This document shows positions 1 through 64,000 of a stretch of DNA of 64,000 nt, piece after piece. A program made the position numbers and the translations under genes. This stretch comes from Herbidospora cretacea (GTDB taxonomy: Bacteria > Actinomycetota > Actinomycetes > Streptosporangiales > Streptosporangiaceae). Under the pieces are notes generated by a model that ran no database searches, was not told where the DNA came from, and was given only the letters and a program-made list of their open reading frames with translations. The first letter of the stretch is position 1. Each line of letters begins with the position of its first letter. The stretch covers positions 172,119 through 236,118 of the forward strand of contig NZ_BBXG01000008.1 of the NCBI RefSeq assembly GCF_001570605.1, given 5' to 3'.

Positions 1-676
1 GCCCCGGCCCGTTCTCCGGCGGGCCCGCCTGGACCGCCGCGAGCCGGGCCGAGGCCTCCAGGGCGCGGGCCTCCCAGGTCAGCACGTGGTCGCCGCCGAG
101 GACGCCGGCCCGCCGTCCCACCTCCTCCGCCGCGAGGTCGGCCGCCTCCGCCAGGCACCGCCGGTCGTCCGGCTCGGCCAGCGGGAGCGTCAGGAGCGTC
201 GCCGCCAGGTCGGCGCGGGCCACGCCGGTCCAGTGGTCGTGCCGGCCGAGCGTCTCGCGGCGCCGGGCCAGTTCGGCGCGCTGCGCGGTCAGCGCGCGGC
301 GCAGGTCGTCAGGGCCGGCCCGGCGGGAGAGCCAGCGCAGGTGACCGCTGGCGATCTCCATGGTGACCGGGTCGTCCGGCCCGAGGGAGACGCCCGCCTC
401 GGCGTGCACCGCCGCCCAGGCCGCCACGGTGCCGTCGACCGGGCGGGTGTGGCCGAGCTCCTCCTCGGTCGCGGCGGCGATGCGCAGCGCGATCGAGTGG
501 GAGGCGCCCAGATGGGCGCGGGCACTGGCCAGCAGGTCGCCGAGCTCGGCCGCGGCGGAGGGCCCGCCGGCGCGCACGACGGCACGCAGGCGGGCGATCC
601 AGGCCCGGTCGCTTCCAGCGCCGCCCGGCTCGGGGGCCGGGGCTCCGCCGTCAGGCAGCACGGGGACCGTTGTCAC
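1..676 (-). CDS. hypothetical helical-repeat protein, partial (C-terminal end outside window)
   Basis: An open frame runs from a GTG at 674-676 on the minus strand to the window edge without a stop, about 225 residues, so the gene is truncated here. The start overlaps the end of the upstream TetR-like gene by 26 nt, which suggests translational coupling. The translation is Ala/Arg/Leu-rich and helical. It contains spaced segments such as GVSLGPDDPVTME and RRRETLGRHDHWTGVARADL, which resemble the 'LGxDHPxT' helical repeats of actinobacterial tetratricopeptide proteins. No catalytic motif is visible. A TPR-type scaffold is my inference; the true family cannot be settled without the missing part. 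Confidence 0.6.
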   Translation of the reverse strand, partial: MTTVPVLPDGGAPAPEPGGAGSDRAWIARLRAVVRAGGPSAAAELGDLLASARAHLGASHSIALRIAAATEEELGHTRPVDGTVAAWAAVHAEAGVSLGPDDPVTMEIASGHLRWLSRRAGPDDLRRALTAQRAELARRRETLGRHDHWTGVARADLAATLLTLPLAEPDDRRCLAEAADLAAEEVGRRAGVLGGDHVLTWEARALEASARLAAVQAGPPENGPG

Positions 677-1469
677 GTTCCCGATCCTCCGTCCTGATGG
701 TCCGGCGCAGCGTCTCGGCCGCGGCCTGGAGCAGGTCGGCGGCGGCCAGCCGCTCCGGGAGGCCGAGCGGGGCGGACAGCACCCCGACGACGGCGTCGGC
801 CAGCACGCCCAGCGGCGGGCTGGCACGTTCCACACCCGCCAGCCGCTCCGCCAGCGCGGGCCGGACCCCGTCGAGCACGACCTCGGCCGGGACGTGCAGC
901 CCCCGCGACGCGTCGGCGATCACGTTCTGCAGCAGGCGGAAGACGTCGCGGGCGCCGGCCCCGGGGCCGAAGACCGCCATCAGGTCCTCAACCGCGCAGA
1001 CCGGCGGCTCCAGTTTGGTGGCCCGCAGCAGCGCGGGATGGTCGGCGGCGAAGTCGGCCACCGCGAGCACCAGCCCCTCGGCGGCGGCCATCCGGCCGGC
1101 CGGTCCCGTCTCCAGCGTCTGTAGCCAGCTATCGCGGTAGGACCAGAAAGTCCACACCACGGTCTCGCGCGCCAGTTCGGCCAGCGCGTCGACCCGCCCG
1201 AAGCACTCGGGCAGATCCCCGCCGTACGCCGCCGCGAGCGAGTGACGCGCCCTCGGCCCCACGACCGTGTACAGCGTGCTGGTCGAGCCCCCCGACACGT
1301 CCAGCACTCTCTTCCCCACTTGGCCCTCGGCCTCGGCCACCTCGCGGCAGGCCGCGTAGTAGGCCGTTCTGGTCGCCCAGTGGCGCTGCCCGTGACGGCT
1401 CCCCTGCACCAGGCGTTCCCGCCAACGGGCGGCCACGCTCCGGCGAGATTCCGTCAGTACGTCGGCCAC
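651..1469 (-). CDS. TetR-like transcriptional regulator
   Basis: The protein is 272 residues from a GTG at 1469, preceded by a GGGAGGGG ribosome-binding site. The N-terminal third carries a helix-turn-helix-like stretch ending in GGSTSTLYTVVGPRAR, which resembles the recognition helix (GxSxxTxYxxF) of TetR proteins. The rest is all-helical, as expected of a ligand-binding domain. It is divergent from a DHA2-type drug exporter across about 230 bp, the usual arrangement of a TetR repressor and the pump it controls. The inducer cannot be predicted. The C-terminal domain is longer than in a typical 190-220 residue TetR. The regulator call is fairly secure; repression of the pump is inference from layout. 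Confidence 0.7.
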   Translation of the reverse strand: MADVLTESRRSVAARWRERLVQGSRHGQRHWATRTAYYAACREVAEAEGQVGKRVLDVSGGSTSTLYTVVGPRARHSLAAAYGGDLPECFGRVDALAELARETVVWTFWSYRDSWLQTLETGPAGRMAAAEGLVLAVADFAADHPALLRATKLEPPVCAVEDLMAVFGPGAGARDVFRLLQNVIADASRGLHVPAEVVLDGVRPALAERLAGVERASPPLGVLADAVVGVLSAPLGLPERLAAADLLQAAAETLRRTIRTEDRERDNGPRAA

Positions 1470-1700
1470 GACCCCTCCCACCCGTACGGAAGTAATTGAA
1501 TTGTCGACCGAACAGTACAGCTGACTTAAGTGGATTTCACGACCTGATTGCTGTTGGTGACATTGGTGAGGATGTTCACCAGGTGTTCCGCACAGAAAAG
1601 ACGGCCGATCGGCCAACAGCCGGGGACCCGGGCCGGAGGGAGCGGGACGAGCACCCGTAGGATGCATCCGATCTACCCAAAAGGTACGAAAGGCTCCACA
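1470..1700. promoter_or_regulatory. divergent promoter/operator region, TetR-like gene and MFS pump
   Basis: These 231 bp separate two divergent starts. The segment around 1495-1535 is less GC-rich than its surroundings and holds several short palindromes: GTCGAC, CAGCTG and ACTTAAGT (1524-1531). It is the natural place for an operator, but I cannot pick one palindrome as the binding site. An RBS (GAAAGG, 1688-1693) precedes the GTG of the pump. Confidence 0.4.
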
Positions 1701-3155
1701 GTGAACCCCCCAGTCCCCCGCGGTGGCGCGGTCATCGCAGCTCTCGCGTCGGCGGGGATCGTGGTCTCGGTCATGCAGACGATCGTGATCCCGATCGTGC
1801 CCGAGTTGCCGAGGTATCTCCACACCGACGCCGCCTCGGTCACGTGGGTGCTGACGGCGACGCTGCTCGCGGGCGCGGTCGCGACGCCGGTCACCGGGCG
1901 GCTGGGCGACATGTTCGGCAAGAGGCGGCTGCTGCTGATCTGCCTGGGGCTGCTGGTGGCCGGGTCGGTGGTGGGCGCGCTGAGCTCCTCGCTCGTCCCG
2001 ATGATCGTCGGCCGGGCGCTGCAGGGCTGCGCGGCCGGGGTGATCCCGCTGGGCATCAGCCTGATGCGCGACGAACTGGCCCCCGAGCGGCTCGGCTCGG
2101 CGATGGGCCTGATGAGCTCCTCACTCGGCGTCGGCGGCGCCCTCGGGCTCCCGGCCGCCGCCGCGATCGCCCAGAACGCGAGCTGGCACCTGCTGTTCTG
2201 GGGGGCCGCCGCGCTGGGCCTGATCGCGACGGTCCTGGTCTGGACGCTGGTGCCGGAGTCGAGCGCGCGCAGCGGCGGCCGGATCGACGTGCCCGGCACG
2301 ATCGGCCTGACGGCCGGCCTGCTGTCCCTGCTGCTGGCCATCACCAAGGGCGGCGACTGGGGCTGGGGCTCCCCGCTGACGCTGGGCCTGTTCGGCGCGG
2401 CCGTGGCGATCCTGGCCGTCTGGGGCCTCTACGAGCTGCGCCGCCCCGGGCCGCTGGTCGACCTGCGCACCTCCGCGCGGCGGCCGGTCCTGCTCACCAA
2501 CCTCGCCTCCATCGCCATCGGCTTCGCCATGTACGCCCAGGCGCTCGCCATCCCGCAACTCCTCCAGCTCCCCGCCGCGACCGGCCACGGGCTCGGCCAG
2601 TCGATGCTCGTGGCGGGCCTGTGCATGGCCCCCGGCGGCCTGGTCATGATCTTCGTCTCGCCCTTGTCGGCCCGGCTGTCGGCCTGGAAGGGCGCGAAGG
2701 TCTCCCTGATGACCGGCGCGCTGCTGTTCGCCCTGGGGGACGTCGCCGCCCTGTGGCTGCTGAGCGCCCCCTGGCAGCTCATCGTGGTCAGCATGATCAC
2801 CTCGACCGGCATGGCGCTGGCCTTCGCCGCCATCCCGGCCCTGATCATGGCGAACGTCCCGCAGACCGAGACCGCCGCCGCCAACGGCCTCAACGCGCTG
2901 ATGCGCTCGGTGGGCACCTCCACCGCCAGCGCGGTCGTCGGCGTGGCGCTGGCCCACATGACCCAGCCGTTCGCCGGGATCCTCGTGCCGACCCTTGACG
3001 GATTCAAGCTGACGTTCATCCTGGGGGCGGTGGCCGCCATGCTGGCGGCACTGATCATGGCGTTCGTTCCCGGCCGGCGGGCGGCTGTGGCGTATGCCAC
3101 CGCCACAAAAGAGGAGCCGGATATGGCCGCCGCCCACGTTCACCGCACGTCATGA
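1701..3155 (+). CDS. MFS multidrug transporter, DHA2 family
   Basis: A 484-residue polytopic membrane protein. The GTG at 1701 is chosen because GAAAGG sits seven bases upstream and the first membrane helix begins about 15 residues in; the longer upstream reading has no membrane character. Motif A is visible as GRLGDMFGKRR between helices 2 and 3, followed by a motif-C-like region rich in Gly/Pro/Ala (SSSLGVGGALGLP). The length and hydrophobic pattern fit the 14-helix DHA2 drug:H+ antiporter type found in actinomycete drug resistance. It is divergent from a TetR-like gene that probably controls it. The substrate is unknown. It lies about 11 kb from the biosynthetic cluster, so a role in exporting that product is possible but unsupported. 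Confidence 0.85.
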   Translation: MNPPVPRGGAVIAALASAGIVVSVMQTIVIPIVPELPRYLHTDAASVTWVLTATLLAGAVATPVTGRLGDMFGKRRLLLICLGLLVAGSVVGALSSSLVPMIVGRALQGCAAGVIPLGISLMRDELAPERLGSAMGLMSSSLGVGGALGLPAAAAIAQNASWHLLFWGAAALGLIATVLVWTLVPESSARSGGRIDVPGTIGLTAGLLSLLLAITKGGDWGWGSPLTLGLFGAAVAILAVWGLYELRRPGPLVDLRTSARRPVLLTNLASIAIGFAMYAQALAIPQLLQLPAATGHGLGQSMLVAGLCMAPGGLVMIFVSPLSARLSAWKGAKVSLMTGALLFALGDVAALWLLSAPWQLIVVSMITSTGMALAFAAIPALIMANVPQTETAAANGLNALMRSVGTSTASAVVGVALAHMTQPFAGILVPTLDGFKLTFILGAVAAMLAALIMAFVPGRRAAVAYATATKEEPDMAAAHVHRTS

Positions 3156-3227
3156 CCCGCATATCGTCCTCGTGAGCGGGGATGTGGCCCACAAGGACAC
3201 ATACCCGAGCACATAGCGAGGACCGCG

Positions 3228-3545
3228 ATGGATCCGCTTCTACCCGCCATCCAGCAGATGATCGACGCCACCAACCGGGGCGACGGCGCGGCTCTCCTGG
3301 GGGCGTTCGCCGAAGACGCGGTCGTCGTGGATTTCGGCCGCTGCTTCGAGGGGCGCGACCGCATCGCCGAATGGGACGCCGGGTCCAACGTCGGCGCCCG
3401 CACCAAGCTCGTGGTCACGGGGGCGCGCACCACGGGTGACACGACCACGGTCTCGGTCCACGTGTCCGGCGACGGCTACAACGGGCCGGGCACCCTGACG
3501 TTCCGCACGCACGACACCCTTATCGACCGTCTTGACATCACCTGA
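3228..3545 (+). CDS. SnoaL-like (NTF2 fold) small protein
   Basis: A 105-residue protein with the pattern of the NTF2/SnoaL superfamily: an N-terminal helix (IQQMIDATNRGD), then AFAEDAVVVDFG and FEGRDRIAEW, then beta strands ending in DTLIDRLDIT. This fold is used by polyketide cyclases, isomerases and many uncharacterised stress proteins, so no reaction can be given. GAGG precedes the ATG by seven bases. It is a short single-domain gene 72 bp after the MFS pump and may share its transcript. Confidence 0.75.
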   Translation: MDPLLPAIQQMIDATNRGDGAALLGAFAEDAVVVDFGRCFEGRDRIAEWDAGSNVGARTKLVVTGARTTGDTTTVSVHVSGDGYNGPGTLTFRTHDTLIDRLDIT

Positions 3546-3630
3546 CCCGTCAAGCGGTGAGAAAGGCTGATGCAAGCGGAAGGTCTATCACTTGTTCACG
3601 TACGCGCTGATACGTACGAGAAGGAGCGGG

Positions 3631-5517
3631 ATGGCCCACGAGGGGGACCGCCAGGGACGGGGCACGGCTCTGGCGGCCGGGGAAGACGCGTTACACGTCG
3701 GGGGAGATCTGCGTGCCGCCCGCGAGTGGTTCGAGCTGGCGTGGCGTCAGGCCGAGCACGACGGCGACCGCGACGGGATGTCACGGTCGGCGCTCGGCCT
3801 GAGCGGCATCTGGGTGCACGAGCACCGCACCGGCGAGGGCGAGGCGACGATCCGCGCCCGCCAGCGGGCGGCGCTCGACGCCGAGGACCCCGGGTCGGGC
3901 CTGGCCAGGCGGCTACGCATCCGGCTCGCGGGCGAGGAGGACTACCGCTGCGGCACCCATGAGGCGATCCTCCGGGAGGTCGCCGAGGCCCGCCTCGCGG
4001 GCGACCCCGTCGCCCTGGTCGAGGCGCTCAGCCTGGCCCACCACTGCCTTCTCGGCCCGGAGCACGCGTCGCTGCGGCTGACCCTGGCCCAGGAGATGAT
4101 CGGCCAGGCGGCCCGCACCGGCCGGCCCGGCGACGTCGTGATGGGCGTCATGTGGCGGGCCGTCGACCTGTTCCTGCTCGGCGACCCGCACGCCGACCGG
4201 GGGCTGCGGGAACTGGTCGCGCTGGTGGAACGAGGGCCCCACCTGGCGGCGGGGTTCATCGCGGGGACGATCCAGGTGATGCTGGCGATCCGCCAGGGCC
4301 GCTTCGGGCACGCCGAGAACCTGGCCGCCGCCAGCGCCGAACGGGGGGCCGCCGCCGGGGACCGCGACGCGGCGGGGTGGTACGGCGGCCAGCTCGGCAG
4401 CATCCGCTGGTTCCAGGGCCGGATCGCCGAGCTGCTCGACGTCTTCCACGAGCAGGCCGACAACCCCGTCCTGAGCGCGATCGACAACAGCTACCTGTCG
4501 GCCGTGGCGCTCGCCGCCGCGACCGCCGGGGAGAACCGCCTCGCGACCGGCATGCTGGCCCGGATCCGGGGCCGCGACCTGGCGGCGCTGCCCCGGTCGA
4601 GCACCTGGCTCTTCACCCTGTACGGCGTCACCGAGACAGCCCACCTCCTCGGCGACGAGGCGATCTCGGCGGAGGTCTACGACCTGCTGCTCCCCCACGA
4701 GTCCGCGCCCGTGATCGCCAGCCTGGGGGTGACCTGCCTGGGCTCGGCCCACCACCCGCTGGGGGTGGCCAGCCTGACGATGGGCCAGCTCGACCGCGCG
4801 ATCGGGCACTTCCAGGCGGCCGTCCGCGACAACCTGGCCCTCGGCCACTGGCCCGCGACCGTGCTGTCGCGCTGGCGTCTCGGCCACGCGCTGGCCGCCC
4901 GGCACGGCGCCCGCGACGAGCTGGCGCTGCGGGAACTGGAGATCGCCACCAAGGAGGCGGCCGAGCTGGGCATGGAGCTCCCGGCCCCGGTGTCGCGCCG
5001 CGCCCTCGGCCCCTCCCCCGCCACCGCCCGGCGGCACGGACGGCACTGGCGGATCGATCTCGGGGGGCGCTCGGTCCTGGTCGAGCACAGCGTCGGCATG
5101 GGCCACCTGGCGATGCTGATCGCCAACCCGGGGCGCGAGATCCCGGCCGCCGACCTGGCCGGGGTGCCCGACCAGCCGCCCGACCAGCCCGTGATCGACG
5201 CGACGGCCCGGCGGGCCTACGAAGACCAGCTGGTCCGCCTCCAGGAGGCGATCGAGGAGCGGGAGGCGCTCACCGACGCCGACGGGGCGGCGGCGCTGCG
5301 GGCCGAGCACACGTGGCTGGCCTCGGAACTGGCGGCGGCGACCGGGCTGGGCGGCCGGTCGCGGGCGTTCACCGGCGACGGCGAGCGGGCGCGGGTGGCG
5401 GTCGGCAAGGCGATCCGGCGAGCGCTCGGGCGGATAGAGGAGCTCGACGCGGCCATGGGGGCGGAGCTGCGCGCGACCGTGCGGACGGGCGCGCGCTGCG
5501 GCTACCAGCCCCGATGA
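3631..5517 (+). CDS. TPR-containing regulator-like protein
   Basis: A 628-residue protein from the ATG at 3631, chosen because AAGGAG lies just upstream at 3621-3626; an upstream alternative start exists at 3592. Residues about 20-460 are repeated helical pairs of TPR character (for example AREWFELAWRQAEHDGD and QLDRAIGHFQAAVRDN). The C-terminal 170 residues form a separate part beginning WRIDLGGRSVLVEHSVGM and ending with a basic helix (RVAVGKAIRRALGRI) and GARCGYQP. This C-terminal module is seen at the end of actinobacterial ATPase/cyclase-type and AfsR-like regulators, where it resembles a winged-helix region. No NTPase motif is present here. A regulatory role is inference. Confidence 0.6.
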   Translation: MAHEGDRQGRGTALAAGEDALHVGGDLRAAREWFELAWRQAEHDGDRDGMSRSALGLSGIWVHEHRTGEGEATIRARQRAALDAEDPGSGLARRLRIRLAGEEDYRCGTHEAILREVAEARLAGDPVALVEALSLAHHCLLGPEHASLRLTLAQEMIGQAARTGRPGDVVMGVMWRAVDLFLLGDPHADRGLRELVALVERGPHLAAGFIAGTIQVMLAIRQGRFGHAENLAAASAERGAAAGDRDAAGWYGGQLGSIRWFQGRIAELLDVFHEQADNPVLSAIDNSYLSAVALAAATAGENRLATGMLARIRGRDLAALPRSSTWLFTLYGVTETAHLLGDEAISAEVYDLLLPHESAPVIASLGVTCLGSAHHPLGVASLTMGQLDRAIGHFQAAVRDNLALGHWPATVLSRWRLGHALAARHGARDELALRELEIATKEAAELGMELPAPVSRRALGPSPATARRHGRHWRIDLGGRSVLVEHSVGMGHLAMLIANPGREIPAADLAGVPDQPPDQPVIDATARRAYEDQLVRLQEAIEEREALTDADGAAALRAEHTWLASELAAATGLGGRSRAFTGDGERARVAVGKAIRRALGRIEELDAAMGAELRATVRTGARCGYQPR

Positions 5518-5544
5518 ACAGCCCCGGTGAACCGCCCGGCGACG

Positions 5545-6081
5545 TCAGACGATGCGGCCGACGTAGGCGAGGGCCTGCTTCAGCAGGGTGCCCTGGCCGC
5601 CGGTCATCTCCTGCTGGACGATCGGGGAGGCGGCCTCCTCGGGGGTGAACCACTCCAGGTCGAGGGCGTCCTGGCGGGGGGCGCAGTCACCGGCGACCGG
5701 GACGATGTAGGCCAGCGACACGGCGTGCTGGCGGGGGTCGTGGTAGGGGGTCACGCCGGGCGTGGGGAAGTATTCGGCGATGGTGAAGGGCTGCGGCGAC
5801 AGGGGCACGCGGGGCAGCGCGACCGGGCCGAGGTCCTTCTCCAGGTGGCGCAGGAGCGCGTCGCGGACCTGCTCGCCGTAGAGGACCCGGCCGGAGACCA
5901 GCGCGCGGCTGACGTTGCCGTCGCCGTCGATGCGCAGCAGCAGGCCGACGTGGGTGACGACGCCGTTCTCGTCGGCGCGGACCGGCACGGCGTCGACGTA
6001 GAGGATCGGCAGGCGCTCACGCATGAGCGAGAGTTCCTCGGGTGAGAGCCAGCCCGCCGCGGTTTCGGTCATTTCGGTCAT
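5545..6081 (-). CDS. NUDIX hydrolase-like protein (DUF4916 type)
   Basis: A 178-residue protein with a degenerate NUDIX helix, GRVLYGEQVRDALLRHLEKD, retaining the Gly, first Glu and the RxxxxE-like spacing but not a textbook REUXEE core. The N-terminus (WLSPEELSLMRERLPILYVDAVPV) is typical of the actinobacterial DUF4916/NUDIX family. The substrate is unknown. The start codon overlaps the stop of the upstream helix-hairpin-helix gene by four bases (ATGA), so the two are probably one transcript. Confidence 0.75.
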   Translation of the reverse strand: MTEMTETAAGWLSPEELSLMRERLPILYVDAVPVRADENGVVTHVGLLLRIDGDGNVSRALVSGRVLYGEQVRDALLRHLEKDLGPVALPRVPLSPQPFTIAEYFPTPGVTPYHDPRQHAVSLAYIVPVAGDCAPRQDALDLEWFTPEEAASPIVQQEMTGGQGTLLKQALAYVGRIV

Positions 6082-6281
6082 CGCTCGATCTTATCGGGAT
6101 CGCGGAACGACAGCCCGGCCGCGGTCAGCGCCTCGGTGAGGATGCGGATGGCCTTGGGCCCCATGCCGTGGAGCGCCAGCAGCTCCTTGGCGGTGTGGCG
6201 GGTGACGTCTTCGAGGGTGTGGCAGTCCACCTCGGCCAGCGCCCGGACGGCCGGACCGCTGATCTTCGGGAGTTCGGTCAT
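6078..6281 (-). CDS. small helix-hairpin-helix protein
   Basis: A 67-residue protein. LPKISGPAVRALAEVDCHTL and LLALHGMGPKAIRIL form two helix-hairpin-helix units like those of the RNA polymerase alpha C-terminal domain and small DNA-binding proteins; HGMGPKA is the hairpin. It probably binds nucleic acid non-specifically. It overlaps the downstream NUDIX gene by four bases. The function beyond DNA binding is unknown. Confidence 0.75.
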   Translation of the reverse strand: MTELPKISGPAVRALAEVDCHTLEDVTRHTAKELLALHGMGPKAIRILTEALTAAGLSFRDPDKIER

Positions 6282-6310
6282 GGCACCCGATGGTAAGAGA
6301 GCATGGAGGG

Positions 6311-6727
6311 GTGACGCTGACCGGTTCCCTCCAATTGCCCGACGGCACCCCCGTGCGCGGCCGCGGCCTCGGCAGGCCCCTGCCGCCGGGCCCCCTCCCC
6401 GACTTCGGCCTGTACGTCCTGGAACGGGCGCCGGAGGTGACCTGGCCGTCGGAGTGGGTCCGCTGGCGCGACTTCTGGCTCCCCGCCGACCCCGTCGCCG
6501 CCGCCCGCGCCATCAGGGGCCTGTACGACCGGGCGCTCGCCGGGGCCGATGTGGAGGTGGCCTGCCGGGGCGGCGTCGGGCGCACCGGCACCGTGATCGC
6601 CTGCCTGGCCACCCTGACGGGGCTCTCCCCGGCCGAGGCGATCACCTGGACCCGCGCCCACCACAACCGGCGCGCGGTCGAGACGCCCTGGCAGCGGCGC
6701 TGGGTCCACCGGTTCCCCGCTCTGTGA
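6311..6727 (+). CDS. protein-tyrosine-phosphatase-like protein
   Basis: A 138-residue protein carrying the cysteine phosphatase signature CRGGVGRTGT (C-x5-R-T), with the catalytic Cys and Arg present, and a downstream SPAEAITWTRAHHNRRAVETPWQ that matches the WPD-less bacterial dual-specificity group. The GTG at 6311 gives the N-terminus expected for this family (VTLTGSLQLPDG); an in-frame ATG at 6290 is an alternative, and neither has a well-spaced RBS. The substrate is unknown. It is divergent from the HhH-NUDIX pair with almost no intergenic space, so the promoters overlap. Confidence 0.75.
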   Translation: MTLTGSLQLPDGTPVRGRGLGRPLPPGPLPDFGLYVLERAPEVTWPSEWVRWRDFWLPADPVAAARAIRGLYDRALAGADVEVACRGGVGRTGTVIACLATLTGLSPAEAITWTRAHHNRRAVETPWQRRWVHRFPAL

Positions 6728-6756
6728 CCCAGCTGCTGTGACTCAGCTGCTGTGAC

Positions 6757-7335
6757 TCAGCTCCTGCCCAGGATCCGGCTCGGCCGGGCGGTCAGCAGGC
6801 GGACGGGGTAGCCCAGGCCCGGCATGGGATGGATCCGGTCGGAGGCGGCGCGGAAGCCCATGCGGGTGAGCAGGACGTCCTGGCCGTGGGCGGTGCCGGC
6901 CAGCACCCAGACCATCGTGCGCCCCATCCGGTGGGCCACCTCGGCGCCCGCCAGCACCAGCGACCGCCCGACCCCGCCGTGCCGGTGCGCCGCCCCGACC
7001 AGCCACCGGCCGCCTTCCACGACGTCGTGAGGTCGGAGTCCTTCCCGGTGGAGGAGGTCGGCGGCCTCGGGTTCGAGATCGAGGACCCAGCTCGGGTCGA
7101 GGTCCTCCAGCGGGGCGAACCGGGCGGTTCCGGCGATCTCGCCGCCGGGGAGCCGGGCGATCAGGTGGCAGGCGACGTCGTCGTGGCCGTCGCGGTCCTG
7201 GCCGGTCGGCAGGCCCAGCCCCTGGAGCACCTGGGCGCGGAAGCCGATGAGCTCCCGCTGCCACGGCTCGCCGCCGAACGCGCCGCCGGGGTGGTGCACG
7301 TCGACGGAGACGGCCTGGACGCCGACGCTCGTCAT
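6757..7335 (-). CDS. GNAT-fold acyltransferase (autoinducer-synthase/FeeM-like)
   Basis: A 192-residue protein from the ATG at 7335. The pattern IAGTARFAPLED, VVEGGRWLVGAAHRHGGVGRSLVLAG, then RMGRTMVWVLAG, with a conserved Arg followed by a CoA-binding R/H-G-G-x-G/S loop, is that of GNAT-like N-acyltransferases of the LuxI/FeeM relatives. Its start overlaps the stop of the methyltransferase upstream (ATGA), so the pair is co-translated. The acyl donor and acceptor are unknown. Confidence 0.65.
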   Translation of the reverse strand: MTSVGVQAVSVDVHHPGGAFGGEPWQRELIGFRAQVLQGLGLPTGQDRDGHDDVACHLIARLPGGEIAGTARFAPLEDLDPSWVLDLEPEAADLLHREGLRPHDVVEGGRWLVGAAHRHGGVGRSLVLAGAEVAHRMGRTMVWVLAGTAHGQDVLLTRMGFRAASDRIHPMPGLGYPVRLLTARPSRILGRS

Positions 7336-8054
7336 GCCGACCCCGTGACGAGGTAGAGGGGCAGCGCGGTGAGGAACTCCCCGGCCCGGTCGGCCTCGGC
7401 CACGGCGGCGAACCAGGAGGGCGGGGCCGGGATCAGGCGTTCGTCGAGGACGGGGATGACCGCCGTCGCGTCGGCCAGGTCGGTGGACACTCCCAGGAAC
7501 GCCCTGACCTCGGTCTTCGCGAGGCCCTGGCGGGCCAGGCGGCGGCGCAGGGTGCGGCCCATCGACGGGTGGGGGACCACCGTGCGGAACACGCCGAGCA
7601 CCTGCCCGGCCAGTTCCTCGTCGACGCCGTCGACCACGAGGCCGGTCCAGTCGACGTCGATCAGGCAGATCCGGCCGCCGGGGGCGAGCGACCGCACGAG
7701 GTTGCCGATCACCCGGTCGGCGTCGGGGACGTGCTGGAGCAGGCGCTCGGCCCAGACGACGTCGTAGTGGCCCGGCCGGTCGAGCGTGGCCAGGTCGGCG
7801 GTCTCGGCGGTGACGCCGGGGATCTCCGCCGCCGCGCCCGACATGACCGGGTCGGCGTCGATCGCGGTGACGCGGGCCCCCAGGTCCGCGAACCGGGCGG
7901 CCATGTCGCCGGGCCCGCACCCGGCGTCGAGCACCCGCTCCCCCGGCCGGACGTCCAGCAGGGCCAGCCCTTCGTCGCGGATCGACCGGACCATGGGATG
8001 GCGGGAGACCCGTTCGAGGTAGGCGCGCATGTCGTGACCGTCGAACACCGCCAT
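7332..8054 (-). CDS. SAM-dependent methyltransferase, class I
   Basis: A 240-residue protein with motif I VLDAGCGPGDMAARF, the acidic ribose-binding residue at the end of strand 2 (VTAIDADPV) and post-motif YDVVWAERLLQHV. It resembles the UbiE/Methyltransf_11 group. The substrate cannot be told. It is co-translated with the downstream GNAT gene, suggesting both act on the same small molecule. Confidence 0.85.
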   Translation of the reverse strand: MAVFDGHDMRAYLERVSRHPMVRSIRDEGLALLDVRPGERVLDAGCGPGDMAARFADLGARVTAIDADPVMSGAAAEIPGVTAETADLATLDRPGHYDVVWAERLLQHVPDADRVIGNLVRSLAPGGRICLIDVDWTGLVVDGVDEELAGQVLGVFRTVVPHPSMGRTLRRRLARQGLAKTEVRAFLGVSTDLADATAVIPVLDERLIPAPPSWFAAVAEADRAGEFLTALPLYLVTGSA

Positions 8055-8199
8055 GTGGCGCCCCCGAGGCTGGTTCCGGCTGACCAGTCGAGCGTGACAA
8101 CCGGGGTCCCGGGCGGCAAGGAGCGGTCCAGTCAGGCATACCTATCTAAAATGGGCAAATCGGTAACTGTGCGTCAATAGCCGCACTTCCCCGCTGGCG

Positions 8200-9063
8200 T
8201 CAGCTGCCCGCGCGGAACAGGAACGACGCCCACGACCGGAACGGCCGCCACGCCTCGGCGAGCTTCCTGAACTCCCTGGGTGAGGTGTCGTCCGGCAGCC
8301 CGTAGGCCTCCCTGAGCAGCCCGAACAGCCTCGGCTCGTCGCCGGGGAAGGCGTCGGGCGCGCCCGCGCCCCGGATGAGGATCAGCCCGGCCGAGAACGG
8401 GCCCACGCCCGGCAGCGCCCGCAGCTCCGCCAGCGCCTCCTCCGGCGGCACGCCGCGCAGGTATTCGCTGGTCAGAACACCGTCGAGGGCAGCTCTGGCC
8501 AGGCCGCGGATCCACTCCTCCTTCTGCGCGGGCAGCCCGAACCCGTCGGCGTCGGCCAGGGTGACCGGAGGCGGGAAGACGGGGTGCTCGGCGTCGTCCA
8601 CGACGATCCTGGCCCCGAACTTCTCGGCGATGCGCCGCTTCAGCGTCGCCGCGATGTGCATCGACGACCGCTGCACGATCACCGCCCAGACGGCCGCCTC
8701 CCACGGCGTCCAGAAACAGATCGGCCGCAGCCCCGGGTGGGCCGCCCGAAGCTCCCCCAGCACGGGATCCGCGCCGCCCACCTGCTCGAAGCCCGCGCCG
8801 TCGACGTCGAGGGAGAGGATCCTGGCCACCTCGCCGCGCAGCCCCGGACCGGCGGGGCGGGTGGTCTCGACCCGGACGCCGCCGGGGGCGGCGGTGACGG
8901 CGACACCGGTGGGAAGCCAGTCGTGTTCTGGGCAGAAGGCGAAGCGGAGCGTGCGGCCGTCGGACGGAAGGAGGCTCGCCGCCGGCCAGTGCTCGACGAA
9001 CCGCAGCGTGGCGGCGAAGTCGTAGGGGCCGCGGGCGGTGAGCGCGAATCCGTGCGTGGTCAT
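8200..9063 (-). CDS. alkA: DNA-3-methyladenine glycosylase II (AlkA-type HhH-GPD)
   Basis: A 287-residue protein with the helix-hairpin-helix LPGVGPFSAGLILIRG, followed by the GPD segment GAPDAFPGDEPRLF, whose Asp provides the catalytic residue of base-excision glycosylases, and SWASFLFRAGS at the C-terminus. The first 110 residues form the AlkA N-terminal beta domain. It would excise alkylated purines from DNA. It is monocistronic and about 6 kb from the edge of a cluster predicted to make a DNA-alkylating aziridine; a self-protection role is conceivable but the gene may be ordinary repair. The family assignment is good, the gene symbol approximate. Confidence 0.75.
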   Translation of the reverse strand: MTTHGFALTARGPYDFAATLRFVEHWPAASLLPSDGRTLRFAFCPEHDWLPTGVAVTAAPGGVRVETTRPAGPGLRGEVARILSLDVDGAGFEQVGGADPVLGELRAAHPGLRPICFWTPWEAAVWAVIVQRSSMHIAATLKRRIAEKFGARIVVDDAEHPVFPPPVTLADADGFGLPAQKEEWIRGLARAALDGVLTSEYLRGVPPEEALAELRALPGVGPFSAGLILIRGAGAPDAFPGDEPRLFGLLREAYGLPDDTSPREFRKLAEAWRPFRSWASFLFRAGS

Positions 9064-9125
9064 CCGCCGATCGTAGGCGCGCTCGTAGCATCGGCCGAAA
9101 GGCCGCCCGACGTCAGGAGAAGACC

Positions 9126-9494
9126 GTGCACCCCTCGATCCCCCACGACCGCCCCGAGCAGCTGCAGCAGATCCAGAGCGGGCTCATGCAGGGCGAGCAG
9201 ATCATCGCCGTCTACGACGCCGTCGGGGTCGGGACCGGGTTCCTCGGGCTGACCGACCGGCGCGTGATCGTGCAGGACAAGTCGTTCGTCGGGAAGAAGC
9301 TGGCGATCACCAGCATCCCCTACTCGAAGATCACCAGCGTCAGCGTGGTCAGCAACAAGTCGTTCGCCGGGTCGTTCTTCTCCTCCGGGGCCATCGCCAT
9401 CAACGTGGGCACGCACGTCTACGAGATGGACTTCCGGGGCGAGCAGAAGGCCCACCACGTGCACAGCGTCATCCTCCACTACATCAGCAGGTAG
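9126..9494 (+). CDS. bacterial PH-domain protein (YokE-like)
   Basis: A 122-residue protein starting at GTG 9126 with AGGAGA just upstream. The central part (FLGLTDRRVIVQDKSF, IPYSKITSVSVVSNK, INVGTHVYEMDFRG) is the beta-rich pattern of bacterial pleckstrin-homology-like proteins. They often occur in stress or membrane contexts, but no precise function is established. It precedes a larger protein that also contains beta-strand 'DRR/DRxA' motifs. Confidence 0.75.
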   Translation: MHPSIPHDRPEQLQQIQSGLMQGEQIIAVYDAVGVGTGFLGLTDRRVIVQDKSFVGKKLAITSIPYSKITSVSVVSNKSFAGSFFSSGAIAINVGTHVYEMDFRGEQKAHHVHSVILHYISR

Positions 9495-9581
9495 CCGAAT
9501 ATGGATTTGTACGTGTTCGGCGGCACCCGCTGACGAGATGATGCGGGGGTTCGGGAGCAGGGGCGTACAGAAGGAGCGGCC

Positions 9582-10488
9582 ATGGCCGTGGCGTGGGGGC
9601 CCGTCCGGGGCCGGGTCGTGTTCGACAGCAGCGTCCACCCGACGTCGAAGGAGCAGCAGTCCAGCGGCTTCTCCTGGACGGGCGCCCGGTCCCTCCTGCT
9701 GACCGACCGGCCCGCCGTGTACGTCCACGACACCGGCGGGTTCGGGAACGCGGCCGTCACCGCGCTCGACCCGGCGGCCGACGCCGACGTCTCGGTCACG
9801 CTGGCCGACCGGAGCACCCGCCTGGTCTCCGACGTCCGGCTGCCGGGCGGCCGGGCGCTCCAGCTCGCCTCGGGGCCGCTCGACCCGCCGGCGCTGCACG
9901 CCCTGACGGGGCTGGGCGGGCGGCTTCTGCCCGACGCGGCGGGGCTCGACTTCGTCAGCCCGTGCGCGGTGTCGGTCACGCCTCACTACGAGGAGGGCGG
10001 GGAGCCGGCCGAGCTGACCGCCTATGTCGTGCTGTCGGGCGGGCGGCTGCGGCTGCGGGACCGGGGGGCGGTCCCGGTGGAGTGGCCGGTCAACCGGATC
10101 GCGGTCACCGCCCACGGGCCGAGCGCCGTCGAGGTCCGGGGCGGCGCGCTCCTCGACGGGCGGTTCCTGAGCGGGGCGCTGCTGCACCTGGTGACGCCGC
10201 AGGTCCGCGACGCCTTCCTCAAGGTCTTCCGGTCGACGGCCGCGTCGGTTCCCGGCACGGTCGGCACGTCCGCGCCGGTGACGATCCGGGGGCTGGCCGG
10301 CGGGACGGCCGACTGCGTGCTCGGGGACGACACTCTGGAGTTCCAGGCGACCGACTCGCAGCGGGTCGTGGCCGCCTTCGACCTGGACGACCCGGAGCTG
10401 CGCGTGGCCGGGTCGGCCGAACGCTTCGTGATCTTCAACCCGGCGCACGGTCCGGTGGCGGTGGACGTGCGGGTCGTCGGCCTTCGGC
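9582..10488 (+). pseudogene. N-terminal part of a large uncharacterised protein; frame lost near 10,480
   Basis: From the ATG at 9582 (AAGGAG upstream) coding-type sequence runs for about 300 residues with beta-rich, PH-like segments (LLLTDRPAVYVHDTGGF, YVVLSGGRLRLRDRG). After VDVRVVG near 10,475-10,490 the frame turns into arginine/proline-rich noise, while high-quality coding sequence continues in the next frame (10,495-11,613). The two halves join naturally as one protein of about 675 residues. Either a single-base indel has broken the gene, the assembly has an error, or ribosomes shift frame here. No function is known. Confidence 0.6.
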
Positions 10489-10494
10489 CGCCGG

Positions 10495-11613
10495 TTGCGG
10501 GAGCACGCCAAGATCCGGGCCGCCGCCGAGCGCACCCTCGCCTCGGGGATCTTCCCCGCCGAGCTGTCCGACGGGCGGCCGGTCGCGCTGGCGTGCACGC
10601 CCGACGGCCTGCGGATCCGCGGGCCGGAGACGGGGGTGCGGATCGCCTACACCTCGATCAGGAGCATCGAGGGCTCCCCCGGGCGGCTGCGGCTGACCAG
10701 CGAGCGCAGCGACCTGACCGTGGCCGGGCCGCCGGAGCTGATCCAGGCGCTGCACGTCGAGCTGCGCACCCGCGGCCACCTCGACGCGGGACCCGGGCAG
10801 ATCCCCGACATGGTGCGGGCGGCGGTCGGGCTGGAGGAGGACTACCTCCTCTACACGATCTTCGGCCCGTTCTACGAGCTCCACGCCGCCCTGCTCGGGG
10901 AGGGGGCCGACCTGGGCCGTCCGGTGACGGAGCCGGACGCGGCGGTGTTCCAGGTCGGGCTGACCGAGGTGCAGCGCCACCTCGACCAGGTCGCCCACGT
11001 CCTGCCCGCCTTCATCCGCCAGCGTGACGCCCTGCTGGTGACCGGGCCGGAACCCGCCTGGCTCAAGTCCGACGAGACCGCGCTGCGGGCCGCGCTCGCC
11101 CCGGTGCAGCGCGCCGCCGCAGAGGTCGGTCAGCTGGCCGCCCAGGTGCAGCGGCTGATCGACCTCGACCCGGCGGAGCTGCCGAAGGTCAGCTACGGCG
11201 GGGCGGCGGTGTCGCTGGGGGCCGCCGCGCTGGTGAACCCGGTCTTCGCGGTGTCCGGCCTGTCGCAGGCCTACGCGGCGCGCAGCCAGGGCGACCAGCG
11301 CAGGAACCAGGCCACCGCCCAGTCGGCGCGGGGCTGGGCGACGGTCCTCGACCGCTGGAACGCCCTGGTCGGCACCGGGCTGCCGGTGCTGTCCTACGTG
11401 ATCACCGAGAACGTCTTCCCGCTGCGCTGGTCGGCCGCCCGCCGCCTGGCCGAGACCGCGGCCCTGCCGGGGGTGGCCCGCCGCCTGGCCGCCCTCGACG
11501 TGCTGCGCCGGTATCCCTCAGGCCCGGGGGTCCCGTTCCGGCGGGGCGAGATCGCCGACCACCTGCGCGCCGCCCGCGACCGGCTCCCTGCTCCCCGCTT
11601 CGCCGACTTCTGA
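10495..11613 (+). CDS. C-terminal part of the same uncharacterised protein (separate frame)
   Basis: This frame opens at a TTG (10495) with no credible ribosome-binding site, which argues that it is the continuation of the 9582 gene rather than an independent gene. It encodes 372 residues: a PH-like beta region (RIAYTSIRSIEGSPGRLRLTS), a helical region (VQRAAAEVGQLAAQVQRL) and one hydrophobic stretch (AAVSLGAAALVNPVFAVSGL) that may be membrane-inserted. It is followed after 16 bp by a small gene. The function is unknown. Confidence 0.6.
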   Translation: MREHAKIRAAAERTLASGIFPAELSDGRPVALACTPDGLRIRGPETGVRIAYTSIRSIEGSPGRLRLTSERSDLTVAGPPELIQALHVELRTRGHLDAGPGQIPDMVRAAVGLEEDYLLYTIFGPFYELHAALLGEGADLGRPVTEPDAAVFQVGLTEVQRHLDQVAHVLPAFIRQRDALLVTGPEPAWLKSDETALRAALAPVQRAAAEVGQLAAQVQRLIDLDPAELPKVSYGGAAVSLGAAALVNPVFAVSGLSQAYAARSQGDQRRNQATAQSARGWATVLDRWNALVGTGLPVLSYVITENVFPLRWSAARRLAETAALPGVARRLAALDVLRRYPSGPGVPFRRGEIADHLRAARDRLPAPRFADF

Positions 11614-11629
11614 TCTCCGGAGACCCACG

Positions 11630-11923
11630 ATGGCCCTCTTCAGCAGCCAGTTCGACCAGGCCCGGCGCTTCTCCGCCGCCTACGCGGGCGAGCCGGGCGA
11701 GACCCGCTTCTGGACCCCGGCCACCGTCGGCGTGGTGGCCGGGCTCGGCGCGGCGGCGCTGATCGCCGACGACCCCGACCAGACGGCGGCCTTCGGCGGC
11801 GGGGGCGACGCCCAGGACGACGGCCCCTGGTCGGCGCACTCCGACTGGTCGGACGCCTCGATCGGCGGCGACGGCGACTTCATGTACTTCTCCGACGGAG
11901 ACGTCAGCTTCACCGTCGGCTGA
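11630..11923 (+). CDS. small hypothetical protein
   Basis: A 97-residue protein with GGAG upstream of the ATG. The middle contains one short hydrophobic Gly/Ala segment (VGVVAGLGAAALIA), and the C-terminal half is strongly acidic and rich in Asp, Ser, Gly and Trp. It follows the two-frame gene closely and is probably in its operon. I do not recognise the family. It overlaps the converging decarboxylase-like gene by 14 bp. Confidence 0.55.
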   Translation: MALFSSQFDQARRFSAAYAGEPGETRFWTPATVGVVAGLGAAALIADDPDQTAAFGGGGDAQDDGPWSAHSDWSDASIGGDGDFMYFSDGDVSFTVG

Positions 11924-12404
11924 CAGGGCTGTAGTTCCTGCCGATCGGCGTGCCGGGGATCGGCCGGGCGATCAGCGCCACGGGGATGAAGAAGCAGATC
12001 TGGCCGATGGCGACGGTGAGCGTCCAGAGCGCCTTGTCGTCGTAGTGCGCCGACGCCCGCGCGAACAGCTCGTCGGGGACGCGCTCCCCCGACGGGTTCG
12101 GGGTCAGCACCGCCTCGACGAGTTCCAGCGCGATCCGTTCGGCGTCGGTGAAGAAGGGCGCGTCGCGCCACGACGCCACGGCGGTGATGCGGTCCTCGGT
12201 CTCCCCCGCCCCGCGGAGGTTCTCGGTCTGCCGGACGGTGTGATAGGTGCTGCCGACGAGCTGACCGGCCCGGAGATGGACCAGGTGGACGGTGGTGTCG
12301 GGGATCGCGCCGTTGTGGGCGGCCTTGGTCATGCCGACCGCGAGCGCTCCCATGCCGGGAAAATGGCTCATCGGGTCGGGCAGGCGTGACTGGAGTTCGG
12401 TCAT
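11910..12404 (-). CDS. carboxymuconolactone decarboxylase/AhpD-like protein lacking the CxxC pair
   Basis: A 164-residue protein with the AhpD-fold pattern TTVHLVHLRAGQLVGSTYHT, ENLRKAG-like ENLRGAG, and the C-terminal IGQICFFIPVALI. Active AhpD proteins have a Cys-x-x-Cys in the segment that here reads GSTYH, so both redox cysteines are absent. Linkage to an ECF41 sigma factor is the classic context for this family, usually as the sigma factor's target gene. A matching ECF41 promoter lies 10 bp upstream of the ATG, leaving a very short or absent 5' leader. The biochemical role is unknown. Confidence 0.75.
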   Translation of the reverse strand: MTELQSRLPDPMSHFPGMGALAVGMTKAAHNGAIPDTTVHLVHLRAGQLVGSTYHTVRQTENLRGAGETEDRITAVASWRDAPFFTDAERIALELVEAVLTPNPSGERVPDELFARASAHYDDKALWTLTVAIGQICFFIPVALIARPIPGTPIGRNYSPVSRR

Positions 12405-12413
12405 GGTCAGTCC

Positions 12414-12440
12414 GACGACGTGACGGGCCGGATTGTGAGG
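12414..12440 (-). promoter_or_regulatory. ECF41-type promoter for the decarboxylase-like gene
   Basis: On the minus strand CCTCACA (12440-12434) is followed by exactly 16 bases and then CGTC (12417-12414). The published ECF41 target consensus is TGTCACA-N16-CGTC; the TCACA core and the CGTC are exact. The ATG at 12404 is only nine bases beyond the -10 element, so the transcript would be nearly leaderless. Confidence 0.7.
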
Positions 12441-12467
12441 CCTCACATTCCGGGAGGCTGTCTCGTC
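12441..12467 (+). promoter_or_regulatory. ECF41-type autoregulatory promoter for the sigma factor gene
   Basis: CCTCACA (12441-12447), 16 bases, then CGTC (12464-12467), matching ECF41 consensus TGTCACA-N16-CGTC in the TCACA core and -10. Its -35 is the other half of the palindrome TGTGAGGCCTCACA (12434-12447) that also supplies the minus-strand promoter, so two polymerases cannot occupy both at once. The sigma gene starts 25 bases downstream. Confidence 0.7.
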
Positions 12468-12491
12468 GAAGAGGCGACGGAAGGGGGCATC

Positions 12492-13346
12492 GTGACAGCC
12501 GAACTGAGTGAACGCCGACATCTGATCAACCTGTCCTACCGGCTCCTCGGCTCCTTGGCGGACGCGGAGGACGTCGTCCAGGAGACCTTTGCGCGCTGGT
12601 ACGCGCTGACGCGCGACCAGCGGGACGCCATCGCCTCACCGGGCGCGTGGCTGACCACCGTGGCCAGCCGGATCTGCCTCGACCTGCTGGGATCGGCCCG
12701 GGTCCGGCGCGAGCGCTACGTGGGCGAGTGGATCCCGGAACCGGTGCCCGACTGGACCGACGACCCGGCCGACCGGGTCACCCTCGACGAGTCGGTCAGC
12801 ATGGCGTTCCTGGTCGTGCTCGAGTCGATGACCCCGGCCGAGCGGGTGGCGTTCGTCCTGCACGACGTCTTCTGCCACTCGTTCGCCGAAGTGGCCGAGA
12901 TCGTCGGGCGCACCCCCGCGGCCTGCCGCCAGCTGGCCTCCTCGGCCCGGCGGCGCGTGCTGGCGGCTCCGGCGGCGCCCACGGCCCGGCGGGCGGAGGT
13001 CGTCAGGGCGTTCCGGCAGGCGTGGGAGGCCAAGGACATCGAGGCCCTCATCGGCCTGCTCGACCCCGGCGTGACGGTGACCGCCGACGGGGGCGGCCTG
13101 GCCGACGCGGTGCTGCGCCCGCTGGAAGGGGTCGACCAGGTGGTCCGGTACGCCGTCGAGCTGGCCGGAGCCCTGTCCGGCCTGACGATCGTCGAGCGCA
13201 CCGTCAACGGGCAGCCGGGCCTGGTGGCGCGGCGCGACGGCGTGACGGTGACGGTGATGGCGTTCGACGTGGCCGGAGACCGGATCACGAACATCTGGGC
13301 GGTCCGCAACCCGGAGAAGCTCCGGGCCTGGACGATGGAGGGATAA
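12492..13346 (+). CDS. sigJ: RNA polymerase ECF41-family sigma factor (SigJ-like) with SnoaL-like C-terminal domain
   Basis: A 284-residue protein from the GTG at 12492 (AAGGGGG upstream). Residues about 1-160 are sigma regions 2 and 4 (DAEDVVQETFARWY; FAEVAEIVGRTPAACRQLASSARRRV). The linker carries WIPEP, the C-terminal NTF2/SnoaL-like domain carries DGGG, and the end has NPEKL: the three hallmark motifs of ECF41 factors, whose fused C-terminal domain both activates and restrains the sigma factor in place of an anti-sigma. It is divergent from a carboxymuconolactone-decarboxylase-like gene, and autoregulation is predicted from the shared promoter. The signal is unknown. Confidence 0.9.
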   Translation: MTAELSERRHLINLSYRLLGSLADAEDVVQETFARWYALTRDQRDAIASPGAWLTTVASRICLDLLGSARVRRERYVGEWIPEPVPDWTDDPADRVTLDESVSMAFLVVLESMTPAERVAFVLHDVFCHSFAEVAEIVGRTPAACRQLASSARRRVLAAPAAPTARRAEVVRAFRQAWEAKDIEALIGLLDPGVTVTADGGGLADAVLRPLEGVDQVVRYAVELAGALSGLTIVERTVNGQPGLVARRDGVTVTVMAFDVAGDRITNIWAVRNPEKLRAWTMEG

Positions 13347-13350
13347 GACG

Positions 13351-13695
13351 ATGGTGTCACGCGTTCTGGTCGTCCTGCGGACGGCGGTGCTCCTCATCGC
13401 GCCGGTGACGGCGGGACTGCTGCTGACCACGCCGAGCGGGCTCGCCCTGCACAGCGCGTCGGCGTACACGATGTTCACGGTGGCGGTGGTGCACATGGTC
13501 GTCGCGGCCGTGCTGTGGCGGCGCGGGGGCTCCTCCCAGCCGGTCCGGTGGGCCGCGCTGTTCCTCGGGCTGACGCTGGCGCAGGTGGCGCTGGGGATCG
13601 CGGGATGGAAGGTCGTCCATGTTCCGCTGGGCGTGCTGATGTTCGGCCTGAGCCTCGTTCAGCTCAGCCAGAACCGGAACACGGTGAATGCCTGA
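13351..13695 (+). CDS. small integral membrane protein
   Basis: A 114-residue protein with four predicted membrane segments (VLLIAPVTAGLLL, MFTVAVVHMVVAAVLW, WAALFLGLTLAQVALGI, VPLGVLMFGLSLVQL). Its His residues (HSAS, VVHM, VVHVPLG) are placed like heme ligands in COX15/CtaA half-proteins, though that is only a resemblance. It starts four bases after the ECF41 sigma stop, so it should be co-transcribed with it and may serve the same stress response. Confidence 0.65.
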   Translation: MVSRVLVVLRTAVLLIAPVTAGLLLTTPSGLALHSASAYTMFTVAVVHMVVAAVLWRRGGSSQPVRWAALFLGLTLAQVALGIAGWKVVHVPLGVLMFGLSLVQLSQNRNTVNA

Positions 13696-13697
13696 CA

Positions 13698-13727
13698 GCC
13701 CTTTTCTCCTCGTTTCCAAGAAAGGGC
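13698..13727 (+). terminator. hairpin after the sigma factor operon
   Basis: GCCCTTT (13698-13704) pairs with AAAGGGC (13721-13727) across a 16-base loop that can extend the stem partly. There is no T-run after it, so it is at best a weak terminator. Confidence 0.35.
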
Positions 13728-13749
13728 CGGTCAATATAGCCTCTTCTGC

Positions 13750-14310
13750 GTGAACACCACGACCGCGAAACCGCTCGCCGGCTTATTCGCGGTCGTGTTC
13801 GCGCTGCTCGCCATGGCGACGCTCTGGGCCGCCAGCGTCCCCTATTGGGACGGGCTGTCTCTCTTCAGTTTCGTGCTCTTCGGCTGGATTCCCCTCCTGC
13901 TCGTCTATCTCGTCTGGCTGACCCTCACCGCCCACCGCAGCCGGTCGCCCTTTCTCCTGGCCGCGCCGTTCGCGATCACCATCGGCGTCATGGTGGCGCT
14001 GGCGACCGACGTCTCCTTCCAGGCCCGGTTCGCGCTCTCCCACGCCGCCATGGACCGCCTCGTGACCACGATCGACCCCGAGGCGGACCACGCCTGCCAC
14101 GACGCCGGTCTCTACCGCCTCTGCCAGGAGCCCCTCTACGTCGACGGCGACGACACCCCCGACGGCGTCGCGTTCGCGATCGACAACGGGTCGGACGGCG
14201 TCCGCGGTTTCGCCCACTCGCCGGGCGGGGTTCCGCAGTCGTCCGGCGACGACGAGTACGACCATCTCACCGGCGACTGGTACCGCTGGAAGGGCTGGGA
14301 CGGCTGGTGA
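13750..14310 (+). CDS. membrane protein of unknown function
   Basis: A 186-residue protein from GTG 13750. There are three N-terminal hydrophobic helices (LFAVVFALLAMATLWAASV, LFSFVLFGWIPLLLVYLVWL, PFAITIGVMVALATDV), then a soluble C-terminal half with DHACHDAGLYRLCQE, where two cysteines could form a disulfide outside the membrane. It ends in a Trp-rich tail (WYRWKGWDGW). No family is recognised. It converges on the amidinotransferase gene with one base between. Confidence 0.65.
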   Translation: MNTTTAKPLAGLFAVVFALLAMATLWAASVPYWDGLSLFSFVLFGWIPLLLVYLVWLTLTAHRSRSPFLLAAPFAITIGVMVALATDVSFQARFALSHAAMDRLVTTIDPEADHACHDAGLYRLCQEPLYVDGDDTPDGVAFAIDNGSDGVRGFAHSPGGVPQSSGDDEYDHLTGDWYRWKGWDGW

Positions 14311-14311
14311 C

Positions 14312-15349
14312 TCACCGGTAGGTGGCGAGTTCGCCCGTCCGCCGGACGTCCAGCGTCACGCAGTGGATGCCGCCGCCCAGGCTCCGGGCGTGGGTGAGCT
14401 GCGTCGGGATCACCTCGACCTTGTGCCGCTCCAGCTCCTTGATCAGCCCCGTCTGCCGCCGGTCCACCAGGGCCTTCCCGGGGGCGACGACCAGGAAGTT
14501 CATGCCGATCCACACCGACGACTTCGGGTGGTCGCCGATGTAGCCGGTGTCGACCAGCTCGGGGCAGACGACCGTGTCCCAGCCGCGCAGGAAGTCGGGC
14601 ATGTTGCGGTCGTTGACGCGGGCGGGATTGATCAGCATGAGGCCGGGGCGCAGCGGGACGATGGTCGAGTCGATGTGGGTGGACGGATAGAGGCCCTCGC
14701 AGGGGTGGACGGTGTACTGGTCGCCCAGGGCGGCCTGGAGCCACTGCGCGCCGAGCAGGTTGCCGCTGTCGGAGACCTGGTAGAGCAGGTCGGTGCCGAA
14801 CCGCAGGATGTTCGCGGCGTCGAAGGCGGGTTCGAGGTTGCGCAGGCGCTGGCCCTCGGGGGCCTTGGGTTCGTACATGTCGTCGGTCAGGCGCGGCTTG
14901 GGGGCCGACAGCCAGCGCGAGCCGCTCTCCAGGTACTCCAGGAACAGCTCCTTGTACGCGAACCCTTCCAGGAACCGGGAGCGGAGCACCATGGGCGACT
15001 CGATGAGGGTGTTGCCGACCGTGAGGAAGCCGTCGCGGGGGCAGTAGTCGTAGAAGCCGTCGGTGCTCCAGTCGGGGGTGGACGTGATCGCCTGGTGGTC
15101 GCGGCCGCCGGGGCGGCGGACGGTCACGCCGAGACTCTTCAGCAGGTCGGCCAGTTCGTCGAGTTCGGCCTCGGTCTGCTCGGCCACGTCCTCGGGGTAG
15201 GGGCCGGAGGGGATGTGGTCCGGTTCGACGTCGGCGTACTCGACGGCGTGCAGGCTCCGGTCGGCCAGGGGCACGCGGGCGCCGGCCATGGTGCCGACGA
15301 CGATCTCCTCCAGCGGGTCCCATTCGTTGTGCACGTCGACCAGGCTCAT
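14312..15349 (-). CDS. amidinotransferase (arginine:glycine/inosamine type)
   Basis: A 345-residue enzyme that would move the amidino group of arginine to an amine, giving a guanidine and ornithine. The catalytic triad of this family is visible: Asp in FDAAN (about 177), His225 in STHIDST and Cys330 in GGGIHC near the C-terminus. Length and order match glycine amidinotransferase, StrB1 and cyanobacterial CyrA-like enzymes. The start has GGAGAA upstream. Such genes in actinomycetes are almost always in secondary metabolism. It borders the carrier-protein cluster, separated only by a NarL-type regulator and the acyl-CoA dehydrogenase operon, so it probably installs a guanidine on that product (inference). 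Confidence 0.85.
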   Translation of the reverse strand: MSLVDVHNEWDPLEEIVVGTMAGARVPLADRSLHAVEYADVEPDHIPSGPYPEDVAEQTEAELDELADLLKSLGVTVRRPGGRDHQAITSTPDWSTDGFYDYCPRDGFLTVGNTLIESPMVLRSRFLEGFAYKELFLEYLESGSRWLSAPKPRLTDDMYEPKAPEGQRLRNLEPAFDAANILRFGTDLLYQVSDSGNLLGAQWLQAALGDQYTVHPCEGLYPSTHIDSTIVPLRPGLMLINPARVNDRNMPDFLRGWDTVVCPELVDTGYIGDHPKSSVWIGMNFLVVAPGKALVDRRQTGLIKELERHKVEVIPTQLTHARSLGGGIHCVTLDVRRTGELATYR

Positions 15350-15666
15350 GAGGTTCTCCGTTTCGTCCGGGCGCCGAGGGCGCCATGTCGGTCGGGAATC
15401 AATGACTGATTGGGACGGCCTTTTCGGTGATCCCGTTTACCCCGGTAGGGAAGGGGCAACTGCCACCAGGTTCTCAGTCGGGATAAAGGGGGCACTTTCG
15501 ATGGTGATCAGGGGATCCACACGGCCAGGTCCACCACCGCACTTCCGCTGATCTGCAGTTCTTCTTTCAACGCTGACCGGAACGCTGTTTTGGTGCGCAA
15601 ATTAAACAGAGAGACCGGCGGTTATTCCGGGCGAGGCTCCCAGCTACCTCATCGAGGCGTCACACC
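15350..15666. promoter_or_regulatory. intergenic control region between amidinotransferase and NarL-type regulator
   Basis: 317 bp between divergent genes with no convincing gene. A 49-codon ATG frame at 15402 has poor third-position GC and no RBS. The stretch near 15597-15612 (GCGCAAATTAAAC) is unusually AT-rich for this genome and suits a promoter for the rightward regulator. Leftward promoter elements must also lie here. No clear palindromic operator was found. Confidence 0.4.
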
Positions 15667-16326
15667 ATGACCATTCGCACTCTGATCTGCGACGAACTGC
15701 CAGTGATCCGAGACGGCATGCGCACGCTGCTCGACGCCGTACCGGACATCGACGTGATCGACACCACGGACAACGGCATGGAGGCCATCGTCCTGGTGCG
15801 CACGGAGCGACCTGACGTCGTCATCACCGATCTGAACTTACGGACCATCTCCGGACTGGAGATGATCCGCCGGCTCGGCAAAGAGGACGCGCCCCCCAAC
15901 ATCGTGGTGTTCACCGGTTCGGACGCCGACAAGACCGTCAGCGACGTGCTGCACGCGGGGGCGTGCTGCCTGCTGTGCAAGGACGCGAGCCCGCAGGAGC
16001 TGGTCGCCGCGATCAGGGCGGCGGCCGAGGGCCGGACGGTGCTCGCGCCGGACATCGCGCAGCGCCTGGTCACCTGGTTCCGCGAACAGCCTGACACTGC
16101 TCCACCCGAGCCCTGCCCGGAGGTGACCGAGCTGACCCCCCGGGAGCGCGAGGTGACCCAGATGGTGGCCCGGGGGATGTCGACCGAGGAGGTCGCCCGC
16201 GCGCTGACGATCGGGGTGGCCACGGTCCGCACCCACCTCTACCGGGTGCGGACGAAGCTCGGGGTGCGCGACCGCGCCGAGCTCGTCTCACTGGCTTACC
16301 GATGCGGGCTCATCGCGCCGGCCTGA
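15667..16326 (+). CDS. NarL/FixJ-family response regulator, orphan
   Basis: A 219-residue protein: a receiver domain (about 1-120) with the phosphoacceptor Asp55 in VVITDLNL and Lys near 104 in LLCKDAS, then a LuxR-type HTH (LTPREREVTQMVARGMSTEEVARALTI and VRTHLYRVRTKLGV split over 155-205). No histidine kinase is adjacent, so it is an orphan that may respond to another kinase or act unphosphorylated. Its 3' end overlaps the converging acyl-CoA dehydrogenase-like gene by 39 bp. It sits between the amidinotransferase and the biosynthetic operon, making it the best candidate for a cluster-specific regulator. Confidence 0.85.
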   Translation: MTIRTLICDELPVIRDGMRTLLDAVPDIDVIDTTDNGMEAIVLVRTERPDVVITDLNLRTISGLEMIRRLGKEDAPPNIVVFTGSDADKTVSDVLHAGACCLLCKDASPQELVAAIRAAAEGRTVLAPDIAQRLVTWFREQPDTAPPEPCPEVTELTPREREVTQMVARGMSTEEVARALTIGVATVRTHLYRVRTKLGVRDRAELVSLAYRCGLIAPA

Positions 16327-17286
16327 CCGCCGGGCCCGGTCGAGCCGGGCGGCGCCGGCCAGCCGCCACAGGGCGGCGGGCTCGCCCCACCGGCCGGCCT
16401 CGGCCGCGGCCAGCCTGAAGTGGCGGTGCAGGCCGAGTTCCGGGGTCATCGCGCGCACCCCGCAGGCCTGCATGCAGGTCCGCACCACGTCGCGGGCGGT
16501 CTCGGCGGCCGTCGCGAGCGCCACGATCGGCGCGGTGCCCGCCTTGTCGTGGCCGTGGTCGGCCAGCCAGGATCCCCGGTACACCGCCGCCCTGGTCGCG
16601 CGGACCGCCACCATGGCGCGGGCCAGCGGGAAGGCGACGGCCGGGAGGTCACGCAGCCGCGTGCCGGACTGCCGCCGGACGCCGGTGTGCCGGACCGCGA
16701 TCTCGAGCGCGCCGTCGGCGATGCCGAGCAGGTAGGCGGCCTGGCGGAGCCGGGCGCGGGACAGCGCGTCGTCCAGCCGCGCGACGAAGGTGGCCGGGGC
16801 GTCCTCGAACCGGACGACCTGCGGCCCGCCGCCGCCCTCGGACGCCTCGGCGAGCACCGGCTCGCCGTCCATCCGGGTGGCGACCAGATACGGCCCGGGG
16901 CCGTCGGCGACGACGGCGCCGGTCAGGGCCCAGCCGCCCGCGCGCGGGGTCGCGGTGACCCCGGCGCCCACGGGCAGCGCCTCGAACCCGGCCAGGGACA
17001 TCCCCGGAGGGCGGCCCACGTCGGCGGCCAGCGCGTCGGCCCGGTAAGGGTTCCCGCAGGCCGCGCGGCCGAGCTCCTCGCTGACGACCACCCCGGCGGT
17101 CAGGCCGAGGTCGAGGCCGCCGGCGGGGACGGGCCGTTCGTAGTCGGCCACGCCCAGGTCGTCGAGCACCGCGGCGGCGTCGGCCACCGGCGGTCCGTGC
17201 ACCTCGGCCTGGAGGGGCACATGGGCGAGGGCCGCGCGCAGCGCCCGGCGCAACTGGACGATCATCGGGTCGGGGGTGAGGTCCAC
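16288..17286 (-). CDS. acyl-CoA dehydrogenase-like protein, short/divergent
   Basis: A 332-residue protein from GTG 17286. The C-terminal half (RLRQAAYLLGIADGALEIAVRHTGVR, then VRTCMQACGVRAMTPELGLHRHFR) matches the FAD-binding helical domain of acyl-CoA dehydrogenases; the N-terminal and middle domains are reduced. The usual catalytic Glu is not obvious, so it may be a non-catalytic partner of the adjacent full-length dehydrogenase, as in heteromeric FadE pairs. It starts one base after the stop of that gene, at the end of the leftward lysX-lysK-NRPS operon. A role in desaturating or oxidising a carrier-bound acyl unit is inferred from position. Confidence 0.75.
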   Translation of the reverse strand: MDLTPDPMIVQLRRALRAALAHVPLQAEVHGPPVADAAAVLDDLGVADYERPVPAGGLDLGLTAGVVVSEELGRAACGNPYRADALAADVGRPPGMSLAGFEALPVGAGVTATPRAGGWALTGAVVADGPGPYLVATRMDGEPVLAEASEGGGGPQVVRFEDAPATFVARLDDALSRARLRQAAYLLGIADGALEIAVRHTGVRRQSGTRLRDLPAVAFPLARAMVAVRATRAAVYRGSWLADHGHDKAGTAPIVALATAAETARDVVRTCMQACGVRAMTPELGLHRHFRLAAAEAGRWGEPAALWRLAGAARLDRARRSGRRDEPASVSQ

Positions 17287-17287
17287 G

Positions 17288-18430
17288 TCAGCGCCTCTCT
17301 TGTCCGATGGAGTCGAACGCGGTGGCCATGATCTGGAGCATCACCTCGGAGGTGCCCGCCGACAGTGTCAGCCCCGGCGCCTCCCGGTAGGCGGAGTCCA
17401 GCGTCACGGCGGCCCGGGTGCGGCCGGCCCGCTGCCGGGCGTCGGGGAGGCCGGCGGCCCAGATCGCGATGCTCTGGGCGAGTTCGCTGCTGTGGTACTT
17501 CGCGACGGCGGCGGCGACCGGATCGACCCGGCCGGCCGCCAGGCCGGTGAGGACCTCCCAGGCCAGCACGTGGTCGGCGGCGAGCGCGCCGTCCCAGCGG
17601 CCGATCTGTTCGAGGTAGTGGTCGGCCTCCCGGTCGAGCAGCGTCTCCAGCGCGGCGTCCAGCCAGTGTTCGGCCTTGAGGAAGTAGTCGAGGCCGGTGC
17701 GCTCGATGGCCAGCGCCTCGTTGAGGAGCGGCCAGCCCTGGTCGCGCGGGCCGATGAGGTCGGCGCCGGAGACCGGCACCGCGTCGAGGTCGACCTGGTG
17801 GAACTGCTCGTCGCTGACCCCGGGGATCACCGACACGGTCACGCCGGGGGCGGCCAGGTCGACGAGGAAGAGGCTGATGCCCTGGTACTTCCCGGCGCCA
17901 GGCGTGGTGCGGGCCGCGCACAGGCCGTGGTGGACGAAGCGGGTCTTGAGGCTGAACACCTTCGTGCCGGTGATCCGGTAGCCGTCGCCGTCCGGTTCGG
18001 CCACGGTGCGCAGCGCGCCCAGGTCCGATCCGGCGTCGGGTTCGGTGTAGAGGACCGAGGCGAACCGCTCGCCGCGCGCGAGGGCGGGCAGGTGGCGGCG
18101 TTTCTGCTCGTCGTCGCCCGCCATCAGCAGGAACTGGCCGACGATCTGGATGGTGTTGACGTGCAGGGTGTCCGGGACGCCCGCGCGCACCAGTTCCTCC
18201 GCGACGATCGCGGCGTCGGTGAGCGGGCGGCCCGCGCCGCCGAACTCGGCGGGCCAGTGGACGGCGAGCAATCCGAGCCCGCCGAGCAGCCGGTAGAGGG
18301 GCCGCTGGTCGGGTTCGACGCCGTCGGCCGCCGTGGCCTCGGCGACCGCCGCCCGCACCTCGGCGGAGCGCAGCGCCTTCCGGACGTCGGCCCGGAAGCG
18401 CTCTTGGTCCTCGGTGAATCCGTATCGCAT
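17288..18430 (-). CDS. acyl-CoA dehydrogenase family flavoenzyme
   Basis: A 380-residue protein with the complete fold: N-terminal helices (MRYGFTEDQERFRADVR), the signature YTEPDAGSDLGALRT where substrate and FAD meet, and the C-terminal SAYREAPGLTLSAGTSEVML, the usual flavin-contact region. Such enzymes dehydrogenate acyl-CoA or acyl-carrier substrates at alpha/beta positions, and relatives in NRPS clusters oxidise T-domain-bound residues or act as N-hydroxylases. It lies two bases after the NRPS stop and two before the partner gene, so all three are co-transcribed. A paired dehydrogenase acting on the NRPS-bound product is my inference. Confidence 0.85.
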   Translation of the reverse strand: MRYGFTEDQERFRADVRKALRSAEVRAAVAEATAADGVEPDQRPLYRLLGGLGLLAVHWPAEFGGAGRPLTDAAIVAEELVRAGVPDTLHVNTIQIVGQFLLMAGDDEQKRRHLPALARGERFASVLYTEPDAGSDLGALRTVAEPDGDGYRITGTKVFSLKTRFVHHGLCAARTTPGAGKYQGISLFLVDLAAPGVTVSVIPGVSDEQFHQVDLDAVPVSGADLIGPRDQGWPLLNEALAIERTGLDYFLKAEHWLDAALETLLDREADHYLEQIGRWDGALAADHVLAWEVLTGLAAGRVDPVAAAVAKYHSSELAQSIAIWAAGLPDARQRAGRTRAAVTLDSAYREAPGLTLSAGTSEVMLQIMATAFDSIGQERR

Positions 18431-18431
18431 G

Positions 18432-21400
18432 TCAGAGCGTCCGTTCGATCTCGGCGACGATCCGGCTCAGGGCCGGTTCGGCGAAGAGGGTGTAGTGGTC
18501 GCCGGGCACCTCGTGGCTCGCGAAGGGGCCCGTGCACACGTCCCGCCACTGCTGGTCGAAACCCGGCTTGGGCGAGGCGGCCAGCAGGGTGACCGGGCCG
18601 CCGTAGGGGCCGGAGGGGCGGTAGTCCTGGAGGGCCAGCGCGCAGGCGCGGAAGACGGCGTAGCGGTCGTCCATCAGCTCGTCGTCGGCGGAGACGTCCT
18701 GGCCGGTCAGCCGGGCGACGTCGTGGGCGAACCGCCGCCGGATCGTCGGCTCGTCCAGGTCGTGCGGATCCTCGTCGTGGAAGGCGTCGAGCAGCACGAC
18801 CGGCGGCCGGGCCCCGGTCTCCCGCTCCAGCAGCCTGGCGACCTCGAAGGCGAGCACTCCCCCGTAGGACCACCCGGCCAGGCAGAAGGGCTCGGGGGCG
18901 TCCTTCAGGGCCGCCGCGATCTCGGCGGCGGTCGCGGGGATGCTCTCGGGCGGGGCGGTGGCGGGGAAGCCGGCCACGCCGACGCCCTCGCGCAGCGCCC
19001 GGACCAGCGGCACGTAGCAGAACAGCTCGCCGCCGGACGGGTGCACCAGGATCAGCCGCGCGGGCTCCGGCCCCCGCATCCGCACGGCCTTGCCCTCGGA
19101 GACGTCCGCGGAGGCGGAGTCGATGGCGGCGGCCAGGTGCGCGACGGTCGGCGAGACGAAGAAGTCGGCGAGCGACACCTCCACGCCGAACCTGCGGTTG
19201 ATCGCCGACATGAGCTGCGCGGCCTGCAGGCTGTTGCCCCCGACCTGGAAGAAGTCGTCGTGGACGCCGAGCCGGTCGTCGCGCAGCAGCGGGGCGACCA
19301 CGTCACGGAGCAGCGCCTTCTCGGTCGCGGTGCGCGGCTCGTCGGCCGGTCCGTCGCCCGCCGACCGGGGGTCGGGCGCGGGCAGTCGCCGCCAGTCGAC
19401 CTTGCCGCTGCTGGTGAGCGGCAGCTCGTCCAGGACGACGAAGAACGAGGGGATCATGTACGACGGCAGCACCGTCGCCAGGTGCTCGCGCACCGACGGC
19501 ACCCGGTCCCCGGGGATGCCCGTGACGTAGCCGACCAGGTGTTTCGCGCCGGTGTCGTCGCTCCACGCCCGCACCGTCACCGGGCCCACGCCGGGCACGG
19601 CGGCCAGCGCCGACTCCACCTCGCCGAGCTCGATCCGCAGCCCCCGGATCTTGACCTGCTGGTCGAGGCGCCCGAGGAAGACCAGGCGGCCGTCGGGCAG
19701 CCGTTTGACCAGGTCGCCGGTCCGGTAGAGCCGTCCGCCCGGCGCGGTGCCGAACGGGTCGGCGACGAACTTCTCCTCGGTCAGCCCGGGCCGGTCGAGG
19801 TAGCCGCGCGCCAGCCCGGCCCCGCCGATCACCAGTTCGCCGGGCACCCCGACCGGCACCTGGCGCAGGTCGCGGTCCAGCACGTGGGCGACGTGGTTGG
19901 CCATGGGCAGGCCGATCGGCGGGGAGGCGTCCCAGGTGCCCGCGCACTCCTCGACGATCATCGTCACGGTGCACTCGGTGGGGCCGTAGCCGTTGAACAG
20001 CCGCCGGCCCGGGTTCCACCGGTTGACCAGCTCGCCGCTGAACGCCTCGCCGCCGACGAACGCGATCCGCAGGTCGGTGAACCTCTCCGGCGCGAGCAGC
20101 GGCATCACGGTCGGCGGCAGGTCGATGACGGTGATCCCCTGGCGTTCCATGAGCGCCTGGAGCCGGTCGATGGACAGCCGTTCGTCGTCGGTGGCGACGC
20201 ACAGGCGGGCCCCGGTCAGCAGCGCCGAGAACGTCTCGAACACCGACACGTCGAAGGTCGCCGAGGCGAAGCCGAGCACCCGGTCGGCCGGGGTCAGGCC
20301 GAACAGGTCCCGCGTGGAGTCGGTGAAGTTGACCACGCCGCGGTGTTCGAGCAGGACCCCCTTCGGGCGGCCGGTGCTGCCGGAGGTGTAGATGATGTAC
20401 GCCACGTCGTGCGGCCGGGCCGCCAGGGGCGGGTTGTCCTCGGGGAGGCCGGCGCTCAGGTCGTCCACGATCACGACCGGGGCGGCGACGTCGGCCACGG
20501 TCGTGGCCACCTCGCGGTGCGCGACCACCGCGCGCAGGTCCGCGTCGGCGGCGATCTCCGCGACCCGGGCGGGCGGGTGAGCCGGGTCGAGCGGCACGTA
20601 GGCCGCGCCGGTCTTGAGGACGGCGAGCATCGCCGCCGGCAGGTCGAGGGTGCGGCGCAGGCACAGGCCGACCCGCGCGCCGGGCCCGGCGCCGTGCTCG
20701 CGCAGCAGCGCCGCGAGCCGGTTGGCGCGGGCGTTGAGCTCGGCGTAGGTGGTCTCCCGGTCCTCGGCGACCACCGCCACGCTGTCGGGAGCCTCGGCGA
20801 CCCGCGCCTCGAACTGTTCCACGATCGTGGTCTCGCGGATCGGCCGCACGGGGCCGCTGCCGACCTCGGCAAGGAACGCCCTCTCCGAGGGGCTGAGCAT
20901 CTCGGCGGCCGACAGCGGGGCGTCCGGGTCGGCGGTCAGGGCGCGGAGCAGCGCGTCGTAGTGGCGGGCGAACCGGGCGACGCTCTCCCGGTCGAACAGG
21001 CCGGTGTCGTACGAGACCCGCAGCCGCCTCCCCCGCAGGCTCCAGCTCATGTCGAAGCGGGAGTCCCCGGCGGGCACGTCCTCCTCCGAGGCCACCAGCC
21101 CCGGGAAGCCGGGGGTGACCGGGTCCTGCGCGCCGAAGGTGATGGGGAAGGCCGGTTCGGCCGGCGGCGGGGCGTCGAGCGCGTCGGAGGCGGCCCGGCT
21201 CACCCGCCGGACGAGCTCGCGGAAGGCGGGGTCGCCGGAGACGTCCACGCGGAGCGGTCGCACGGTGGCGAAGGGCCCGATCACCGAGGACACGGAGTCG
21301 AAGCGCCGGTTCGGGTCGGGCGAGCCGATGACCAGGTCGTCGAGGCCGCAGTAGCGCCGCAGCAGCGTGAGGAAGGCGGCGGCGCAGACGTCGGCGGGGG

Positions 21401-22145
21401 TCGCGTCCTCCTCCTGGGCGAGCTGCCCGGCCCGCTCCAGTCCTTCGGGCCAGAGCTCGAAACCGGCGACCTCGAACGACGGGGCGAACGACGGGGCGCC
21501 GCCCCGGGGCCGGTCGGTCGGGAACTCCAGCACCTCGGCCCCGGCCAGGACGTCGCGTCCGGCGTCGGCGCGCTGGTCGCGCTGCCACGCCGCGTAGTCG
21601 GGGTAGTGGACGGGCAGGTCGGGCAGCTTCGGGTCGCCGCCGTAGACCTCGGCCAGTTCGCGGGTCAGCACCCCGATCGACGCCTCGTCGAAGATCATGG
21701 GGTGGGCGGCGAAGTGGAGCACGTGCTCGTCCGGCGCGACCCTGACCAGGGCGGCGCGCCACAGCGGGGCCCGTTCCGGGTCGATCGGCCCGAGGTCGGC
21801 CGCCACGTCGAGAAGGGGCAGCTCGACCGGGACCGCCGGGGCCACGACCTGCGCCGGGCGGCCTTCGCGTTCGACGATCGCGGTGCGCAGCGCCTCGTGC
21901 CGGGCCACGACGGCGGCCAGCGCCGACCGCAGCGCCCCGACGTCGAGGTCGCCGTGGAGCCGGAGCCGCAGCCCTGCCTCGGACGCCGACGTCAGGCTCT
22001 CCTGGGCGGCCGACAGCGGGACCGGGCCGGTGTTCCCGCGCGGGGCCGGGCCGCGCCGGGCCTCGGCCTGCTCCTTCAGCAGCGCGAGGAACCGGGTCCG
22101 GCGCTCGGCGGGGAGCGCGGCCAGGCGCTCGGACATGCCGGTCAT
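18432..22145 (-). CDS. nonribosomal peptide synthetase, C-A-T-TE single module
   Basis: A 1,237-residue protein from the ATG at 22145, which overlaps the stop of the lysK-like gene (ATGA). Order: condensation domain (about 40-420), adenylation (about 440-950; YTSGSTGRPKG, FNGYGPTE, YRTGD and SGK motifs), thiolation (GGNSLQAA, about 1000) and thioesterase (GWSYGG serine; GDHY histidine near the end). The condensation active site reads H148-P-M-I-F-D153-E, so the second, catalytic His of HHxxxDG is Pro. Hand alignment to PheA gives the specificity residues D-V-F-D-A-V-G-V-T-K, which match no code I know. It probably activates one amino acid and releases or joins it to the carrier-derived residue. 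Confidence 0.92.
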   Translation of the reverse strand: MTGMSERLAALPAERRTRFLALLKEQAEARRGPAPRGNTGPVPLSAAQESLTSASEAGLRLRLHGDLDVGALRSALAAVVARHEALRTAIVEREGRPAQVVAPAVPVELPLLDVAADLGPIDPERAPLWRAALVRVAPDEHVLHFAAHPMIFDEASIGVLTRELAEVYGGDPKLPDLPVHYPDYAAWQRDQRADAGRDVLAGAEVLEFPTDRPRGGAPSFAPSFEVAGFELWPEGLERAGQLAQEEDATPADVCAAAFLTLLRRYCGLDDLVIGSPDPNRRFDSVSSVIGPFATVRPLRVDVSGDPAFRELVRRVSRAASDALDAPPPAEPAFPITFGAQDPVTPGFPGLVASEEDVPAGDSRFDMSWSLRGRRLRVSYDTGLFDRESVARFARHYDALLRALTADPDAPLSAAEMLSPSERAFLAEVGSGPVRPIRETTIVEQFEARVAEAPDSVAVVAEDRETTYAELNARANRLAALLREHGAGPGARVGLCLRRTLDLPAAMLAVLKTGAAYVPLDPAHPPARVAEIAADADLRAVVAHREVATTVADVAAPVVIVDDLSAGLPEDNPPLAARPHDVAYIIYTSGSTGRPKGVLLEHRGVVNFTDSTRDLFGLTPADRVLGFASATFDVSVFETFSALLTGARLCVATDDERLSIDRLQALMERQGITVIDLPPTVMPLLAPERFTDLRIAFVGGEAFSGELVNRWNPGRRLFNGYGPTECTVTMIVEECAGTWDASPPIGLPMANHVAHVLDRDLRQVPVGVPGELVIGGAGLARGYLDRPGLTEEKFVADPFGTAPGGRLYRTGDLVKRLPDGRLVFLGRLDQQVKIRGLRIELGEVESALAAVPGVGPVTVRAWSDDTGAKHLVGYVTGIPGDRVPSVREHLATVLPSYMIPSFFVVLDELPLTSSGKVDWRRLPAPDPRSAGDGPADEPRTATEKALLRDVVAPLLRDDRLGVHDDFFQVGGNSLQAAQLMSAINRRFGVEVSLADFFVSPTVAHLAAAIDSASADVSEGKAVRMRGPEPARLILVHPSGGELFCYVPLVRALREGVGVAGFPATAPPESIPATAAEIAAALKDAPEPFCLAGWSYGGVLAFEVARLLERETGARPPVVLLDAFHDEDPHDLDEPTIRRRFAHDVARLTGQDVSADDELMDDRYAVFRACALALQDYRPSGPYGGPVTLLAASPKPGFDQQWRDVCTGPFASHEVPGDHYTLFAEPALSRIVAEIERTL

Positions 22146-23227
22146 CGCAGGCTCCTCTCCGGCAGCCGCGCCAGTTCCGCGATGGCGATGGACAGCACGT
22201 CGATGCCGCGCAGGTAGTCCGACAGCACGATGTGCTCGTCGTCGGCGTGGTCGAGCCGGCTGTCGCCGGGACCGTAGGTGGCCATCGGGATGTCCCAGAC
22301 CTCGGCGAGGGTGTTCATGTCGGAGGTGGCGGTCTTGACGACCAGCCGGGGCTGGGCGTGCAGCCGCCGGATGCCGGTCACCAGCGCCCGGACGGCGGGA
22401 TTGCCCCGCCCGGCCCGGCAGGCCGCCACCGAGTTCAGCACCTCCAGCTCGCCGAACGGCAGCCGGTCGCGCAGCCCGCGCACGAGGGCGTCGGCGTCGA
22501 ACCCCGGCGGGGTGCGGACGCTGAGGTCGGCCGTGGCGGTGGTTAGGTCGGCGTTGAGCTGGCAGAGCGTCGCGCCCGGCCGGGCGAACACGTCGTGGCC
22601 CACGTCGGGGCCGAGCAGGTCGACCAGCGCGTTCCAGCAGGCGACGGCCAGTTCGGAGGCCTTCGGCATCGGGTTGCTCGGATGGGTGGCCGGGCACCGG
22701 ACGGTGTAGCGCAGGTCGAGCTTGCCCTTGTAGCCGAGCACCACGCTCGACCAGCCGCTCGGCTCGCCCACGATGAGCGCGTCGGGGCGGTCGTGGGTGG
22801 CCCTGATCGCCATCGCGCCGCGCGAGCGCGGGGTCTCCTCCTCCACGACGCCGATCACCACGATCCGGCCGGGGAAGTCGGCCGCGCCGGCCGCCGCGCA
22901 GATCATCGCGGCGAGGGGGCCCTTGGCGTCCACCGCGCCCCGGCCGTAGAGGCGGCCGTCGACGGAGCGGACGGGGATCCGTCCGGGGACGGTGTCGAGG
23001 TGGCCCAGCAGCATCAGGGTGGGGCCGGGACCGCGCTCGATCACGCCGACGACGTTGCCCACGCCGTCGATGTGCGCCTGGAAGCCCAGGTCCTCCATCG
23101 CCTCGGCGAGGAAGTCGGCCAGCGCGCGTTCCTGGTAGGACGGGGAGGGGATCTCCAGCATCCCGCGCAGCAGTCCGGCGGCGTAGGTCTCGGTGATGTC
23201 GCCGGACGAAGTGAATGCCCAGTTCAT
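22142..23227 (-). CDS. lysK: M20 metallopeptidase, LysK-type carrier-protein hydrolase
   Basis: A 361-residue di-metal peptidase of the ArgE/DapE/LysK family. Metal ligands and catalytic residues are in place: GHLDTVPG (His76, Asp78), GRGAVDAKG (Asp100), VVEEET (Glu129/130), GEPSGW and a C-terminal HADDEH. In lysine/ornithine biosynthesis LysK cuts the isopeptide bond that holds the finished amino acid on the LysW carrier. Here it follows lysX in an ATGA-overlapped operon and should release the modified amino acid from the carrier encoded at 29.7 kb. The assignment rests on the carrier context as much as on the motifs. Confidence 0.85.
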
Positions 23228-24078
23228 CGGTGCGCCCGTTCCAGTAAGTGTTCGACGATGTGGTCCGCGACGTCGACCCGGCCGCCGAGCGCCGACTGGA
23301 AGCCGGAGAACTCGACCCGGTGGTTGACCTCCAGCACCAGCAGCCGTCCGTCGTGGTCCTCGATCAGGTCCACGCCCGCGATGTCGGCGCCGACCGAGGC
23401 GGCGGCGTCGATCGACAGCTTGGTGATCTCCGGGGTCGTCTCGCACGGAAGGGTCCGGCCGCCGAGCGCCACGTTGGTGCGCAGCCCGTCGCCGGTCCGG
23501 TAGACCGCGCCGACCAGGTGGCCGCCGACCACGACGGCCCTGATGTCCCGGCCGGGCTTGTCGATCATTTCCTGGACGTATCCCAGGTGCGACTGCGGGC
23601 CGGGCAGCGCGGAGACGTACTCGAAGACGCCCTCGGCGGCGGCGCGGTCGGGCAGCCGGACCACCAGCCGCCCCCACGAGCCGACCAGCGGTTTGATCAG
23701 CGCCGGATAGCCGATGGACTCCAGTGCGTCCAGGGCCGCCTCCGGGGTGAGGCCGAGGGCGGTGCGCGGAGTCGGCAGCCCGGCGGCCTCGAACGCCAGG
23801 GTGGTGCGCCACTTGTCGCCGCACACCTCGGTCGCCTCCGCGCTGTTGACCACCTCGGCACCGGCCGCGGTCAGGCAGCGGGCGGCGTAGGCCGCGCGGT
23901 ACTGGCCGATCTCCCGGTTCAGCACGAGGCCCCAGGGCAGGTCGCGCCGCCCGGCGGTGAACCACTGCCGGCGCGTGTCGATGTGGTCGTAGGGCACCGC
24001 GCGCCGGTCGAGCGCGTCGAAGAGCCTCTTCTCGTCGGCGCCGACCCTGCTGGCGAGTACCGCGATCCCGGTTGACAC
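23224..24078 (-). CDS. lysX: LysX-type ATP-grasp ligase (glutamate to amino-group carrier protein)
   Basis: A 284-residue protein of the RimK-like ATP-grasp family. GDKWRTTLAFEAAGLPTPRT, PALIKPLVGSWGRLV, GRDIRAVVVGGHLVGAVYR and the magnesium-binding end LEVNHRVEFSGFQ are the LysX/ArgX pattern. These enzymes join the alpha-amino group of glutamate (or aminoadipate) to the gamma-carboxyl of the carrier's C-terminal Glu. The GTG at 24078 is chosen for the GGGGAGGT RBS at 24089-24082. It heads the leftward operon and is divergent from the sulfotransferase gene. The RBS lies inside a strong hairpin (see 24086-24119). Confidence 0.9.
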   Translation of the reverse strand: MSTGIAVLASRVGADEKRLFDALDRRAVPYDHIDTRRQWFTAGRRDLPWGLVLNREIGQYRAAYAARCLTAAGAEVVNSAEATEVCGDKWRTTLAFEAAGLPTPRTALGLTPEAALDALESIGYPALIKPLVGSWGRLVVRLPDRAAAEGVFEYVSALPGPQSHLGYVQEMIDKPGRDIRAVVVGGHLVGAVYRTGDGLRTNVALGGRTLPCETTPEITKLSIDAAASVGADIAGVDLIEDHDGRLLVLEVNHRVEFSGFQSALGGRVDVADHIVEHLLERAHR

Positions 24079-24085
24079 GTGACCT

Positions 24086-24119
24086 CCCCGTAATAGGCGT
24101 CGCAAGCGACGTTACGGGG
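24086..24119 (-). promoter_or_regulatory. nested inverted repeat covering the lysX ribosome-binding site
   Basis: Outer arms CCCCGTAA (24086-24093) and TTACGGGG (24112-24119) and inner arms GTCGC (24099-24103) and GCGAC (24106-24110) with an AA loop form one imperfectly spaced stem. In the leftward mRNA the GGGG of the lysX Shine-Dalgarno (GGGGAGGT) is the 3' arm, so folding would hide it. As DNA it could equally be a dimeric repressor operator between the two divergent operons. Confidence 0.55.
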
Positions 24120-24269
24120 CGTGCCGTGATAGGCGCGTCCGCGACAAGTGCAATTCCGGGGAAGCGTCATGTTGACTCTCCCGGCCTGCGGCTGCGTGTT
24201 TCGCTTACCCGGCTTACGAGAGGCCCGTGCCATTGTTGACGAATAAGACAATGAGCGGAAGGAGAAATC

Positions 24270-25016
24270 GTGGAACGCATTCCTGAGCGATTACCGGTGC
24301 TCGCGCTGTGGAGCGCGCCGCGCTGCCGCTCGACCGCGTTCGCGCGGATGATGGCGGAGCGGAACGACCGCGTCGTCGTCCACGAGCCGTTCTCGTTGGT
24401 GGTCGACTTCGGCGAGGTGAAGGTCGGCGACCGGGTCGCCCGCACCGAGCAGGAGGTGCTGGCCGCGCTGCGCGCCCTCGCGGCGCGGACGCCGGTGTAC
24501 TTCAAGGACACCACGGACTTCCACTATCCGGCGCTGCTCGCCGACCGCGACTTCCTCGCCGCCGCGACGCACACGTTCATCGTCCGGCACCCCGCCGAGG
24601 CCATCGCCTCGCACGTCAGGCTCAATCCCGACCTCGGGCGCGACGAGATCGGCTTCGCCCGCCTGTACGAGATCTTCGACGCCGTCCGGTCGGCCACCGG
24701 GGTGACCCCGGTCGTGGTCGACTCCGACGACCTGCTCGACCGGCCGGCCGAGACCGTGCGGGCCTACTGCGCGGCGGTCGGGATCCCGTTCGTGCCGGAG
24801 GCGCTCAACTGGCGGCCGGGCATGCGGTCGGAGTGGCAGACGACCAGCCGCTGGCACGAGTCGACGAGCCGGACCACCGGCTTCGCGCGCGGCGGGGGCG
24901 GCGGCCCCGGGAATGCCGCCGAGAAGGTCGCCGAGGACCCGGTGCTGCGGGCCCACCTCGAATACCACCTGCCCTACTACGAGCGGCTGCGCGACGCCGC
25001 GCTGAGGCCCGAATAG
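24270..25016 (+). CDS. PAPS-dependent sulfotransferase of the cluster
   Basis: A 248-residue protein from GTG 24270, with GAAGGAG eight bases upstream. The 5'-phosphosulfate loop SAPRCRSTAF (15-24) and the 3'-phosphate site FIVRHPAEAIASH (about 110) are both present. It would transfer a sulfo group from PAPS to a hydroxyl, making a leaving group. In vazabitide/azinomycin-type pathways aziridine closure proceeds through elimination of sulfate from such an ester. It is the first gene of the rightward operon and directly precedes the pair proposed here to do the elimination. The substrate assignment is inference from context. Confidence 0.8.
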   Translation: MERIPERLPVLALWSAPRCRSTAFARMMAERNDRVVVHEPFSLVVDFGEVKVGDRVARTEQEVLAALRALAARTPVYFKDTTDFHYPALLADRDFLAAATHTFIVRHPAEAIASHVRLNPDLGRDEIGFARLYEIFDAVRSATGVTPVVVDSDDLLDRPAETVRAYCAAVGIPFVPEALNWRPGMRSEWQTTSRWHESTSRTTGFARGGGGGPGNAAEKVAEDPVLRAHLEYHLPYYERLRDAALRPE

Positions 25017-25020
25017 TCAG

Positions 25021-25054
25021 CGTGATTACCCCCGGCCATTTCACGGTAATCACG
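25021..25054 (+). promoter_or_regulatory. perfect 10-bp inverted repeat inside the operon
   Basis: CGTGATTACC (25021-25030) and GGTAATCACG (25045-25054) are exact complements separated by 14 bases, starting five bases after the sulfotransferase stop. No T-run follows, so simple termination is unlikely. It could be an attenuator, an RNA-processing/stability hairpin, or an operator for an internal promoter of the gene at 25100. Confidence 0.6.
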
Positions 25055-25099
25055 GCGCGGATGGAAACAGCGGAACAGCGACCTACATTGGAAAATGCC

Positions 25100-25681
25100 A
25101 TGAGCTTTCTACTTGAGCCGGTCGACATCTCCGGCCATCTCAACAACACGGGCATCTCCGCGGCGACGGACACCAAATCGGGAGCTTTCAACGTCTGGGG
25201 GAACTCGTTCGCCGCCGAGTACCTGCCCGGGGGCGGCGACCTCGTCCACGTGGCGGGGGTGCCGTTCCGGTTCCCGCCGGTCGGCGACGGGCCGGACAAC
25301 ATCCGGTGCGCCGGGCAGTTCCTCACGGTGCCCGAGGGCCGCTACGACTGGGTCCACGTGCTGGCGGCGGCCGAACGCCGCTGCGAGGACGTCGTCGAGA
25401 CCCACTACGCCGACGGGTCGGTCGACGCCGAGCCGCTGCGGGTCTCCGACTTCTGGGCGGCCCCGGCCTGGTTCGGCGAGGTCAAGGCGTTCGAGAGCCT
25501 GGTCATGCACTACCCCCACCACGTGCAGCGCGGCGTGTCCGCGGTGATGTGGGCGCAGCGGGTGCCGGTGACCAGGCGCGCCGATCTGACCGGGCTGAGG
25601 CTGCCGCGCAACGCCGCGGTGCACCTCTTCGCGGTGACCCTCCAGCGGGTGACACTCCAGCGGACGGAGGCGGGCGCATGA
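25100..25681 (+). CDS. orphan beta-rich protein, candidate AziU2/Vzb11-like subunit
   Basis: A 193-residue protein starting at ATG 25100 (weak GGAA upstream; an in-frame ATG at 25061 is an alternative). It is predicted to be mainly beta strand, with [37 protein letters not shown] and a repeated VTLQR at the end, a jelly-roll-like look. I recognise no enzyme family. Its stop overlaps the start of the next gene (ATGA), so the two products are probably made in equal amounts. Position between a sulfotransferase and the aminotransferase matches the two-subunit, fold-novel aziridine-forming complex reported for vazabitide (Vzb10/11) and azinomycin (AziU3/U2). Which subunit it would be is uncertain. 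Confidence 0.55.
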
Positions 25682-26682
25682 CGTACACGACCACAGGGGC
25701 GGAGCCCGAACTCTGGTACCGCGACCTGATCAGCTGTCTCCAGGCCACGTTCGGCACGCTGCTGGCGCGGGAGGGCGCCGACCCGCTGGCCGTTCTGGGC
25801 GCGGGCTGGCGGTTCCTGCACATCCCCGGCGACGTCAGGTCGGAGGAGTTCTACTACCCCTGCCCGGACGGCGACGCCGACCTGGGGGCCGCCCTGGCGC
25901 CGCACCACGGGCTGCACTCGCGCTGGTGGCAGCCCGCCGACGAGGACGACCTGTGGGCCGAGATCCGCGAGAGGCTGGCCGCCGACCGGCTGGTCATCGC
26001 CGCGGTGGACAACTTCCACCTGCCGTTCCGGCCCGCCTACGGCGACGTGCACGCCGCCCACCTCGTGGTGGTCTACGGCCTCGACGAGGTCCGCGGCCTG
26101 GTGTACGTCTCCGACGCGATGCCGCCCGCGTTCAGCGGCGCGGTCCCCATCGAGGCGTTCCTGCGCAGCTGGGGGTCGGCGAACCCGACCGACGTGCAGG
26201 ACGCGTTCTTCAGCGACTCGCGGATCGGCCGGCGCTGCCTGGACGTCTGGCTCGACGCCCCGCCCGCGCCGCTGACCCCCGAGCTGCTCGCCGGGTGCAT
26301 CCGCGCCGACAGCGAGATCTTCGCCGACGCGGGGCTGGCCGGTTTCGACGCGTTCGCCGCCGACCTGGTCGGACGGTGCCGGGCCGGGGACGCCGGCGCG
26401 CTGCGCGAGCTCTACCCCTTCGGGTGGGGCATGCAGGCGCAGGCCTCGCTGCACGGCGAACTGCTCCGCCGCTGCGGCCGGGAATGGGGCGACCCGGCGC
26501 TCGCGGGAGCCGGACGGGCGGTCGAGTCGGTCGCCCACGCGTGGACCGGGCTGCGGATCACCGGCGCGCACGGGCTCGGGGACGCCGAAGCCGCCTCGGC
26601 CGACATCGCGCACCACGCCACCGTGCTGCGCGGCAGATACGGGGAGGCGGTCGACGCCGTGACCTCGTGGAGAGGACTGTGA
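25678..26682 (+). CDS. orphan BtrH-N-like protein, candidate AziU3/Vzb10-like subunit
   Basis: A 334-residue protein. The N-terminal 200 residues contain [13 protein letters not shown], then [27 protein letters not shown] and [13 protein letters not shown], a pattern of Cys and His spacing that recalls the BtrH N-terminal/papain-like fold of peptide-processing proteins. The C-terminal third is helical. No confident catalytic assignment is possible. It is translationally coupled to the preceding gene and overlaps the aminotransferase start by one base. I propose it as the larger subunit of a sulfate-eliminating aziridine synthase because of the pair, the sulfotransferase neighbour and the carrier pathway. 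Confidence 0.55.
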
Positions 26683-27971
26683 TGAGCAAGCTGGCAGCGT
26701 TCGGGGGCACCGCCGCCGTGCCGAAGGACCGGCGGCGCGTCGACTGGCCGTTGATCGAGGACGAGGACCGCAAGGCCGTCCTCGACGCGCTCGACGGCGC
26801 CCGGCTGGTGTCCAACACCGACGGCGCCAACCCGGTGTCCACCCTGGAGGAGAACTGGGCCCGGCACTTCGGCTTCGACCACTGCGTCGCGGTGGCCAAC
26901 GGCACCGCCGCCCTGTCGCTCGCGCTGGCCGCGCTCGGCGTCGGCCCGGGCGACGAGGTGATCGTGCCCGCCCTGAGTTTCATCGCCACCGGGCTCGCGC
27001 CGGTGCACCAGATGGCCGTCCCGGTGTTCGCCGACGTCGACCCGGTCACCTTCAACCTCGACCCCGGCGACGTCGAGCACCGGATCACCCCCAGGACCAA
27101 GGCGATCATCCCGGTGCACCTGCACGGCGCGCCCGCCGACATGGACCGGATCACCGACATCGCCCGCCGCCACGGCCTCGCCGTCGTCGAGGACGCCGCG
27201 CAGGCCCCCGGCGCGACCCACCACGGGCGGCCGGTCGGCGGGATCGGCGACGCCGGCGCGTTCAGCCTCCAGGTCACCAAGAACATCCCGACCTGCGGCG
27301 AGGGCGGCCTGCTGGTGACCCGCGACGCCGCGCTGGCCGAGGCGGTGCGCAGGGGCCGCCAGTTCGGCGAGGTGATCGAGGCCGGCCGCGACCGCGACTA
27401 CGTGTCCTACGGCCTGGGCTGGAACCACAAGATGAACGCCATCCAGGCCGCGTTCGCCGACGCGCAGCTCAGCCGCTTCGACGACTACGAGCGCGCCCGG
27501 CAGCGCAACGTCACCGAGTTCCTGGCGCGGCTCGCCGTGCTGCCCGGCCTGCGGGTGCCGGCCACGCTCCCCGACACCACCCACGCCTGGCACATCCTGC
27601 GGTTCCGGTTCGACCCGGCCGCGTTCGGCCTCGACGGGACCCCGCCTGAGGCGCTGCGCGCCGCGCTGCGGCGGCTGCTGCGCGCCGAGGGCGTGCCGAT
27701 GTCGCAGTACCAGCTCATGCCGCTGCCCGACCAGAAGGTGTTCGTCGACCGCGTCGGATTCGGCTCCGGCCACCCCTGGTCGGTGACCGGCGGCGGCGAG
27801 CCCGACACGGACTTCCCGGTGACCCGCGCGATCATCGCCGACTCGCTCACCCTTCAGAAGCGCCACCTGCACCCGGGGTCGGGCGACCTGCTCCGCCTCT
27901 ACGCCGACGCCTTCGAGAAGGTGTGGGCCAACCCGGACCTGGTGGCCACGCTCGCGAAGGCGGCGTCATGA
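26682..27971 (+). CDS. DegT/DnrJ/EryC1-family PLP aminotransferase
   Basis: A 429-residue aminotransferase. The PLP lysine is K200 in [15 protein letters not shown], with the upstream [11 protein letters not shown] (phosphate/ring contact Asp) and [11 protein letters not shown] of the AHBA-synthase-like subgroup. In the vazabitide pathway an aminotransferase of this kind converts the C6 ketone made by the transketolase into an amine on the carrier protein, giving the 2,6-diamino-5,7-dihydroxyheptanoyl unit. Here the gene directly precedes the split transketolase with an ATGA overlap, which supports the same job. GAGAGGA lies upstream of the ATG. Confidence 0.88.
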
Positions 27972-28792
27972 CCGGGGTGGCGACGGACACGCTGGAGGCC
28001 GTCGCGGCCCGGATCCGGGCGCACGTCGTCGACATGTGCGCCGGGCCCGAAGGCGGCCACCTCGGCGGGGCGTTCTCCTGCACCGAGGTGCTCACCGCGC
28101 TCTACTTCTCGGTCCTGAACGTCGACCCGGAGCGCCCCGACGACCCCGACCGCGACCGGTTCCTGCTCAGCAAGGGCCACGCCGCCGTCGGGCTCTACGC
28201 GACGCTGGCCGAACGCGGCTACTTCCCGACCGAGGAACTGGCCGGTTACGGGCGGCCCGGCAGCAGGCTGATGGGCCACCCGGTCCGCGCGGTGCCCGGC
28301 GTGGAGCTGCCGACCGGCTCGCTCGGCCACGGTCTCGCGCTGGCCTGCGGGTTCGCGCTGGCCCACCGCTACGCCGGCCGGGACGCGCGCAGCTTCGTGC
28401 TGCTCGGCGACGGCGAGCTCCAGGAGGGTTCGGTGTGGGAGGCGGCCATCGCCGCCGCGTCGCTGCGGCTCGACCGGGTGGTCGCCGTGGTCGACCGCAA
28501 CGGGCTGCAGCTCACCGGCTCCACCGAGGGGATCGCCCCGATGGAGCCGCTGGCCGACCGCTGGCGCGACTTCGGCTGGTCGGTCCGCGAGGCCGACGGC
28601 CACGACCCGGTCCTGCTCGCCGAGCATCTGGCCGCCGCGCCGTGGGAGCCGGGCAGACCGAGTGTGCTGATCGCCCGTACGGTCAAGGGCCACGGGCTCC
28701 CGTTCCTCGAAGGCCGCGCCGCCAGCCACTACGTGACGCTGTCGGAGCGCAACCACGCCCGCGCCCTCGGCGCGCTGGAGGACGCCCGATGA
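27968..28792 (+). CDS. transketolase N-terminal (TPP-binding) subunit
   Basis: A 274-residue protein equal to the first third of transketolase. The TPP/Mg motif starts at [11 protein letters not shown] (147 on) and ends with the Asn of VVDRN (178); [12 protein letters not shown] and [12 protein letters not shown] are also typical. Split transketolases in clusters move a two-carbon ketol unit onto a special aldehyde; here the expected acceptor is glutamate semialdehyde on the carrier protein. Starts and stops overlap on both sides (ATGA), so it is made with its partner. Confidence 0.92.
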
Positions 28793-29730
28793 GCCGCGCG
28801 ACCCGGGAGGCCTACCGCGACCGGCTGCTGCCGCTGATGGCCGAGCACCCCGAGCTGATCTGCCTCGACACCGACACCGGCCTGTTCAACGCCGACTACG
28901 TCACCGCCGCCGGCGACCAGTACCTCAACCTCGGCATCGCCGAGCACAACCTGATGGGCATGGCCGCCGGGATGGCGGCGTGCGGCCGGATGCCGTTCGT
29001 CAACACGATGGCCGCCTTCGCCACCTCGCGCGCGCTCGAACCCATCAAGATCGACATCGCGTACAACCGGCTGCCGGTCCGCATCATGGCCACCCACGGC
29101 GGGCTGGCCGCCGGGCACCTCGGCCCGACCCACCAGGCGCTGGAGGACCTCGCCGTCCTGCGGGTGCTGCCGGGGATGACCGTGGTGGTGCCCGCCGACG
29201 CCGCCGCCACGGAGGCGTTCGTCGAGCAGAGCGTCGACCTGGAGGGCCCTCTCTACGTGCGGCTCGGCCGCAAGCCGACCCCGCCGCTGCCCGCCGCCGC
29301 TCCCCCGGTCATCGGCCGGGCGCAGACGCTGCGCGAGGGCGGCGACGTGGTGCTGGCGTGCTGCGGCCCCTATCCGGTGCTCGCCTGCCTGGCCGCGGCC
29401 GACGTGCTGGCCGGGCACGGCGTCGAGGCGACCGTGCTCAACCTGCACACGCTCAGCCCGTTCGACGCCGAGACGCTGGTGGCCGCGGCGCGACCGGCCC
29501 CGCTCGTGGTGACCGTCGAGGAGCACTGGCGCTCCGGCGGCCTCGGCGGCGCGGTGGCCGAGGCCCTGGCCGAGTCGGCGCCCACGCGGGTGCTGCGGCT
29601 GGGCATGCCCGACCAGTTCGTCGACGAGGTCGGCAACCAGGAGCACCTCGTCGACCACTACGACCTCACCGCCGACCGGGTGGTGCGGACGGTCCGCACC
29701 GCCCTCGACCAGAAGGAGACGATCGGATGA
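28789..29730 (+). CDS. transketolase C-terminal subunit
   Basis: A 313-residue protein holding the pyrimidine-binding and C-terminal domains. LNLGIAEHNLMGMAAGMA contains the Glu that activates TPP, THGGLAAGHLGPTHQALEDL is the substrate channel, and GPYPVLACLAAADVLAGHGVEATVLN begins the C-terminal domain. It completes the active site with the subunit encoded just upstream. It is followed without a gap (ATGA) by the carrier-protein gene, a direct link between the two-carbon transfer and the carrier-bound substrate. Confidence 0.92.
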   Translation: MSRATREAYRDRLLPLMAEHPELICLDTDTGLFNADYVTAAGDQYLNLGIAEHNLMGMAAGMAACGRMPFVNTMAAFATSRALEPIKIDIAYNRLPVRIMATHGGLAAGHLGPTHQALEDLAVLRVLPGMTVVVPADAAATEAFVEQSVDLEGPLYVRLGRKPTPPLPAAAPPVIGRAQTLREGGDVVLACCGPYPVLACLAAADVLAGHGVEATVLNLHTLSPFDAETLVAAARPAPLVVTVEEHWRSGGLGGAVAEALAESAPTRVLRLGMPDQFVDEVGNQEHLVDHYDLTADRVVRTVRTALDQKETIG

Positions 29731-29912
29731 CCCAGCAGATGACCACCGTGCGCACCTGCCCCGAGTGTGAGGACGAGGTGCAGATCAGGGATTCGGCCCG
29801 GCTGAACGAGATCGTCGAGTGCGCCGGGTGCCGGAGCGAACTGGAGATCGTGGCGCTGAGCCCCGTGGTCCTCGTCCTCGCCCCGGAGGTCGAAGAAGAT
29901 TGGGGTGAGTGA
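29727..29912 (+). CDS. lysW: LysW-type amino-group carrier protein (AmCP)
   Basis: A 61-residue acidic protein with two zinc-binding knuckles, C11-PE-C14 and C32-AG-C35, and the C-terminal EDWGE that defines LysW/AmCP. The side-chain carboxyl of the final Glu61 would be joined to the alpha-amino group of glutamate by LysX, protecting it and presenting it to the downstream enzymes. It has GAAGGAG upstream of the ATG and overlaps its neighbours on both sides, consistent with tight stoichiometry with LysY. Finding it with transketolase and sulfotransferase genes marks secondary rather than lysine/arginine metabolism. Confidence 0.95.
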   Translation: MTQQMTTVRTCPECEDEVQIRDSARLNEIVECAGCRSELEIVALSPVVLVLAPEVEEDWGE

Positions 29913-29914
29913 CC

Positions 29915-30940
29915 ATGATCCGCGTCGCCGTGATCGGGGCCGCCGGGTACATCGGCGGTGAGCTGCTCCGGCTGCTCATCACCCACCCGAAGGTCGAGGT
30001 GGTGGGCGCGGTGTCCTCCCGCTTCCCTGGCAAGCGGGTCGACGGGGTCCATCCGAACCTGCGCTCCTTCACCGACCTGCTCTTCTGCGCGCCGGAGGAC
30101 CTGGAGGAGTGCGACGTCGTCTTCCTCGCCACCCCCCACCGCGCCGCCATGACCCAGATCGACCACTGGAACGACCGCGCCAAGCTGGTCATCGACCTCA
30201 CCGGCGACTTCCGGCTGGACGACACCGAGGTCTACGAGCAGTACTACGGCACCGAGCACGCCGCGCCGCACCTGCTCGACGACTTCGTCCCGGGGATTCC
30301 TGAGCTCTACCGGGACGACCTGCGCGGCGCCGACCTGATCAGCGTGCCCGGCTGCATGGCGGTGGCGGGCGTGCTCGCCCTCTACCCCCTCGTGGAACGG
30401 GACCTGGTCGACTCCTCGGCCCAGTTCGACGCGCGCACCGGCTCCAGCGGTTCGGGGGCCACCGCGGGCGAGGGGAACCTGCACGCCGAACGCAGCGGGG
30501 CGATGCGGGTGTTCGCCCCGACCGGGCACCGGCACGAGGCGGAGATCTCCCGGCACCTCGGCATCCCGGCCGCCATGACGGCGACGGGCGTCGAGGCGGT
30601 GCGCGGCGTGCAGACCATCTGCCACGCCGAGCTCCAGCCCGGCGTCGACACCTCGGAGGTCCGCCGGGCCTTCCGTGAGCAGTACCGGGACGAGCCGTTC
30701 GTCCGGCTGGTCGCCCAGCAGCGCGGCACCTTCCGCTACCCGGAGCCCAAGATCCTCGTGGGCTCCAACTTCTGCGACGTCGGCTACGCCGTCGACGAGG
30801 AGGCCGGGCGGCTGTCGACCATCGCGGCGCTGGACAACCTGATGAAGGGGGGCGCGGGCAACGCGATCCAGTGCCTGAACGTCCGCATGGGCTGGCCGGA
30901 GTCGCTCGGCCTGTCCTTCCCCGGCCTGCATCCCGTCTGA
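29915..30940 (+). CDS. lysY: LysY-type carrier-bound glutamyl-phosphate reductase
   Basis: A 341-residue NADPH reductase of the ArgC/LysY family: Rossmann loop GAAGYIGGELL (8-18), catalytic Cys147 in SVPGCMAVAG, and the conserved RTGSSGSGAT-like stretch that follows. It reduces the gamma-phosphate of carrier-linked glutamate to the semialdehyde, the acceptor for the transketolase. ATG 29915 is preferred because GGGGTGAG lies five bases upstream; a GTG at 29909 overlapping the lysW stop is possible. Confidence 0.92.
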   Translation: MIRVAVIGAAGYIGGELLRLLITHPKVEVVGAVSSRFPGKRVDGVHPNLRSFTDLLFCAPEDLEECDVVFLATPHRAAMTQIDHWNDRAKLVIDLTGDFRLDDTEVYEQYYGTEHAAPHLLDDFVPGIPELYRDDLRGADLISVPGCMAVAGVLALYPLVERDLVDSSAQFDARTGSSGSGATAGEGNLHAERSGAMRVFAPTGHRHEAEISRHLGIPAAMTATGVEAVRGVQTICHAELQPGVDTSEVRRAFREQYRDEPFVRLVAQQRGTFRYPEPKILVGSNFCDVGYAVDEEAGRLSTIAALDNLMKGGAGNAIQCLNVRMGWPESLGLSFPGLHPV

Positions 30941-30952
30941 ACTGGAGACACC

Positions 30953-31771
30953 GTGATCGTCGTCAAGTGCGGGGGCAACTCGGCCGTGGACGCCGCGGGC
31001 ATCTGCGCCGACGTCGCCGGGCTCGTCCGCGAAGGGCAGCCCGTCGTCCTGGTGCACGGAGGTTCCGGGGAGATCGCCCGGCTGTCCGGGGACCTCGGGG
31101 TGCCCAGGCGCACCCTCGTCGCCCCCGACGGGGTGTCCACCAGGTACACCGACCCCGCGACCCTGGAGGTCGTCGTCCTCGCGCTGGCCGGCGCGGTCAA
31201 ACCGAAGCTCGTCGCGGAGCTGTCCCGCCTCGGGGCGCCCGCGGTCGGGCTCACCGGCCTGGACGGCGGCATGCTGCGGGCCCGCCGCAAGTCCGCCGTC
31301 CGGGCCGTGGTCGACGGCCGGACCACGCTGGTCCGGGACAACCTCAGCGGGCGGCTCACCGAGGTCCGCACCGAACTGCCGAAGACCCTGCTGCGCGCCG
31401 GCTTCGTGCCGGTCGTCTCGCCGCCCGCGGCCGACGAGCAGGGGCAGCCGGTGAACGTCGACGCCGACCGGGCCGCGGCGGCGCTCGCCGCGGCGCTCGG
31501 CGCCGACCGGCTGGTGCTGCTGACCGGCGCGCCCGGGGTGCTCGCCGATCCCGGCGACGACGCCAGCCTGCTCGACAGCTACGAGGTGCCGCCGACCGGC
31601 GCGCCCGGCCGGTTCGCCGCCGGGGGCATGGCCCTCAAGCTGGTCGCCGCCCGGGAGGCGCTGGCCGGTGGGGTCGGGTCGGTCCGCATCGCGGACGGGC
31701 GGGTGTCCGAGCCCGTCAGCCGGGCAGTGGCCGGGCGCGGCACCATCGTCCGGCTGGGAGCGGCGTCATGA
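30953..31771 (+). CDS. lysZ: LysZ-type carrier-bound glutamate kinase
   Basis: A 272-residue amino-acid kinase of the ArgB/LysZ group, starting at GTG 30953 with CTGGAG upstream. IVVKCGGNS is the phosphate loop, VLVHGGSGEI the substrate loop, and NVDADRAAAALAAALGADRLVLLTGAPGV the nucleotide site. It phosphorylates the gamma-carboxyl of carrier-bound glutamate before LysY. It is the third of the consecutive LysW-LysY-LysZ set and overlaps the MFS gene by ATGA. Confidence 0.92.
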   Translation: MIVVKCGGNSAVDAAGICADVAGLVREGQPVVLVHGGSGEIARLSGDLGVPRRTLVAPDGVSTRYTDPATLEVVVLALAGAVKPKLVAELSRLGAPAVGLTGLDGGMLRARRKSAVRAVVDGRTTLVRDNLSGRLTEVRTELPKTLLRAGFVPVVSPPAADEQGQPVNVDADRAAAALAAALGADRLVLLTGAPGVLADPGDDASLLDSYEVPPTGAPGRFAAGGMALKLVAAREALAGGVGSVRIADGRVSEPVSRAVAGRGTIVRLGAAS

Positions 31772-33039
31772 GCGGGCAGACCACCGAACAGCGGGAGCGG
31801 CCCGGGAGCCTGTGGCGGCACCGCGACTTCATGCTGCTCTGGTCCGGGGAGACCATCTCCCAGACCGGGGCGCAGATCTCGCTGGTGGCCGTGCCGCTGA
31901 CCGCCATCACCGTGCTGCACGCCGGGCCGACCGAGGTCGCCCTGCTGACCGCGCTGCAGTACGCGCCGGTCATCCTCATCACCCTGTTCGCCGGGGCCTG
32001 GCTCGACCGCCACCGGCGCAAGCCGGTGCTCGTCGTGACGAACCTGATCCGGTTCGCGCTGATCATGCTGATCCCGCTGAGCTACCTGACCGATCTGCTC
32101 TCGCTCGGCCTGCTGTACGCGGTGACCTTCGGCGTCGGCCTGCTGATGGCGGTGTTCGACGTCGCCTACGTCGTCTACCTGTCGTCGCTGGTCTCCCGCG
32201 ACCAGCTGATCGAGGCCAACGCCAAGCTCGAAGGGACCTACTCGATCGCGCAGATCGGCGGCCCCGGCATCGGCGGGGTGCTCGTGCAGGCGGCGACCGC
32301 CCCCGTGGCGCTGGTCGCCAACGCCGCGACGTGCCTGTTCGCCGCCCTGGCGTTCGTCGGCATCCGCAAGCAGGAGGTCGTGGCGGCGCCGGAGGGCGAG
32401 CGGCCGTCGATGCGGGCCGAGATCGCCGACGGGTTACGGGCGATCCTGCGCCACCGGGTGCTGCGGATGCTGGCCGTCCAGGCCGCGCTGTTCAACCTGT
32501 TCGAGCAGATCGTGCTCACGCTCTATCTGCTGTTCGGGGTCCGCGAGCTGCGGCTCGGGGCCGGTCAGCTCGGCCTGATCCTGACCACGGCCAGCGTCGG
32601 CGGCCTGATCGGCGTGCTGCTGTCCGGGCGGGCCGCCGCCGCGATCGGCACAGGCCGGTGCATCGTCATCTCGATGGTGGTCAGCGCGGCCGGGCTCGTG
32701 GTGGTGCCGTTCGCCCCGGCGACGCCGGTGCTCGCGGTCGTCGTGCTGGTCGGCGGTTTCGTCGTGTACGGCTTCGGGCTCGGCATCTTCAGCGTCCACT
32801 CGCTGAGCGTGCGGATGGCCCAGGCCCCGCCCGAGCTGCTCGGCCGGATCACCGCGACGTTCCGGCTGCTCATCTACGGCACGATCCCGATCGGCGCGCT
32901 GCTCGCCGGGGTCCTCGGGAACGTGTTCGGCGTCCGGGCGGCGATCATGCTGGGCGCGGTTCCGCTGCTCGTGCTGTCGACGCTGTTCTGGTTCAGCTCG
33001 GTACGCCACGCCGACCTCTCGATCGGAGGAGACCGATGA
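31768..33039 (+). CDS. MFS exporter (DHA3/EntS-like) of the cluster
   Basis: A 423-residue transporter with about 12 membrane helices. GAWLDRHRRKP is motif A, and IAQIGGPGIGGVLVQ the antiporter-type helix 5 region. Its relatives export siderophores, macrolides and other cluster products. Since it is embedded by ATGA overlaps between lysZ and the GNAT gene, it is very probably the exporter and self-resistance route for the cluster's product. Confidence 0.88.
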   Translation: MSGQTTEQRERPGSLWRHRDFMLLWSGETISQTGAQISLVAVPLTAITVLHAGPTEVALLTALQYAPVILITLFAGAWLDRHRRKPVLVVTNLIRFALIMLIPLSYLTDLLSLGLLYAVTFGVGLLMAVFDVAYVVYLSSLVSRDQLIEANAKLEGTYSIAQIGGPGIGGVLVQAATAPVALVANAATCLFAALAFVGIRKQEVVAAPEGERPSMRAEIADGLRAILRHRVLRMLAVQAALFNLFEQIVLTLYLLFGVRELRLGAGQLGLILTTASVGGLIGVLLSGRAAAAIGTGRCIVISMVVSAAGLVVVPFAPATPVLAVVVLVGGFVVYGFGLGIFSVHSLSVRMAQAPPELLGRITATFRLLIYGTIPIGALLAGVLGNVFGVRAAIMLGAVPLLVLSTLFWFSSVRHADLSIGGDR

Positions 33040-34076
33040 CCACATGGGACCAACGGGCGGGCCGCGACTTCTACTCCAGCTCGAACTGGCTCGGCTTCTG
33101 CGCCACCGAGCACGGCGCGAAGGCCGACACGGTGATCTCCGGTGACGTCGCCGTCCCGGTGTTCACCGGGGGCGACCTGGCCGGGGGGTCGTACGACTGG
33201 AACGCCAAGCTCACCGAACGGTCGCTGCCGGCGCTCCCGTCCGAGGGGCTCCTCGTCGGCCCGTGCGAGGGCTACCAGACGCGCGTCCTCGGGCCGGGGC
33301 CGGTCGACGGCCTGCTGGCCGAGCTCCGCGCCCGCGACCGGACGTGCGTGGCGATGTACCTCGACACCGACGGGGTCCGCCGGTTCCGCGCGGCGGGCGT
33401 GCAGGCGCCGCCCGTCCTGCTCGACTGCGACGCCTGGATGCCGGTCCCCGAGGGCGGCTACGAGGGGTGGCTCGCCACCCTGAGCGGGAAGCGGCGGACC
33501 GCCGTCCGCAAGGAGGTCAACGCCTTCACCTCGGCCGGCTACCAGGTCAGGCACGTGCCGCTGCGCGAGTGCGCCACGGACATCGCCCCTCTCGCGGTCA
33601 CCACGGAGGCCAAATACGGCTTCCACGCCGAGACCCAGGACGACATCGCCACCTTCCGCAACCACGTGGAGTGCCTCGGCGACGCCGCGACGGTCGCGCT
33701 GTGCCTCCTGGACGGCGAACCCGTCGGCTTCTGCCTCTACTACGTCTGGCAGGACACGGTCTTCCTGCGCTGGGCCGGTTTCGACTACTCCCGGCTGCGC
33801 GACGCCTACGAGTACTTCAACCTGCTCTATTACGAGCAGTTCCGCTGGGCGTCCGACCGGGGGATCCGGTGGATCCACGCCGGGATCAAGGCCACGAAGG
33901 CCAAGGTGGCGCGCGGCGCCGCCATCCATCCGCTCTGGCTGCTCGACCTCGGGGCCGACAGTCCCCTCGTCGGCGCGGAGCAGGCCGTACACGACCACAA
34001 CTCGGCGTTCCTCGACGAGCTGCTGGCGGACGCCACGCTGGCCCGGGGCATCGCCGACCTGGAGGAATGGAAATGA
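33036..34076 (+). CDS. FemAB/peptidogalycan-type GNAT transferase
   Basis: A 346-residue protein. SGKRRTAVRKEVNAFTSAGY, TTEAKYGF, GEPVGFCLYYVWQDTVFLRWAGFDY and the YEYFNLLYYEQFRWA stretch are the conserved blocks of the GNAT relatives annotated as peptidogalycan biosynthesis/recognition proteins, close to FemAB aminoacyl transferases and BioF2-like acyltransferases. It may form an amide on the product, with an aminoacyl-tRNA or acyl-CoA donor; which one cannot be told. It lies inside the main operon with four-base overlaps on both sides. Confidence 0.75.
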   Translation: MTTWDQRAGRDFYSSSNWLGFCATEHGAKADTVISGDVAVPVFTGGDLAGGSYDWNAKLTERSLPALPSEGLLVGPCEGYQTRVLGPGPVDGLLAELRARDRTCVAMYLDTDGVRRFRAAGVQAPPVLLDCDAWMPVPEGGYEGWLATLSGKRRTAVRKEVNAFTSAGYQVRHVPLRECATDIAPLAVTTEAKYGFHAETQDDIATFRNHVECLGDAATVALCLLDGEPVGFCLYYVWQDTVFLRWAGFDYSRLRDAYEYFNLLYYEQFRWASDRGIRWIHAGIKATKAKVARGAAIHPLWLLDLGADSPLVGAEQAVHDHNSAFLDELLADATLARGIADLEEWK

Positions 34077-35275
34077 ACGACCAGGAGCACATCGCTCTGG
34101 CGGACCGCTGGAGCGCGCACAACTACCACCCGCTGCCCGTCGTGCTGTCGCACGGCGCGGGCGCCTGGATGACCGACGTCAACGGGCGGCGCTACCTCGA
34201 CCTGCTCGCCGGATACTCCGCGCTGAACTTCGGCCACCGGCACCCCGCCCTCGTCGCGGCGGCCAAGGAGCAGCTCGACCGGCTGACGCTGACCGGCCGT
34301 GCCTTCCACCACGACCAGTTCGGGCCGTTCTGCCGCGAGTTGGCCGAGCTGACCGGCACCGAGATGGTGCTGCCAGCCAACTCCGGCGCCGAGGCGGTCG
34401 AGTCGGCCGTGAAGATCGCCAGGAAGTGGGCCTACCAGGTCAAGGGCGTGCCCGAGGGCGCGGCCGAGATCGTCGTCGCGGGCGACAACTTCCACGGCCG
34501 GACCACGACGATCATCTCCTTCTCCACCGACCCGGAGGCCCGCGACGAGTTCGGCCCGTTCACGCCGGGTTTCACGGTCGTCCCGTACGGCGACGCCGAG
34601 GCGCTCCGCGCGGCGATCACCGGCAACACCGCGGCCGTCCTGCTGGAGCCCATCCAGGGCGAGGCCGGGGTGGTCGTCCCGCCGAAGGGCTACCTCACCG
34701 AGGTCCGCCAGATCTGCGACGACACGAACACGCTGTTCGTCGCCGACGAGGTCCAGTCGGGCCTGGCCCGCACCGGCGCGACGCTGGCCCTCGACCACGA
34801 GGGCGTCCGGGCGGACCTGTACGCCGTCGGCAAGGCGCTCGGCGGCGGGATCCTCCCGGTGTCGGCGGTGATCGGCCGGGCCGACGTGATCGGCGTGCTC
34901 AAGCCCGGCGAACACGGCTCGACGTTCGGCGGCAACCCGATGGCGTGCGCCGTCGGCCGCGCGGTGGTGCGCCTGCTGGCCACCGGCGAGTTCCAGGAGC
35001 GCTCCCGCGAACTCGGCGCCTACCTGCACTCCCGCCTCAGCGAGCTCGACGGCGTCGCCGAGGTCCGCGGCCGGGGCCTGTGGGCCAGCGTGGAGATCGC
35101 CGAGGGCCGCACGGCCGGCCGGAGCGTCTCCGAGGCGCTGGCCGAGCGCGGCGTGCTGTGCAAGGAGTTCCACTCGACCCTCCGGGTGGCGCCGCCACTG
35201 GTGATCACCCGGTCCGAGATCGACTTCGGCGTCGACGCGATCGCCGGCGTCCTGGGAGGTGGTCACCGTGGCTGA
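34073..35275 (+). CDS. class-III aminotransferase, ornithine/acetylornithine (RocD/LysJ) type
   Basis: A 400-residue PLP enzyme. The N-terminal NYHPLPVVLSHGAGAWMTDVNG and NSGAEAVESAVKIARKWAY are characteristic of ornithine aminotransferase. EPIQGEAGVVVP, LFVADEVQSGLARTG and GKALGGGILPVSAV (PLP Lys in the last) complete the active site. In lysine/ornithine carrier pathways this step (LysJ) aminates the semialdehyde. In this cluster the semialdehyde is expected to go to the transketolase, so a second aminotransferase implies either a carrier-bound ornithine branch, recycling of ornithine left by the amidinotransferase, or another amination. Confidence 0.85.
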   Translation: MNDQEHIALADRWSAHNYHPLPVVLSHGAGAWMTDVNGRRYLDLLAGYSALNFGHRHPALVAAAKEQLDRLTLTGRAFHHDQFGPFCRELAELTGTEMVLPANSGAEAVESAVKIARKWAYQVKGVPEGAAEIVVAGDNFHGRTTTIISFSTDPEARDEFGPFTPGFTVVPYGDAEALRAAITGNTAAVLLEPIQGEAGVVVPPKGYLTEVRQICDDTNTLFVADEVQSGLARTGATLALDHEGVRADLYAVGKALGGGILPVSAVIGRADVIGVLKPGEHGSTFGGNPMACAVGRAVVRLLATGEFQERSRELGAYLHSRLSELDGVAEVRGRGLWASVEIAEGRTAGRSVSEALAERGVLCKEFHSTLRVAPPLVITRSEIDFGVDAIAGVLGGGHRG

Positions 35276-36500
35276 CCGTTTACTGGTGATCGGCGGCAAG
35301 GTCCAGCACGTCCGCAAGGCCAGGGAGCTCGGCCTCGACGTCGTGCACGTCCAGTTCCCCGACGAGTTCGACCGCGGCAACGCCCTCTACGTCGACCAGG
35401 CGCTCCTGCTCGACTACGGCGACATCGACCGGCTGCTGCCGCTGGCCAGGGCGCTGCACCAGGTCTACCCGTTCCAGGCGGCCGTGTCGCAGTTCGAGCT
35501 CGGGCTGCTGCCCGCCGCCCGGATCAACGAGGCGCTCGGCCTGACCGGCGAGTCGGTCGAGACCGTCGAACTGCTGCTGGACAAGTGGCGGATGCGCCGC
35601 CACCTGGCCGCGACCGGCGTCAGCCCGGTGGCGTCGGCGGTCGGCCGGTCGGCGCAGGACGTGCGGGACTTCGTGAAGAGGCACGGCCTGCCGATCATCG
35701 TCAAGCCGATCCGCGAGTCGGGCAGCCTGGCGGTCTTCCGCATCGACGACCAGGCCGGCGTGGACGCGGTCGCCGACCGGTTCCGCGCCCTCGACGGGCA
35801 GTTCGACGCCCGTGACCTGACCGCGTCCGACTCCTTCGACGAGTTCCTCCTGGAGGAGTTCCTCGACGGCCCGGAGATCAGCGTCGAGACGCTGAGCTTC
35901 GACGGCCGCCACGTGGTCGTCGCGGTGACCGAGAAGGAGTGCGGCGGTCCGGGCGGCTTCGTCGAGATCGGCCACTCCCAGCCCGGCGCGTGCCCGCCCG
36001 AGGTGGTCCAGCTCGTGAGCGACTTCCTCGACGCGGTGGGGCTGCGCAACGGCCCCGGCCACACCGAGGTCATGCTGACCTCGCGCGGCCCGAGGATCGT
36101 CGAGTCGCACAACCGCGTCGGCGGCGACCGGATCAACGAACTGGCCGAGATCGCCTACGGCGTCGACATGGAGAGCTACGCGCTGACCGCCGGGCTGGGC
36201 GTGCTGGAGCCGCTGACCGCCTCACCCGAGCCCCGGGGCGGCGCGGCCATCCGCTTCCTCACCCCCGAACCGGGCCGGGTCGTCGAGATCACCGGCCTGG
36301 ACGCCGTCCGCGCCGACCCGGCGTTCGTCGACGTCCACCTGGACGTGGGCCCCGGCGACCAGGTGCCCCCGCTGGTCTGGAACGAGGACAAGGTCGGCTA
36401 CGTCATCGCCCGGGGGGCGAGCGCCGCCGAGGCCATCGAGAACGGCAAACGGCTGGCCGGGATGGTCCACGTCCGCACCGTGCGGGAGGAGGAGTCATGA
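35268..36500 (+). CDS. ATP-grasp amino-acid ligase
   Basis: A 410-residue protein from the GTG at 35268, chosen for the GGGAGG RBS at 35254-35259. DKWRMRRHLAATGVSP, LPIIVKPIRESGS and the magnesium-binding VESHNRVGGDRINELAE are ATP-grasp signatures of the BacD/carnosine-synthase type, which join two amino acids through an acyl phosphate. It could attach a residue to the azabicyclic amino acid without using the NRPS. It overlaps the preceding aminotransferase by eight bases and the SDR by four. Confidence 0.85.
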   Translation: MADRLLVIGGKVQHVRKARELGLDVVHVQFPDEFDRGNALYVDQALLLDYGDIDRLLPLARALHQVYPFQAAVSQFELGLLPAARINEALGLTGESVETVELLLDKWRMRRHLAATGVSPVASAVGRSAQDVRDFVKRHGLPIIVKPIRESGSLAVFRIDDQAGVDAVADRFRALDGQFDARDLTASDSFDEFLLEEFLDGPEISVETLSFDGRHVVVAVTEKECGGPGGFVEIGHSQPGACPPEVVQLVSDFLDAVGLRNGPGHTEVMLTSRGPRIVESHNRVGGDRINELAEIAYGVDMESYALTAGLGVLEPLTASPEPRGGAAIRFLTPEPGRVVEITGLDAVRADPAFVDVHLDVGPGDQVPPLVWNEDKVGYVIARGASAAEAIENGKRLAGMVHVRTVREEES

Positions 36501-37246
36501 CCGACTTCACGGGACTGGCCGCGATCGTCACCGGCGGCGCGTCCGGCATCGGCCTGGCCACCGCGAGACTGCTGCACGCCAGGGGCGCCTCGGTGGCCGC
36601 GCTCGACCTGAAGCCCGACGGCCTGCCCGACGGCGTCCTGGGCGTCGCGGCCGACGTGACCGACGACGCCCAGGTCAAAGCCGCCGTCGACGGCGTGGCC
36701 GAGCGCTTCGGCCGCCTCGACGTGGTGGTCAACAACGCCGGGATCAGCGCGGTCGGCGACGTCGCCGGCAACAGCGACGACGAGTGGCTGCACGTCCTGG
36801 ACGTCAACGTGGTCGGCATGGTCCGGGTCGCCCGGCACGCCCTGCCGCACCTGCGCCGCTCCCCCGCCGCCGCGATCGTCAACACCTGTTCGATCGTCGC
36901 CTGGGCGGGCCTCCAGCAGCGGGTCCTCTACTCGGCCAGCAAGGGCGCGGTCTACGCGCTCACCCTGGCCATGGCCGCCGACCACGCCCGCGAGGGCATC
37001 CGGGTCAACTGCGTCGCCCCCGGCACCGCCGACACGCCGTGGGTCGACCGCCAGATGAACGCGGCCGAGGACCCCGAGGCGGCCAGGGCCGCGCTGACCG
37101 GCTTCCAGCCGACCGGCCGCCTGGTGACGGCCGACGAGGTGGCCGGGGCGATCGCCTACCTGGCCAGCCCGCTGTCGGGCGCCTCGGTGGGCACCGTGCT
37201 CGCCGTCGACAACGGCATGCACGCCCTGCGGCTGCGGCCTAACTGA
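36497..37246 (+). CDS. short-chain dehydrogenase/reductase
   Basis: A 249-residue SDR of the classical type: nucleotide loop TGGASGIGLA, NNAG, catalytic Ser in NTCSIVAW, and YSASK with the Tyr-x-x-x-Lys pair. The preference appears to be NAD(H), from the Asp ending strand 2 (AALDLKPD). It is the last gene of the rightward operon, with an ATGA overlap. It may oxidise or reduce a hydroxyl of the azabicycle, for instance to allow later amination; the substrate is unknown. The 3' end converges on the MMPL gene with eight bases shared. Confidence 0.9.
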   Translation: MTDFTGLAAIVTGGASGIGLATARLLHARGASVAALDLKPDGLPDGVLGVAADVTDDAQVKAAVDGVAERFGRLDVVVNNAGISAVGDVAGNSDDEWLHVLDVNVVGMVRVARHALPHLRRSPAAAIVNTCSIVAWAGLQQRVLYSASKGAVYALTLAMAADHAREGIRVNCVAPGTADTPWVDRQMNAAEDPEAARAALTGFQPTGRLVTADEVAGAIAYLASPLSGASVGTVLAVDNGMHALRLRPN

Positions 37247-39374
37247 CCGGTGTGCGGGCGCCCCGGCCGCGCGCGCCGCGGCCGGGCGTCCACCAGGTCA
37301 GCTCGCCGAGCATCGCCATCGTGGCCGGGACGAGCAGGCAGCGCACGACCGTCGCGTCCACGGCGATCGCGACCGCCAGCCCGACCCCGAACATCTTGAT
37401 CGTCGGGTCGTTGTTCGGCACGAACGCGAGGAACACCCCGACCATGATGGCCGCCGCCGCCGTGATCACCCGTCCGGTGCCGAGCAGCCCCTCGCGGACC
37501 GACCGCAGGTTGTCGCCCGTCTGGTGCCAGCGGCGCCGGACGTCGCTCAGCAGGAACACCTCGTAGTCCATCGACAGCCCGAACAGCAGGGCGAACAGCA
37601 TCAGCGGCACGAAGCTCGGGATGGGGATCGGGCCCGACAGCCCGATCCACGTCACCCCCCACCCCCACGTGAACACCGCCGTCAGCACGCCGTAGGCGGC
37701 CCCGATCGAGATGACGTCCATCACCGCCGCCTTGAGCGCGAGCAGCGGCGCCCGGAAGGCCAGCAGCAGCACCACGACCGACAGCAGCACCACGACCCCG
37801 ATGACCAGCGGCAGCGTGTCGCTCACCCGCTCGGCCAGGTCGACGCGGGCCGCGACGGCGCCGCCGACGTGCACGGTCATGCCGGGCACCGGCTCGGTCC
37901 GCAGCCGGTGGACGAGCCCGGCGGTCGCGGGGTCGCCGCCGGACGTCGACGGAACCGCCTGGACGGTGACCACCCGCCCGTCGCCGGACGGTTTCGGCGG
38001 CCCCACGGCGGCCACCCCCGGCTGGGCCCGCACCGCCGCCACGAGCTCGGCCACCCGGGGATCCGCGCTGCCGGTGATCGGTGTCGTCACCCGGCCGAGC
38101 ACGGTGAGCGGGGTGCCCGTGCCGGGCCCGAACGCCGCCGAGATCGCGTCGTCGGCCTGCCGGACGGCGGTGACCTCCGGTGACGACCCGGCGTCGAGCT
38201 GGCCGAGCCGCAGGTCGAACGCCGGCGCGCTGAGCAGGGCCAGCAGCACGACCGCGAACCCGCCCGCCAGCCACGGCCGCCGGGTCACCCGGTCGGCCTG
38301 ACGGGCCCAGAAACCCCCGGAACCGGCGCGGCGGGTCAGCCGGTTGTGGAGCGTGCCGCCCCGGGCGATCCGGCCTCCGGCGAGCGCGGTCAGCGCCGGG
38401 AGCAGCGTGAGCGCGGCGAGCACGGCGCAGAGGACGGCGATCCCGCACGTCCAGGCGAGCGTCTGGAGCAGCGGCACCCCGGTCAGGCTCAGCCCCGCGA
38501 GCGCGACCGCGACCGTCACCCCGGCCACGGCCACGGCGGTGCCGGAGTCCCGGGCCGCGCGTTCGATCGCCTCCGGTGCCACCAGACCCGACCGGGTGAG
38601 GGCGCGGAACCGGTTGAGCAGGAACAGCGAGTAGTCGATGCCGACCCCCAGCCCGATCATGAGGGCCAGCGTCGAGGCCTGGGCGGGCATCGAGGTCAGG
38701 TTCCCCGCCAGGCCCACGACCTGGAGCGTCGCGACCACGGCGAGCGCCGCGGACAGCAGCGCCAGCACCGCGCCGGTCACGCCCCCGAGCGCGGGGAAGA
38801 GCACCAGGGCCGCCAGGACCAGGCCGAAGTACTCGTCGCCGGTGCTGCCCGAGCCGTCGATCACCTGCGCGAACGCCCCGCCGGGAAGGACCCGCACGCC
38901 GCCCGCGGCCGACCGGGCGGCGTCGGTGACCGCGCGGGCGACGGGCTTGGTGAGCTCCGCCCGGCGGACGTCCACGCCCACCGTGAACCAGCCGGTGCGG
39001 CCGTCCGCCGACAGCGACCCCTCGGGGGCCGAGGGCGGCCGGACCGTCGTCACGTGGGCGACGCCCCGGAGGGAGGCGGCCGTCGCAGCCAGCACCCCGG
39101 AAAGGGTCTGCGCGTCCTCGGCCACCAGGATCACGGTGCCGGTGGTGAGCGGGGCCTCCGGCGTCGCGGTCAGGTCGCGGACGAGCTGGGAGTCGGTGCC
39201 CGGCAGGCTCACGTCGTTGTCCGTCGGCGTGCCGACGGCCCGCGCGCCCAGCACCAGCGCCGCCACGAGCAGCACCCACGCGCCGATCACGGCGAACCGG
39301 CGGCGGACGCAGAACCGGCCCAGCGCGGCGACCGCGCGGGCCGCCCCGCCGTCATGTGCGTCCATGACGCCCAT
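37239..39374 (-). CDS. MMPL/RND-family transporter
   Basis: A 711-residue membrane protein with the duplicated MMPL layout: first helix (FAVIGAWVLLVAALVLGARAV), an extracellular domain, five helices including GLGVGIDYSLFLLNRF, then a second cycle including LLFGLSMDYEVFLLSDVR. The two 'D-Y' helices are the proton-relay motifs of this family. Members export lipids and hydrophobic metabolites. Its ATG at 39374 overlaps the stop of the upstream sulfotransferase-family gene by one base. It opposes the main operon, so membership in the cluster is uncertain. Confidence 0.9.
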   Translation of the reverse strand: MGVMDAHDGGAARAVAALGRFCVRRRFAVIGAWVLLVAALVLGARAVGTPTDNDVSLPGTDSQLVRDLTATPEAPLTTGTVILVAEDAQTLSGVLAATAASLRGVAHVTTVRPPSAPEGSLSADGRTGWFTVGVDVRRAELTKPVARAVTDAARSAAGGVRVLPGGAFAQVIDGSGSTGDEYFGLVLAALVLFPALGGVTGAVLALLSAALAVVATLQVVGLAGNLTSMPAQASTLALMIGLGVGIDYSLFLLNRFRALTRSGLVAPEAIERAARDSGTAVAVAGVTVAVALAGLSLTGVPLLQTLAWTCGIAVLCAVLAALTLLPALTALAGGRIARGGTLHNRLTRRAGSGGFWARQADRVTRRPWLAGGFAVVLLALLSAPAFDLRLGQLDAGSSPEVTAVRQADDAISAAFGPGTGTPLTVLGRVTTPITGSADPRVAELVAAVRAQPGVAAVGPPKPSGDGRVVTVQAVPSTSGGDPATAGLVHRLRTEPVPGMTVHVGGAVAARVDLAERVSDTLPLVIGVVVLLSVVVLLLAFRAPLLALKAAVMDVISIGAAYGVLTAVFTWGWGVTWIGLSGPIPIPSFVPLMLFALLFGLSMDYEVFLLSDVRRRWHQTGDNLRSVREGLLGTGRVITAAAAIMVGVFLAFVPNNDPTIKMFGVGLAVAIAVDATVVRCLLVPATMAMLGELTWWTPGRGARGRGARTPVS

Positions 39375-40063
39375 CAGCGGCCCAGGACGATCAGTCGCAG
39401 CGCCCGCCCGGGACGCTTGCGGTGGAACCGCGCCCGCTCGTTGACCCTCGGGAACGGTTCGTCGGGGACCGGCACGCCGAGGAAGGCGCACAGCGGCTCC
39501 CAGCCCTCGCGGCACTCGAACACCAGCAGGCGCTCCGCCGGTATCGCGGCCCTGACCTCCTCGACGTGACGCCGGAACACCTCGACGCAGTGGTCGCGGT
39601 CGGCCACCCGGCCGCCGAACAGCCGGTCGTTGACCGTGGCGTCGACCATGCGCGGGAGCAGCGCGAAATCGGGCACCCGGCGGACGATCAGCCACGTCAC
39701 CAGCCGCCGCCACCACGGCCGGGGACGGCCCGCCTCGATCGCGCGGCGGAAGATGGTCTCCCGGGCGCTGTCGTACCAGCGTTCCGGGTCGCGCACGGTC
39801 AGCACGACCTTCGCCTCGGGGTAGTGGAGGGCCAGTTCCCGCCAGTAGGAGGAGGCCGGGAAGTCCACCGCCGAGCGGAACCCCTGGAAGATCGTGTTCC
39901 AGTCGGGTGAACCGCCCTCGCTCACCTCCAGCCACCGCCGCACCCGCCGGGGCTCGGCGACGACATGGGCCATGTGGTAGCAGGGACCGAATCCCAGCAG
40001 CTCAAGGGCCGCTTTCAGCGATCTGGTCCCGGTTCTCCCGAACCCCGCGCCGATGACGTCCAC
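39374..40063 (-). CDS. sulfotransferase-family protein (Sulfotransfer_4 type)
   Basis: A 229-residue protein from GTG 40063. GAGFGRTGTRSLKAAL is the PAPS-binding loop, VLTVRDPERWYDSA the 3'-phosphate site and VFECREGWEPLCAFLG the conserved C-terminal block. The donor is presumed PAPS and the acceptor unknown. A close paralogue lies at 61834-62529 and shares nearly all of these blocks. It is co-transcribed with the MMPL gene and divergent from the AMP-ligase operon. Confidence 0.85.
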   Translation of the reverse strand: MDVIGAGFGRTGTRSLKAALELLGFGPCYHMAHVVAEPRRVRRWLEVSEGGSPDWNTIFQGFRSAVDFPASSYWRELALHYPEAKVVLTVRDPERWYDSARETIFRRAIEAGRPRPWWRRLVTWLIVRRVPDFALLPRMVDATVNDRLFGGRVADRDHCVEVFRRHVEEVRAAIPAERLLVFECREGWEPLCAFLGVPVPDEPFPRVNERARFHRKRPGRALRLIVLGR

Positions 40064-40160
40064 GAGTATCCTCCGGCGGTCTGATCCGGCTCTGATGTCA
40101 CGGTGGTTGTATCTCGATCACCGCAGATTTCCCAGAGGCAGTCCCGAAGGAGACAACGCG

Positions 40161-41510
40161 ATGGTCTTCCCCCAACCGCTGACGACCCTCCTGCGCACCG
40201 AGCCCGACCGGCCGGTCTTCGAGCACGGCTCCCGGGTCGTCACCCGCGCCGAACTGCACTCCATGATCGGCCGGATGACCGCCGCCCTGCACGCCATGGG
40301 CCTCCAGGGGAAGGCGATCGCGTTCCGCACGTCGGTCACCCCCGAGGCGTTCGCCGTCCAGACGGCCGCCCACATCCTCGGCTGCCGGGTGGTCGGCGTC
40401 CGGCCGGGCTACTCCAAGCCGCAGCTCGACCACGTCCTGTCCATGGACGTCGACCACGTCATCGACGACGAGAGCATCCCGATGGGCGTCGAGGAGTGGC
40501 ACCCCGACCCGATGGGCCGCCCAGACGACGTCGCCCTGCTGGTCTTCACCAGCGGCAGCACCGGCCGTCCGAAGGGCTGCGCCGTCACCTACGGGGCGCT
40601 GGACGCCCACTGGTCCTGGCAGCCGGCCAACTGGTCGCCCCTCGCCCGGCGGCTGGCCGGCGAGTTCGAGCGCTACCTGCTGTTCGGCACCCTGGCCAGC
40701 ATGGTCGTGGTCGACTTCCTCGCCCTGGCGATGCTGAACGGCGGCGTCTGCGTCATCCCGGAGAAACCCGACTTCCCCGCCGTCTACCGGGACCTGCGCA
40801 TCACCGGCGCGATCATCACCGTGCCGAGGCTGACCCAGATCATCGACACCGGGACCCGGCTGCCCGACATGCGCGCGCTGATGGTCTCGGGGTCACCGAT
40901 CGGCGCCACGCGGCTGGACCAGGCGACCCGGCTGCTCGGCCCGATCGTCTACCACGGCTACGGCGCCACCGAGGCCGGGTCGATCTCCGTCCTCCCTCCG
41001 GAGGAGCTGGCCACCAAGGGGGACACGGTCGGCCGTCCCCATCCGGGGGTGCGGGTCAGGTCGCACGAGGGAGAGCTGCTGGTGTCCAGCCCGTACCAGA
41101 TGAGGGGCTACTGGAACTCCGACGAGGACCCCTTCCTCGACGGCTGGTTCAGGACCCGGGACCTCGGCCACGTCGACGACGACGGCTACATCCACATCGT
41201 CGGCCGCTCCCGCGAGGCGGTCATGGTCAACGCCATGGTCGTCTACCTGGGCCCCATCGAACGCGTCCTGGAGTCCCACCCCGACGTCGAGGAGGCCTAC
41301 GTCGTCGGCGCGCCCGACCGGGCCACCGGTGAGGCGGCCCACGCGTTCGTCGTCGCCGCCGATCCCGACGTCGAGGACCTGAAGGCGCGGGTGCGGGAGG
41401 AGCTGGGGGCCGACCACGTCCCGGCGACCATCACGGTCATCGACCGGGTCCCGATGGCCGCATCGGGCAAACCTGACAAGCAGGCGCTACTGGCTCTGAC
41501 CGTTCTCTGA
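40161..41510 (+). CDS. AMP-forming acyl/aryl ligase (ANL superfamily)
   Basis: A 449-residue protein from ATG 40161 with AAGGAG upstream. FTSGSTGRPKG is the P-loop (A3), YHGYGATEAGS motif A5, FRTRDLGHVDDDGYIHIVGR A7-A8, and ASGKPDK the catalytic Lys near the end. It is shorter than most acyl-CoA synthetases and has no carrier domain. It activates a carboxylic acid as the adenylate and could pass it to CoA or a carrier. The acid is unknown. It is first in a five-gene oxidative operon. Confidence 0.85.
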   Translation: MVFPQPLTTLLRTEPDRPVFEHGSRVVTRAELHSMIGRMTAALHAMGLQGKAIAFRTSVTPEAFAVQTAAHILGCRVVGVRPGYSKPQLDHVLSMDVDHVIDDESIPMGVEEWHPDPMGRPDDVALLVFTSGSTGRPKGCAVTYGALDAHWSWQPANWSPLARRLAGEFERYLLFGTLASMVVVDFLALAMLNGGVCVIPEKPDFPAVYRDLRITGAIITVPRLTQIIDTGTRLPDMRALMVSGSPIGATRLDQATRLLGPIVYHGYGATEAGSISVLPPEELATKGDTVGRPHPGVRVRSHEGELLVSSPYQMRGYWNSDEDPFLDGWFRTRDLGHVDDDGYIHIVGRSREAVMVNAMVVYLGPIERVLESHPDVEEAYVVGAPDRATGEAAHAFVVAADPDVEDLKARVREELGADHVPATITVIDRVPMAASGKPDKQALLALTVL

Positions 41511-41534
41511 GAATCGGCCGCCAACACTAAGGGC

Positions 41535-43055
41535 ATGCTGGATTACCTGGTGATCGGCGCGGGACCTGCCGGTCTGCAGATGGGAAGGTCTCTGGGGGCG
41601 GCCGGAAGGTCGTACACGATCATGGAGGCGGGCCCGGCCCCGGGCACGTTCTTCGCCACCTACCCCCGCCACCGGACCCTCATCTCGATCAACAAGAAGT
41701 ACAACGGCACCGACGACCCCGAACTGAACCTCCGGATGGACTGGAACAGCCTGCTCTCCGACGACCCGGAGCTGCTGTTCACCCGCTACAGCGACCGCTA
41801 CTTCCCCTCGGCCGAGGACATGGTGCGCTACCTCGCCGACTACGCCGACGGCCTGGAGATCGTGTACGGCTCCCGCGCCGAGACCGTCACCAGAACCTCC
41901 GAGGGGTTCGCCGTCACCGACGGCCACGGCGTGACGCGCGAGGCCAGGCGGCTGATCGTCGCCACCGGCGTGAGCCGGGAGAACGTCCCGAACATCCCCG
42001 GCATCGAGCACGCCGAGCAGTACGGCGAGGTCTCCGTCGACCCCGCTGACTTCATCGACCGGCGGGTGCTCATCATCGGCAAGGGCAACTCGGCGTTCGA
42101 GACCGCCGACAACCTGGTCGCGACCGCCGCCGTCGTCCACGTCGCCGGGCCCCACTCGGTGAAGATGGCCTGGCGCACCCACTACGTCGGCCACCTGCGC
42201 GCGGTCAACAACAACTTCCTCGACACCTACCAGCTCAAGTCCCAGAACGCCCTGCTCGACGGCGACATCAGGAACATCGAGCGCCGCGACGACGGCACCT
42301 ACCGCGTCACCGTCGCCTTCGTCCGCGCCGACGAGGTCACCAAGGACATCCCCTACGACCGCGTCATCGTCTGCGCCGGATTCCGCTTCGACACCTCCGT
42401 CTTCGACGACACCTGCCGCCCCGACCTCCACTTCAGCGGGCGTTTCCCGGAGCTGACCCCGGCCTACGAGTCGGTCAACGTCCCGGGCATGTACTTCGCC
42501 GGCACGATCACCCAGTCACGCGACTTCAAGCACGGCACCAGCGGCTTCATCCACGGCTTCCGGTACGGCGCCCGCGCCCTCCACCGGATCCTGGAGGAGC
42601 GCCACCACGACAGCCCCTGGCCCGCCAGGGAGATCGGCGCCGACCCGAAGGCGATGGCCCAGGCGGTCCTCGACCGGGTCAACCGCAGCTCGGCGCTGTG
42701 GCAGCAGTTCGGCGTGATCGCCGACGTCATCGCCCTCGACGGCCGGGGCGGCGCCCGCTACCTGGAGGAGCGCCCGATCGACCTGCCGATCGAGACCGGC
42801 TCCCACGTCACGATCACCCTGGAGTACGGCCCCGACCACGACCAGGTCGACCCCTTCGACGTGACCGTGGGCCGCATCCGCCAGAGCGACGCCGAGAAGG
42901 CCGACGAGGGCCACTACCTCCATCCGGTGGTCCGCCACCACGGCCCCGACGGGCAGGTCGCCGTCCACCACGTGACGGAGAACCTGGAGAACGAGTGGAC
43001 CTCCCCGGACGTCCACCTGGAACCCCTCCGGGCGTTCTTCGCCCGGCGGATCTGA
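41535..43055 (+). CDS. FAD/NAD(P)-dependent monooxygenase-like flavoprotein
   Basis: A 506-residue protein with an FAD Rossmann loop (VIGAGPAGLQMGRSL, 6-20) and a second dinucleotide site GKGNSAFETADNL near 180, the two-site layout of class B flavin monooxygenases and FOXRED2-like oxidoreductases. YFAGTITQSRDFKHGTSGF is the FAD-binding end. Such enzymes hydroxylate amines or insert oxygen next to ketones; this one's substrate is unknown. It lies 24 bp after the AMP ligase and overlaps the next gene by one base. Confidence 0.85.
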   Translation: MLDYLVIGAGPAGLQMGRSLGAAGRSYTIMEAGPAPGTFFATYPRHRTLISINKKYNGTDDPELNLRMDWNSLLSDDPELLFTRYSDRYFPSAEDMVRYLADYADGLEIVYGSRAETVTRTSEGFAVTDGHGVTREARRLIVATGVSRENVPNIPGIEHAEQYGEVSVDPADFIDRRVLIIGKGNSAFETADNLVATAAVVHVAGPHSVKMAWRTHYVGHLRAVNNNFLDTYQLKSQNALLDGDIRNIERRDDGTYRVTVAFVRADEVTKDIPYDRVIVCAGFRFDTSVFDDTCRPDLHFSGRFPELTPAYESVNVPGMYFAGTITQSRDFKHGTSGFIHGFRYGARALHRILEERHHDSPWPAREIGADPKAMAQAVLDRVNRSSALWQQFGVIADVIALDGRGGARYLEERPIDLPIETGSHVTITLEYGPDHDQVDPFDVTVGRIRQSDAEKADEGHYLHPVVRHHGPDGQVAVHHVTENLENEWTSPDVHLEPLRAFFARRI

Positions 43056-44068
43056 TGTCCCTCCTGACGCGCTTCGAGGCGGCGGCGCGCGAGCGCCTGC
43101 CGCAGGCGCACTACGACTACTTCGCCGGCGGGGCGGGCGACGAGAGCACGGTCGCGGAGAACGAGGCCGCGTTCGGCCGGCTGCGCCTGGCCCCCCGGGT
43201 GCTGTCCGGCGCGCCGCCCGACCCGGCGGTGACCCTCCTCGGCTGCCGCGCCTCGATGCCGCTGCTGATCGCTCCCACCGCCTTCCACCGGCTGGCCCAT
43301 CCCGACGGCGAGCTCGCGACCGCGCGGGCCGCCGCCGCCGAGGAGACGGTCATGGTCGTCAGCATGGCCTCGACCACTCCGGTCGAGGCCCTCGCCGACA
43401 CCGGGGCCGACCTGTGGTTCCAGCTCTACGTGCAGCCCGACATGGCCTTCACCGAACGGATCGTGGCCAGGGCGGAGAAGGCGGGGTGCCGGGCGCTGGT
43501 GGTCACCGCCGACTCCCCCGTGTTCGGCGCCCGCCCCCGGGACCTGCACAACGACTTCCACTCCCTGCCCGAAGGGCTGGCCTGCGAGAACCTCCGCGAG
43601 GGCGACGTGGTGCGGCCGATCGAGTTCTCGCCGGAGATCTCGTGGGCGCGTCTCGACCGGCTGCGCGAGGTCACCGACATGCCGCTGGTGGTCAAGGGCG
43701 TCACCCATCCGGCCGACGCGCGGCTCGCGGCCGGGCACGGCGCGGCCCTGATCATGGTCTCCAACCACGGCGGGCGTCAGCTCGACCGGACGGCGGCCGC
43801 GATCGACCTGCTCCCCGCCGTCGTCGACGCGCTGGTCGGCGCCGTGCCGGTCACCGTCGACGGCGGGATCCGGCGGGGCACCGACGTGGTCACCGCGCTC
43901 GCCCTGGGGGCGCAGGCGGTGCTCCTCGGGCGGCCGGTCCTGTGGGGGCTGGCCGCCGCCGGGGAGGCGGGCGTGCGGGAGGTGCTGGCCTGGTTCCGTG
44001 CCGAGATCGAGCTGGCGACGGCCCTCGTGGGAGGCCCGCTCGACCCGAGCGTGGTGCGGCCATGCTGA
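43055..44068 (+). CDS. FMN-dependent alpha-hydroxy-acid oxidase/dehydrogenase
   Basis: A 337-residue TIM-barrel flavoenzyme of the glycolate oxidase/lactate dehydrogenase group. APTAFHRLAHPDGE, QLYVQPD, VVTADSPVFG, PLVVKG (Lys) and MVSNHGGRQLD (catalytic His and Arg) are in order, then VDGGIRRGTDV for FMN phosphate. It oxidises an alpha-hydroxy acid to the keto acid. It is co-transcribed between the FAD monooxygenase and the P450, overlapping the latter by seven bases. Confidence 0.9.
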   Translation: MSLLTRFEAAARERLPQAHYDYFAGGAGDESTVAENEAAFGRLRLAPRVLSGAPPDPAVTLLGCRASMPLLIAPTAFHRLAHPDGELATARAAAAEETVMVVSMASTTPVEALADTGADLWFQLYVQPDMAFTERIVARAEKAGCRALVVTADSPVFGARPRDLHNDFHSLPEGLACENLREGDVVRPIEFSPEISWARLDRLREVTDMPLVVKGVTHPADARLAAGHGAALIMVSNHGGRQLDRTAAAIDLLPAVVDALVGAVPVTVDGGIRRGTDVVTALALGAQAVLLGRPVLWGLAAAGEAGVREVLAWFRAEIELATALVGGPLDPSVVRPC

Positions 44069-45336
44069 CGCTAGGGGTCGTCGCGGTGGTGCTGGCGACG
44101 CTGCCGTGGTGGCTGCCCGGCCGGGTCGTGGCGCTGCGGCTGCTGGTGTTCGAGCGGGTCAACGGCCAGGAGGCGATCATCGTGCCGGGGCCGAAGGTGC
44201 CGGTCGAGCGGTTCCGGGAGGTCTACTCGCATCCGGCGGCGTCCGGGCGCAGTCAGGGCGCGGTCCTGTCGGACCTGTTCTGGTACTGGCTGTCGCCCGG
44301 CGCCGACGTGCACCAGGAGCACCTCGAACCCGGGGAACGCTACGACGCCGTCGCCGCGGCGACCCGGGGGTTCCTCGCCGTCTCGAAGACCGACGTCGAG
44401 GACCTGGCCGCGCGCTGCGCCCGCCGGGCCGCGCCCGCCTACCGGCTGCGCGACCTGGCGATGCCGGTCTGGGCCGAGTTCTCCTACGAGCTCGTCTTCG
44501 GGGCCGCGTGCCCGCCGGAGGCGCGCGACCTCATCGTGGGCAACGCCGACGACGTCGTCACCGCGCTCAAGTGCACCGGGCTGCGGCACATGGACCGCCG
44601 CGACCGGCTCACCGCCTATCTGGAGGCGCGGCTCGACCGGGTCCGCCGCCCGCTGCCCGCCGGGCTCACCCCCCGCGAGCAGGCGCTCTACCTGCAAGGG
44701 GTGTTCTTCAACACGGCCGTGGTCCAGATGGCCGAGGCGACCGCGCACATCGGGATGGTGCTCGCGCACCGGCCCGAACTGCAGGCCGCCGCCCGCATCG
44801 GGGACGACCGCTTCCTCGACCAGGTGATCAACGAGACCTTCCGGCTCTATCCCCTGTTCGGCGTCGCCCACCGCATCACCCGGGGAGACATGCCGGGCAT
44901 CCCCGAGGGGTCGGTGCTCTGCTTCAGCTACCCCGACTTCCACCGGGCCGGGTTCCCCGAGCCCGACCGGTTCGACGCCGCGCGGTTCGAGCACGGCGTG
45001 CGCGACCTCAACCACATCCCGTTCGGCATCGCCGCCAACCGGCCCTGCCCGGCCTGGCGGGTCGCCCCTATCGCGCTGCGCGCCGCCTTCCGGGAGCTGC
45101 TGTCGACCTGGCAGCTCACCTCGGCGGCCCGGCACACCCGCTCGCTGCCGAACCGGGGGCCCTGCCTGCTGACCCCCGCCGGCACCCGCCCGCCCGCCTG
45201 GCGCACCCGCGTCATGCGGCTGCGCGACCGCTGGGAGGACGTCTGGCGCAGCCTCGTCCAGCTCGTGCTCGGCGGCTACATGGTCTGGGACGCCCGCCGG
45301 CAGGCCCTCTGCGCCCGCCACTTCGGAGACAGGTGA
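44062..45336 (+). CDS. cytochrome P450-like protein with N-terminal anchor and atypical active site
   Basis: A 424-residue protein. The K-helix is ETFRLYP (ExxR), and the heme-thiolate Cys lies in FGIAANRPCPAW. That loop has one residue more between Phe and Cys than the usual FxxGxxxC and lacks its Gly. The I-helix region FFNTAVVQMAEATAH has no AGxxT, the acid-alcohol pair that activates oxygen. The first 25 residues (TLGVVAVVLATLPWWLPG) form a membrane helix, rare in bacterial P450s. These traits recall non-oxygenase P450s such as allene oxide synthases, so it may rearrange or dehydrate instead of hydroxylating. The call is by motif; the reaction is unknown. Confidence 0.8.
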   Translation: MLTLGVVAVVLATLPWWLPGRVVALRLLVFERVNGQEAIIVPGPKVPVERFREVYSHPAASGRSQGAVLSDLFWYWLSPGADVHQEHLEPGERYDAVAAATRGFLAVSKTDVEDLAARCARRAAPAYRLRDLAMPVWAEFSYELVFGAACPPEARDLIVGNADDVVTALKCTGLRHMDRRDRLTAYLEARLDRVRRPLPAGLTPREQALYLQGVFFNTAVVQMAEATAHIGMVLAHRPELQAAARIGDDRFLDQVINETFRLYPLFGVAHRITRGDMPGIPEGSVLCFSYPDFHRAGFPEPDRFDAARFEHGVRDLNHIPFGIAANRPCPAWRVAPIALRAAFRELLSTWQLTSAARHTRSLPNRGPCLLTPAGTRPPAWRTRVMRLRDRWEDVWRSLVQLVLGGYMVWDARRQALCARHFGDR

Positions 45337-45340
45337 TCAC

Positions 45341-46615
45341 ATGGACGCCAACCTCGAACTCGTGCTCAAGGTGCTGCCCGCGCTGGTCGTCATCCTCATC
45401 GCCTCCGCCCTCTGCGGCCGGCTGGCGCAGATGGTCCGCCAGCCGAGGGTGCTGGGAGAGATGGTCGCGGGCGTGCTGCTCGGCCCGACCCTGTTCGGCT
45501 GGCTGTTCCCGGCCGCGCAGCAGACCCTGTTCCCGGCCGAGATCAAGCCCATCCTGTACGTCCTGAGCACCATCGGCCTGACCCTCTACATGTTCCTGGT
45601 CGGGGCCGGCCTCGACCACAGCGCCAGCAGCCCCGGGCAGGTGCGGCGGGCCGGGGTGCTGGCCCTCTCGGGCTTCCTGCCGTCCCTGGCGCTCGGCTTC
45701 GGCGCCGGCCTCCTGCTGTACGGGAGCCTGTCGGGCGGCGAGGTCAGCCGCTTCGAGTTCGCCCTGTTCCTGGGCGGCGCCCTGTCCCTGACCGCCTTCC
45801 CGATGCTGGCCCGCATCCTGTACGAGCGCCGCCTCCAGAACTCCCCGATCGGCCGGCTCACCCTGGTCGCCGCCTCGGTCGACGACGCGGTGGCGTGGTG
45901 CCTGCTGGCCGTGCTGACCGCCCTCCACCTGGGCACCGGCACCGGCGGCGCGCTCCGCACGATCGCGCTGACCGCCGTCTTCGCCGTCGTCATGCTGAAG
46001 CTGGTCGCCCCGCTGCTGCGCCCCATGGGCGCCCGCTTCGCCAAGACGGGGGTCTTCACCCCCGCGATGATGTACGTCGCCGTGCTCGTCCCGCTGACCG
46101 GCGGCTGGCTGACCGACTGGATCGGCGTCTACGCCGTGTTCGGCGGCTTCATCGCCGGTCTGGCCATGCCCCGCGACCCGAAGTTCCGCGAGGCCCTGCA
46201 CGGCCGGATGATGGAGGTCGTCTCCACCCTCCTGCTGCCGGTGTTCTTCACCTTCTCCGGCCTCAACACCCACCTCGACGGCATCGCCGGCGGCGCCATG
46301 CTGCTGGCCTTCCTGCTGATCCTGCTGTCCGGCTTCGCCGGGAAGTACCTCGGCTGCGCCCTGTCGATGCGCGCCATGGGCTTCTCCTGGCGCGAGTCGT
46401 ACGCCGTCGGCGCCCTGATGAACGCCCGGGGCCTGATGATCCTCATCTTCATCAACATCGGCCTGGCCCACGGCATGATCGGCCAGGAGGTGTTCGCCAT
46501 GCTCGTCCTGGTGGCCGTCATCACCACGGCGGCGGCCATGCCCCTCTACCATCTCGCGCTGCCCGCCCGCCTCGAACCGACCGTCGAACGCGATCGGCAG
46601 GACGAGTTGGTGTAA
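45341..46615 (+). CDS. cation/proton antiporter (CPA2 family)
   Basis: A 424-residue protein with about 12 helices. VLGEMVAGVLLGPTLFG is the family's first signature, and the ion-binding pair lies in AASVDDAVAWCLLA (Asp-Asp). It exchanges Na+ or K+ for protons. It starts four bases after the P450 stop, so it belongs to the same transcript. Its link to the oxidative enzymes is not clear, though CPA2 antiporters do occur in actinomycete clusters as putative exporters or pH regulators. Confidence 0.88.
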   Translation: MDANLELVLKVLPALVVILIASALCGRLAQMVRQPRVLGEMVAGVLLGPTLFGWLFPAAQQTLFPAEIKPILYVLSTIGLTLYMFLVGAGLDHSASSPGQVRRAGVLALSGFLPSLALGFGAGLLLYGSLSGGEVSRFEFALFLGGALSLTAFPMLARILYERRLQNSPIGRLTLVAASVDDAVAWCLLAVLTALHLGTGTGGALRTIALTAVFAVVMLKLVAPLLRPMGARFAKTGVFTPAMMYVAVLVPLTGGWLTDWIGVYAVFGGFIAGLAMPRDPKFREALHGRMMEVVSTLLLPVFFTFSGLNTHLDGIAGGAMLLAFLLILLSGFAGKYLGCALSMRAMGFSWRESYAVGALMNARGLMILIFINIGLAHGMIGQEVFAMLVLVAVITTAAAMPLYHLALPARLEPTVERDRQDELV

Positions 46616-46689
46616 TTTTCATTTATTTTGCCGCGCGCCCGCAGGTGGTATCCCGGCCTCTGGAATTTCGGTGACCGTAATGACACGGT

Positions 46690-47385
46690 ATGACCGTGGC
46701 AGGGACATCGGGAACCGCCGACCCGCACTCCCGTCGGCTGCTGGTCGTCGAAGACGACCGTGAACTGGGCGCCCTCCTGGTCGAGGTGCTCACCGACCAC
46801 GGCTACGAGGTCGACCACGCCCTGGAGGGCCAGCGTGGTCTCCACCTGGCGCTCAGCAGACCCTACGACGCCATGGTCGTCGATCGCGGCCTGCCCGCCA
46901 TCGACGGCCTGGACCTGCTCCGCCGGCTCAGGAGCCGGGCCGTCACGGTCCCGGCGCTGTTCCTCACCGCCTTCGGCACCCTCGACGACCGCGTCACCGG
47001 CCTCGACGCGGGCGCGGAGGACTACCTGGTCAAACCGTTCGAGATCGAGGAACTCCTGGCCCGCGTGCGGGCCCTGGTCCGCCGCCACACCGACCACGCC
47101 GAACTGCTCCCCCTCGGCGCCGCCTGGCTCGACCTGGCGGCCCAGGCGGTCTGGCTCCCGGGCGGCGACCAGGTCCCGCTGTCGGGCCAGGAGTACCGCC
47201 TGCTGCGCGCCCTGGCCAGCCGCCCCCGCCACGTGCACACCAGGGCCTCACTCCGCCGGGGCGTCTTCGACGGCGCCTCGACCGAGTCGATCGTCGACAC
47301 CTACGTCTACTACCTGCGCGGCAAACTCGGCCAGGGCGTGGTCAGGACCGTCCGGGGCGTCGGCTACCGCCTGGGAGCCCTGTGA
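46690..47385 (+). CDS. OmpR/PhoB-family response regulator
   Basis: A 231-residue protein: receiver domain with E21-D22-D23, phosphoacceptor Asp65 in VVDRGLPAIDG, Thr in LTAFG and Lys in DYLVKPF; then a winged helix ending VRTVRGVGYRLG. It overlaps the histidine kinase by GTGA. The 74 bp before it start with an unusually AT-rich run (46614-46631), a likely promoter. Target genes are unknown; the antiporter upstream is one candidate. Confidence 0.92.
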   Translation: MTVAGTSGTADPHSRRLLVVEDDRELGALLVEVLTDHGYEVDHALEGQRGLHLALSRPYDAMVVDRGLPAIDGLDLLRRLRSRAVTVPALFLTAFGTLDDRVTGLDAGAEDYLVKPFEIEELLARVRALVRRHTDHAELLPLGAAWLDLAAQAVWLPGGDQVPLSGQEYRLLRALASRPRHVHTRASLRRGVFDGASTESIVDTYVYYLRGKLGQGVVRTVRGVGYRLGAL

Positions 47386-48545
47386 ACGCCATGCTGCGGC
47401 GGGCCCGCCGCCGGGTGACGGTCAGGGTGGCCGGCGCCATCGCCCTCCTGGTCCTGCTGATGGGCGCCCTCGTCTACGGCGTGATGTCCGGCCAGCAGGA
47501 CTCCGCCGCCCGCCGCGAACTCGAAGTGGCCGTCGCCCGCGCCTCGATCACCCACCCCCCGCCCTGCCTGTGGCTGGTGGAGGTCAGCGGCGAGCACGTG
47601 ACGACGTCCCCGGGCACCCCCGAGGCCTTCCCGTGGCGCACCCCCATCAGAGCCGTCACCCGCGACGGCGGAGTGAGGGTCGACCGCATAGAGATCGCCG
47701 GCCTCGACTACATGGTCCGCACCGAGCGGCGCGGCGACGTCGTCCGCCAGGCCGCCCTGGACCTCCGCTACCAGGCCTCCGAACGCCGCCGCCTCCTGCA
47801 CACCCTGATCGCCGCCGAACTGGCCGCCCTGATCGCCGCCGCCGGGATCGGCGACCTCACCGCCCGCCGCGCCATCGCCCCCCTGGGCGAGGCGCTGGCC
47901 CGCCAGCGCCGCTTCACCGAGGACGTCAGCCACGAACTCCGCACCCCGCTGGCCCGCCTCCACACCAGAGCCCAGCTGGTGGCGATCCGCCTGAAACGCG
48001 GCGAACTCCCCACGGAGGACGTCGACAAACTGGTCACCGGCACCCGGGAGCTGGGCGAGGTGGTCGAGGACCTCCTCCTGGGCGACCGCCTGAGACGCCC
48101 GGTGGACCTGGCCCTGCTGGCCGAGCAACTGGCCGAGGCGGAATCGGCCCGCGCCGAGTCCCGGGGCGTCACCATCGAGGTCCACCGCGCGAACGGCCCG
48201 ACCGTGGTGAGCGGCGCCGAGACAGCCCTCCGCCGGGTCCTGTCGGCCCTGGTCGACAACGCCCTGACCCACACGGGCCCTGGCGGGCACATCAGGATCA
48301 TCCTGTCGACGACGGAGGACCTGGTGCGCCTCACCGTGGCCGACGACGGCGCCGGGCTCAATCCCGGCGACCCGGTCCGGCTGTTCGACCGCGGGGTGAC
48401 CGAGAGCCGCGGATTCGGCCTGGGCCTGGCCCTCGTGAAGGAGGTCGTGGACGGCCACGACGGCATGCTGACGGTCCGCAGCGCCCCCGGCGAGGGAGCG
48501 ACGTTCACGGTCACCCTGCCGGCCGACCGCGTCCTGACCCACTGA
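47382..48545 (+). CDS. sensor histidine kinase
   Basis: A 387-residue protein from GTG 47382, coupled to the regulator. One N-terminal membrane helix (VAGAIALLVLLMGALVYGVM), a roughly 100-residue sensor region, a second hydrophobic helix (LLHTLIAAELAALIAAAGIG), then the phosphoacceptor His184 in SHELRTPLARL, N-box DNALTH, and G-boxes DDGAGL and GFGLGLALV. The HAMP domain is missing or very short. The signal is unknown. Confidence 0.92.
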   Translation: MNAMLRRARRRVTVRVAGAIALLVLLMGALVYGVMSGQQDSAARRELEVAVARASITHPPPCLWLVEVSGEHVTTSPGTPEAFPWRTPIRAVTRDGGVRVDRIEIAGLDYMVRTERRGDVVRQAALDLRYQASERRRLLHTLIAAELAALIAAAGIGDLTARRAIAPLGEALARQRRFTEDVSHELRTPLARLHTRAQLVAIRLKRGELPTEDVDKLVTGTRELGEVVEDLLLGDRLRRPVDLALLAEQLAEAESARAESRGVTIEVHRANGPTVVSGAETALRRVLSALVDNALTHTGPGGHIRIILSTTEDLVRLTVADDGAGLNPGDPVRLFDRGVTESRGFGLGLALVKEVVDGHDGMLTVRSAPGEGATFTVTLPADRVLTH

Positions 48546-48560
48546 GCGCGGCCGCAATCG

Positions 48561-48576
48561 GGAAATATCGATTTCC
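48561..48576. repeat. small inverted repeat upstream of the CHAT/TPR operon
   Basis: GGAAAT (48561-48566) and ATTTCC (48571-48576) around ATCG, in the 59 bp between the kinase stop and the next operon. It is A/T-rich for this genome. It could be an operator of the downstream operon or the end of the upstream one. Confidence 0.4.
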
Positions 48577-48604
48577 GCCGGGCGAGTGAACGATCGGGGC
48601 TAGC

Positions 48605-48958
48605 GTGACCGGCGTGGCGGATGTCGAGGGCTCTGAACGGGAGCCAGATGGTCTCAGGTCCATGGTCGTCCGACGTCTGCGGGCGCTCGGCGAGCGGCGG
48701 TGCGAGGCGGCGCAGTGGGAGTCCATCGACGGGGCGGTCGGCCGGTGTCTCGACCGGAGCGGCGATCAGGATCAGGCCCTGGAAAGGCTCCTGCTCGCGT
48801 TGATGTCCCACCGGATCGTCCCCGTCTCCGCGCCGGAGGGTGACGGCACGCGGTCGCGGAGCGCCGTGCCGATTCCTCCGCCGGTGAGGGAGCGGGTGGT
48901 GCTGCTCATCACGTCCTTGACCGCCCGGGACACCGACCCTGTCGGCGATCATGGGTGA
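48605..48958 (+). CDS. small protein of a caspase-TPR conflict operon (CATASP-like)
   Basis: A 117-residue protein starting at GTG 48605. It is mostly helical (SMVVRRLRALGERRCEAAQWESIDGAV, ALERLLLALMS), with a final VRERVVLLITSLTARD. It has no catalytic motif. Its place as the first of three overlapping genes, before a membrane-anchored protein and a TPR-CHAT protease, matches the small component described computationally for CATRA (caspase and TPR repeat associated) systems. The assignment is by order and size more than by a sequence motif. Confidence 0.6.
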   Translation: MTGVADVEGSEREPDGLRSMVVRRLRALGERRCEAAQWESIDGAVGRCLDRSGDQDQALERLLLALMSHRIVPVSAPEGDGTRSRSAVPIPPPVRERVVLLITSLTARDTDPVGDHG

Positions 48959-50414
48959 CGGCCTCGTCCGGCCGGAGCTCGTCGTCCATCTGTTCTTCCC
49001 GTCGAACGGCGAAGGCGCGCGAAGCGCCTATGCCGGGATGCTCGCGATATGGGCGGCCTGTCGCGACCGGTTCGATCTGACCAGACCGGTGCTGCCGAAC
49101 GCTCCGAACGCTCCGGGACCCTGGGAGGACACCCGCGACGGCGGGCCGGTCGCAGCCGCCGAGGGCGAGGCCGGGCAGATCATCCTGCGCCGGCATCGCG
49201 ACGTCCTGTGCCTGTCGGCCGTTCTGTACGGCCCGTGGGCGCACGTGCGGACGCTCTGGCAGGACACGATCCGCGATCTGACGCCCGCCGAACTGACCGG
49301 AGAGGCCCGTCTCTACCTCGCCTACGCCCCCGGCGACGCGCCCCCCACGCCTGCTTCGGCCGAGGCCGCCGTCGCCGATCTCGGCGGGCCGCCGGTCCTC
49401 GGCCGGGCGCAGACGACCTCCGGCGGCTTCGCGGCCTGCGAAGTGGGCGACGGCGCCGATGGGCGCTGCTTACGCGAGCTCGTGGTCCTCGCCGCCGAGT
49501 CCGACGAACCGGCGCTCAGCGCCTGGGTCTGGTCGGAGGGGACCTCACTTCCACCGCTGGCCAGGTTCCTGTCGAACATCGCGCTGCTCCGCCGTCATCT
49601 CCGGGTCTGGGACGACAGCGCCTCCGTCCGGGCCCTGCGCGGCCGGCTTGACGGCGCCGTCCGCCGGGCGATCGCGGATCTCCCTCCCGACGAGGGGACC
49701 GCCCGGTCACCGGCCGAGGACGTGCTGGTGGAGAATTCGGCCCGGCTCACCCGGCTGCTCGTCGAGGAGGCGGGAGCCGTCTTCCACGCCACCCGGCTCA
49801 AGGAGATGCTCCGCGCGGGAGAGGCCGCCCACGCCAATCTCGCCGCCCTCCTGGGACGGGACTTCACGACCGCGGAGCCGCTGACCCCCTTCGGCGGCGA
49901 TCGCGAGCTGTCCCTCTGGTTCCGGGAGCGGCTCCAGGACGACAGCGCCTACTTCGAGGCGTCGCTGGAGCGCGCCCGTGAGGTCAGGGCGCTGCTGGAC
50001 CTGTATGTGCGCCGGCTCGTCCTCCAGCAGGAGGAGCGCACCCGGTGGTGGCAGGAGCAGATCAACTACGCGCAGCTCGCGGTGGTCGCCGCGATCGCGG
50101 TGACGCTCACCGCGATTCAGTCGCTCGGCTACTCCGTCCCGCTGCGCGCCGACCTGAAACCGGCGGTCGCGGCCTTGATCGGGGCCGGGACGCTCGTCGC
50201 GGCCTCGTCGGTGGTCCGCGAAGCGCCCGACGGACGCCGTGGTGGGGCGTGGCTGCGTCCCATCGGCGCCGCCGCATCGGCCGCGAGCGCGGTCTGGCTC
50301 CTCGCCGTCCTCCTCGGCGGCGCGCCCGTGCTCACGATCGCGGTGAGCACGGGCGCCTTCCTGATCACGTTGGCCGCTTTCGCGCGGCCCCTGACCATCA
50401 GGAGACCGCGATGA
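48951..50414 (+). CDS. membrane-anchored CATRA-like protein
   Basis: A 487-residue protein overlapping the small gene by eight bases. The N-terminal part (VVHLFFPSNGEGARSAYAGMLAIWAACRDRF; HRDVLCLSAVLYGPW) is an unrecognised alpha/beta domain. The middle is a long helical region (RLTRLLVEEAGAVFHATRLKEML; SYFEASLERAREVRALLDLYV). Residues about 375-480 hold three or four membrane helices. It looks like a sensor or transmembrane transducer that meets the protease encoded next. Its stop overlaps the start of the CHAT gene by ATGA. Confidence 0.65.
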   Translation: MGDGLVRPELVVHLFFPSNGEGARSAYAGMLAIWAACRDRFDLTRPVLPNAPNAPGPWEDTRDGGPVAAAEGEAGQIILRRHRDVLCLSAVLYGPWAHVRTLWQDTIRDLTPAELTGEARLYLAYAPGDAPPTPASAEAAVADLGGPPVLGRAQTTSGGFAACEVGDGADGRCLRELVVLAAESDEPALSAWVWSEGTSLPPLARFLSNIALLRRHLRVWDDSASVRALRGRLDGAVRRAIADLPPDEGTARSPAEDVLVENSARLTRLLVEEAGAVFHATRLKEMLRAGEAAHANLAALLGRDFTTAEPLTPFGGDRELSLWFRERLQDDSAYFEASLERAREVRALLDLYVRRLVLQQEERTRWWQEQINYAQLAVVAAIAVTLTAIQSLGYSVPLRADLKPAVAALIGAGTLVAASSVVREAPDGRRGGAWLRPIGAAASAASAVWLLAVLLGGAPVLTIAVSTGAFLITLAAFARPLTIRRPR

Positions 50415-53400
50415 CCGACGAGAAGGCCACCCTCCTCAGCCGGTTCGTGTTCGCCCCGAGTCTCGAGCAGAAGCTACAGCTCCTGCGCGATCGTCCCGAA
50501 CTCCTCCGCGAGGACAACGACGAGTTGCTCGCCGCCCTCGAAGGCAATGACAACGAGCAGATCGCGCTGCTGGCCCTCCATCACCGCGCACTGCTGCGAC
50601 GATGCCGGGCCGCGGGCATCGACGAGGCGTTCGCCGAGATCACCGACGATGCCGACCTGAACGTCTTCATGCCCGCGGCCATCGGCTCCGGCTGGGTCTC
50701 CGCGTGCCGGTGGATGGAGGCGCACGTGGGGTCCCGTGATCCGGGCCCGCTGCGGGCCGCGATCTCGGCCTTCGACGAACTGATCCGGCATCCGGAGTTC
50801 CCCGGCGCGCTGACCGCCGTCCGGTCGCGCGCTCTCGCCATCGCGGGCCGAGCCCGCCTGTGGAGCCTGAACGAGGCCTACTCCACCCCCGGCTTCGACC
50901 AGGCCCTGAGCCTGCTCGAAGCCGGGCTGGCGGGATTGCCCGACGGCTCCCATCCCCGGGTCGTCGCCCTGTTCGATCTGGGTCAGTGCTGGTACCTGCG
51001 CGGCGAGAACCAGGGCTCCGCCGAGGCGTTCGACCGTGCACACGCCTGTCTGGCCGAGTCGGTGCTCACGGGCCTCCTTCCGGCACCCGTCGAGTTCGCC
51101 GCTCGCGAACTCATCGGGCGTGCGGCGAGACTCCGCTTCGAGCTCGCGCCGGACCCGGAGGTGGTGCGCCGCGCCGACCCGCTCCTCTCCGGACCGGCGC
51201 CGGATCCGGAGTCCCGGACCCGGCTCACGCTGCTCCGAGTGGATCTGCTCCAGTCGCTCTTCCTCACCTCGCGGGACCCCACCGTCATCGGCGAGGGCCG
51301 CCGGGCCGTGGAGCGGGAACTGGAACTGCTCGGCCCGGACACGCCGGCCAGCGGTCCGGCCCTGCTCGCCGGCGCGCGGCTTCTGCTCATCGGGGGAAGC
51401 GCGACCGACGAGCCGACGCAACTGGACGCCGCCGCGGCCCTCGCCCGGCGCGCCCTGGCGGTCACGGACGATCCGGAGAAGGACAAGCTCCTGCTCGCAC
51501 TGATCCTGCGGCAGCGTCTCGCCCGGGACGACGACCGGCGGACCGCGCACGAGCTGATCGAGATCGCGCGGGACCTCCTCCCCACTGACCAGCGCCAGGA
51601 GGAGGAAGGCCCGGCCCGCTGGCTGGTCGCCGGGCTCGGCTACTTCGCGAAGAACTCGGCCCCGCGGGAGCTGGGAGAGGCGGAGGCACGGGTGCGCGCC
51701 GCGCTGGACGAGCTTCCGGCGGGTTCCCCGGCCCACGCCGAGGCCCAGGAACTTCTCGGCACGGTCCTGCACGACCGCTACGTCCGGGAAGGTGATCGGG
51801 CCCTGCTCGACGAGGTGGTGGACACGCACCGCCGGGCCCTCGCCGAAGCGCCGGACGCCTCCGCGAGGGAGCAGAGCTCCGCCGGCCTGGCCGAGGCGCT
51901 CCTCACCTCGTTCACCGCCCACGGACGCGCCGAGCTGCTCGCCGAGGCGGAACAGCTGCTGACGCACCCGGCGGCCGGACCTCCCGGATCGTCCGCCCTG
52001 AGCGTTCTCGGCCGGATCCAGCTCGCCCGGTACCGCGCCGAGCCCTCCGCCGCCGCCCTGGACCGGGCCGTCGTGCTGCTGAGGGAGGCCGTGGCCGCGA
52101 CCTCCGGCGACGTCATGGAGGAGCTCAGGCGGACGGTCCTGCTCGGCTGCTGCCTGCACGAACGGTTCGAGGCGACAGGCGACCCGGCGGACCTGGCCGA
52201 GGCACTCGACCTCGACCATCGGGCCCGTGGTCTCGGGGTCCCCACCGACCCCGGGTCCGCCGCGGCGCTCGAGGGACTGGGCGTCCTCCTGCCTCGCCTG
52301 CGCGGGGCCGACCCCGGTTCGCCCGGGTTCCACGCGCTCCTCGGCGACTATCACACCCAGCGATATCTGGGGATGTCACGTCGTTTCGAGGCAGAGAGCG
52401 ATCTGGGTCTCGCGCTGCGCCGGCTCACGTCCGCACGCCAAGAGGGCTCTGCGCTGCCCGACCTCGCCGAGCAGGTCGTCGTGCTCCACGACGGGCTGGC
52501 TGACGTCTTCAACCGCAATGTCCGCGCCCGGGGCGACGCCATGGCCGAACGGATCGCGGACCTGTCCGTCCTTCAGCGCGAGCTGGCCCGGGGCCTGCCC
52601 GCCGAACAGGAGTCCTGCGCCGGCCTGGCACTCGCGCTGCACAGTCGCTACCTCCTGACCGGCCACGTGCCGTCGCTCGCCAGAGCGGGCGAGGCGGCCC
52701 TCGACTGGCTGGAACTCTCCGGCGGCGATCAGGATCCCGAGTCCGCGCGAGCCCAGACGGCTCTCGGTTCCCTCGCCATGAGCCGTTACACCCTCCATGG
52801 TGTTCCGGGAGACCTCGAACAAGCCATCCGCTACGGCCGGGGGGCCGTGGCCGTCACCCCCGAGGACGATCCCGACTTCGGCTCGCGGCTGGGCTCTCTC
52901 GCCACCGCCCTGAAGGCCGGCTACCAGAGTGGCGGCGCCCCGTCGGAGATCGACGAGGCCATCCGCACGGCGGGCCGCGCCCTGGAGCTCACCGACGAGA
53001 GCCACCTGAACCACGGGGTCATCCTGGGCTCTCTGGCCTCCGCCCACCAGGTGCGTTTCGAGCGGACCGGCGATCCGGCCGACCTCGACCGGGCCATCGC
53101 CTACGGCCGGCGCGCAGGCGACCACGCCCCCTACAACGGCCTGAACTGGTGCCATCTCTCGTTCGCGCTCGAAGCACGTTTCGAGCTCCTCCAAGACCCG
53201 GAGAGCCTCGATGAGGCCGTGGACGTCGCGAGGAAGGCCGTGCGGGTCGCTTCGAAGGGGGATCCCGAACTGCCCCGGTACTGGTCGGCCCTGTCGATCG
53301 CCGTCCGGATGCGGTTCCGCCACGCGCGGGTCCCGGACCCCGCCGATCTCGACGAGGCCGTCGAGGCGGGCGCGAACTCCGTGCGCCTGACCCCTCCCGG

Positions 53401-55330
53401 GCACGCCTGCCTGCCGATGTGGGCGCAGACGCACGCGCTGGCTCTCCGGACCCGATCGGAGCACACCGGGTCGGCCGCGGACATGGAGAGCGCGATGGCG
53501 GCGCTGCGCCTGGGCGTCGGCACTCCCGGCTCGCCCGCGATGGTCCGGGCCCAGGGCAGCGCCAACCTCGCCGTCGCGTACATGACCCGGTTCCACCAGA
53601 GCGACGACGACGCCGACCTCGCGGAGGCGGTGGCGTGCCTGCGGTCGGCGATCAGCCTCGACCGGGACGGCGACCTCCGGTCCGCCGGGTACACCCTCAA
53701 TCTCGCCAACGCGCTCCTGCTCCAGGCCGATCGCGGCGCGAACCCGGCGGCACGTCGCGAGGCCGAGGAGCTCATGCGCGCGGGAAGCGTCGCTCACGGC
53801 TCGCCCCTTCCGCTGCGGCTCAGCTCCGCGATCGGCGCGGCGGGGCAGGCGGCCCGCCGAGGGGCCTGGCCGGAATCCGTCGCCGACTTCACGACGGCGA
53901 TCGAGCTGCTGCCCCGCCTCGCCGGACGGTCCCTGAGCCGGGAGACCCGGCAGGAACTGCTCCGCGAACTGTCCGGCCTCGCCCAGAACGCGGCAGCCGC
54001 GGCCCTCCACGACGGCGCGCCCGACCGGGCTCTGGAACTGCTGGAGCAGGGCCGGGGCATCCTGCTCTCGCAGGAACTCGACGCCCGTTCCGATCTCACC
54101 GAACTGCGCGAGAGACACTCCGGCCTGGCGGACGAACTCGACGAGGTCCGCGCCACGCTCAGCGGCGGAGAGGAAGCATCCGGCGAACAGGAGCAGAGAA
54201 TCCGCGACCGCCGGCACCAGGCCGACCGGCGTTGGCGAGAACTGCTCGCGGAGATCCGCGAACAGGCCGGATTCGAGGACTTCCTGTCCCTCCCCTCGGC
54301 GACCGACCTCACCTCGGCGGCGCGCAACGGGCCCCTGGTCGCCGTCAACCTCAGCGCCCTGCGCTGTGACGCGCTCGTCCTCGACGCCTCGGGGAAGGTC
54401 CGCGCGGTCCCGTTGCCGCCCCTCGGAGCCGGCGAGCTCGCCCATTCGCTCCGGGAGTTCGAACGGGCGAGAGGCCAAGGCGACGTGGAACGCGCCTGCA
54501 CGACCCTCGACCGGCTGCTGACCCTTCTGGGCGAACGCGTCGCCGGCCCCGTCCTGACGGCGCTCGGGCACACCGGCCCGCCACCGGCGGACGGTCCCTG
54601 GCCCCAGGTGCAGTGGATGCCCACCGGACCCCTGGCGTTCCTTCCGCTGCACGCCGCCCGGCTGGCCGACGGCTCCCACGTCCTGGACCGCGTCATCTCC
54701 TCCTACACGACGACGATCCGTTCCCTGCGTCGTGCGCAACTCGACCCGCGTGAGGGCCCGCGCCGGGCCCTGATCGTGGGAGAGGACGAGACCGTCCTGC
54801 CGAACGCGCCGGACGAGGCCCGCATGGTCGCGGCGACGCTGAAGGCAGTCGCCCCCCTCATCGGCCCGGACGCCCGCCTCGCGGCGGTCCGGCGCGCGCT
54901 GCCGGAGATCGGATGGGCGCATTTCGCCTGCCACGGCAAGGTCCACCCCGCCGACCCGGGCCGCAGCGCCCTGGTCCTCGCCGACGGCGACCTTTCCGCC
55001 GCCGAGATCATCGGCATGGACATCGACGCCGACGTCGCCTACCTGTCGGCCTGCTCCACCGCCCATGGCGACCTGAGCCTGGCCGACGAGTCGCTCCACC
55101 TGGCGTCGGCCTTCCAGGTAGCCGGATTCCGCCATGTCATCGGCACGCTCTGGCCGGTCGACGACGAGGCCGCCTACGCGTTCGCCACAGCCGTCTACGC
55201 CGACCTCGACGGCCGGGCCGATCGCCTGGCGACCGCCGCCCACCACGCGACGAGGCACATCCGCGCCCGCTACCGCCTGCCCCTGATCTGGGCCTCCCAC
55301 ATCCACTTCGGCCCGACCGCGCCTTCCTAG
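50411..55330 (+). CDS. giant TPR-CHAT (caspase-like) protease
   Basis: A 1,639-residue protein. Residues about 60-1180 are a long series of TPR-like helical pairs, including repeated 'DLDRAIAYGRRA' and 'DEAVDVARKAV' motifs, forming a superhelix. About 1230-1290 is a charged coiled coil (ELDEVRATLSGG to DRRHQADRRWREL). The CHAT domain fills the last 300 residues, with catalytic His1508 in HFACHG and Cys1548 in LSACSTA. CHAT proteases are caspase/separase relatives that cleave protein targets on sensing a signal, for example in gRAMP-TPR-CHAT immunity. With the two preceding genes it forms one operon; target and trigger are unknown. Confidence 0.92.
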   Translation: MTDEKATLLSRFVFAPSLEQKLQLLRDRPELLREDNDELLAALEGNDNEQIALLALHHRALLRRCRAAGIDEAFAEITDDADLNVFMPAAIGSGWVSACRWMEAHVGSRDPGPLRAAISAFDELIRHPEFPGALTAVRSRALAIAGRARLWSLNEAYSTPGFDQALSLLEAGLAGLPDGSHPRVVALFDLGQCWYLRGENQGSAEAFDRAHACLAESVLTGLLPAPVEFAARELIGRAARLRFELAPDPEVVRRADPLLSGPAPDPESRTRLTLLRVDLLQSLFLTSRDPTVIGEGRRAVERELELLGPDTPASGPALLAGARLLLIGGSATDEPTQLDAAAALARRALAVTDDPEKDKLLLALILRQRLARDDDRRTAHELIEIARDLLPTDQRQEEEGPARWLVAGLGYFAKNSAPRELGEAEARVRAALDELPAGSPAHAEAQELLGTVLHDRYVREGDRALLDEVVDTHRRALAEAPDASAREQSSAGLAEALLTSFTAHGRAELLAEAEQLLTHPAAGPPGSSALSVLGRIQLARYRAEPSAAALDRAVVLLREAVAATSGDVMEELRRTVLLGCCLHERFEATGDPADLAEALDLDHRARGLGVPTDPGSAAALEGLGVLLPRLRGADPGSPGFHALLGDYHTQRYLGMSRRFEAESDLGLALRRLTSARQEGSALPDLAEQVVVLHDGLADVFNRNVRARGDAMAERIADLSVLQRELARGLPAEQESCAGLALALHSRYLLTGHVPSLARAGEAALDWLELSGGDQDPESARAQTALGSLAMSRYTLHGVPGDLEQAIRYGRGAVAVTPEDDPDFGSRLGSLATALKAGYQSGGAPSEIDEAIRTAGRALELTDESHLNHGVILGSLASAHQVRFERTGDPADLDRAIAYGRRAGDHAPYNGLNWCHLSFALEARFELLQDPESLDEAVDVARKAVRVASKGDPELPRYWSALSIAVRMRFRHARVPDPADLDEAVEAGANSVRLTPPGHACLPMWAQTHALALRTRSEHTGSAADMESAMAALRLGVGTPGSPAMVRAQGSANLAVAYMTRFHQSDDDADLAEAVACLRSAISLDRDGDLRSAGYTLNLANALLLQADRGANPAARREAEELMRAGSVAHGSPLPLRLSSAIGAAGQAARRGAWPESVADFTTAIELLPRLAGRSLSRETRQELLRELSGLAQNAAAAALHDGAPDRALELLEQGRGILLSQELDARSDLTELRERHSGLADELDEVRATLSGGEEASGEQEQRIRDRRHQADRRWRELLAEIREQAGFEDFLSLPSATDLTSAARNGPLVAVNLSALRCDALVLDASGKVRAVPLPPLGAGELAHSLREFERARGQGDVERACTTLDRLLTLLGERVAGPVLTALGHTGPPPADGPWPQVQWMPTGPLAFLPLHAARLADGSHVLDRVISSYTTTIRSLRRAQLDPREGPRRALIVGEDETVLPNAPDEARMVAATLKAVAPLIGPDARLAAVRRALPEIGWAHFACHGKVHPADPGRSALVLADGDLSAAEIIGMDIDADVAYLSACSTAHGDLSLADESLHLASAFQVAGFRHVIGTLWPVDDEAAYAFATAVYADLDGRADRLATAAHHATRHIRARYRLPLIWASHIHFGPTAPS

Positions 55331-55357
55331 GCAGGCCGGCCGCACCAGATCGACGGA

Positions 55358-55816
55358 TCAGGACGCGCCCGCCGGGAGAGAAGTCGATCTGCGTGCCGTC
55401 GGCCACGTCCAGGCGACCCGCGTGATGACCAGCAGAAGCACTGTCTCGATCAGGGTCCCGGCGACGTAGTAGACCCAGCTCTCACCGATGAGGGACGTCG
55501 CCGCGGTCACCGCGTAGAACAGGCTGACCACGATGTTCGCGATCCGATTGACCCGTGCCCGGGCGAGCAACGAGACGACGGGCATCAACGCCGCGACCAC
55601 GATGTACATCGTCGTGAGCACGAGGAACCTCTGGTCGACCGCGAACCCGGTGCCGGACACCTCCCCGGCGAGCACTCCTTTGATCACATCGGCGCGGTAG
55701 AAGCCGAAGATGTCGACGTAGGCGAACACGAACAGCGTGGCGACCCACAGGCCACAGAGCACCACCTTGACGTCGATCTTGTTGTCGAGAAGTTCGCCTG
55801 CCTGGTCTCTGTTCAC
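55358..55816 (-). CDS. small four-helix membrane protein
   Basis: A 152-residue protein with four hydrophobic helices (VVLCGLWVATLFVFAYVDIFGFY, FLVLTTMYIVVAALMPVVSLLA, NIVVSLFYAVTAATSLIG, YVAGTLIETVLLLVITRVAWTW). It looks like an actinobacterial DUF6326-type protein, of unknown role. Its 5' end faces the histidine kinase gene across about 165 bp, so the two may share a control region. Confidence 0.65.
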   Translation of the reverse strand: MNRDQAGELLDNKIDVKVVLCGLWVATLFVFAYVDIFGFYRADVIKGVLAGEVSGTGFAVDQRFLVLTTMYIVVAALMPVVSLLARARVNRIANIVVSLFYAVTAATSLIGESWVYYVAGTLIETVLLLVITRVAWTWPTARRSTSLPAGAS

Positions 55817-55981
55817 GGATCGACTCCTCGTGGCGCGTAGCGGTGACCGGTGCCAGTGTCAGCCGCACCGGCGAACGGGCGCCCGAGCCCGGAGGCCGAT
55901 GCCTCCCTGGCTGATCGGCCAGGCAGTGGCCGGCCAGGTGGCGGGTCCGCCGGGGCAGACCCGATCGCTACTGTGGAAGTC

Positions 55982-57109
55982 GTGTCGAACGCCGCGACGA
56001 CGTTGCGGGCCGCAGTGCGGCGCCTGTCGCCCTGCACCTGGCGCGACCTGGCCCTCGCCGCTCTGGTGCTGCCCGTGCTCGGGTACGAGGCGGCCTTCCG
56101 CGACCTGACCTGGCGACCGGTGGCCGTCGCGTTCGGATGCGGGCTGGCGCTGGCTGTGCTGGTCCGCCGGATCCACCCGCTGCCCGCCGTGGTGTTCGCC
56201 TTCGGCGGGTTCGCCGTCCTCGACGTCGCCACGTTCGCCGTGGGGACCGAACCGGTGGTCCTGCACAGCGGATGGGTGGTGTTCGTGCTGGCCTACTCGC
56301 TTTCGCGCTGGGGCGCGGGCCGGGACGTGGCCGTCGGAACGGCGGTCATGGCGGTGGCCGTGGCCGCCATCGTCAGCGTCGACTTCCCCGGTTTCGCCGA
56401 GACGATCGCCGCAACCGGCATGTTGCTCTTCGCCGCCGCCCTGGGGGCCTCCGTCCGCTACCGCGCCATCGCCCGCGAACAACTGATCGTGCAGGCCAAA
56501 CTCCAGGAACGCGAACACCTGGCCCGGGAGCTGCACGACACCGTCGCCCACCACGTCTCCGCGATCGCGATCCAGGCCCAGGCAGGCCTGTTCCTGGCCA
56601 GGTCCTCGTCGCTGAGCGGAGCGACGGAAGCCCTGGAGATCATCGACCGCGAGGCGGCCGGGACACTCGCCGAGATGCGCACGATCGTCAGCGCGTTACG
56701 CGACCCCCGCCGGCACCCACCCCTGGTCCCCCCACGCCGGATCGCGGATATCCAGGGCCTCGCCGAGGGCCTTCCCGTCGACGTCGAACTGCACGGCGAC
56801 CTGACGAACCTCCCGCCGGCCGTCGAGGGCGCCCTCTACCGCGTGACACAGGAATCGATCACCAACGCCCAGCGCCACGCCCACCAGGCGACCCGGGTCA
56901 GAGTCGAGCTCACGGCCGGCGCCACCGACGTCCGCCTGACCATCAGCGACGACGGCACCCGCACAGCGGCCGCCGGCCCGCCCGGATTCGGCCTGGTCGG
57001 CATGACCGAACGCATCACTCTCCTGGGCGGCACCCTCACCGCCGGCCCGAACCCGGACCGCGGCTGGGAAGTCCGCGCCGTCCTCCCCCGCCAAGGCGCG
57101 GCCACGTGA
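55982..57109 (+). CDS. NarL-type sensor histidine kinase
   Basis: A 375-residue protein. GTG 55982 is preferred (GGAAG upstream; the longer reading adds a low-complexity Gly/Pro leader). There are four to five N-terminal membrane helices (25-155), then HisKA_3 with His185 in RELHDTVAHHVSAIAIQAQ, and an ATPase domain with the N-box ESITNAQRHA and G-box GPPGFGLVGM. This is the usual actinobacterial partner of NarL-type regulators. The signal is probably sensed in the membrane. Confidence 0.9.
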   Translation: MSNAATTLRAAVRRLSPCTWRDLALAALVLPVLGYEAAFRDLTWRPVAVAFGCGLALAVLVRRIHPLPAVVFAFGGFAVLDVATFAVGTEPVVLHSGWVVFVLAYSLSRWGAGRDVAVGTAVMAVAVAAIVSVDFPGFAETIAATGMLLFAAALGASVRYRAIAREQLIVQAKLQEREHLARELHDTVAHHVSAIAIQAQAGLFLARSSSLSGATEALEIIDREAAGTLAEMRTIVSALRDPRRHPPLVPPRRIADIQGLAEGLPVDVELHGDLTNLPPAVEGALYRVTQESITNAQRHAHQATRVRVELTAGATDVRLTISDDGTRTAAAGPPGFGLVGMTERITLLGGTLTAGPNPDRGWEVRAVLPRQGAAT

Positions 57110-57759
57110 CCATCCGCGTCCTCGTCGCCGACGACCAGGGCATCGTCCGAGCGGGCCTGTCGACGATCCTGAACGGCCACCCCGGCATCGAGGTCGTCGG
57201 CCAAGCGGCCGACGGCCGCACAGCCGTGGCCCTCGCCCGGCGCCTGCGGCCGGACGTGTGCCTGTTCGACATCCGCATGCCCGTCCTGGACGGCATCGAG
57301 GCCACCCGACTGCTGGCCGGCCCAGACGTCCCCCACCCGATCGCCGTAGTGGTGATCACCACCTTCGACACCGACGAATACATCTACGGAGCCCTCAAAG
57401 CAGGCGCCCGCGGCTTCCTCCTCAAGGGCGCCGACCCGGACCAGCTGGTCCAGGCGCTCCACGCCGCCGTACAGGGCGACGCGCTCATCGACCCCGCCGT
57501 CACCGGCCGGCTACTCGCCACCTTCGCCACGAGCGGCCCGAGCGCGACACCGCCCCAGCCGCTCCAGCCCCTGACCGACCGGGAGGAGGACGTACTGACC
57601 GAGGTAGCGCGAGGCAGGACGAACGCCGAGATAGCGCGAGACCTCCACATCAGCATGAGCACGGTCAAGTTCCACCTCACCGGCCTCATGACCAAGCTGG
57701 GAGCCCGCAACCGCGTAGAACTGGCCCTATGGGCCTACCAGACCAACCGCCTCACGTGA
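57106..57759 (+). CDS. NarL/FixJ-family response regulator
   Basis: A 217-residue protein, starting at GTG 57106 with a GTGA overlap to its kinase. The receiver has D9-D10, phosphoacceptor Asp55 in CLFDIRMPVLDG and Lys in FLLKGA; the HTH is LTDREEDVLTEVARGRTNAEIA with VKFHLTGLMTKLG. It is the cognate regulator of the kinase encoded just upstream. The divergent four-helix membrane gene is a possible target. Confidence 0.93.
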   Translation: MTIRVLVADDQGIVRAGLSTILNGHPGIEVVGQAADGRTAVALARRLRPDVCLFDIRMPVLDGIEATRLLAGPDVPHPIAVVVITTFDTDEYIYGALKAGARGFLLKGADPDQLVQALHAAVQGDALIDPAVTGRLLATFATSGPSATPPQPLQPLTDREEDVLTEVARGRTNAEIARDLHISMSTVKFHLTGLMTKLGARNRVELALWAYQTNRLT

Positions 57760-58079
57760 CGCCCGCCGAGGCCCTGACGCAAGCTCATGCCGACAGCAAC
57801 GAGCTGGGCCGGCATCGGGGCAAGCTCGATTCATCGCATGGCACCCTGCCTCAGCCCAGCAGCCCTTCCCGCCGAATCCGACGCGTTCACGCGAACCGAT
57901 GAGCTTCTCGAGCGCCAGCGAGGCTCCAGGAAGCGCGAGGGGCGGAGCCCTTCGCCAGAAGCGAAAGCGCCCCGGAGCGAAGCGACGCAGGGCCGCGAAG
58001 CGGCCAGGGGAGCGCGAGGGGGCGCCAGCCCCTTCGCATCGGGGGGTTCGGGGGGTCGTCCCCCCGGGTAAACGACGAA
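57760..58079. other. intergenic region with GC-rich structured repeats
   Basis: No gene is supported here. It holds many short hairpins, for example GGCCGC-GAA-GCGGCC (57991-58005) and runs of G opposite runs of C around 58041-58069. Frames through it give the Arg/Ser/Gly-rich text typical of intergenic repeats in high-GC actinomycetes, not of proteins. A small RNA cannot be excluded. Confidence 0.4.
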
Positions 58080-58122
58080 GGAGACCCGCGGAAAGCGGCA
58101 AAGCCGCTGACCACAGGTCTCC
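58080..58122 (-). terminator. cruciform-like terminator downstream of tRNA-Val
   Basis: Outer arms GGAGACC (58080-58086) and GGTCTCC (58116-58122) enclose a perfect hairpin AGCGGC-AAA-GCCGCT (58094-58108). It begins 12 bases after the tRNA 3' end in the direction of transcription and is followed by CTTCGTCGTTT, a modestly T-rich tail. Confidence 0.5.
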
Positions 58123-58133
58123 CATCTCAAGAG

Positions 58134-58205
58134 TGGGCGATACTGGGATCGAACCAGTGACCTCTTCGGTGTGAACGAAGCGCTCTCCCGCTGAGCTAAT
58201 CGCCC
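58134..58205 (-). tRNA. tRNA-Val (anticodon CAC)
   Basis: A complete cloverleaf on the minus strand: acceptor GGGCGAT (58205-58199) with ATCGCCC (58141-58135) and discriminator A at 58134; D-arm with AGCTCAGCGGGAGAGC; anticodon stem CTTCG/CGAAG with loop TTCACAC, anticodon CAC; T-arm ACTGG-TTCGATC-CCAGT. The CCA end is not encoded. It reads GTG codons. The canonical 'GRLAQRESASFT' translation of this locus in protein frames is an artefact of the tRNA. Confidence 0.96.
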
Positions 58206-58653
58206 GGGATGGCCGTTCCCCCTGCGGGGTCCGACAGCAAGAACCATACCCCACTCGACCCCCTCCACGCGAAGCGACGAGTACGTCGCACCCCTGGAGC
58301 ACCCGCAGTGTCTCGGGTCCGTCCCCGCATCGTCATCGAAAGGTTCTCCAGGAACGGGCGGCGTGGCGGTCTGTTGGCATAGCATCGTGATGCTCCACAC
58401 TCGACCAATAAGCACCACCTGAAGCCCATCCACGTCTCGGAGGACACGCAAAACCATCGCAAACACCGGGTCGTCTATGGTGTTTGCGCAGGTAGATGCC
58501 TAAATGTTCGGCTGCGCTGTGTGTTACAGAACGGCCTGACAGCGGAATCTTCCCTGCAAGGTTTCTTCGTTCCGCGTCATAGCTCGGGACGTGGTCCGTC
58601 TGAGCAGTGAAAGCCCCGCAGGGGGTCCCGACGACGAAAAGGTTTGGCTGACG
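58206..58653. promoter_or_regulatory. long region between tRNA-Val and ssgB
   Basis: 448 bp with no supported gene. It contains the palindrome AGCATC-GT-GATGCT (58381-58394), and the last 150 bp (from about 58495) have lower GC and probably carry the developmental promoter of ssgB; the tRNA promoter should lie near 58210-58250. I could not identify a specific sigma-factor site. Confidence 0.4.
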
Positions 58654-59070
58654 ATGAACAGCACCACCGTCTCTGCCGAGCTGGGCCTTCGGCTTGTCGT
58701 CCCAGACCGCACGACCGTCCCGCTGCTGGCGGGGTTGAGCTACACGGCCGAAGATCCTTACGCCATCCGCATGGCCTTCCACGTCGGGAACGACGAGCCG
58801 GTCGAGTGGATCTTCGCGCGCGAGCTGCTGACCGTGGGGATCGTCCGGCGGGTGGGCGACGGCGACGTCCAGGTGTGGCCGGCCCGGTCCGACGGGGAGC
58901 GCACGCTGCACATCAGCCTGACCTCTCCTTTCGGGCAGGCGCTGTTCGAGGTGCCGCTGGCGCCGCTGACCGAGTTCCTCCACCGGACCTACGAGCTGGT
59001 GCCGGCCGGGCGTGAGGTCGACTTCATGGATCTCGACGAAGAGCTGACCAACATGCTCTGGAGCTCGTGA
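58654..59070 (+). CDS. ssgB: SsgB-type sporulation/cell-division regulator
   Basis: A 138-residue SALP-family protein. TTVSAELGLRLVVPD, LSYTAEDPYAIRMAFHVG, VEWIFARELLTVGI and the ending FMDLDEELTNMLWSS closely follow Streptomyces SsgB, which recruits FtsZ to start sporulation septa. The length matches SsgB (about 137), and this member, unlike other SsgA-like proteins, is the one conserved in all sporulating actinomycetes. ATG 58654 is chosen for the match to SsgB N-termini. It shows the host forms spores or is related to spore formers. Confidence 0.92.
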   Translation: MNSTTVSAELGLRLVVPDRTTVPLLAGLSYTAEDPYAIRMAFHVGNDEPVEWIFARELLTVGIVRRVGDGDVQVWPARSDGERTLHISLTSPFGQALFEVPLAPLTEFLHRTYELVPAGREVDFMDLDEELTNMLWSS

Positions 59071-59123
59071 AACCGTTACGCATTCCCCACGTAGCCGGGC
59101 CATTCGTGCCATAGCGTTCCCCC

Positions 59124-60512
59124 ATGAGGCGGATCTTCGGCGTCCTGGCGGTGGCCCTCCTGCTCGCCGGGTGTTCAACTGGCGGCGACACCCCTCCCCA
59201 GGCGTCCCCGCAGGCGGCGGTGAGTTCGGCGGCGGCGAAGCTGGCGGTCGACGCGGTCGACCACAGCGAGAACATCAGGGTCGTCGCCAACGTCCCGCTT
59301 GAGGCGCCTTTCGGCGGCCCTTCCGACTGGGGAACCGATCTCGCCTTTCAGGGCGACTACGCATTCGTCGGAAATTACGCCGGATTCACGGTCGTCGACA
59401 TCTCCGACCCGGAAAAGCCCTCTGTGGTTTCTCGTACGGTATGCGAGGGCGGCCAGAACGACATCTCGGTGACCGGGGATCTGCTCTTCCTGTCGGTCGA
59501 CTTCCCCCGGGACGGCCCGTCCTGCGAAGCGAAGGCGGGCGAGGAGGGCAGCGCCCAGTCGTGGGAGGGCGTGCGGATCTTCGACGTCTCGGACAAGGCG
59601 CGGCCGAGGTATCTGACCTCTGTTCGTACGGAATGCGGATCCCACACCCATGCGGTGCTTCCGGGCGAGAAGACCGTGTACGTCTACGTCGCCTCCTCGG
59701 GCCCGATCCCCGACTCGGAGACCTGCCCTCCCCCGCACGCCGCCATGGACATCATCGAGGTCCCCGTGGACGCCCCGGAGCGGGCCCGGGTGGCGGCCAG
59801 GCCGCCGGTCTTCGGGGAGCGGCCGCTCGACGAGGAGGCCGAGTACACCGATCCCCGTGGCTGCCACGACGTGACGGTCTACGCGGAGAAGAACCTCGCC
59901 GCGGGCGCCTGTTTCGGCGACGGCGTTCTGATGGACATCACCAATCCTCTGCTGCCGAAGGTGCTCCAGGTCGTCCAGGACCCGAATTTCGCCGTCTGGC
60001 ACTCGGCCACTTTCAACAACGACGGCACGAAACTGGTGTTCAGCGACGAACTCGGCGGCGGCACCGCGGCGACCTGCGACCGCAGCGCCGGGGCGCAGGA
60101 GGGCGCGAACGCCGTTTACGACCTGACGGCGGAGAACACCCTCCAGCGGCGCGGCTATTTCAAGATTCCGCGTGAGCAGACATCGACGGAGAATTGCGTC
60201 GCGCACAACGGATCGCTGATTCCGGTCGAGGGCCGGGACATCATGGTCCAGGGCTGGTATCAGGGCGGCGTCTCGGTGTGGGACTTCACCGACTCCGACA
60301 AGCCCAAGGAGATCGGCTATTTCGAGCGGGGGCCGCTGCGGGCGGGGCTCGAACTGGGCGGATCGTGGTCGGCGTATTACTACAACGGATTCATCTACTC
60401 CAGCGACATCACCAAGGGCCTGGACATCCTGGAGATCAACGATCCCCTGACCGACCCGGCCAAGAATGTGAAGATGCCCGAACTCAACGCCCAGAGCCAG
60501 CGAAAGTTCTGA
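59124..60512 (+). CDS. LVIVD-repeat lipoprotein
   Basis: A 462-residue secreted protein. The signal peptide MRRIFGVLAVALLLAGC ends in the lipobox LAGC, so it should be lipid-anchored outside the membrane. The mature part has LVIVD-type beta-propeller repeats: TVVDISDPEKPSVV, VRIFDVSDKARPRY, VLMDITNPLLPKVL, VSVWDFTDSDKPKEI, LDILEINDPL. Histidines (HTHAVLPG, CHDVTVY, WHSATF, VAHNGS) are spaced as if they bind metal. The function is not known. Confidence 0.85.
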   Translation: MRRIFGVLAVALLLAGCSTGGDTPPQASPQAAVSSAAAKLAVDAVDHSENIRVVANVPLEAPFGGPSDWGTDLAFQGDYAFVGNYAGFTVVDISDPEKPSVVSRTVCEGGQNDISVTGDLLFLSVDFPRDGPSCEAKAGEEGSAQSWEGVRIFDVSDKARPRYLTSVRTECGSHTHAVLPGEKTVYVYVASSGPIPDSETCPPPHAAMDIIEVPVDAPERARVAARPPVFGERPLDEEAEYTDPRGCHDVTVYAEKNLAAGACFGDGVLMDITNPLLPKVLQVVQDPNFAVWHSATFNNDGTKLVFSDELGGGTAATCDRSAGAQEGANAVYDLTAENTLQRRGYFKIPREQTSTENCVAHNGSLIPVEGRDIMVQGWYQGGVSVWDFTDSDKPKEIGYFERGPLRAGLELGGSWSAYYYNGFIYSSDITKGLDILEINDPLTDPAKNVKMPELNAQSQRKF

Positions 60513-60588
60513 AACCATGAGCGGCCGTTTCACCGGCGCGGACTGTTAGGTCCACGCCAGAAAGACTGGCGGGGCCGAGAGGCCGCGC

Positions 60589-60897
60589 ATGTCCCGCACC
60601 ATCCACCACGTCCCGCCGAAACACCGCCGGACGCCATCCACCCACTGGATCTTCGCGCTCCGGTACGCGAACTCCGCGACGCCGTCGAGGGTGACCCGCG
60701 TCGTTCGTGTACGGCTCTACGCGCGCGTCTACGGCGATCCGTCCATCGCGCGCTGGGCCGCCGAATCCCACCGGCGCCGGCGCGCGGCCGACCGGGTGAC
60801 GGCACGAACGGCTCTCCAGTTCCTCAGAGCCGACATCGGGGCCGAGATCGAGTTCACCGACCCCCGCCATCGCCACGACGCCTGCTGGATCGCTTAA
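60589..60897 (+). CDS. small basic hypothetical protein
   Basis: A 102-residue protein rich in Arg and His (SRTIHHVPPKHRR, ESHRRRRAADRVTAR), which suggests nucleic-acid binding. It has no recognisable domain. Codon third positions are GC-rich and it fills a gap between two secure genes, but I see no strong RBS, so it might be a chance frame. Confidence 0.45.
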   Translation: MSRTIHHVPPKHRRTPSTHWIFALRYANSATPSRVTRVVRVRLYARVYGDPSIARWAAESHRRRRAADRVTARTALQFLRADIGAEIEFTDPRHRHDACWIA

Positions 60898-61057
60898 GTC
60901 AGCTCTATATGGTGAGTTGATTCCACTACAGAGGTGATGACTGTCCGTCGGGACGGGAAGCAGCGTCGTTTCGGCCCTGAATGAATTCCGGGCACTCGCC
61001 AACAGCGGAACAACCTCCGAGACTCGTGACAATCGTCCAGGTACGGAGGGGGTTTCG

Positions 61058-61798
61058 ATGTCCGAGATGGCCATGAAGGTGGGTAACGGTTTCATCGTCG
61101 CGTTCGAGAAGCTGGGCGTGAGCCCGGACATGGCCGAGCGGGGCGCCGAGCGTTATTCGTCGGTCGACTCCTGGCGTAAGTCGCAGATCGCGCAGACGGT
61201 GTCGGTCGGGGCCGGATCGATGCTGATCCCGGGGCACCACCACGTGATGGTCATGACCGCCGACTTCTCGGTGATCATGCACAAGATGGCGATCATGACG
61301 TGGGGCATCGGCTACAAGATGGGGGTGCCGGTCGACGCGCGCACCGACCTGGCGAACGTGCTGGCGTTATGGTCGCACGCGATCTCCGAGTCCGACCTCG
61401 GGGAGGTGCTCGCGCTCGGCAGCGCGGCCATCCTGACCGGGGCGGGGATGGTGGCGCTCGGCGTCCAGCACATGGGCGCGACGGGGTTCGCCAACGCGGT
61501 GGCGGTGCAGATCGTCAGCAAGTCGGCGGGGGCCACGGCGGGCGCGCTGGTGAGCAAGGTCGGCGGGAAGGGCGCGGGCAAGGCCGTCTCGAAGGTGACC
61601 GGCAAGCTGGCGGCCCAGGCGATGCAGACGGTCGCGCCGAACCTTGGGGCGAAGGTGGCGGCGCAGATGGGGGCCAAGCACGTCGGCGGCTGGATCCCGA
61701 TCGTCGGCGCGGTGGTCGGCGGCGGCATCAACTACTGGATCATGTCGTCGATGGCGGACGCCGCGCAGACCTACTACCGGCACAAGGCCCGCGCCTGA
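61058..61798 (+). CDS. EcsC-like glycine-zipper membrane-associated protein
   Basis: A 246-residue protein with AGGGGG upstream of the ATG. The C-terminal half is a Gly/Ala/Lys pattern (AGATAGALVSKVGGKGAGKAVSKV) followed by GGWIPIVGAVVGGGINYWIM, which is the core of the EcsC family. HHHVMVMTADF and LWSHAISES lie in the N-terminal part. It probably associates with membranes. The function is unknown. Confidence 0.6.
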   Translation: MSEMAMKVGNGFIVAFEKLGVSPDMAERGAERYSSVDSWRKSQIAQTVSVGAGSMLIPGHHHVMVMTADFSVIMHKMAIMTWGIGYKMGVPVDARTDLANVLALWSHAISESDLGEVLALGSAAILTGAGMVALGVQHMGATGFANAVAVQIVSKSAGATAGALVSKVGGKGAGKAVSKVTGKLAAQAMQTVAPNLGAKVAAQMGAKHVGGWIPIVGAVVGGGINYWIMSSMADAAQTYYRHKARA

Positions 61799-61833
61799 CC
61801 CGGCGTGTCTGCCCGGTGACCCGCCCGTGATCG

Positions 61834-62529
61834 ATGATCATGGTGGTCGTGGACGTCATCGGCGCCGGGTTCGGGCGGACCGGCACCCTGTCCCTCAAAG
61901 CCGCTCTCGAGCTGCTGGGATTCGGGCCGTGCTACCACATGGCCGACATCGTCGAACATCCGCGCCGCGTCAGGCAGTGGCTCGACGTCGGCGACGGCAG
62001 GACCGCCGACTGGGACGCGATCTTCCGGGGCTTCCGGTCGGCGGTCGACTTCCCCGCCGTCTCCTACTGGCGGGAGCTGACCGGCCACTACCCCGCCGCC
62101 AAGGTCATCCTGACCGTACGAGACCCGGACGCCTGGTACGAGAGCGCCCAGCAGACGATCTTCCACCACCAGATCGAGCCGCGGCAGCTCTGGCGGCGGC
62201 TGGTGCACCGCCTGGTCCTCAAGCGGGTGCCCGACTACGCGCAGTTCCCCCTGATGGCCTGGACGACCGTGGCCGCGCGGGTCTTCGACGGCCGCCTGGA
62301 CGACCGGGACCACTGCATCGAGGTCTTCCGCCGCCACAACGAGGAGGTCCGGGCGACGATCCCGGCCGAACGGCTGCTGGTCTTCGAGTGCCGCCAGGGC
62401 TGGGAGCCGCTGTGCCGGTTCCTCGGCGTGCCGATCCCGGACGTGCCGTTCCCCCACGTCAACGACCGGACGGAGTTCGCCCGGAAGCAGCCGTGGCGGG
62501 AACTGCGGCTGCTCATCCGGGGGCGTTGA
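61834..62529 (+). CDS. sulfotransferase-family protein, paralogue of 39374-40063
   Basis: A 231-residue protein. GAGFGRTGTLSLKAAL, HYPAAKVILTVRDPDAWYESA and VFECRQGWEPLCRFLGVPIP repeat the blocks of the gene at 39.4-40.1 kb almost residue for residue, so the two are paralogues 22 kb apart. The start is uncertain: ATG 61834, ATG 61840 or the GTG before DVIGAG (as in the paralogue). It overlaps the converging phosphorylase-domain gene by 17 bp. The acceptor is unknown. Confidence 0.85.
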   Translation: MIMVVVDVIGAGFGRTGTLSLKAALELLGFGPCYHMADIVEHPRRVRQWLDVGDGRTADWDAIFRGFRSAVDFPAVSYWRELTGHYPAAKVILTVRDPDAWYESAQQTIFHHQIEPRQLWRRLVHRLVLKRVPDYAQFPLMAWTTVAARVFDGRLDDRDHCIEVFRRHNEEVRATIPAERLLVFECRQGWEPLCRFLGVPIPDVPFPHVNDRTEFARKQPWRELRLLIRGR

Positions 62530-63352
62530 TCACCAGGTAGGGCAGCAGTTCCCTCAGGGTGAGGGCCGCGTGGGTGGCCGCCCGTTCGTGTTCACCGTAG
62601 TGGCGATCAGGACCCGCACGGTCGGAGATACCCCTGACGACCACCCACCCCTGGGCAGTGTTGTCGCCGGCCTGTTCGTAGAAGGCCTGGGTGAACCCAC
62701 CCGCCTCCATGTCCACGGCGAGGATCTTGTCGTTGTACGCCTGCAGGTGCCGGACGATCTCCGACTCCTCCACGGCGATCACCGCTTCTCCGGAACCGAT
62801 CGGGCTCTGGTGCACGCGGAACCCGGAGACCACGGCGGGTTCGCCCTTGTCGACGAAGAAATCGTTGACGGCGTTGACGACGTGCGCCGACGAAGGCTTC
62901 TCGTCCGACCTGTGCCTGGTCCCGCTTGCGGTCTTCTTGCGCAGGTCGTAGTAGACGACGCTGGTCGCGATGACGACGTCGCCGATCTCGACGTCCTTAT
63001 GGATCCCCCCGGCGATGCCCGTGAGGGCGATCACCGGCGGGTTGAACATCCGCTGCAGGTTCTGGCACGCCATGATGACCGACCGGTTGCCCTGGGCGAG
63101 GGTCTGCAGCGCCGCGACGCGAGTGCCTTCGACCGTGCCCTCATGGAAGCGCAGTGTCCCCGATCGCCGCGGCACCAAGCCGAGCCGGTCGCGTACGGCC
63201 TGCGTCTCCAGCGGCTTCATGGTGATGACACCGAGGTCGGCGAGCCGCTCCGGGCGAGACGACCAGCCGCTCGCGTGGTAGGTGGCGTTGGGGCCGACGG
63301 CACTGTGATTCACGTTCACAGTGCCCCCATGGCTGACGATGCCGCTGTTCAT
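62513..63352 (-). CDS. MTAN/nucleoside-phosphorylase-domain effector with N-terminal homotypic motif
   Basis: A 279-residue protein. The phosphorylase fold is clear: ALTGIAGGIHKDVEIGDVVI, the nucleoside site AVDMEAGGF, and VVVRGISDRAG with the catalytic Asp, as in MTA/SAH nucleosidase. Its first 27 residues are a separate, Gly/Asn/Val-rich segment containing GGTVNVNHSAVGPNATY. Nearly the same motif ends the neighbouring protein (GGRVEINDSAVGPNSQY). Such phosphorylase domains with short N-terminal motifs are known effectors in NLR-like and effector-associated-domain conflict systems. It starts with an ATGA overlap to the upstream gene. Confidence 0.8.
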   Translation of the reverse strand: MNSGIVSHGGTVNVNHSAVGPNATYHASGWSSRPERLADLGVITMKPLETQAVRDRLGLVPRRSGTLRFHEGTVEGTRVAALQTLAQGNRSVIMACQNLQRMFNPPVIALTGIAGGIHKDVEIGDVVIATSVVYYDLRKKTASGTRHRSDEKPSSAHVVNAVNDFFVDKGEPAVVSGFRVHQSPIGSGEAVIAVEESEIVRHLQAYNDKILAVDMEAGGFTQAFYEQAGDNTAQGWVVVRGISDRAGPDRHYGEHERAATHAALTLRELLPYLVINAPG

Positions 63353-64000
63353 TCGTGAGCTCCCTCTCCGGGTCTGCCGTCGTCCCTGACGTCGTTGCGG
63401 TACTGCGAGTTGGGTCCCACGGCGGAATCGTTGATCTCGACCCGGCCGCCCATGTTGAGCACTCCGGCGTTGATGATCGAGGCCGCGCGCTCAGTGAGGT
63501 CCTCGATGTCGATCTTCCTGTCGTCCAGGAAGACTTCGATGGTCTTGAACAGGTGCAACTCGATGACCTTCATGTGGTCGAGGACCAGCACCTTGTCCAG
63601 TTCGGCCCGCTTCCAAGGGGTGGAGCGGTTCTCCCGCACACTCAACCTCGGTCCGGTGGTGGCCGGCCTTCCGTCCCGGGCATGTCTGATCGCCCGAAGC
63701 GCCCCCGTCGCCGTCTTGATGCCTGAGCCCAGGCGCACCACGCTCGCGATCTCCCGCGGCAGGTCGGCCAGAGCCAGGAGTACGGTTCGGACCACCTCGC
63801 CCGGCCGCATCGCACCGTGCCGATCGGAGAGATGCAACTCAGTCGGTGTACGAGTGAGCGCACAGGCGGCGAAGTCGATGCTGAGTGTGCCGCCCTTGAC
63901 CGTGACGCGCAGGAAGACCGTGGTCACGACCTCGCCGGTGGCGGATGTGGTGATCTCCAGGAAGTGGTGCCGCAGCCCGTAAGGACGGTCGATGACGTCG
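63349..64000 (-). CDS. partner protein with C-terminal homotypic motif, partial
   Basis: An open frame from the window edge to a stop at 63349, at least 216 residues, with the N-terminus beyond position 64000. The visible part has an alpha/beta region (LEITTSATGEVVTTVFLRV; GGTLSIDFAACALTRTP) that ends in a helix with DHMKVIELHLFKTIEVFLDDRK. The last 35 residues are LNMGGRVEINDSAVGPNSQY plus a polar tail. That C-terminal motif mirrors the N-terminus of the phosphorylase gene, to which it is translationally coupled. I do not recognise the main domain. Confidence 0.7.
   Translation of the reverse strand, partial: DVIDRPYGLRHHFLEITTSATGEVVTTVFLRVTVKGGTLSIDFAACALTRTPTELHLSDRHGAMRPGEVVRTVLLALADLPREIASVVRLGSGIKTATGALRAIRHARDGRPATTGPRLSVRENRSTPWKRAELDKVLVLDHMKVIELHLFKTIEVFLDDRKIDIEDLTERAASIINAGVLNMGGRVEINDSAVGPNSQYRNDVRDDGRPGEGAHE

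Follow-up and report, generated by a model that had tools for sequence, protein, structure and literature searches.

A probable ficellomycin-type azabicycle gene cluster in Herbidospora cretacea

The window, a stretch of 64,000 nucleotides from contig NZ_BBXG01000008.1 of Herbidospora cretacea, contained a single cluster of 21 genes between positions 14312 and 37246 on a gene map drawn by codon-position GC (Table 1). The gene caller was a simple codon-position model, which in other genomes dropped or trimmed some genes (e.g. MAG G018). Neighbouring genes overlapped by exactly four bases at 10 of the 20 joints. The carrier-protein genes picked out by an earlier sequence-only reading were confirmed at their positions by the gene map and by profile matches. 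The cluster set also included an ornithine-aminotransferase-like enzyme, an MFS exporter, a short-chain dehydrogenase (SDR) and a LuxR-type regulator, which is likely the regulator of the cluster.

Table 1 Genes of the cluster, with window coordinates, strand and supporting matches
Predicted product	Position	Strand	Support
Amidinotransferase (inosamine-phosphate amidinotransferase-like)	14312..15349	-	PDB 1bwd E 5.2e-168 over 2-345; 80% orthologue in G234
LuxR-type response regulator	15667..16326	+	Response_reg + GerE; 87% orthologue in G234
ACD2, azabicycle oxidase subunit 2	16288..17286	-	PDB 8hk0_C E 6.2e-129; 68% in G234
ACD1, azabicycle oxidase subunit 1	17288..18430	-	PDB 8hk0_A E 1.6e-215; 87.5% identity, 384 aligned positions
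NRPS: degenerate condensation, adenylation, carrier, thioesterase	18432..22145	-	Pfam; motif inspection
LysK-type hydrolase	22142..23227	-	TIGR01902 293.4 bits (cut-off 163.1); 89% in G234
LysX-type ligase	23224..24078	-	LysX preATP-grasp; TIGR02144 267.7 bits (cut-off 275.6); 83% in G234
Sulfotransferase	24297..25016	+	PF19798; 81% in G234
AziU2 homologue	25100..25681	+	PDB 8gs1_A E 5e-52, 7wuw_A E 6e-52
AziU3 homologue (BtrH_N domain)	25678..26682	+	PDB 7wuw_C E 6.8e-71; BtrH_N
DegT aminotransferase	26682..27971	+	PF01041; 86% in G234
Transketolase N-terminal subunit	27968..28792	+	PF00456; 90% in G234
Transketolase pyrimidine-binding/C-terminal subunit	28789..29730	+	PF02779 + PF02780; 90% in G234
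LysW amino-group carrier protein	29727..29912	+	PF21344 50.6 bits (cut-off 27); TIGR01206 52.3 bits (cut-off 53.2)
LysY/ArgC-type phosphate reductase	29915..30940	+	TIGR01850 349.7 bits
LysZ-type kinase	30953..31771	+	[LysW]-aminoadipate kinase model 260.8 bits (cut-off 223)
MFS exporter	31768..33039	+	PF07690/PF05977
FemAB/GNAT-like acyl or aminoacyl transferase, accessory	33036..34076	+	PF04339/PF13480
Class III aminotransferase, ornithine-aminotransferase-like	34073..35275	+	PF00202; TIGR01885 461 bits (cut-off 378.4); 82% in G234
L-amino-acid ligase (ATP-grasp, LAL_C2)	35268..36500	+	PF18603; PDB 3vot E 1.6e-21; 73% in G234
Short-chain dehydrogenase (SDR)	36497..37246	+	PF13561; 90% in G234 over 216 residues

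A full amino-group carrier module was present, made up of LysW (with the C-terminus EDWGE), LysX, LysY, LysZ and LysK together with the split transketolase and the DegT aminotransferase. The sulfotransferase, for which no solved relative was found at E up to 0.001, was accompanied by two genes left unnamed in the sequence-only reading that are homologues of AziU2 and AziU3, and by this homology aziridine formation is predicted. The AziU2 homologue had no Pfam or NCBIfam match. AziU3/U2 with bound O7-sulfo-DADH, DADH being 2,6-diamino-5,7-dihydroxyheptanoic acid, is entry 7WUX according to an excerpt of PMC11168924, and DADH formation, sulfation and ring closure are covered in the excerpted part of a review (PMC9570651). 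The earlier proposal of a carrier route to DADH and an aziridine was therefore supported, and more strongly than could have been known at the time, because the sulfotransferase occurs with the AziU2 and AziU3 homologues.

The cluster also combined an NRPS with a two-subunit oxidase of the type of PDB 8HK0, which we take to be the ficellomycin oxidase. The condensation motif of the NRPS was HPMIFDE rather than HHxxxDG, and the second histidine was missing in 17 of 18 aligned NRPSs. This wide loss suggests that in azabicycle clusters the NRPS may hold the substrate during ring closure instead of making peptides. Cheng et al. 2023, a study cited alongside ficellomycin in the excerpt of PMC11880133, names an oxidase heterotetramer together with an NRPS in its title.

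Reciprocal best matches were found in one 28 kb stretch of the Streptomyces genome G234 for 19 of the 21 cluster genes (68-90% identity) and for none of the 41 other genes in the window, so that the correspondence is not due to chance. The orthologues kept their relative order and orientation, and the adenylation-domain motif strings of the two NRPSs were identical. ACD1 of G234 was 100% identical to chain A of 8HK0 over 384 residues, and we presume that both represent the ficellomycin system of Streptomyces ficellus, the cluster of which was reportedly described by Liu and co-workers in 2017. The least conserved of the shared proteins were the NRPS and ACD2 followed by the ligase (73%). Differences from G234, taken as the ficellomycin cluster, were a shorter NRPS (1237 versus 1383 residues, with the C region accounting for 66 of the gap), a different MFS gene, an added GNAT-like gene and the lack of sulfate-activation genes. 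The MFS and GNAT-like genes were the only cluster genes without a detectable homologue in the G234 stretch.

The distribution of the amidinotransferase and ligase was followed across relatives, with 20 of the 24 loci of LysX relatives used for the amidinotransferase; the genome sets of the analysis included 392 Streptomyces and 297 Streptosporangiaceae genomes, evenly drawn from larger groups. In the window the amidinotransferase had no Pfam or NCBIfam match at E 0.001 and was recognised against PDB 1BWD. The amidinotransferase (at least 76%) and ligase (at least 65%) co-occurred in an identical set of seven of the 20 azabicycle genomes, while whole-genome scans of the other 13 found neither at these levels; one scan behind these counts had a cut-off of E 1e-100. 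Weaker matches among the 13 were amidinotransferase-like in six (35-46%) and ligase-like in three (37-47%). One locus (L023 in G014) carried both genes while its AziU3 grouped with those of genomes without them. Sister clusters lacking the pair, such as those of Streptomyces niger (L030) and Catellatospora paridis (L037), shared with the window the sulfotransferase, AziU2/AziU3, DegT, transketolase, LysX, LysK, NRPS and ACD pair among the loci examined. The class III aminotransferase occurred at 75% or above in six genomes free of the amidinotransferase, so a strict tie of this enzyme to guanidine formation was ruled out. The GNAT-like gene was present in three of the 20 relatives (Herbidospora and Micromonosporaceae), in each case adjoining an MFS gene of the window's type, and no solved protein matched its product at E up to 1.

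In the proposed pathway LysX would attach glutamate to LysW at its C-terminal glutamate, LysZ and LysY would convert the bound glutamate to the semialdehyde, the split transketolase would add two carbons and DegT would aminate the carrier-bound product, presumably at C6. LysK would then free DADH from LysW, the sulfotransferase would sulfate O7 and the AziU2/AziU3 pair would close the aziridine through displacement of the sulfate by N6. The aziridine amino acid would next be adenylated and tethered by the NRPS and desaturated next to the thioester by ACD1/ACD2, and addition of the aziridine nitrogen to carbon 3 would give the 1-azabicyclo[3.1.0]hexane, to be released by the NRPS thioesterase. 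The SDR and class III aminotransferase may replace the ring hydroxyl (C5, oxidised first) with an amine, which the amidinotransferase may turn into a guanidine, and the ATP-grasp ligase may add one amino acid, valine in the case of ficellomycin. The basis of the pathway here is gene identity, order and orthology; we infer from these the desaturated carbon, the SDR, aminotransferase, amidinotransferase and ligase steps and the final product. Relatives provide precedent for carrier-made DADH, its sulfation and sulfate displacement (PMC9570651, in excerpt) and for the oxidase-NRPS ring-closing step (PMC11880133, in excerpt).

No sulfate-activation genes (APS kinase, CysD/CysN-like) were found among the 21 genes of the cluster. 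APS kinase and CysD-like genes were present in G234 and G405, with the scan for CysN-like genes covering G405 only; in G234 they sit between LysZ and the aminotransferase, and in G011 they were recognised by position and sequence start. These genes were treated as accessory because primary metabolism could supply PAPS. AlkZ-type self-resistance genes are noted for five ficellomycin/vazabitide-like clusters in the excerpt of PMC9040887. An AlkZ-type gene was considered as a member of the present cluster and rejected, as none of seven matches in the genome (one under the cut-off) was on contig C8, and other self-protection may therefore be needed. AlkZ-like matches were located approximately 14 kb from the cluster in G234 and approximately 1 kb from a second amidinotransferase locus in G405.

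Given the AziU2/AziU3 homologues, the 8HK0-type oxidase, the orthology to G234 and the amidinotransferase-ligase pairing, the window very probably holds a ficellomycin-type cluster, the exact product being a prediction from its genes. The suggestion that the combination was unrecognised, and the product perhaps new, was not supported, since the combination, amidinotransferase, ligase, dehydrogenase pair and NRPS included, was also found in G234. The locus would be a nearly complete ficellomycin-type gene set outside Streptomyces, with one extra gene, and for the most part belongs to a known kind of pathway. A role of the cluster in making lysine or arginine on LysW for primary metabolism has next to no likelihood: the scores of LysK and LysZ come close to or exceed what equivalog models of the LysW pathway require (LysK reached 352 bits against the [LysW]-lysine hydrolase model, below the cut-off of 363), but the same operons hold the AziU2/AziU3 homologues, sulfotransferase and NRPS, the cluster ACD1 occurs in two of seven genomes of the genus, and an argC distinct from the cluster LysY is present in the genome at C8:9708-10727. 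The placement of LysXYZ and the transketolase outside primary metabolism was also borne out by the relatives of LysX, 22 of 24 of which share a locus of up to 20.9 kb with a transketolase C subunit (23 of 24 after one locus was extended). A cluster of the vazabitide A kind would share the carrier-bound DADH chemistry, the likeness being to the printed description in the excerpt of PMC9570651, but is very unlikely as the amidinotransferase-ligase pair groups the window with the G234 set. The azabicycle module of azinomycin (AziU2/AziU3 and AziC genes; PMC9570651, in excerpt) resembles the window in its AziU2, AziU3 and transketolase. In contrast to that module, the window has the amidinotransferase and ligase; the azinomycin AziU3 lies on a long branch farther from the window than the G234 orthologue, and no polyketide synthase domain, as for the azinomycin naphthoate part, was found among the 21 cluster genes.

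Within the ficellomycin-type reading, a new congener is a tentative possibility, formed through acylation or aminoacylation by the GNAT-like enzyme or through addition of an amino acid other than valine by the ligase. The recurrence of the GNAT-like gene beside the same MFS type and the rank of the ligase behind only the NRPS and ACD2 in divergence are consistent with this. However, the GNAT-like gene could equally encode a self-resistance acetyltransferase, as there was no AlkZ-like match on C8, and the putative molecule-building genes are conserved relative to G234. A fuller version is rather doubtful, in which a new ficellomycin congener would be made outside Streptomyces, the GNAT-like enzyme would add an acyl or aminoacyl group or turn the toxic molecule into a masked pro-drug for export by the MFS protein of the cluster, the NRPS would be non-condensing with its C domain a docking platform for the oxidase, and the stand-alone ligase would form the peptide bond.

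The adjacent region 39374-44068 (Sulfotransfer_4, AMP-ligase and flavoenzymes) was considered for membership on account of homologues beside the cluster in Micromonospora G016. It was excluded because the gene at 41622 was found in all seven Herbidospora genomes, including five without the cluster ACD1, and 39374-43055 was contiguous in those five. An MMPL transporter gene (37239-39374), a candidate further member, was also near the cluster in H. mongoliensis; it was not found in the fetched stretches of the other five Herbidospora genomes and had no match in the G234 stretch.

On these results Herbidospora and, by way of relatives, the Micromonosporaceae would carry a pathway to an aziridine antibiotic that damages DNA. 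With the amidinotransferase-ligase pair in seven genomes and missing from 13, the set provides material for assigning the guanidine and dipeptide genes. Separately, a second carrier-protein cluster without the DegT aminotransferase lies elsewhere in the genome of the window; it was found in six of the seven Herbidospora genomes and is perhaps the lead with more novelty.

The 21-gene cluster at 14312-37246 very probably belongs to the ficellomycin kind, judging by its gene content. When the sequence of 8HK0 chain A was queried against 392 Streptomyces genomes, 14 matched at E <= 1e-100, 11 of these with at least 75% identity, and one genome (G234, a single contig of 7,078,240 bases) was identical across all 384 residues. 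The 8HK0 entry presumably belongs to S. ficellus and to the 2023 paper of Cheng et al. on an oxidase heterotetramer and an NRPS, which PMC11880133 cites in connection with ficellomycin; a literature search for '8HK0' found no paper naming it. Nineteen of the 21 cluster genes had reciprocal best hits (68-90% identity) in 60 kb around the G234 gene for ACD1, one of the paired acyl-CoA dehydrogenases (azabicycle oxidase), all falling in 1360756-1388264 and keeping the relative order and orientation that they have in the window. The cluster MFS and GNAT genes had no reciprocal best hit in this stretch, nor did any of the 41 other window genes. The sequence-only reading had held the gene combination to be unrecognised and the product possibly new, and this was therefore unsupported; there is a modest chance that the product is a ficellomycin congener.

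The two clusters differed between LysZ and the aminotransferase, where G234 has an APS kinase gene, a PAPS_reduct-domain (CysD-like) gene and a third gene whose counterpart in the relative G405 encodes an EF-Tu-domain (CysN-like) protein, whereas in the window MFS and GNAT-like genes take the place of these sulfate-activation-type genes. A different MFS gene is sited between the ligase and SDR genes in G234. Three of the 20 relatives carried the GNAT-like gene, namely H. mongoliensis, a Micromonospora and a Micromonosporaceae MAG. In each it adjoined the same MFS type as in the window, and its candidate roles include self-protection or an added group.

The window corresponds to G000:C8:172119-236118 in a genome of 8.28 Mb and 36 contigs. 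Genes were called with a codon-position gene map and domains with Pfam/NCBIfam scans, which bore out the enzymes at the positions originally proposed. Exact four-base overlaps were present at 10 of the 20 joints. The LysW carrier had a Zn-ribbon family domain (50.6 bits against a cut-off of 27) and ended in EDWGE, the C-terminal glutamate of which we take to be the attachment point.

Components of the cluster and a candidate additional member
Feature	Position	Remarks
Leftward set: amidinotransferase, ACD2, ACD1, NRPS, LysK, LysX	within 14312-37246	
Rightward set: sulfotransferase through SDR	within 14312-37246	
LuxR-type regulator	within 14312-37246	third component of the 21-gene set
MMPL-family transporter	37239-39374	opposite strand to SDR, overlapping the SDR gene end; candidate member

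The proposed chemistry, a carrier-protein route to an aziridine, was supported, and two genes that had been left unnamed strengthen it. The gene at 25100-25681 had no Pfam or NCBIfam match and matched AziU2 (7wuw, 7wux) and Azi28 (8gs1) at E values of 5e-52 to 6e-52, and the gene after it, a BtrH_N protein by Pfam, matched AziU3 and Azi29 at 7e-71 and 1e-70. The AlphaFold 3 paper gives 7WUX as AziU3/U2 with bound (5S,6S)-O7-sulfo DADH (PMC11168924). ACD1 and 8HK0 chain A shared 87.5% identity across 384 aligned positions, ACD2 matched 8HK0 chain C (E 6e-129), and the gene at 14312 matched the inosamine-phosphate amidinotransferase 1BWD (E 5e-168).

Specificity positions are usually read from A-domain motif strings, and FDVSVFE, ITVIDLPP, RIAFVGGE and NGYGPTECTVT were identical in the window and G234 NRPSs. 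The condensation motif HHxxxDG was without its second histidine, presumably the catalytic one, in 17 of 18 aligned NRPSs, while the T motif GGNSL and TE motif GWSYGG were intact in all 18. The C region spanned 438 residues in the window and 431 in H. mongoliensis versus 504 in G234, and both NRPSs were also shorter than that of G234 in the linker and TE. We infer that the module would act as an A-T-TE tether, with the peptide bond made by the stand-alone ligase. The sole intact motif among those aligned, HHIVVDG, was in the L026 NRPS of Micromonospora sp. NBRC 107566.

A LysX search of genome contigs gave 24 loci of up to 20.9 kb each, 22 of which also encoded the transketolase C subunit (23 with L026 extended); L031 is a short contig. 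The amidinotransferase was tested in 20 of these loci, and 15 of the 20 together with G234, G405, G035, G182 and G403 formed a set of 20 azabicycle genomes tested for the aminotransferase, ligase and GNAT, the five added genomes being tested for the amidinotransferase as well. The same seven genomes (G007, G011, G014, G016, G018, G234 and G405) carried both an amidinotransferase at 76% or above and a ligase at 65% or above, and the remaining 13 had neither at these levels. Weaker amidinotransferase-like (35-46%) and ligase-like (37-47%) matches occurred in six and three of those 13, respectively. The aminotransferase was found at 75% or above in 13 of the 20 genomes and therefore does not mark out the guanidine branch. 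The G405 amidinotransferase has a locus of its own, at a great distance from the main cluster. Second loci apart from the main azabicycle cluster (L067, G405:C1:1436000-1455999; L071, G011:C85:5000-24999) contain an amidinotransferase, a class III aminotransferase and two ATP-grasp ligase-like genes, with an AlkZ-like glycosylase about 1 kb from L067.

An AziU3 tree of 22 rows placed the window at an unresolved fork with six amidinotransferase genomes. A branch of 11 others excluded the window with support of 92/96, under the tool's star, and included L023 (in G014) despite its amidinotransferase and ligase. Placement of the azinomycin AziU3 was unsure because it sits on a long branch.

Among seven Herbidospora genomes compared, own included, ACD1 was present at E <= 1e-90 in two (own and H. 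mongoliensis), and across the family Streptosporangiaceae in 10 of 297, the eight others at 47-57%. The cluster thus has a patchy distribution in Herbidospora, which would fit acquisition by transfer. The left edge at 14312 is supported because no G234 match lies beyond it. The gene at 41622 was present in all seven Herbidospora genomes and genes 39374-43055 were contiguous in the five lacking the cluster, and the cluster therefore ends before 39374. The two Herbidospora genomes with the cluster both had the MMPL gene close to it; the gene was not found in stretches taken from the other five and had no match in the 60 kb G234 stretch.

A cassette at 40161-48545 comprised AMP-ligase, FAD oxidoreductase, FMN dehydrogenase, P450-like, Na/H exchanger and two-component-like genes. 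It sits close to the azabicycle cluster, as does its counterpart in Micromonospora G016 (L064, G016:C17:88000-107999; 38-62% identity), although its FAD oxidoreductase occurred in all seven Herbidospora genomes, with or without the cluster. The genes at 39374-40063, a Sulfotransfer_4 by domain scan, and 61834-62529, 22 kb apart, had very similar starts (MDVIGAGFGRTGT...).

A second amino-group-carrier cluster was present in the same genome (L009, G000:C29:26000-45900, genes at 3120-19619), including LysW, LysX, LysY, a split transketolase, SDR, Sulfotransfer_3, CysD/CysN-like, AMP-ligase and acyl-CoA dehydrogenase genes and a fused LysZ-LysK protein (AA_kinase and Peptidase_M20, 624 aa). Neither DegT nor AziU2/U3 was found in its 20 kb. 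L009 may build a polyhydroxy amino acid on the carrier, with reduction replacing transamination, and is possibly more novel than the ficellomycin-type cluster. All 16 L009 proteins tested were matched (83-96%) in five other Herbidospora genomes (L010-L014), and many were matched too in Thermomonospora and Actinomadura (L034, L035 and L038).
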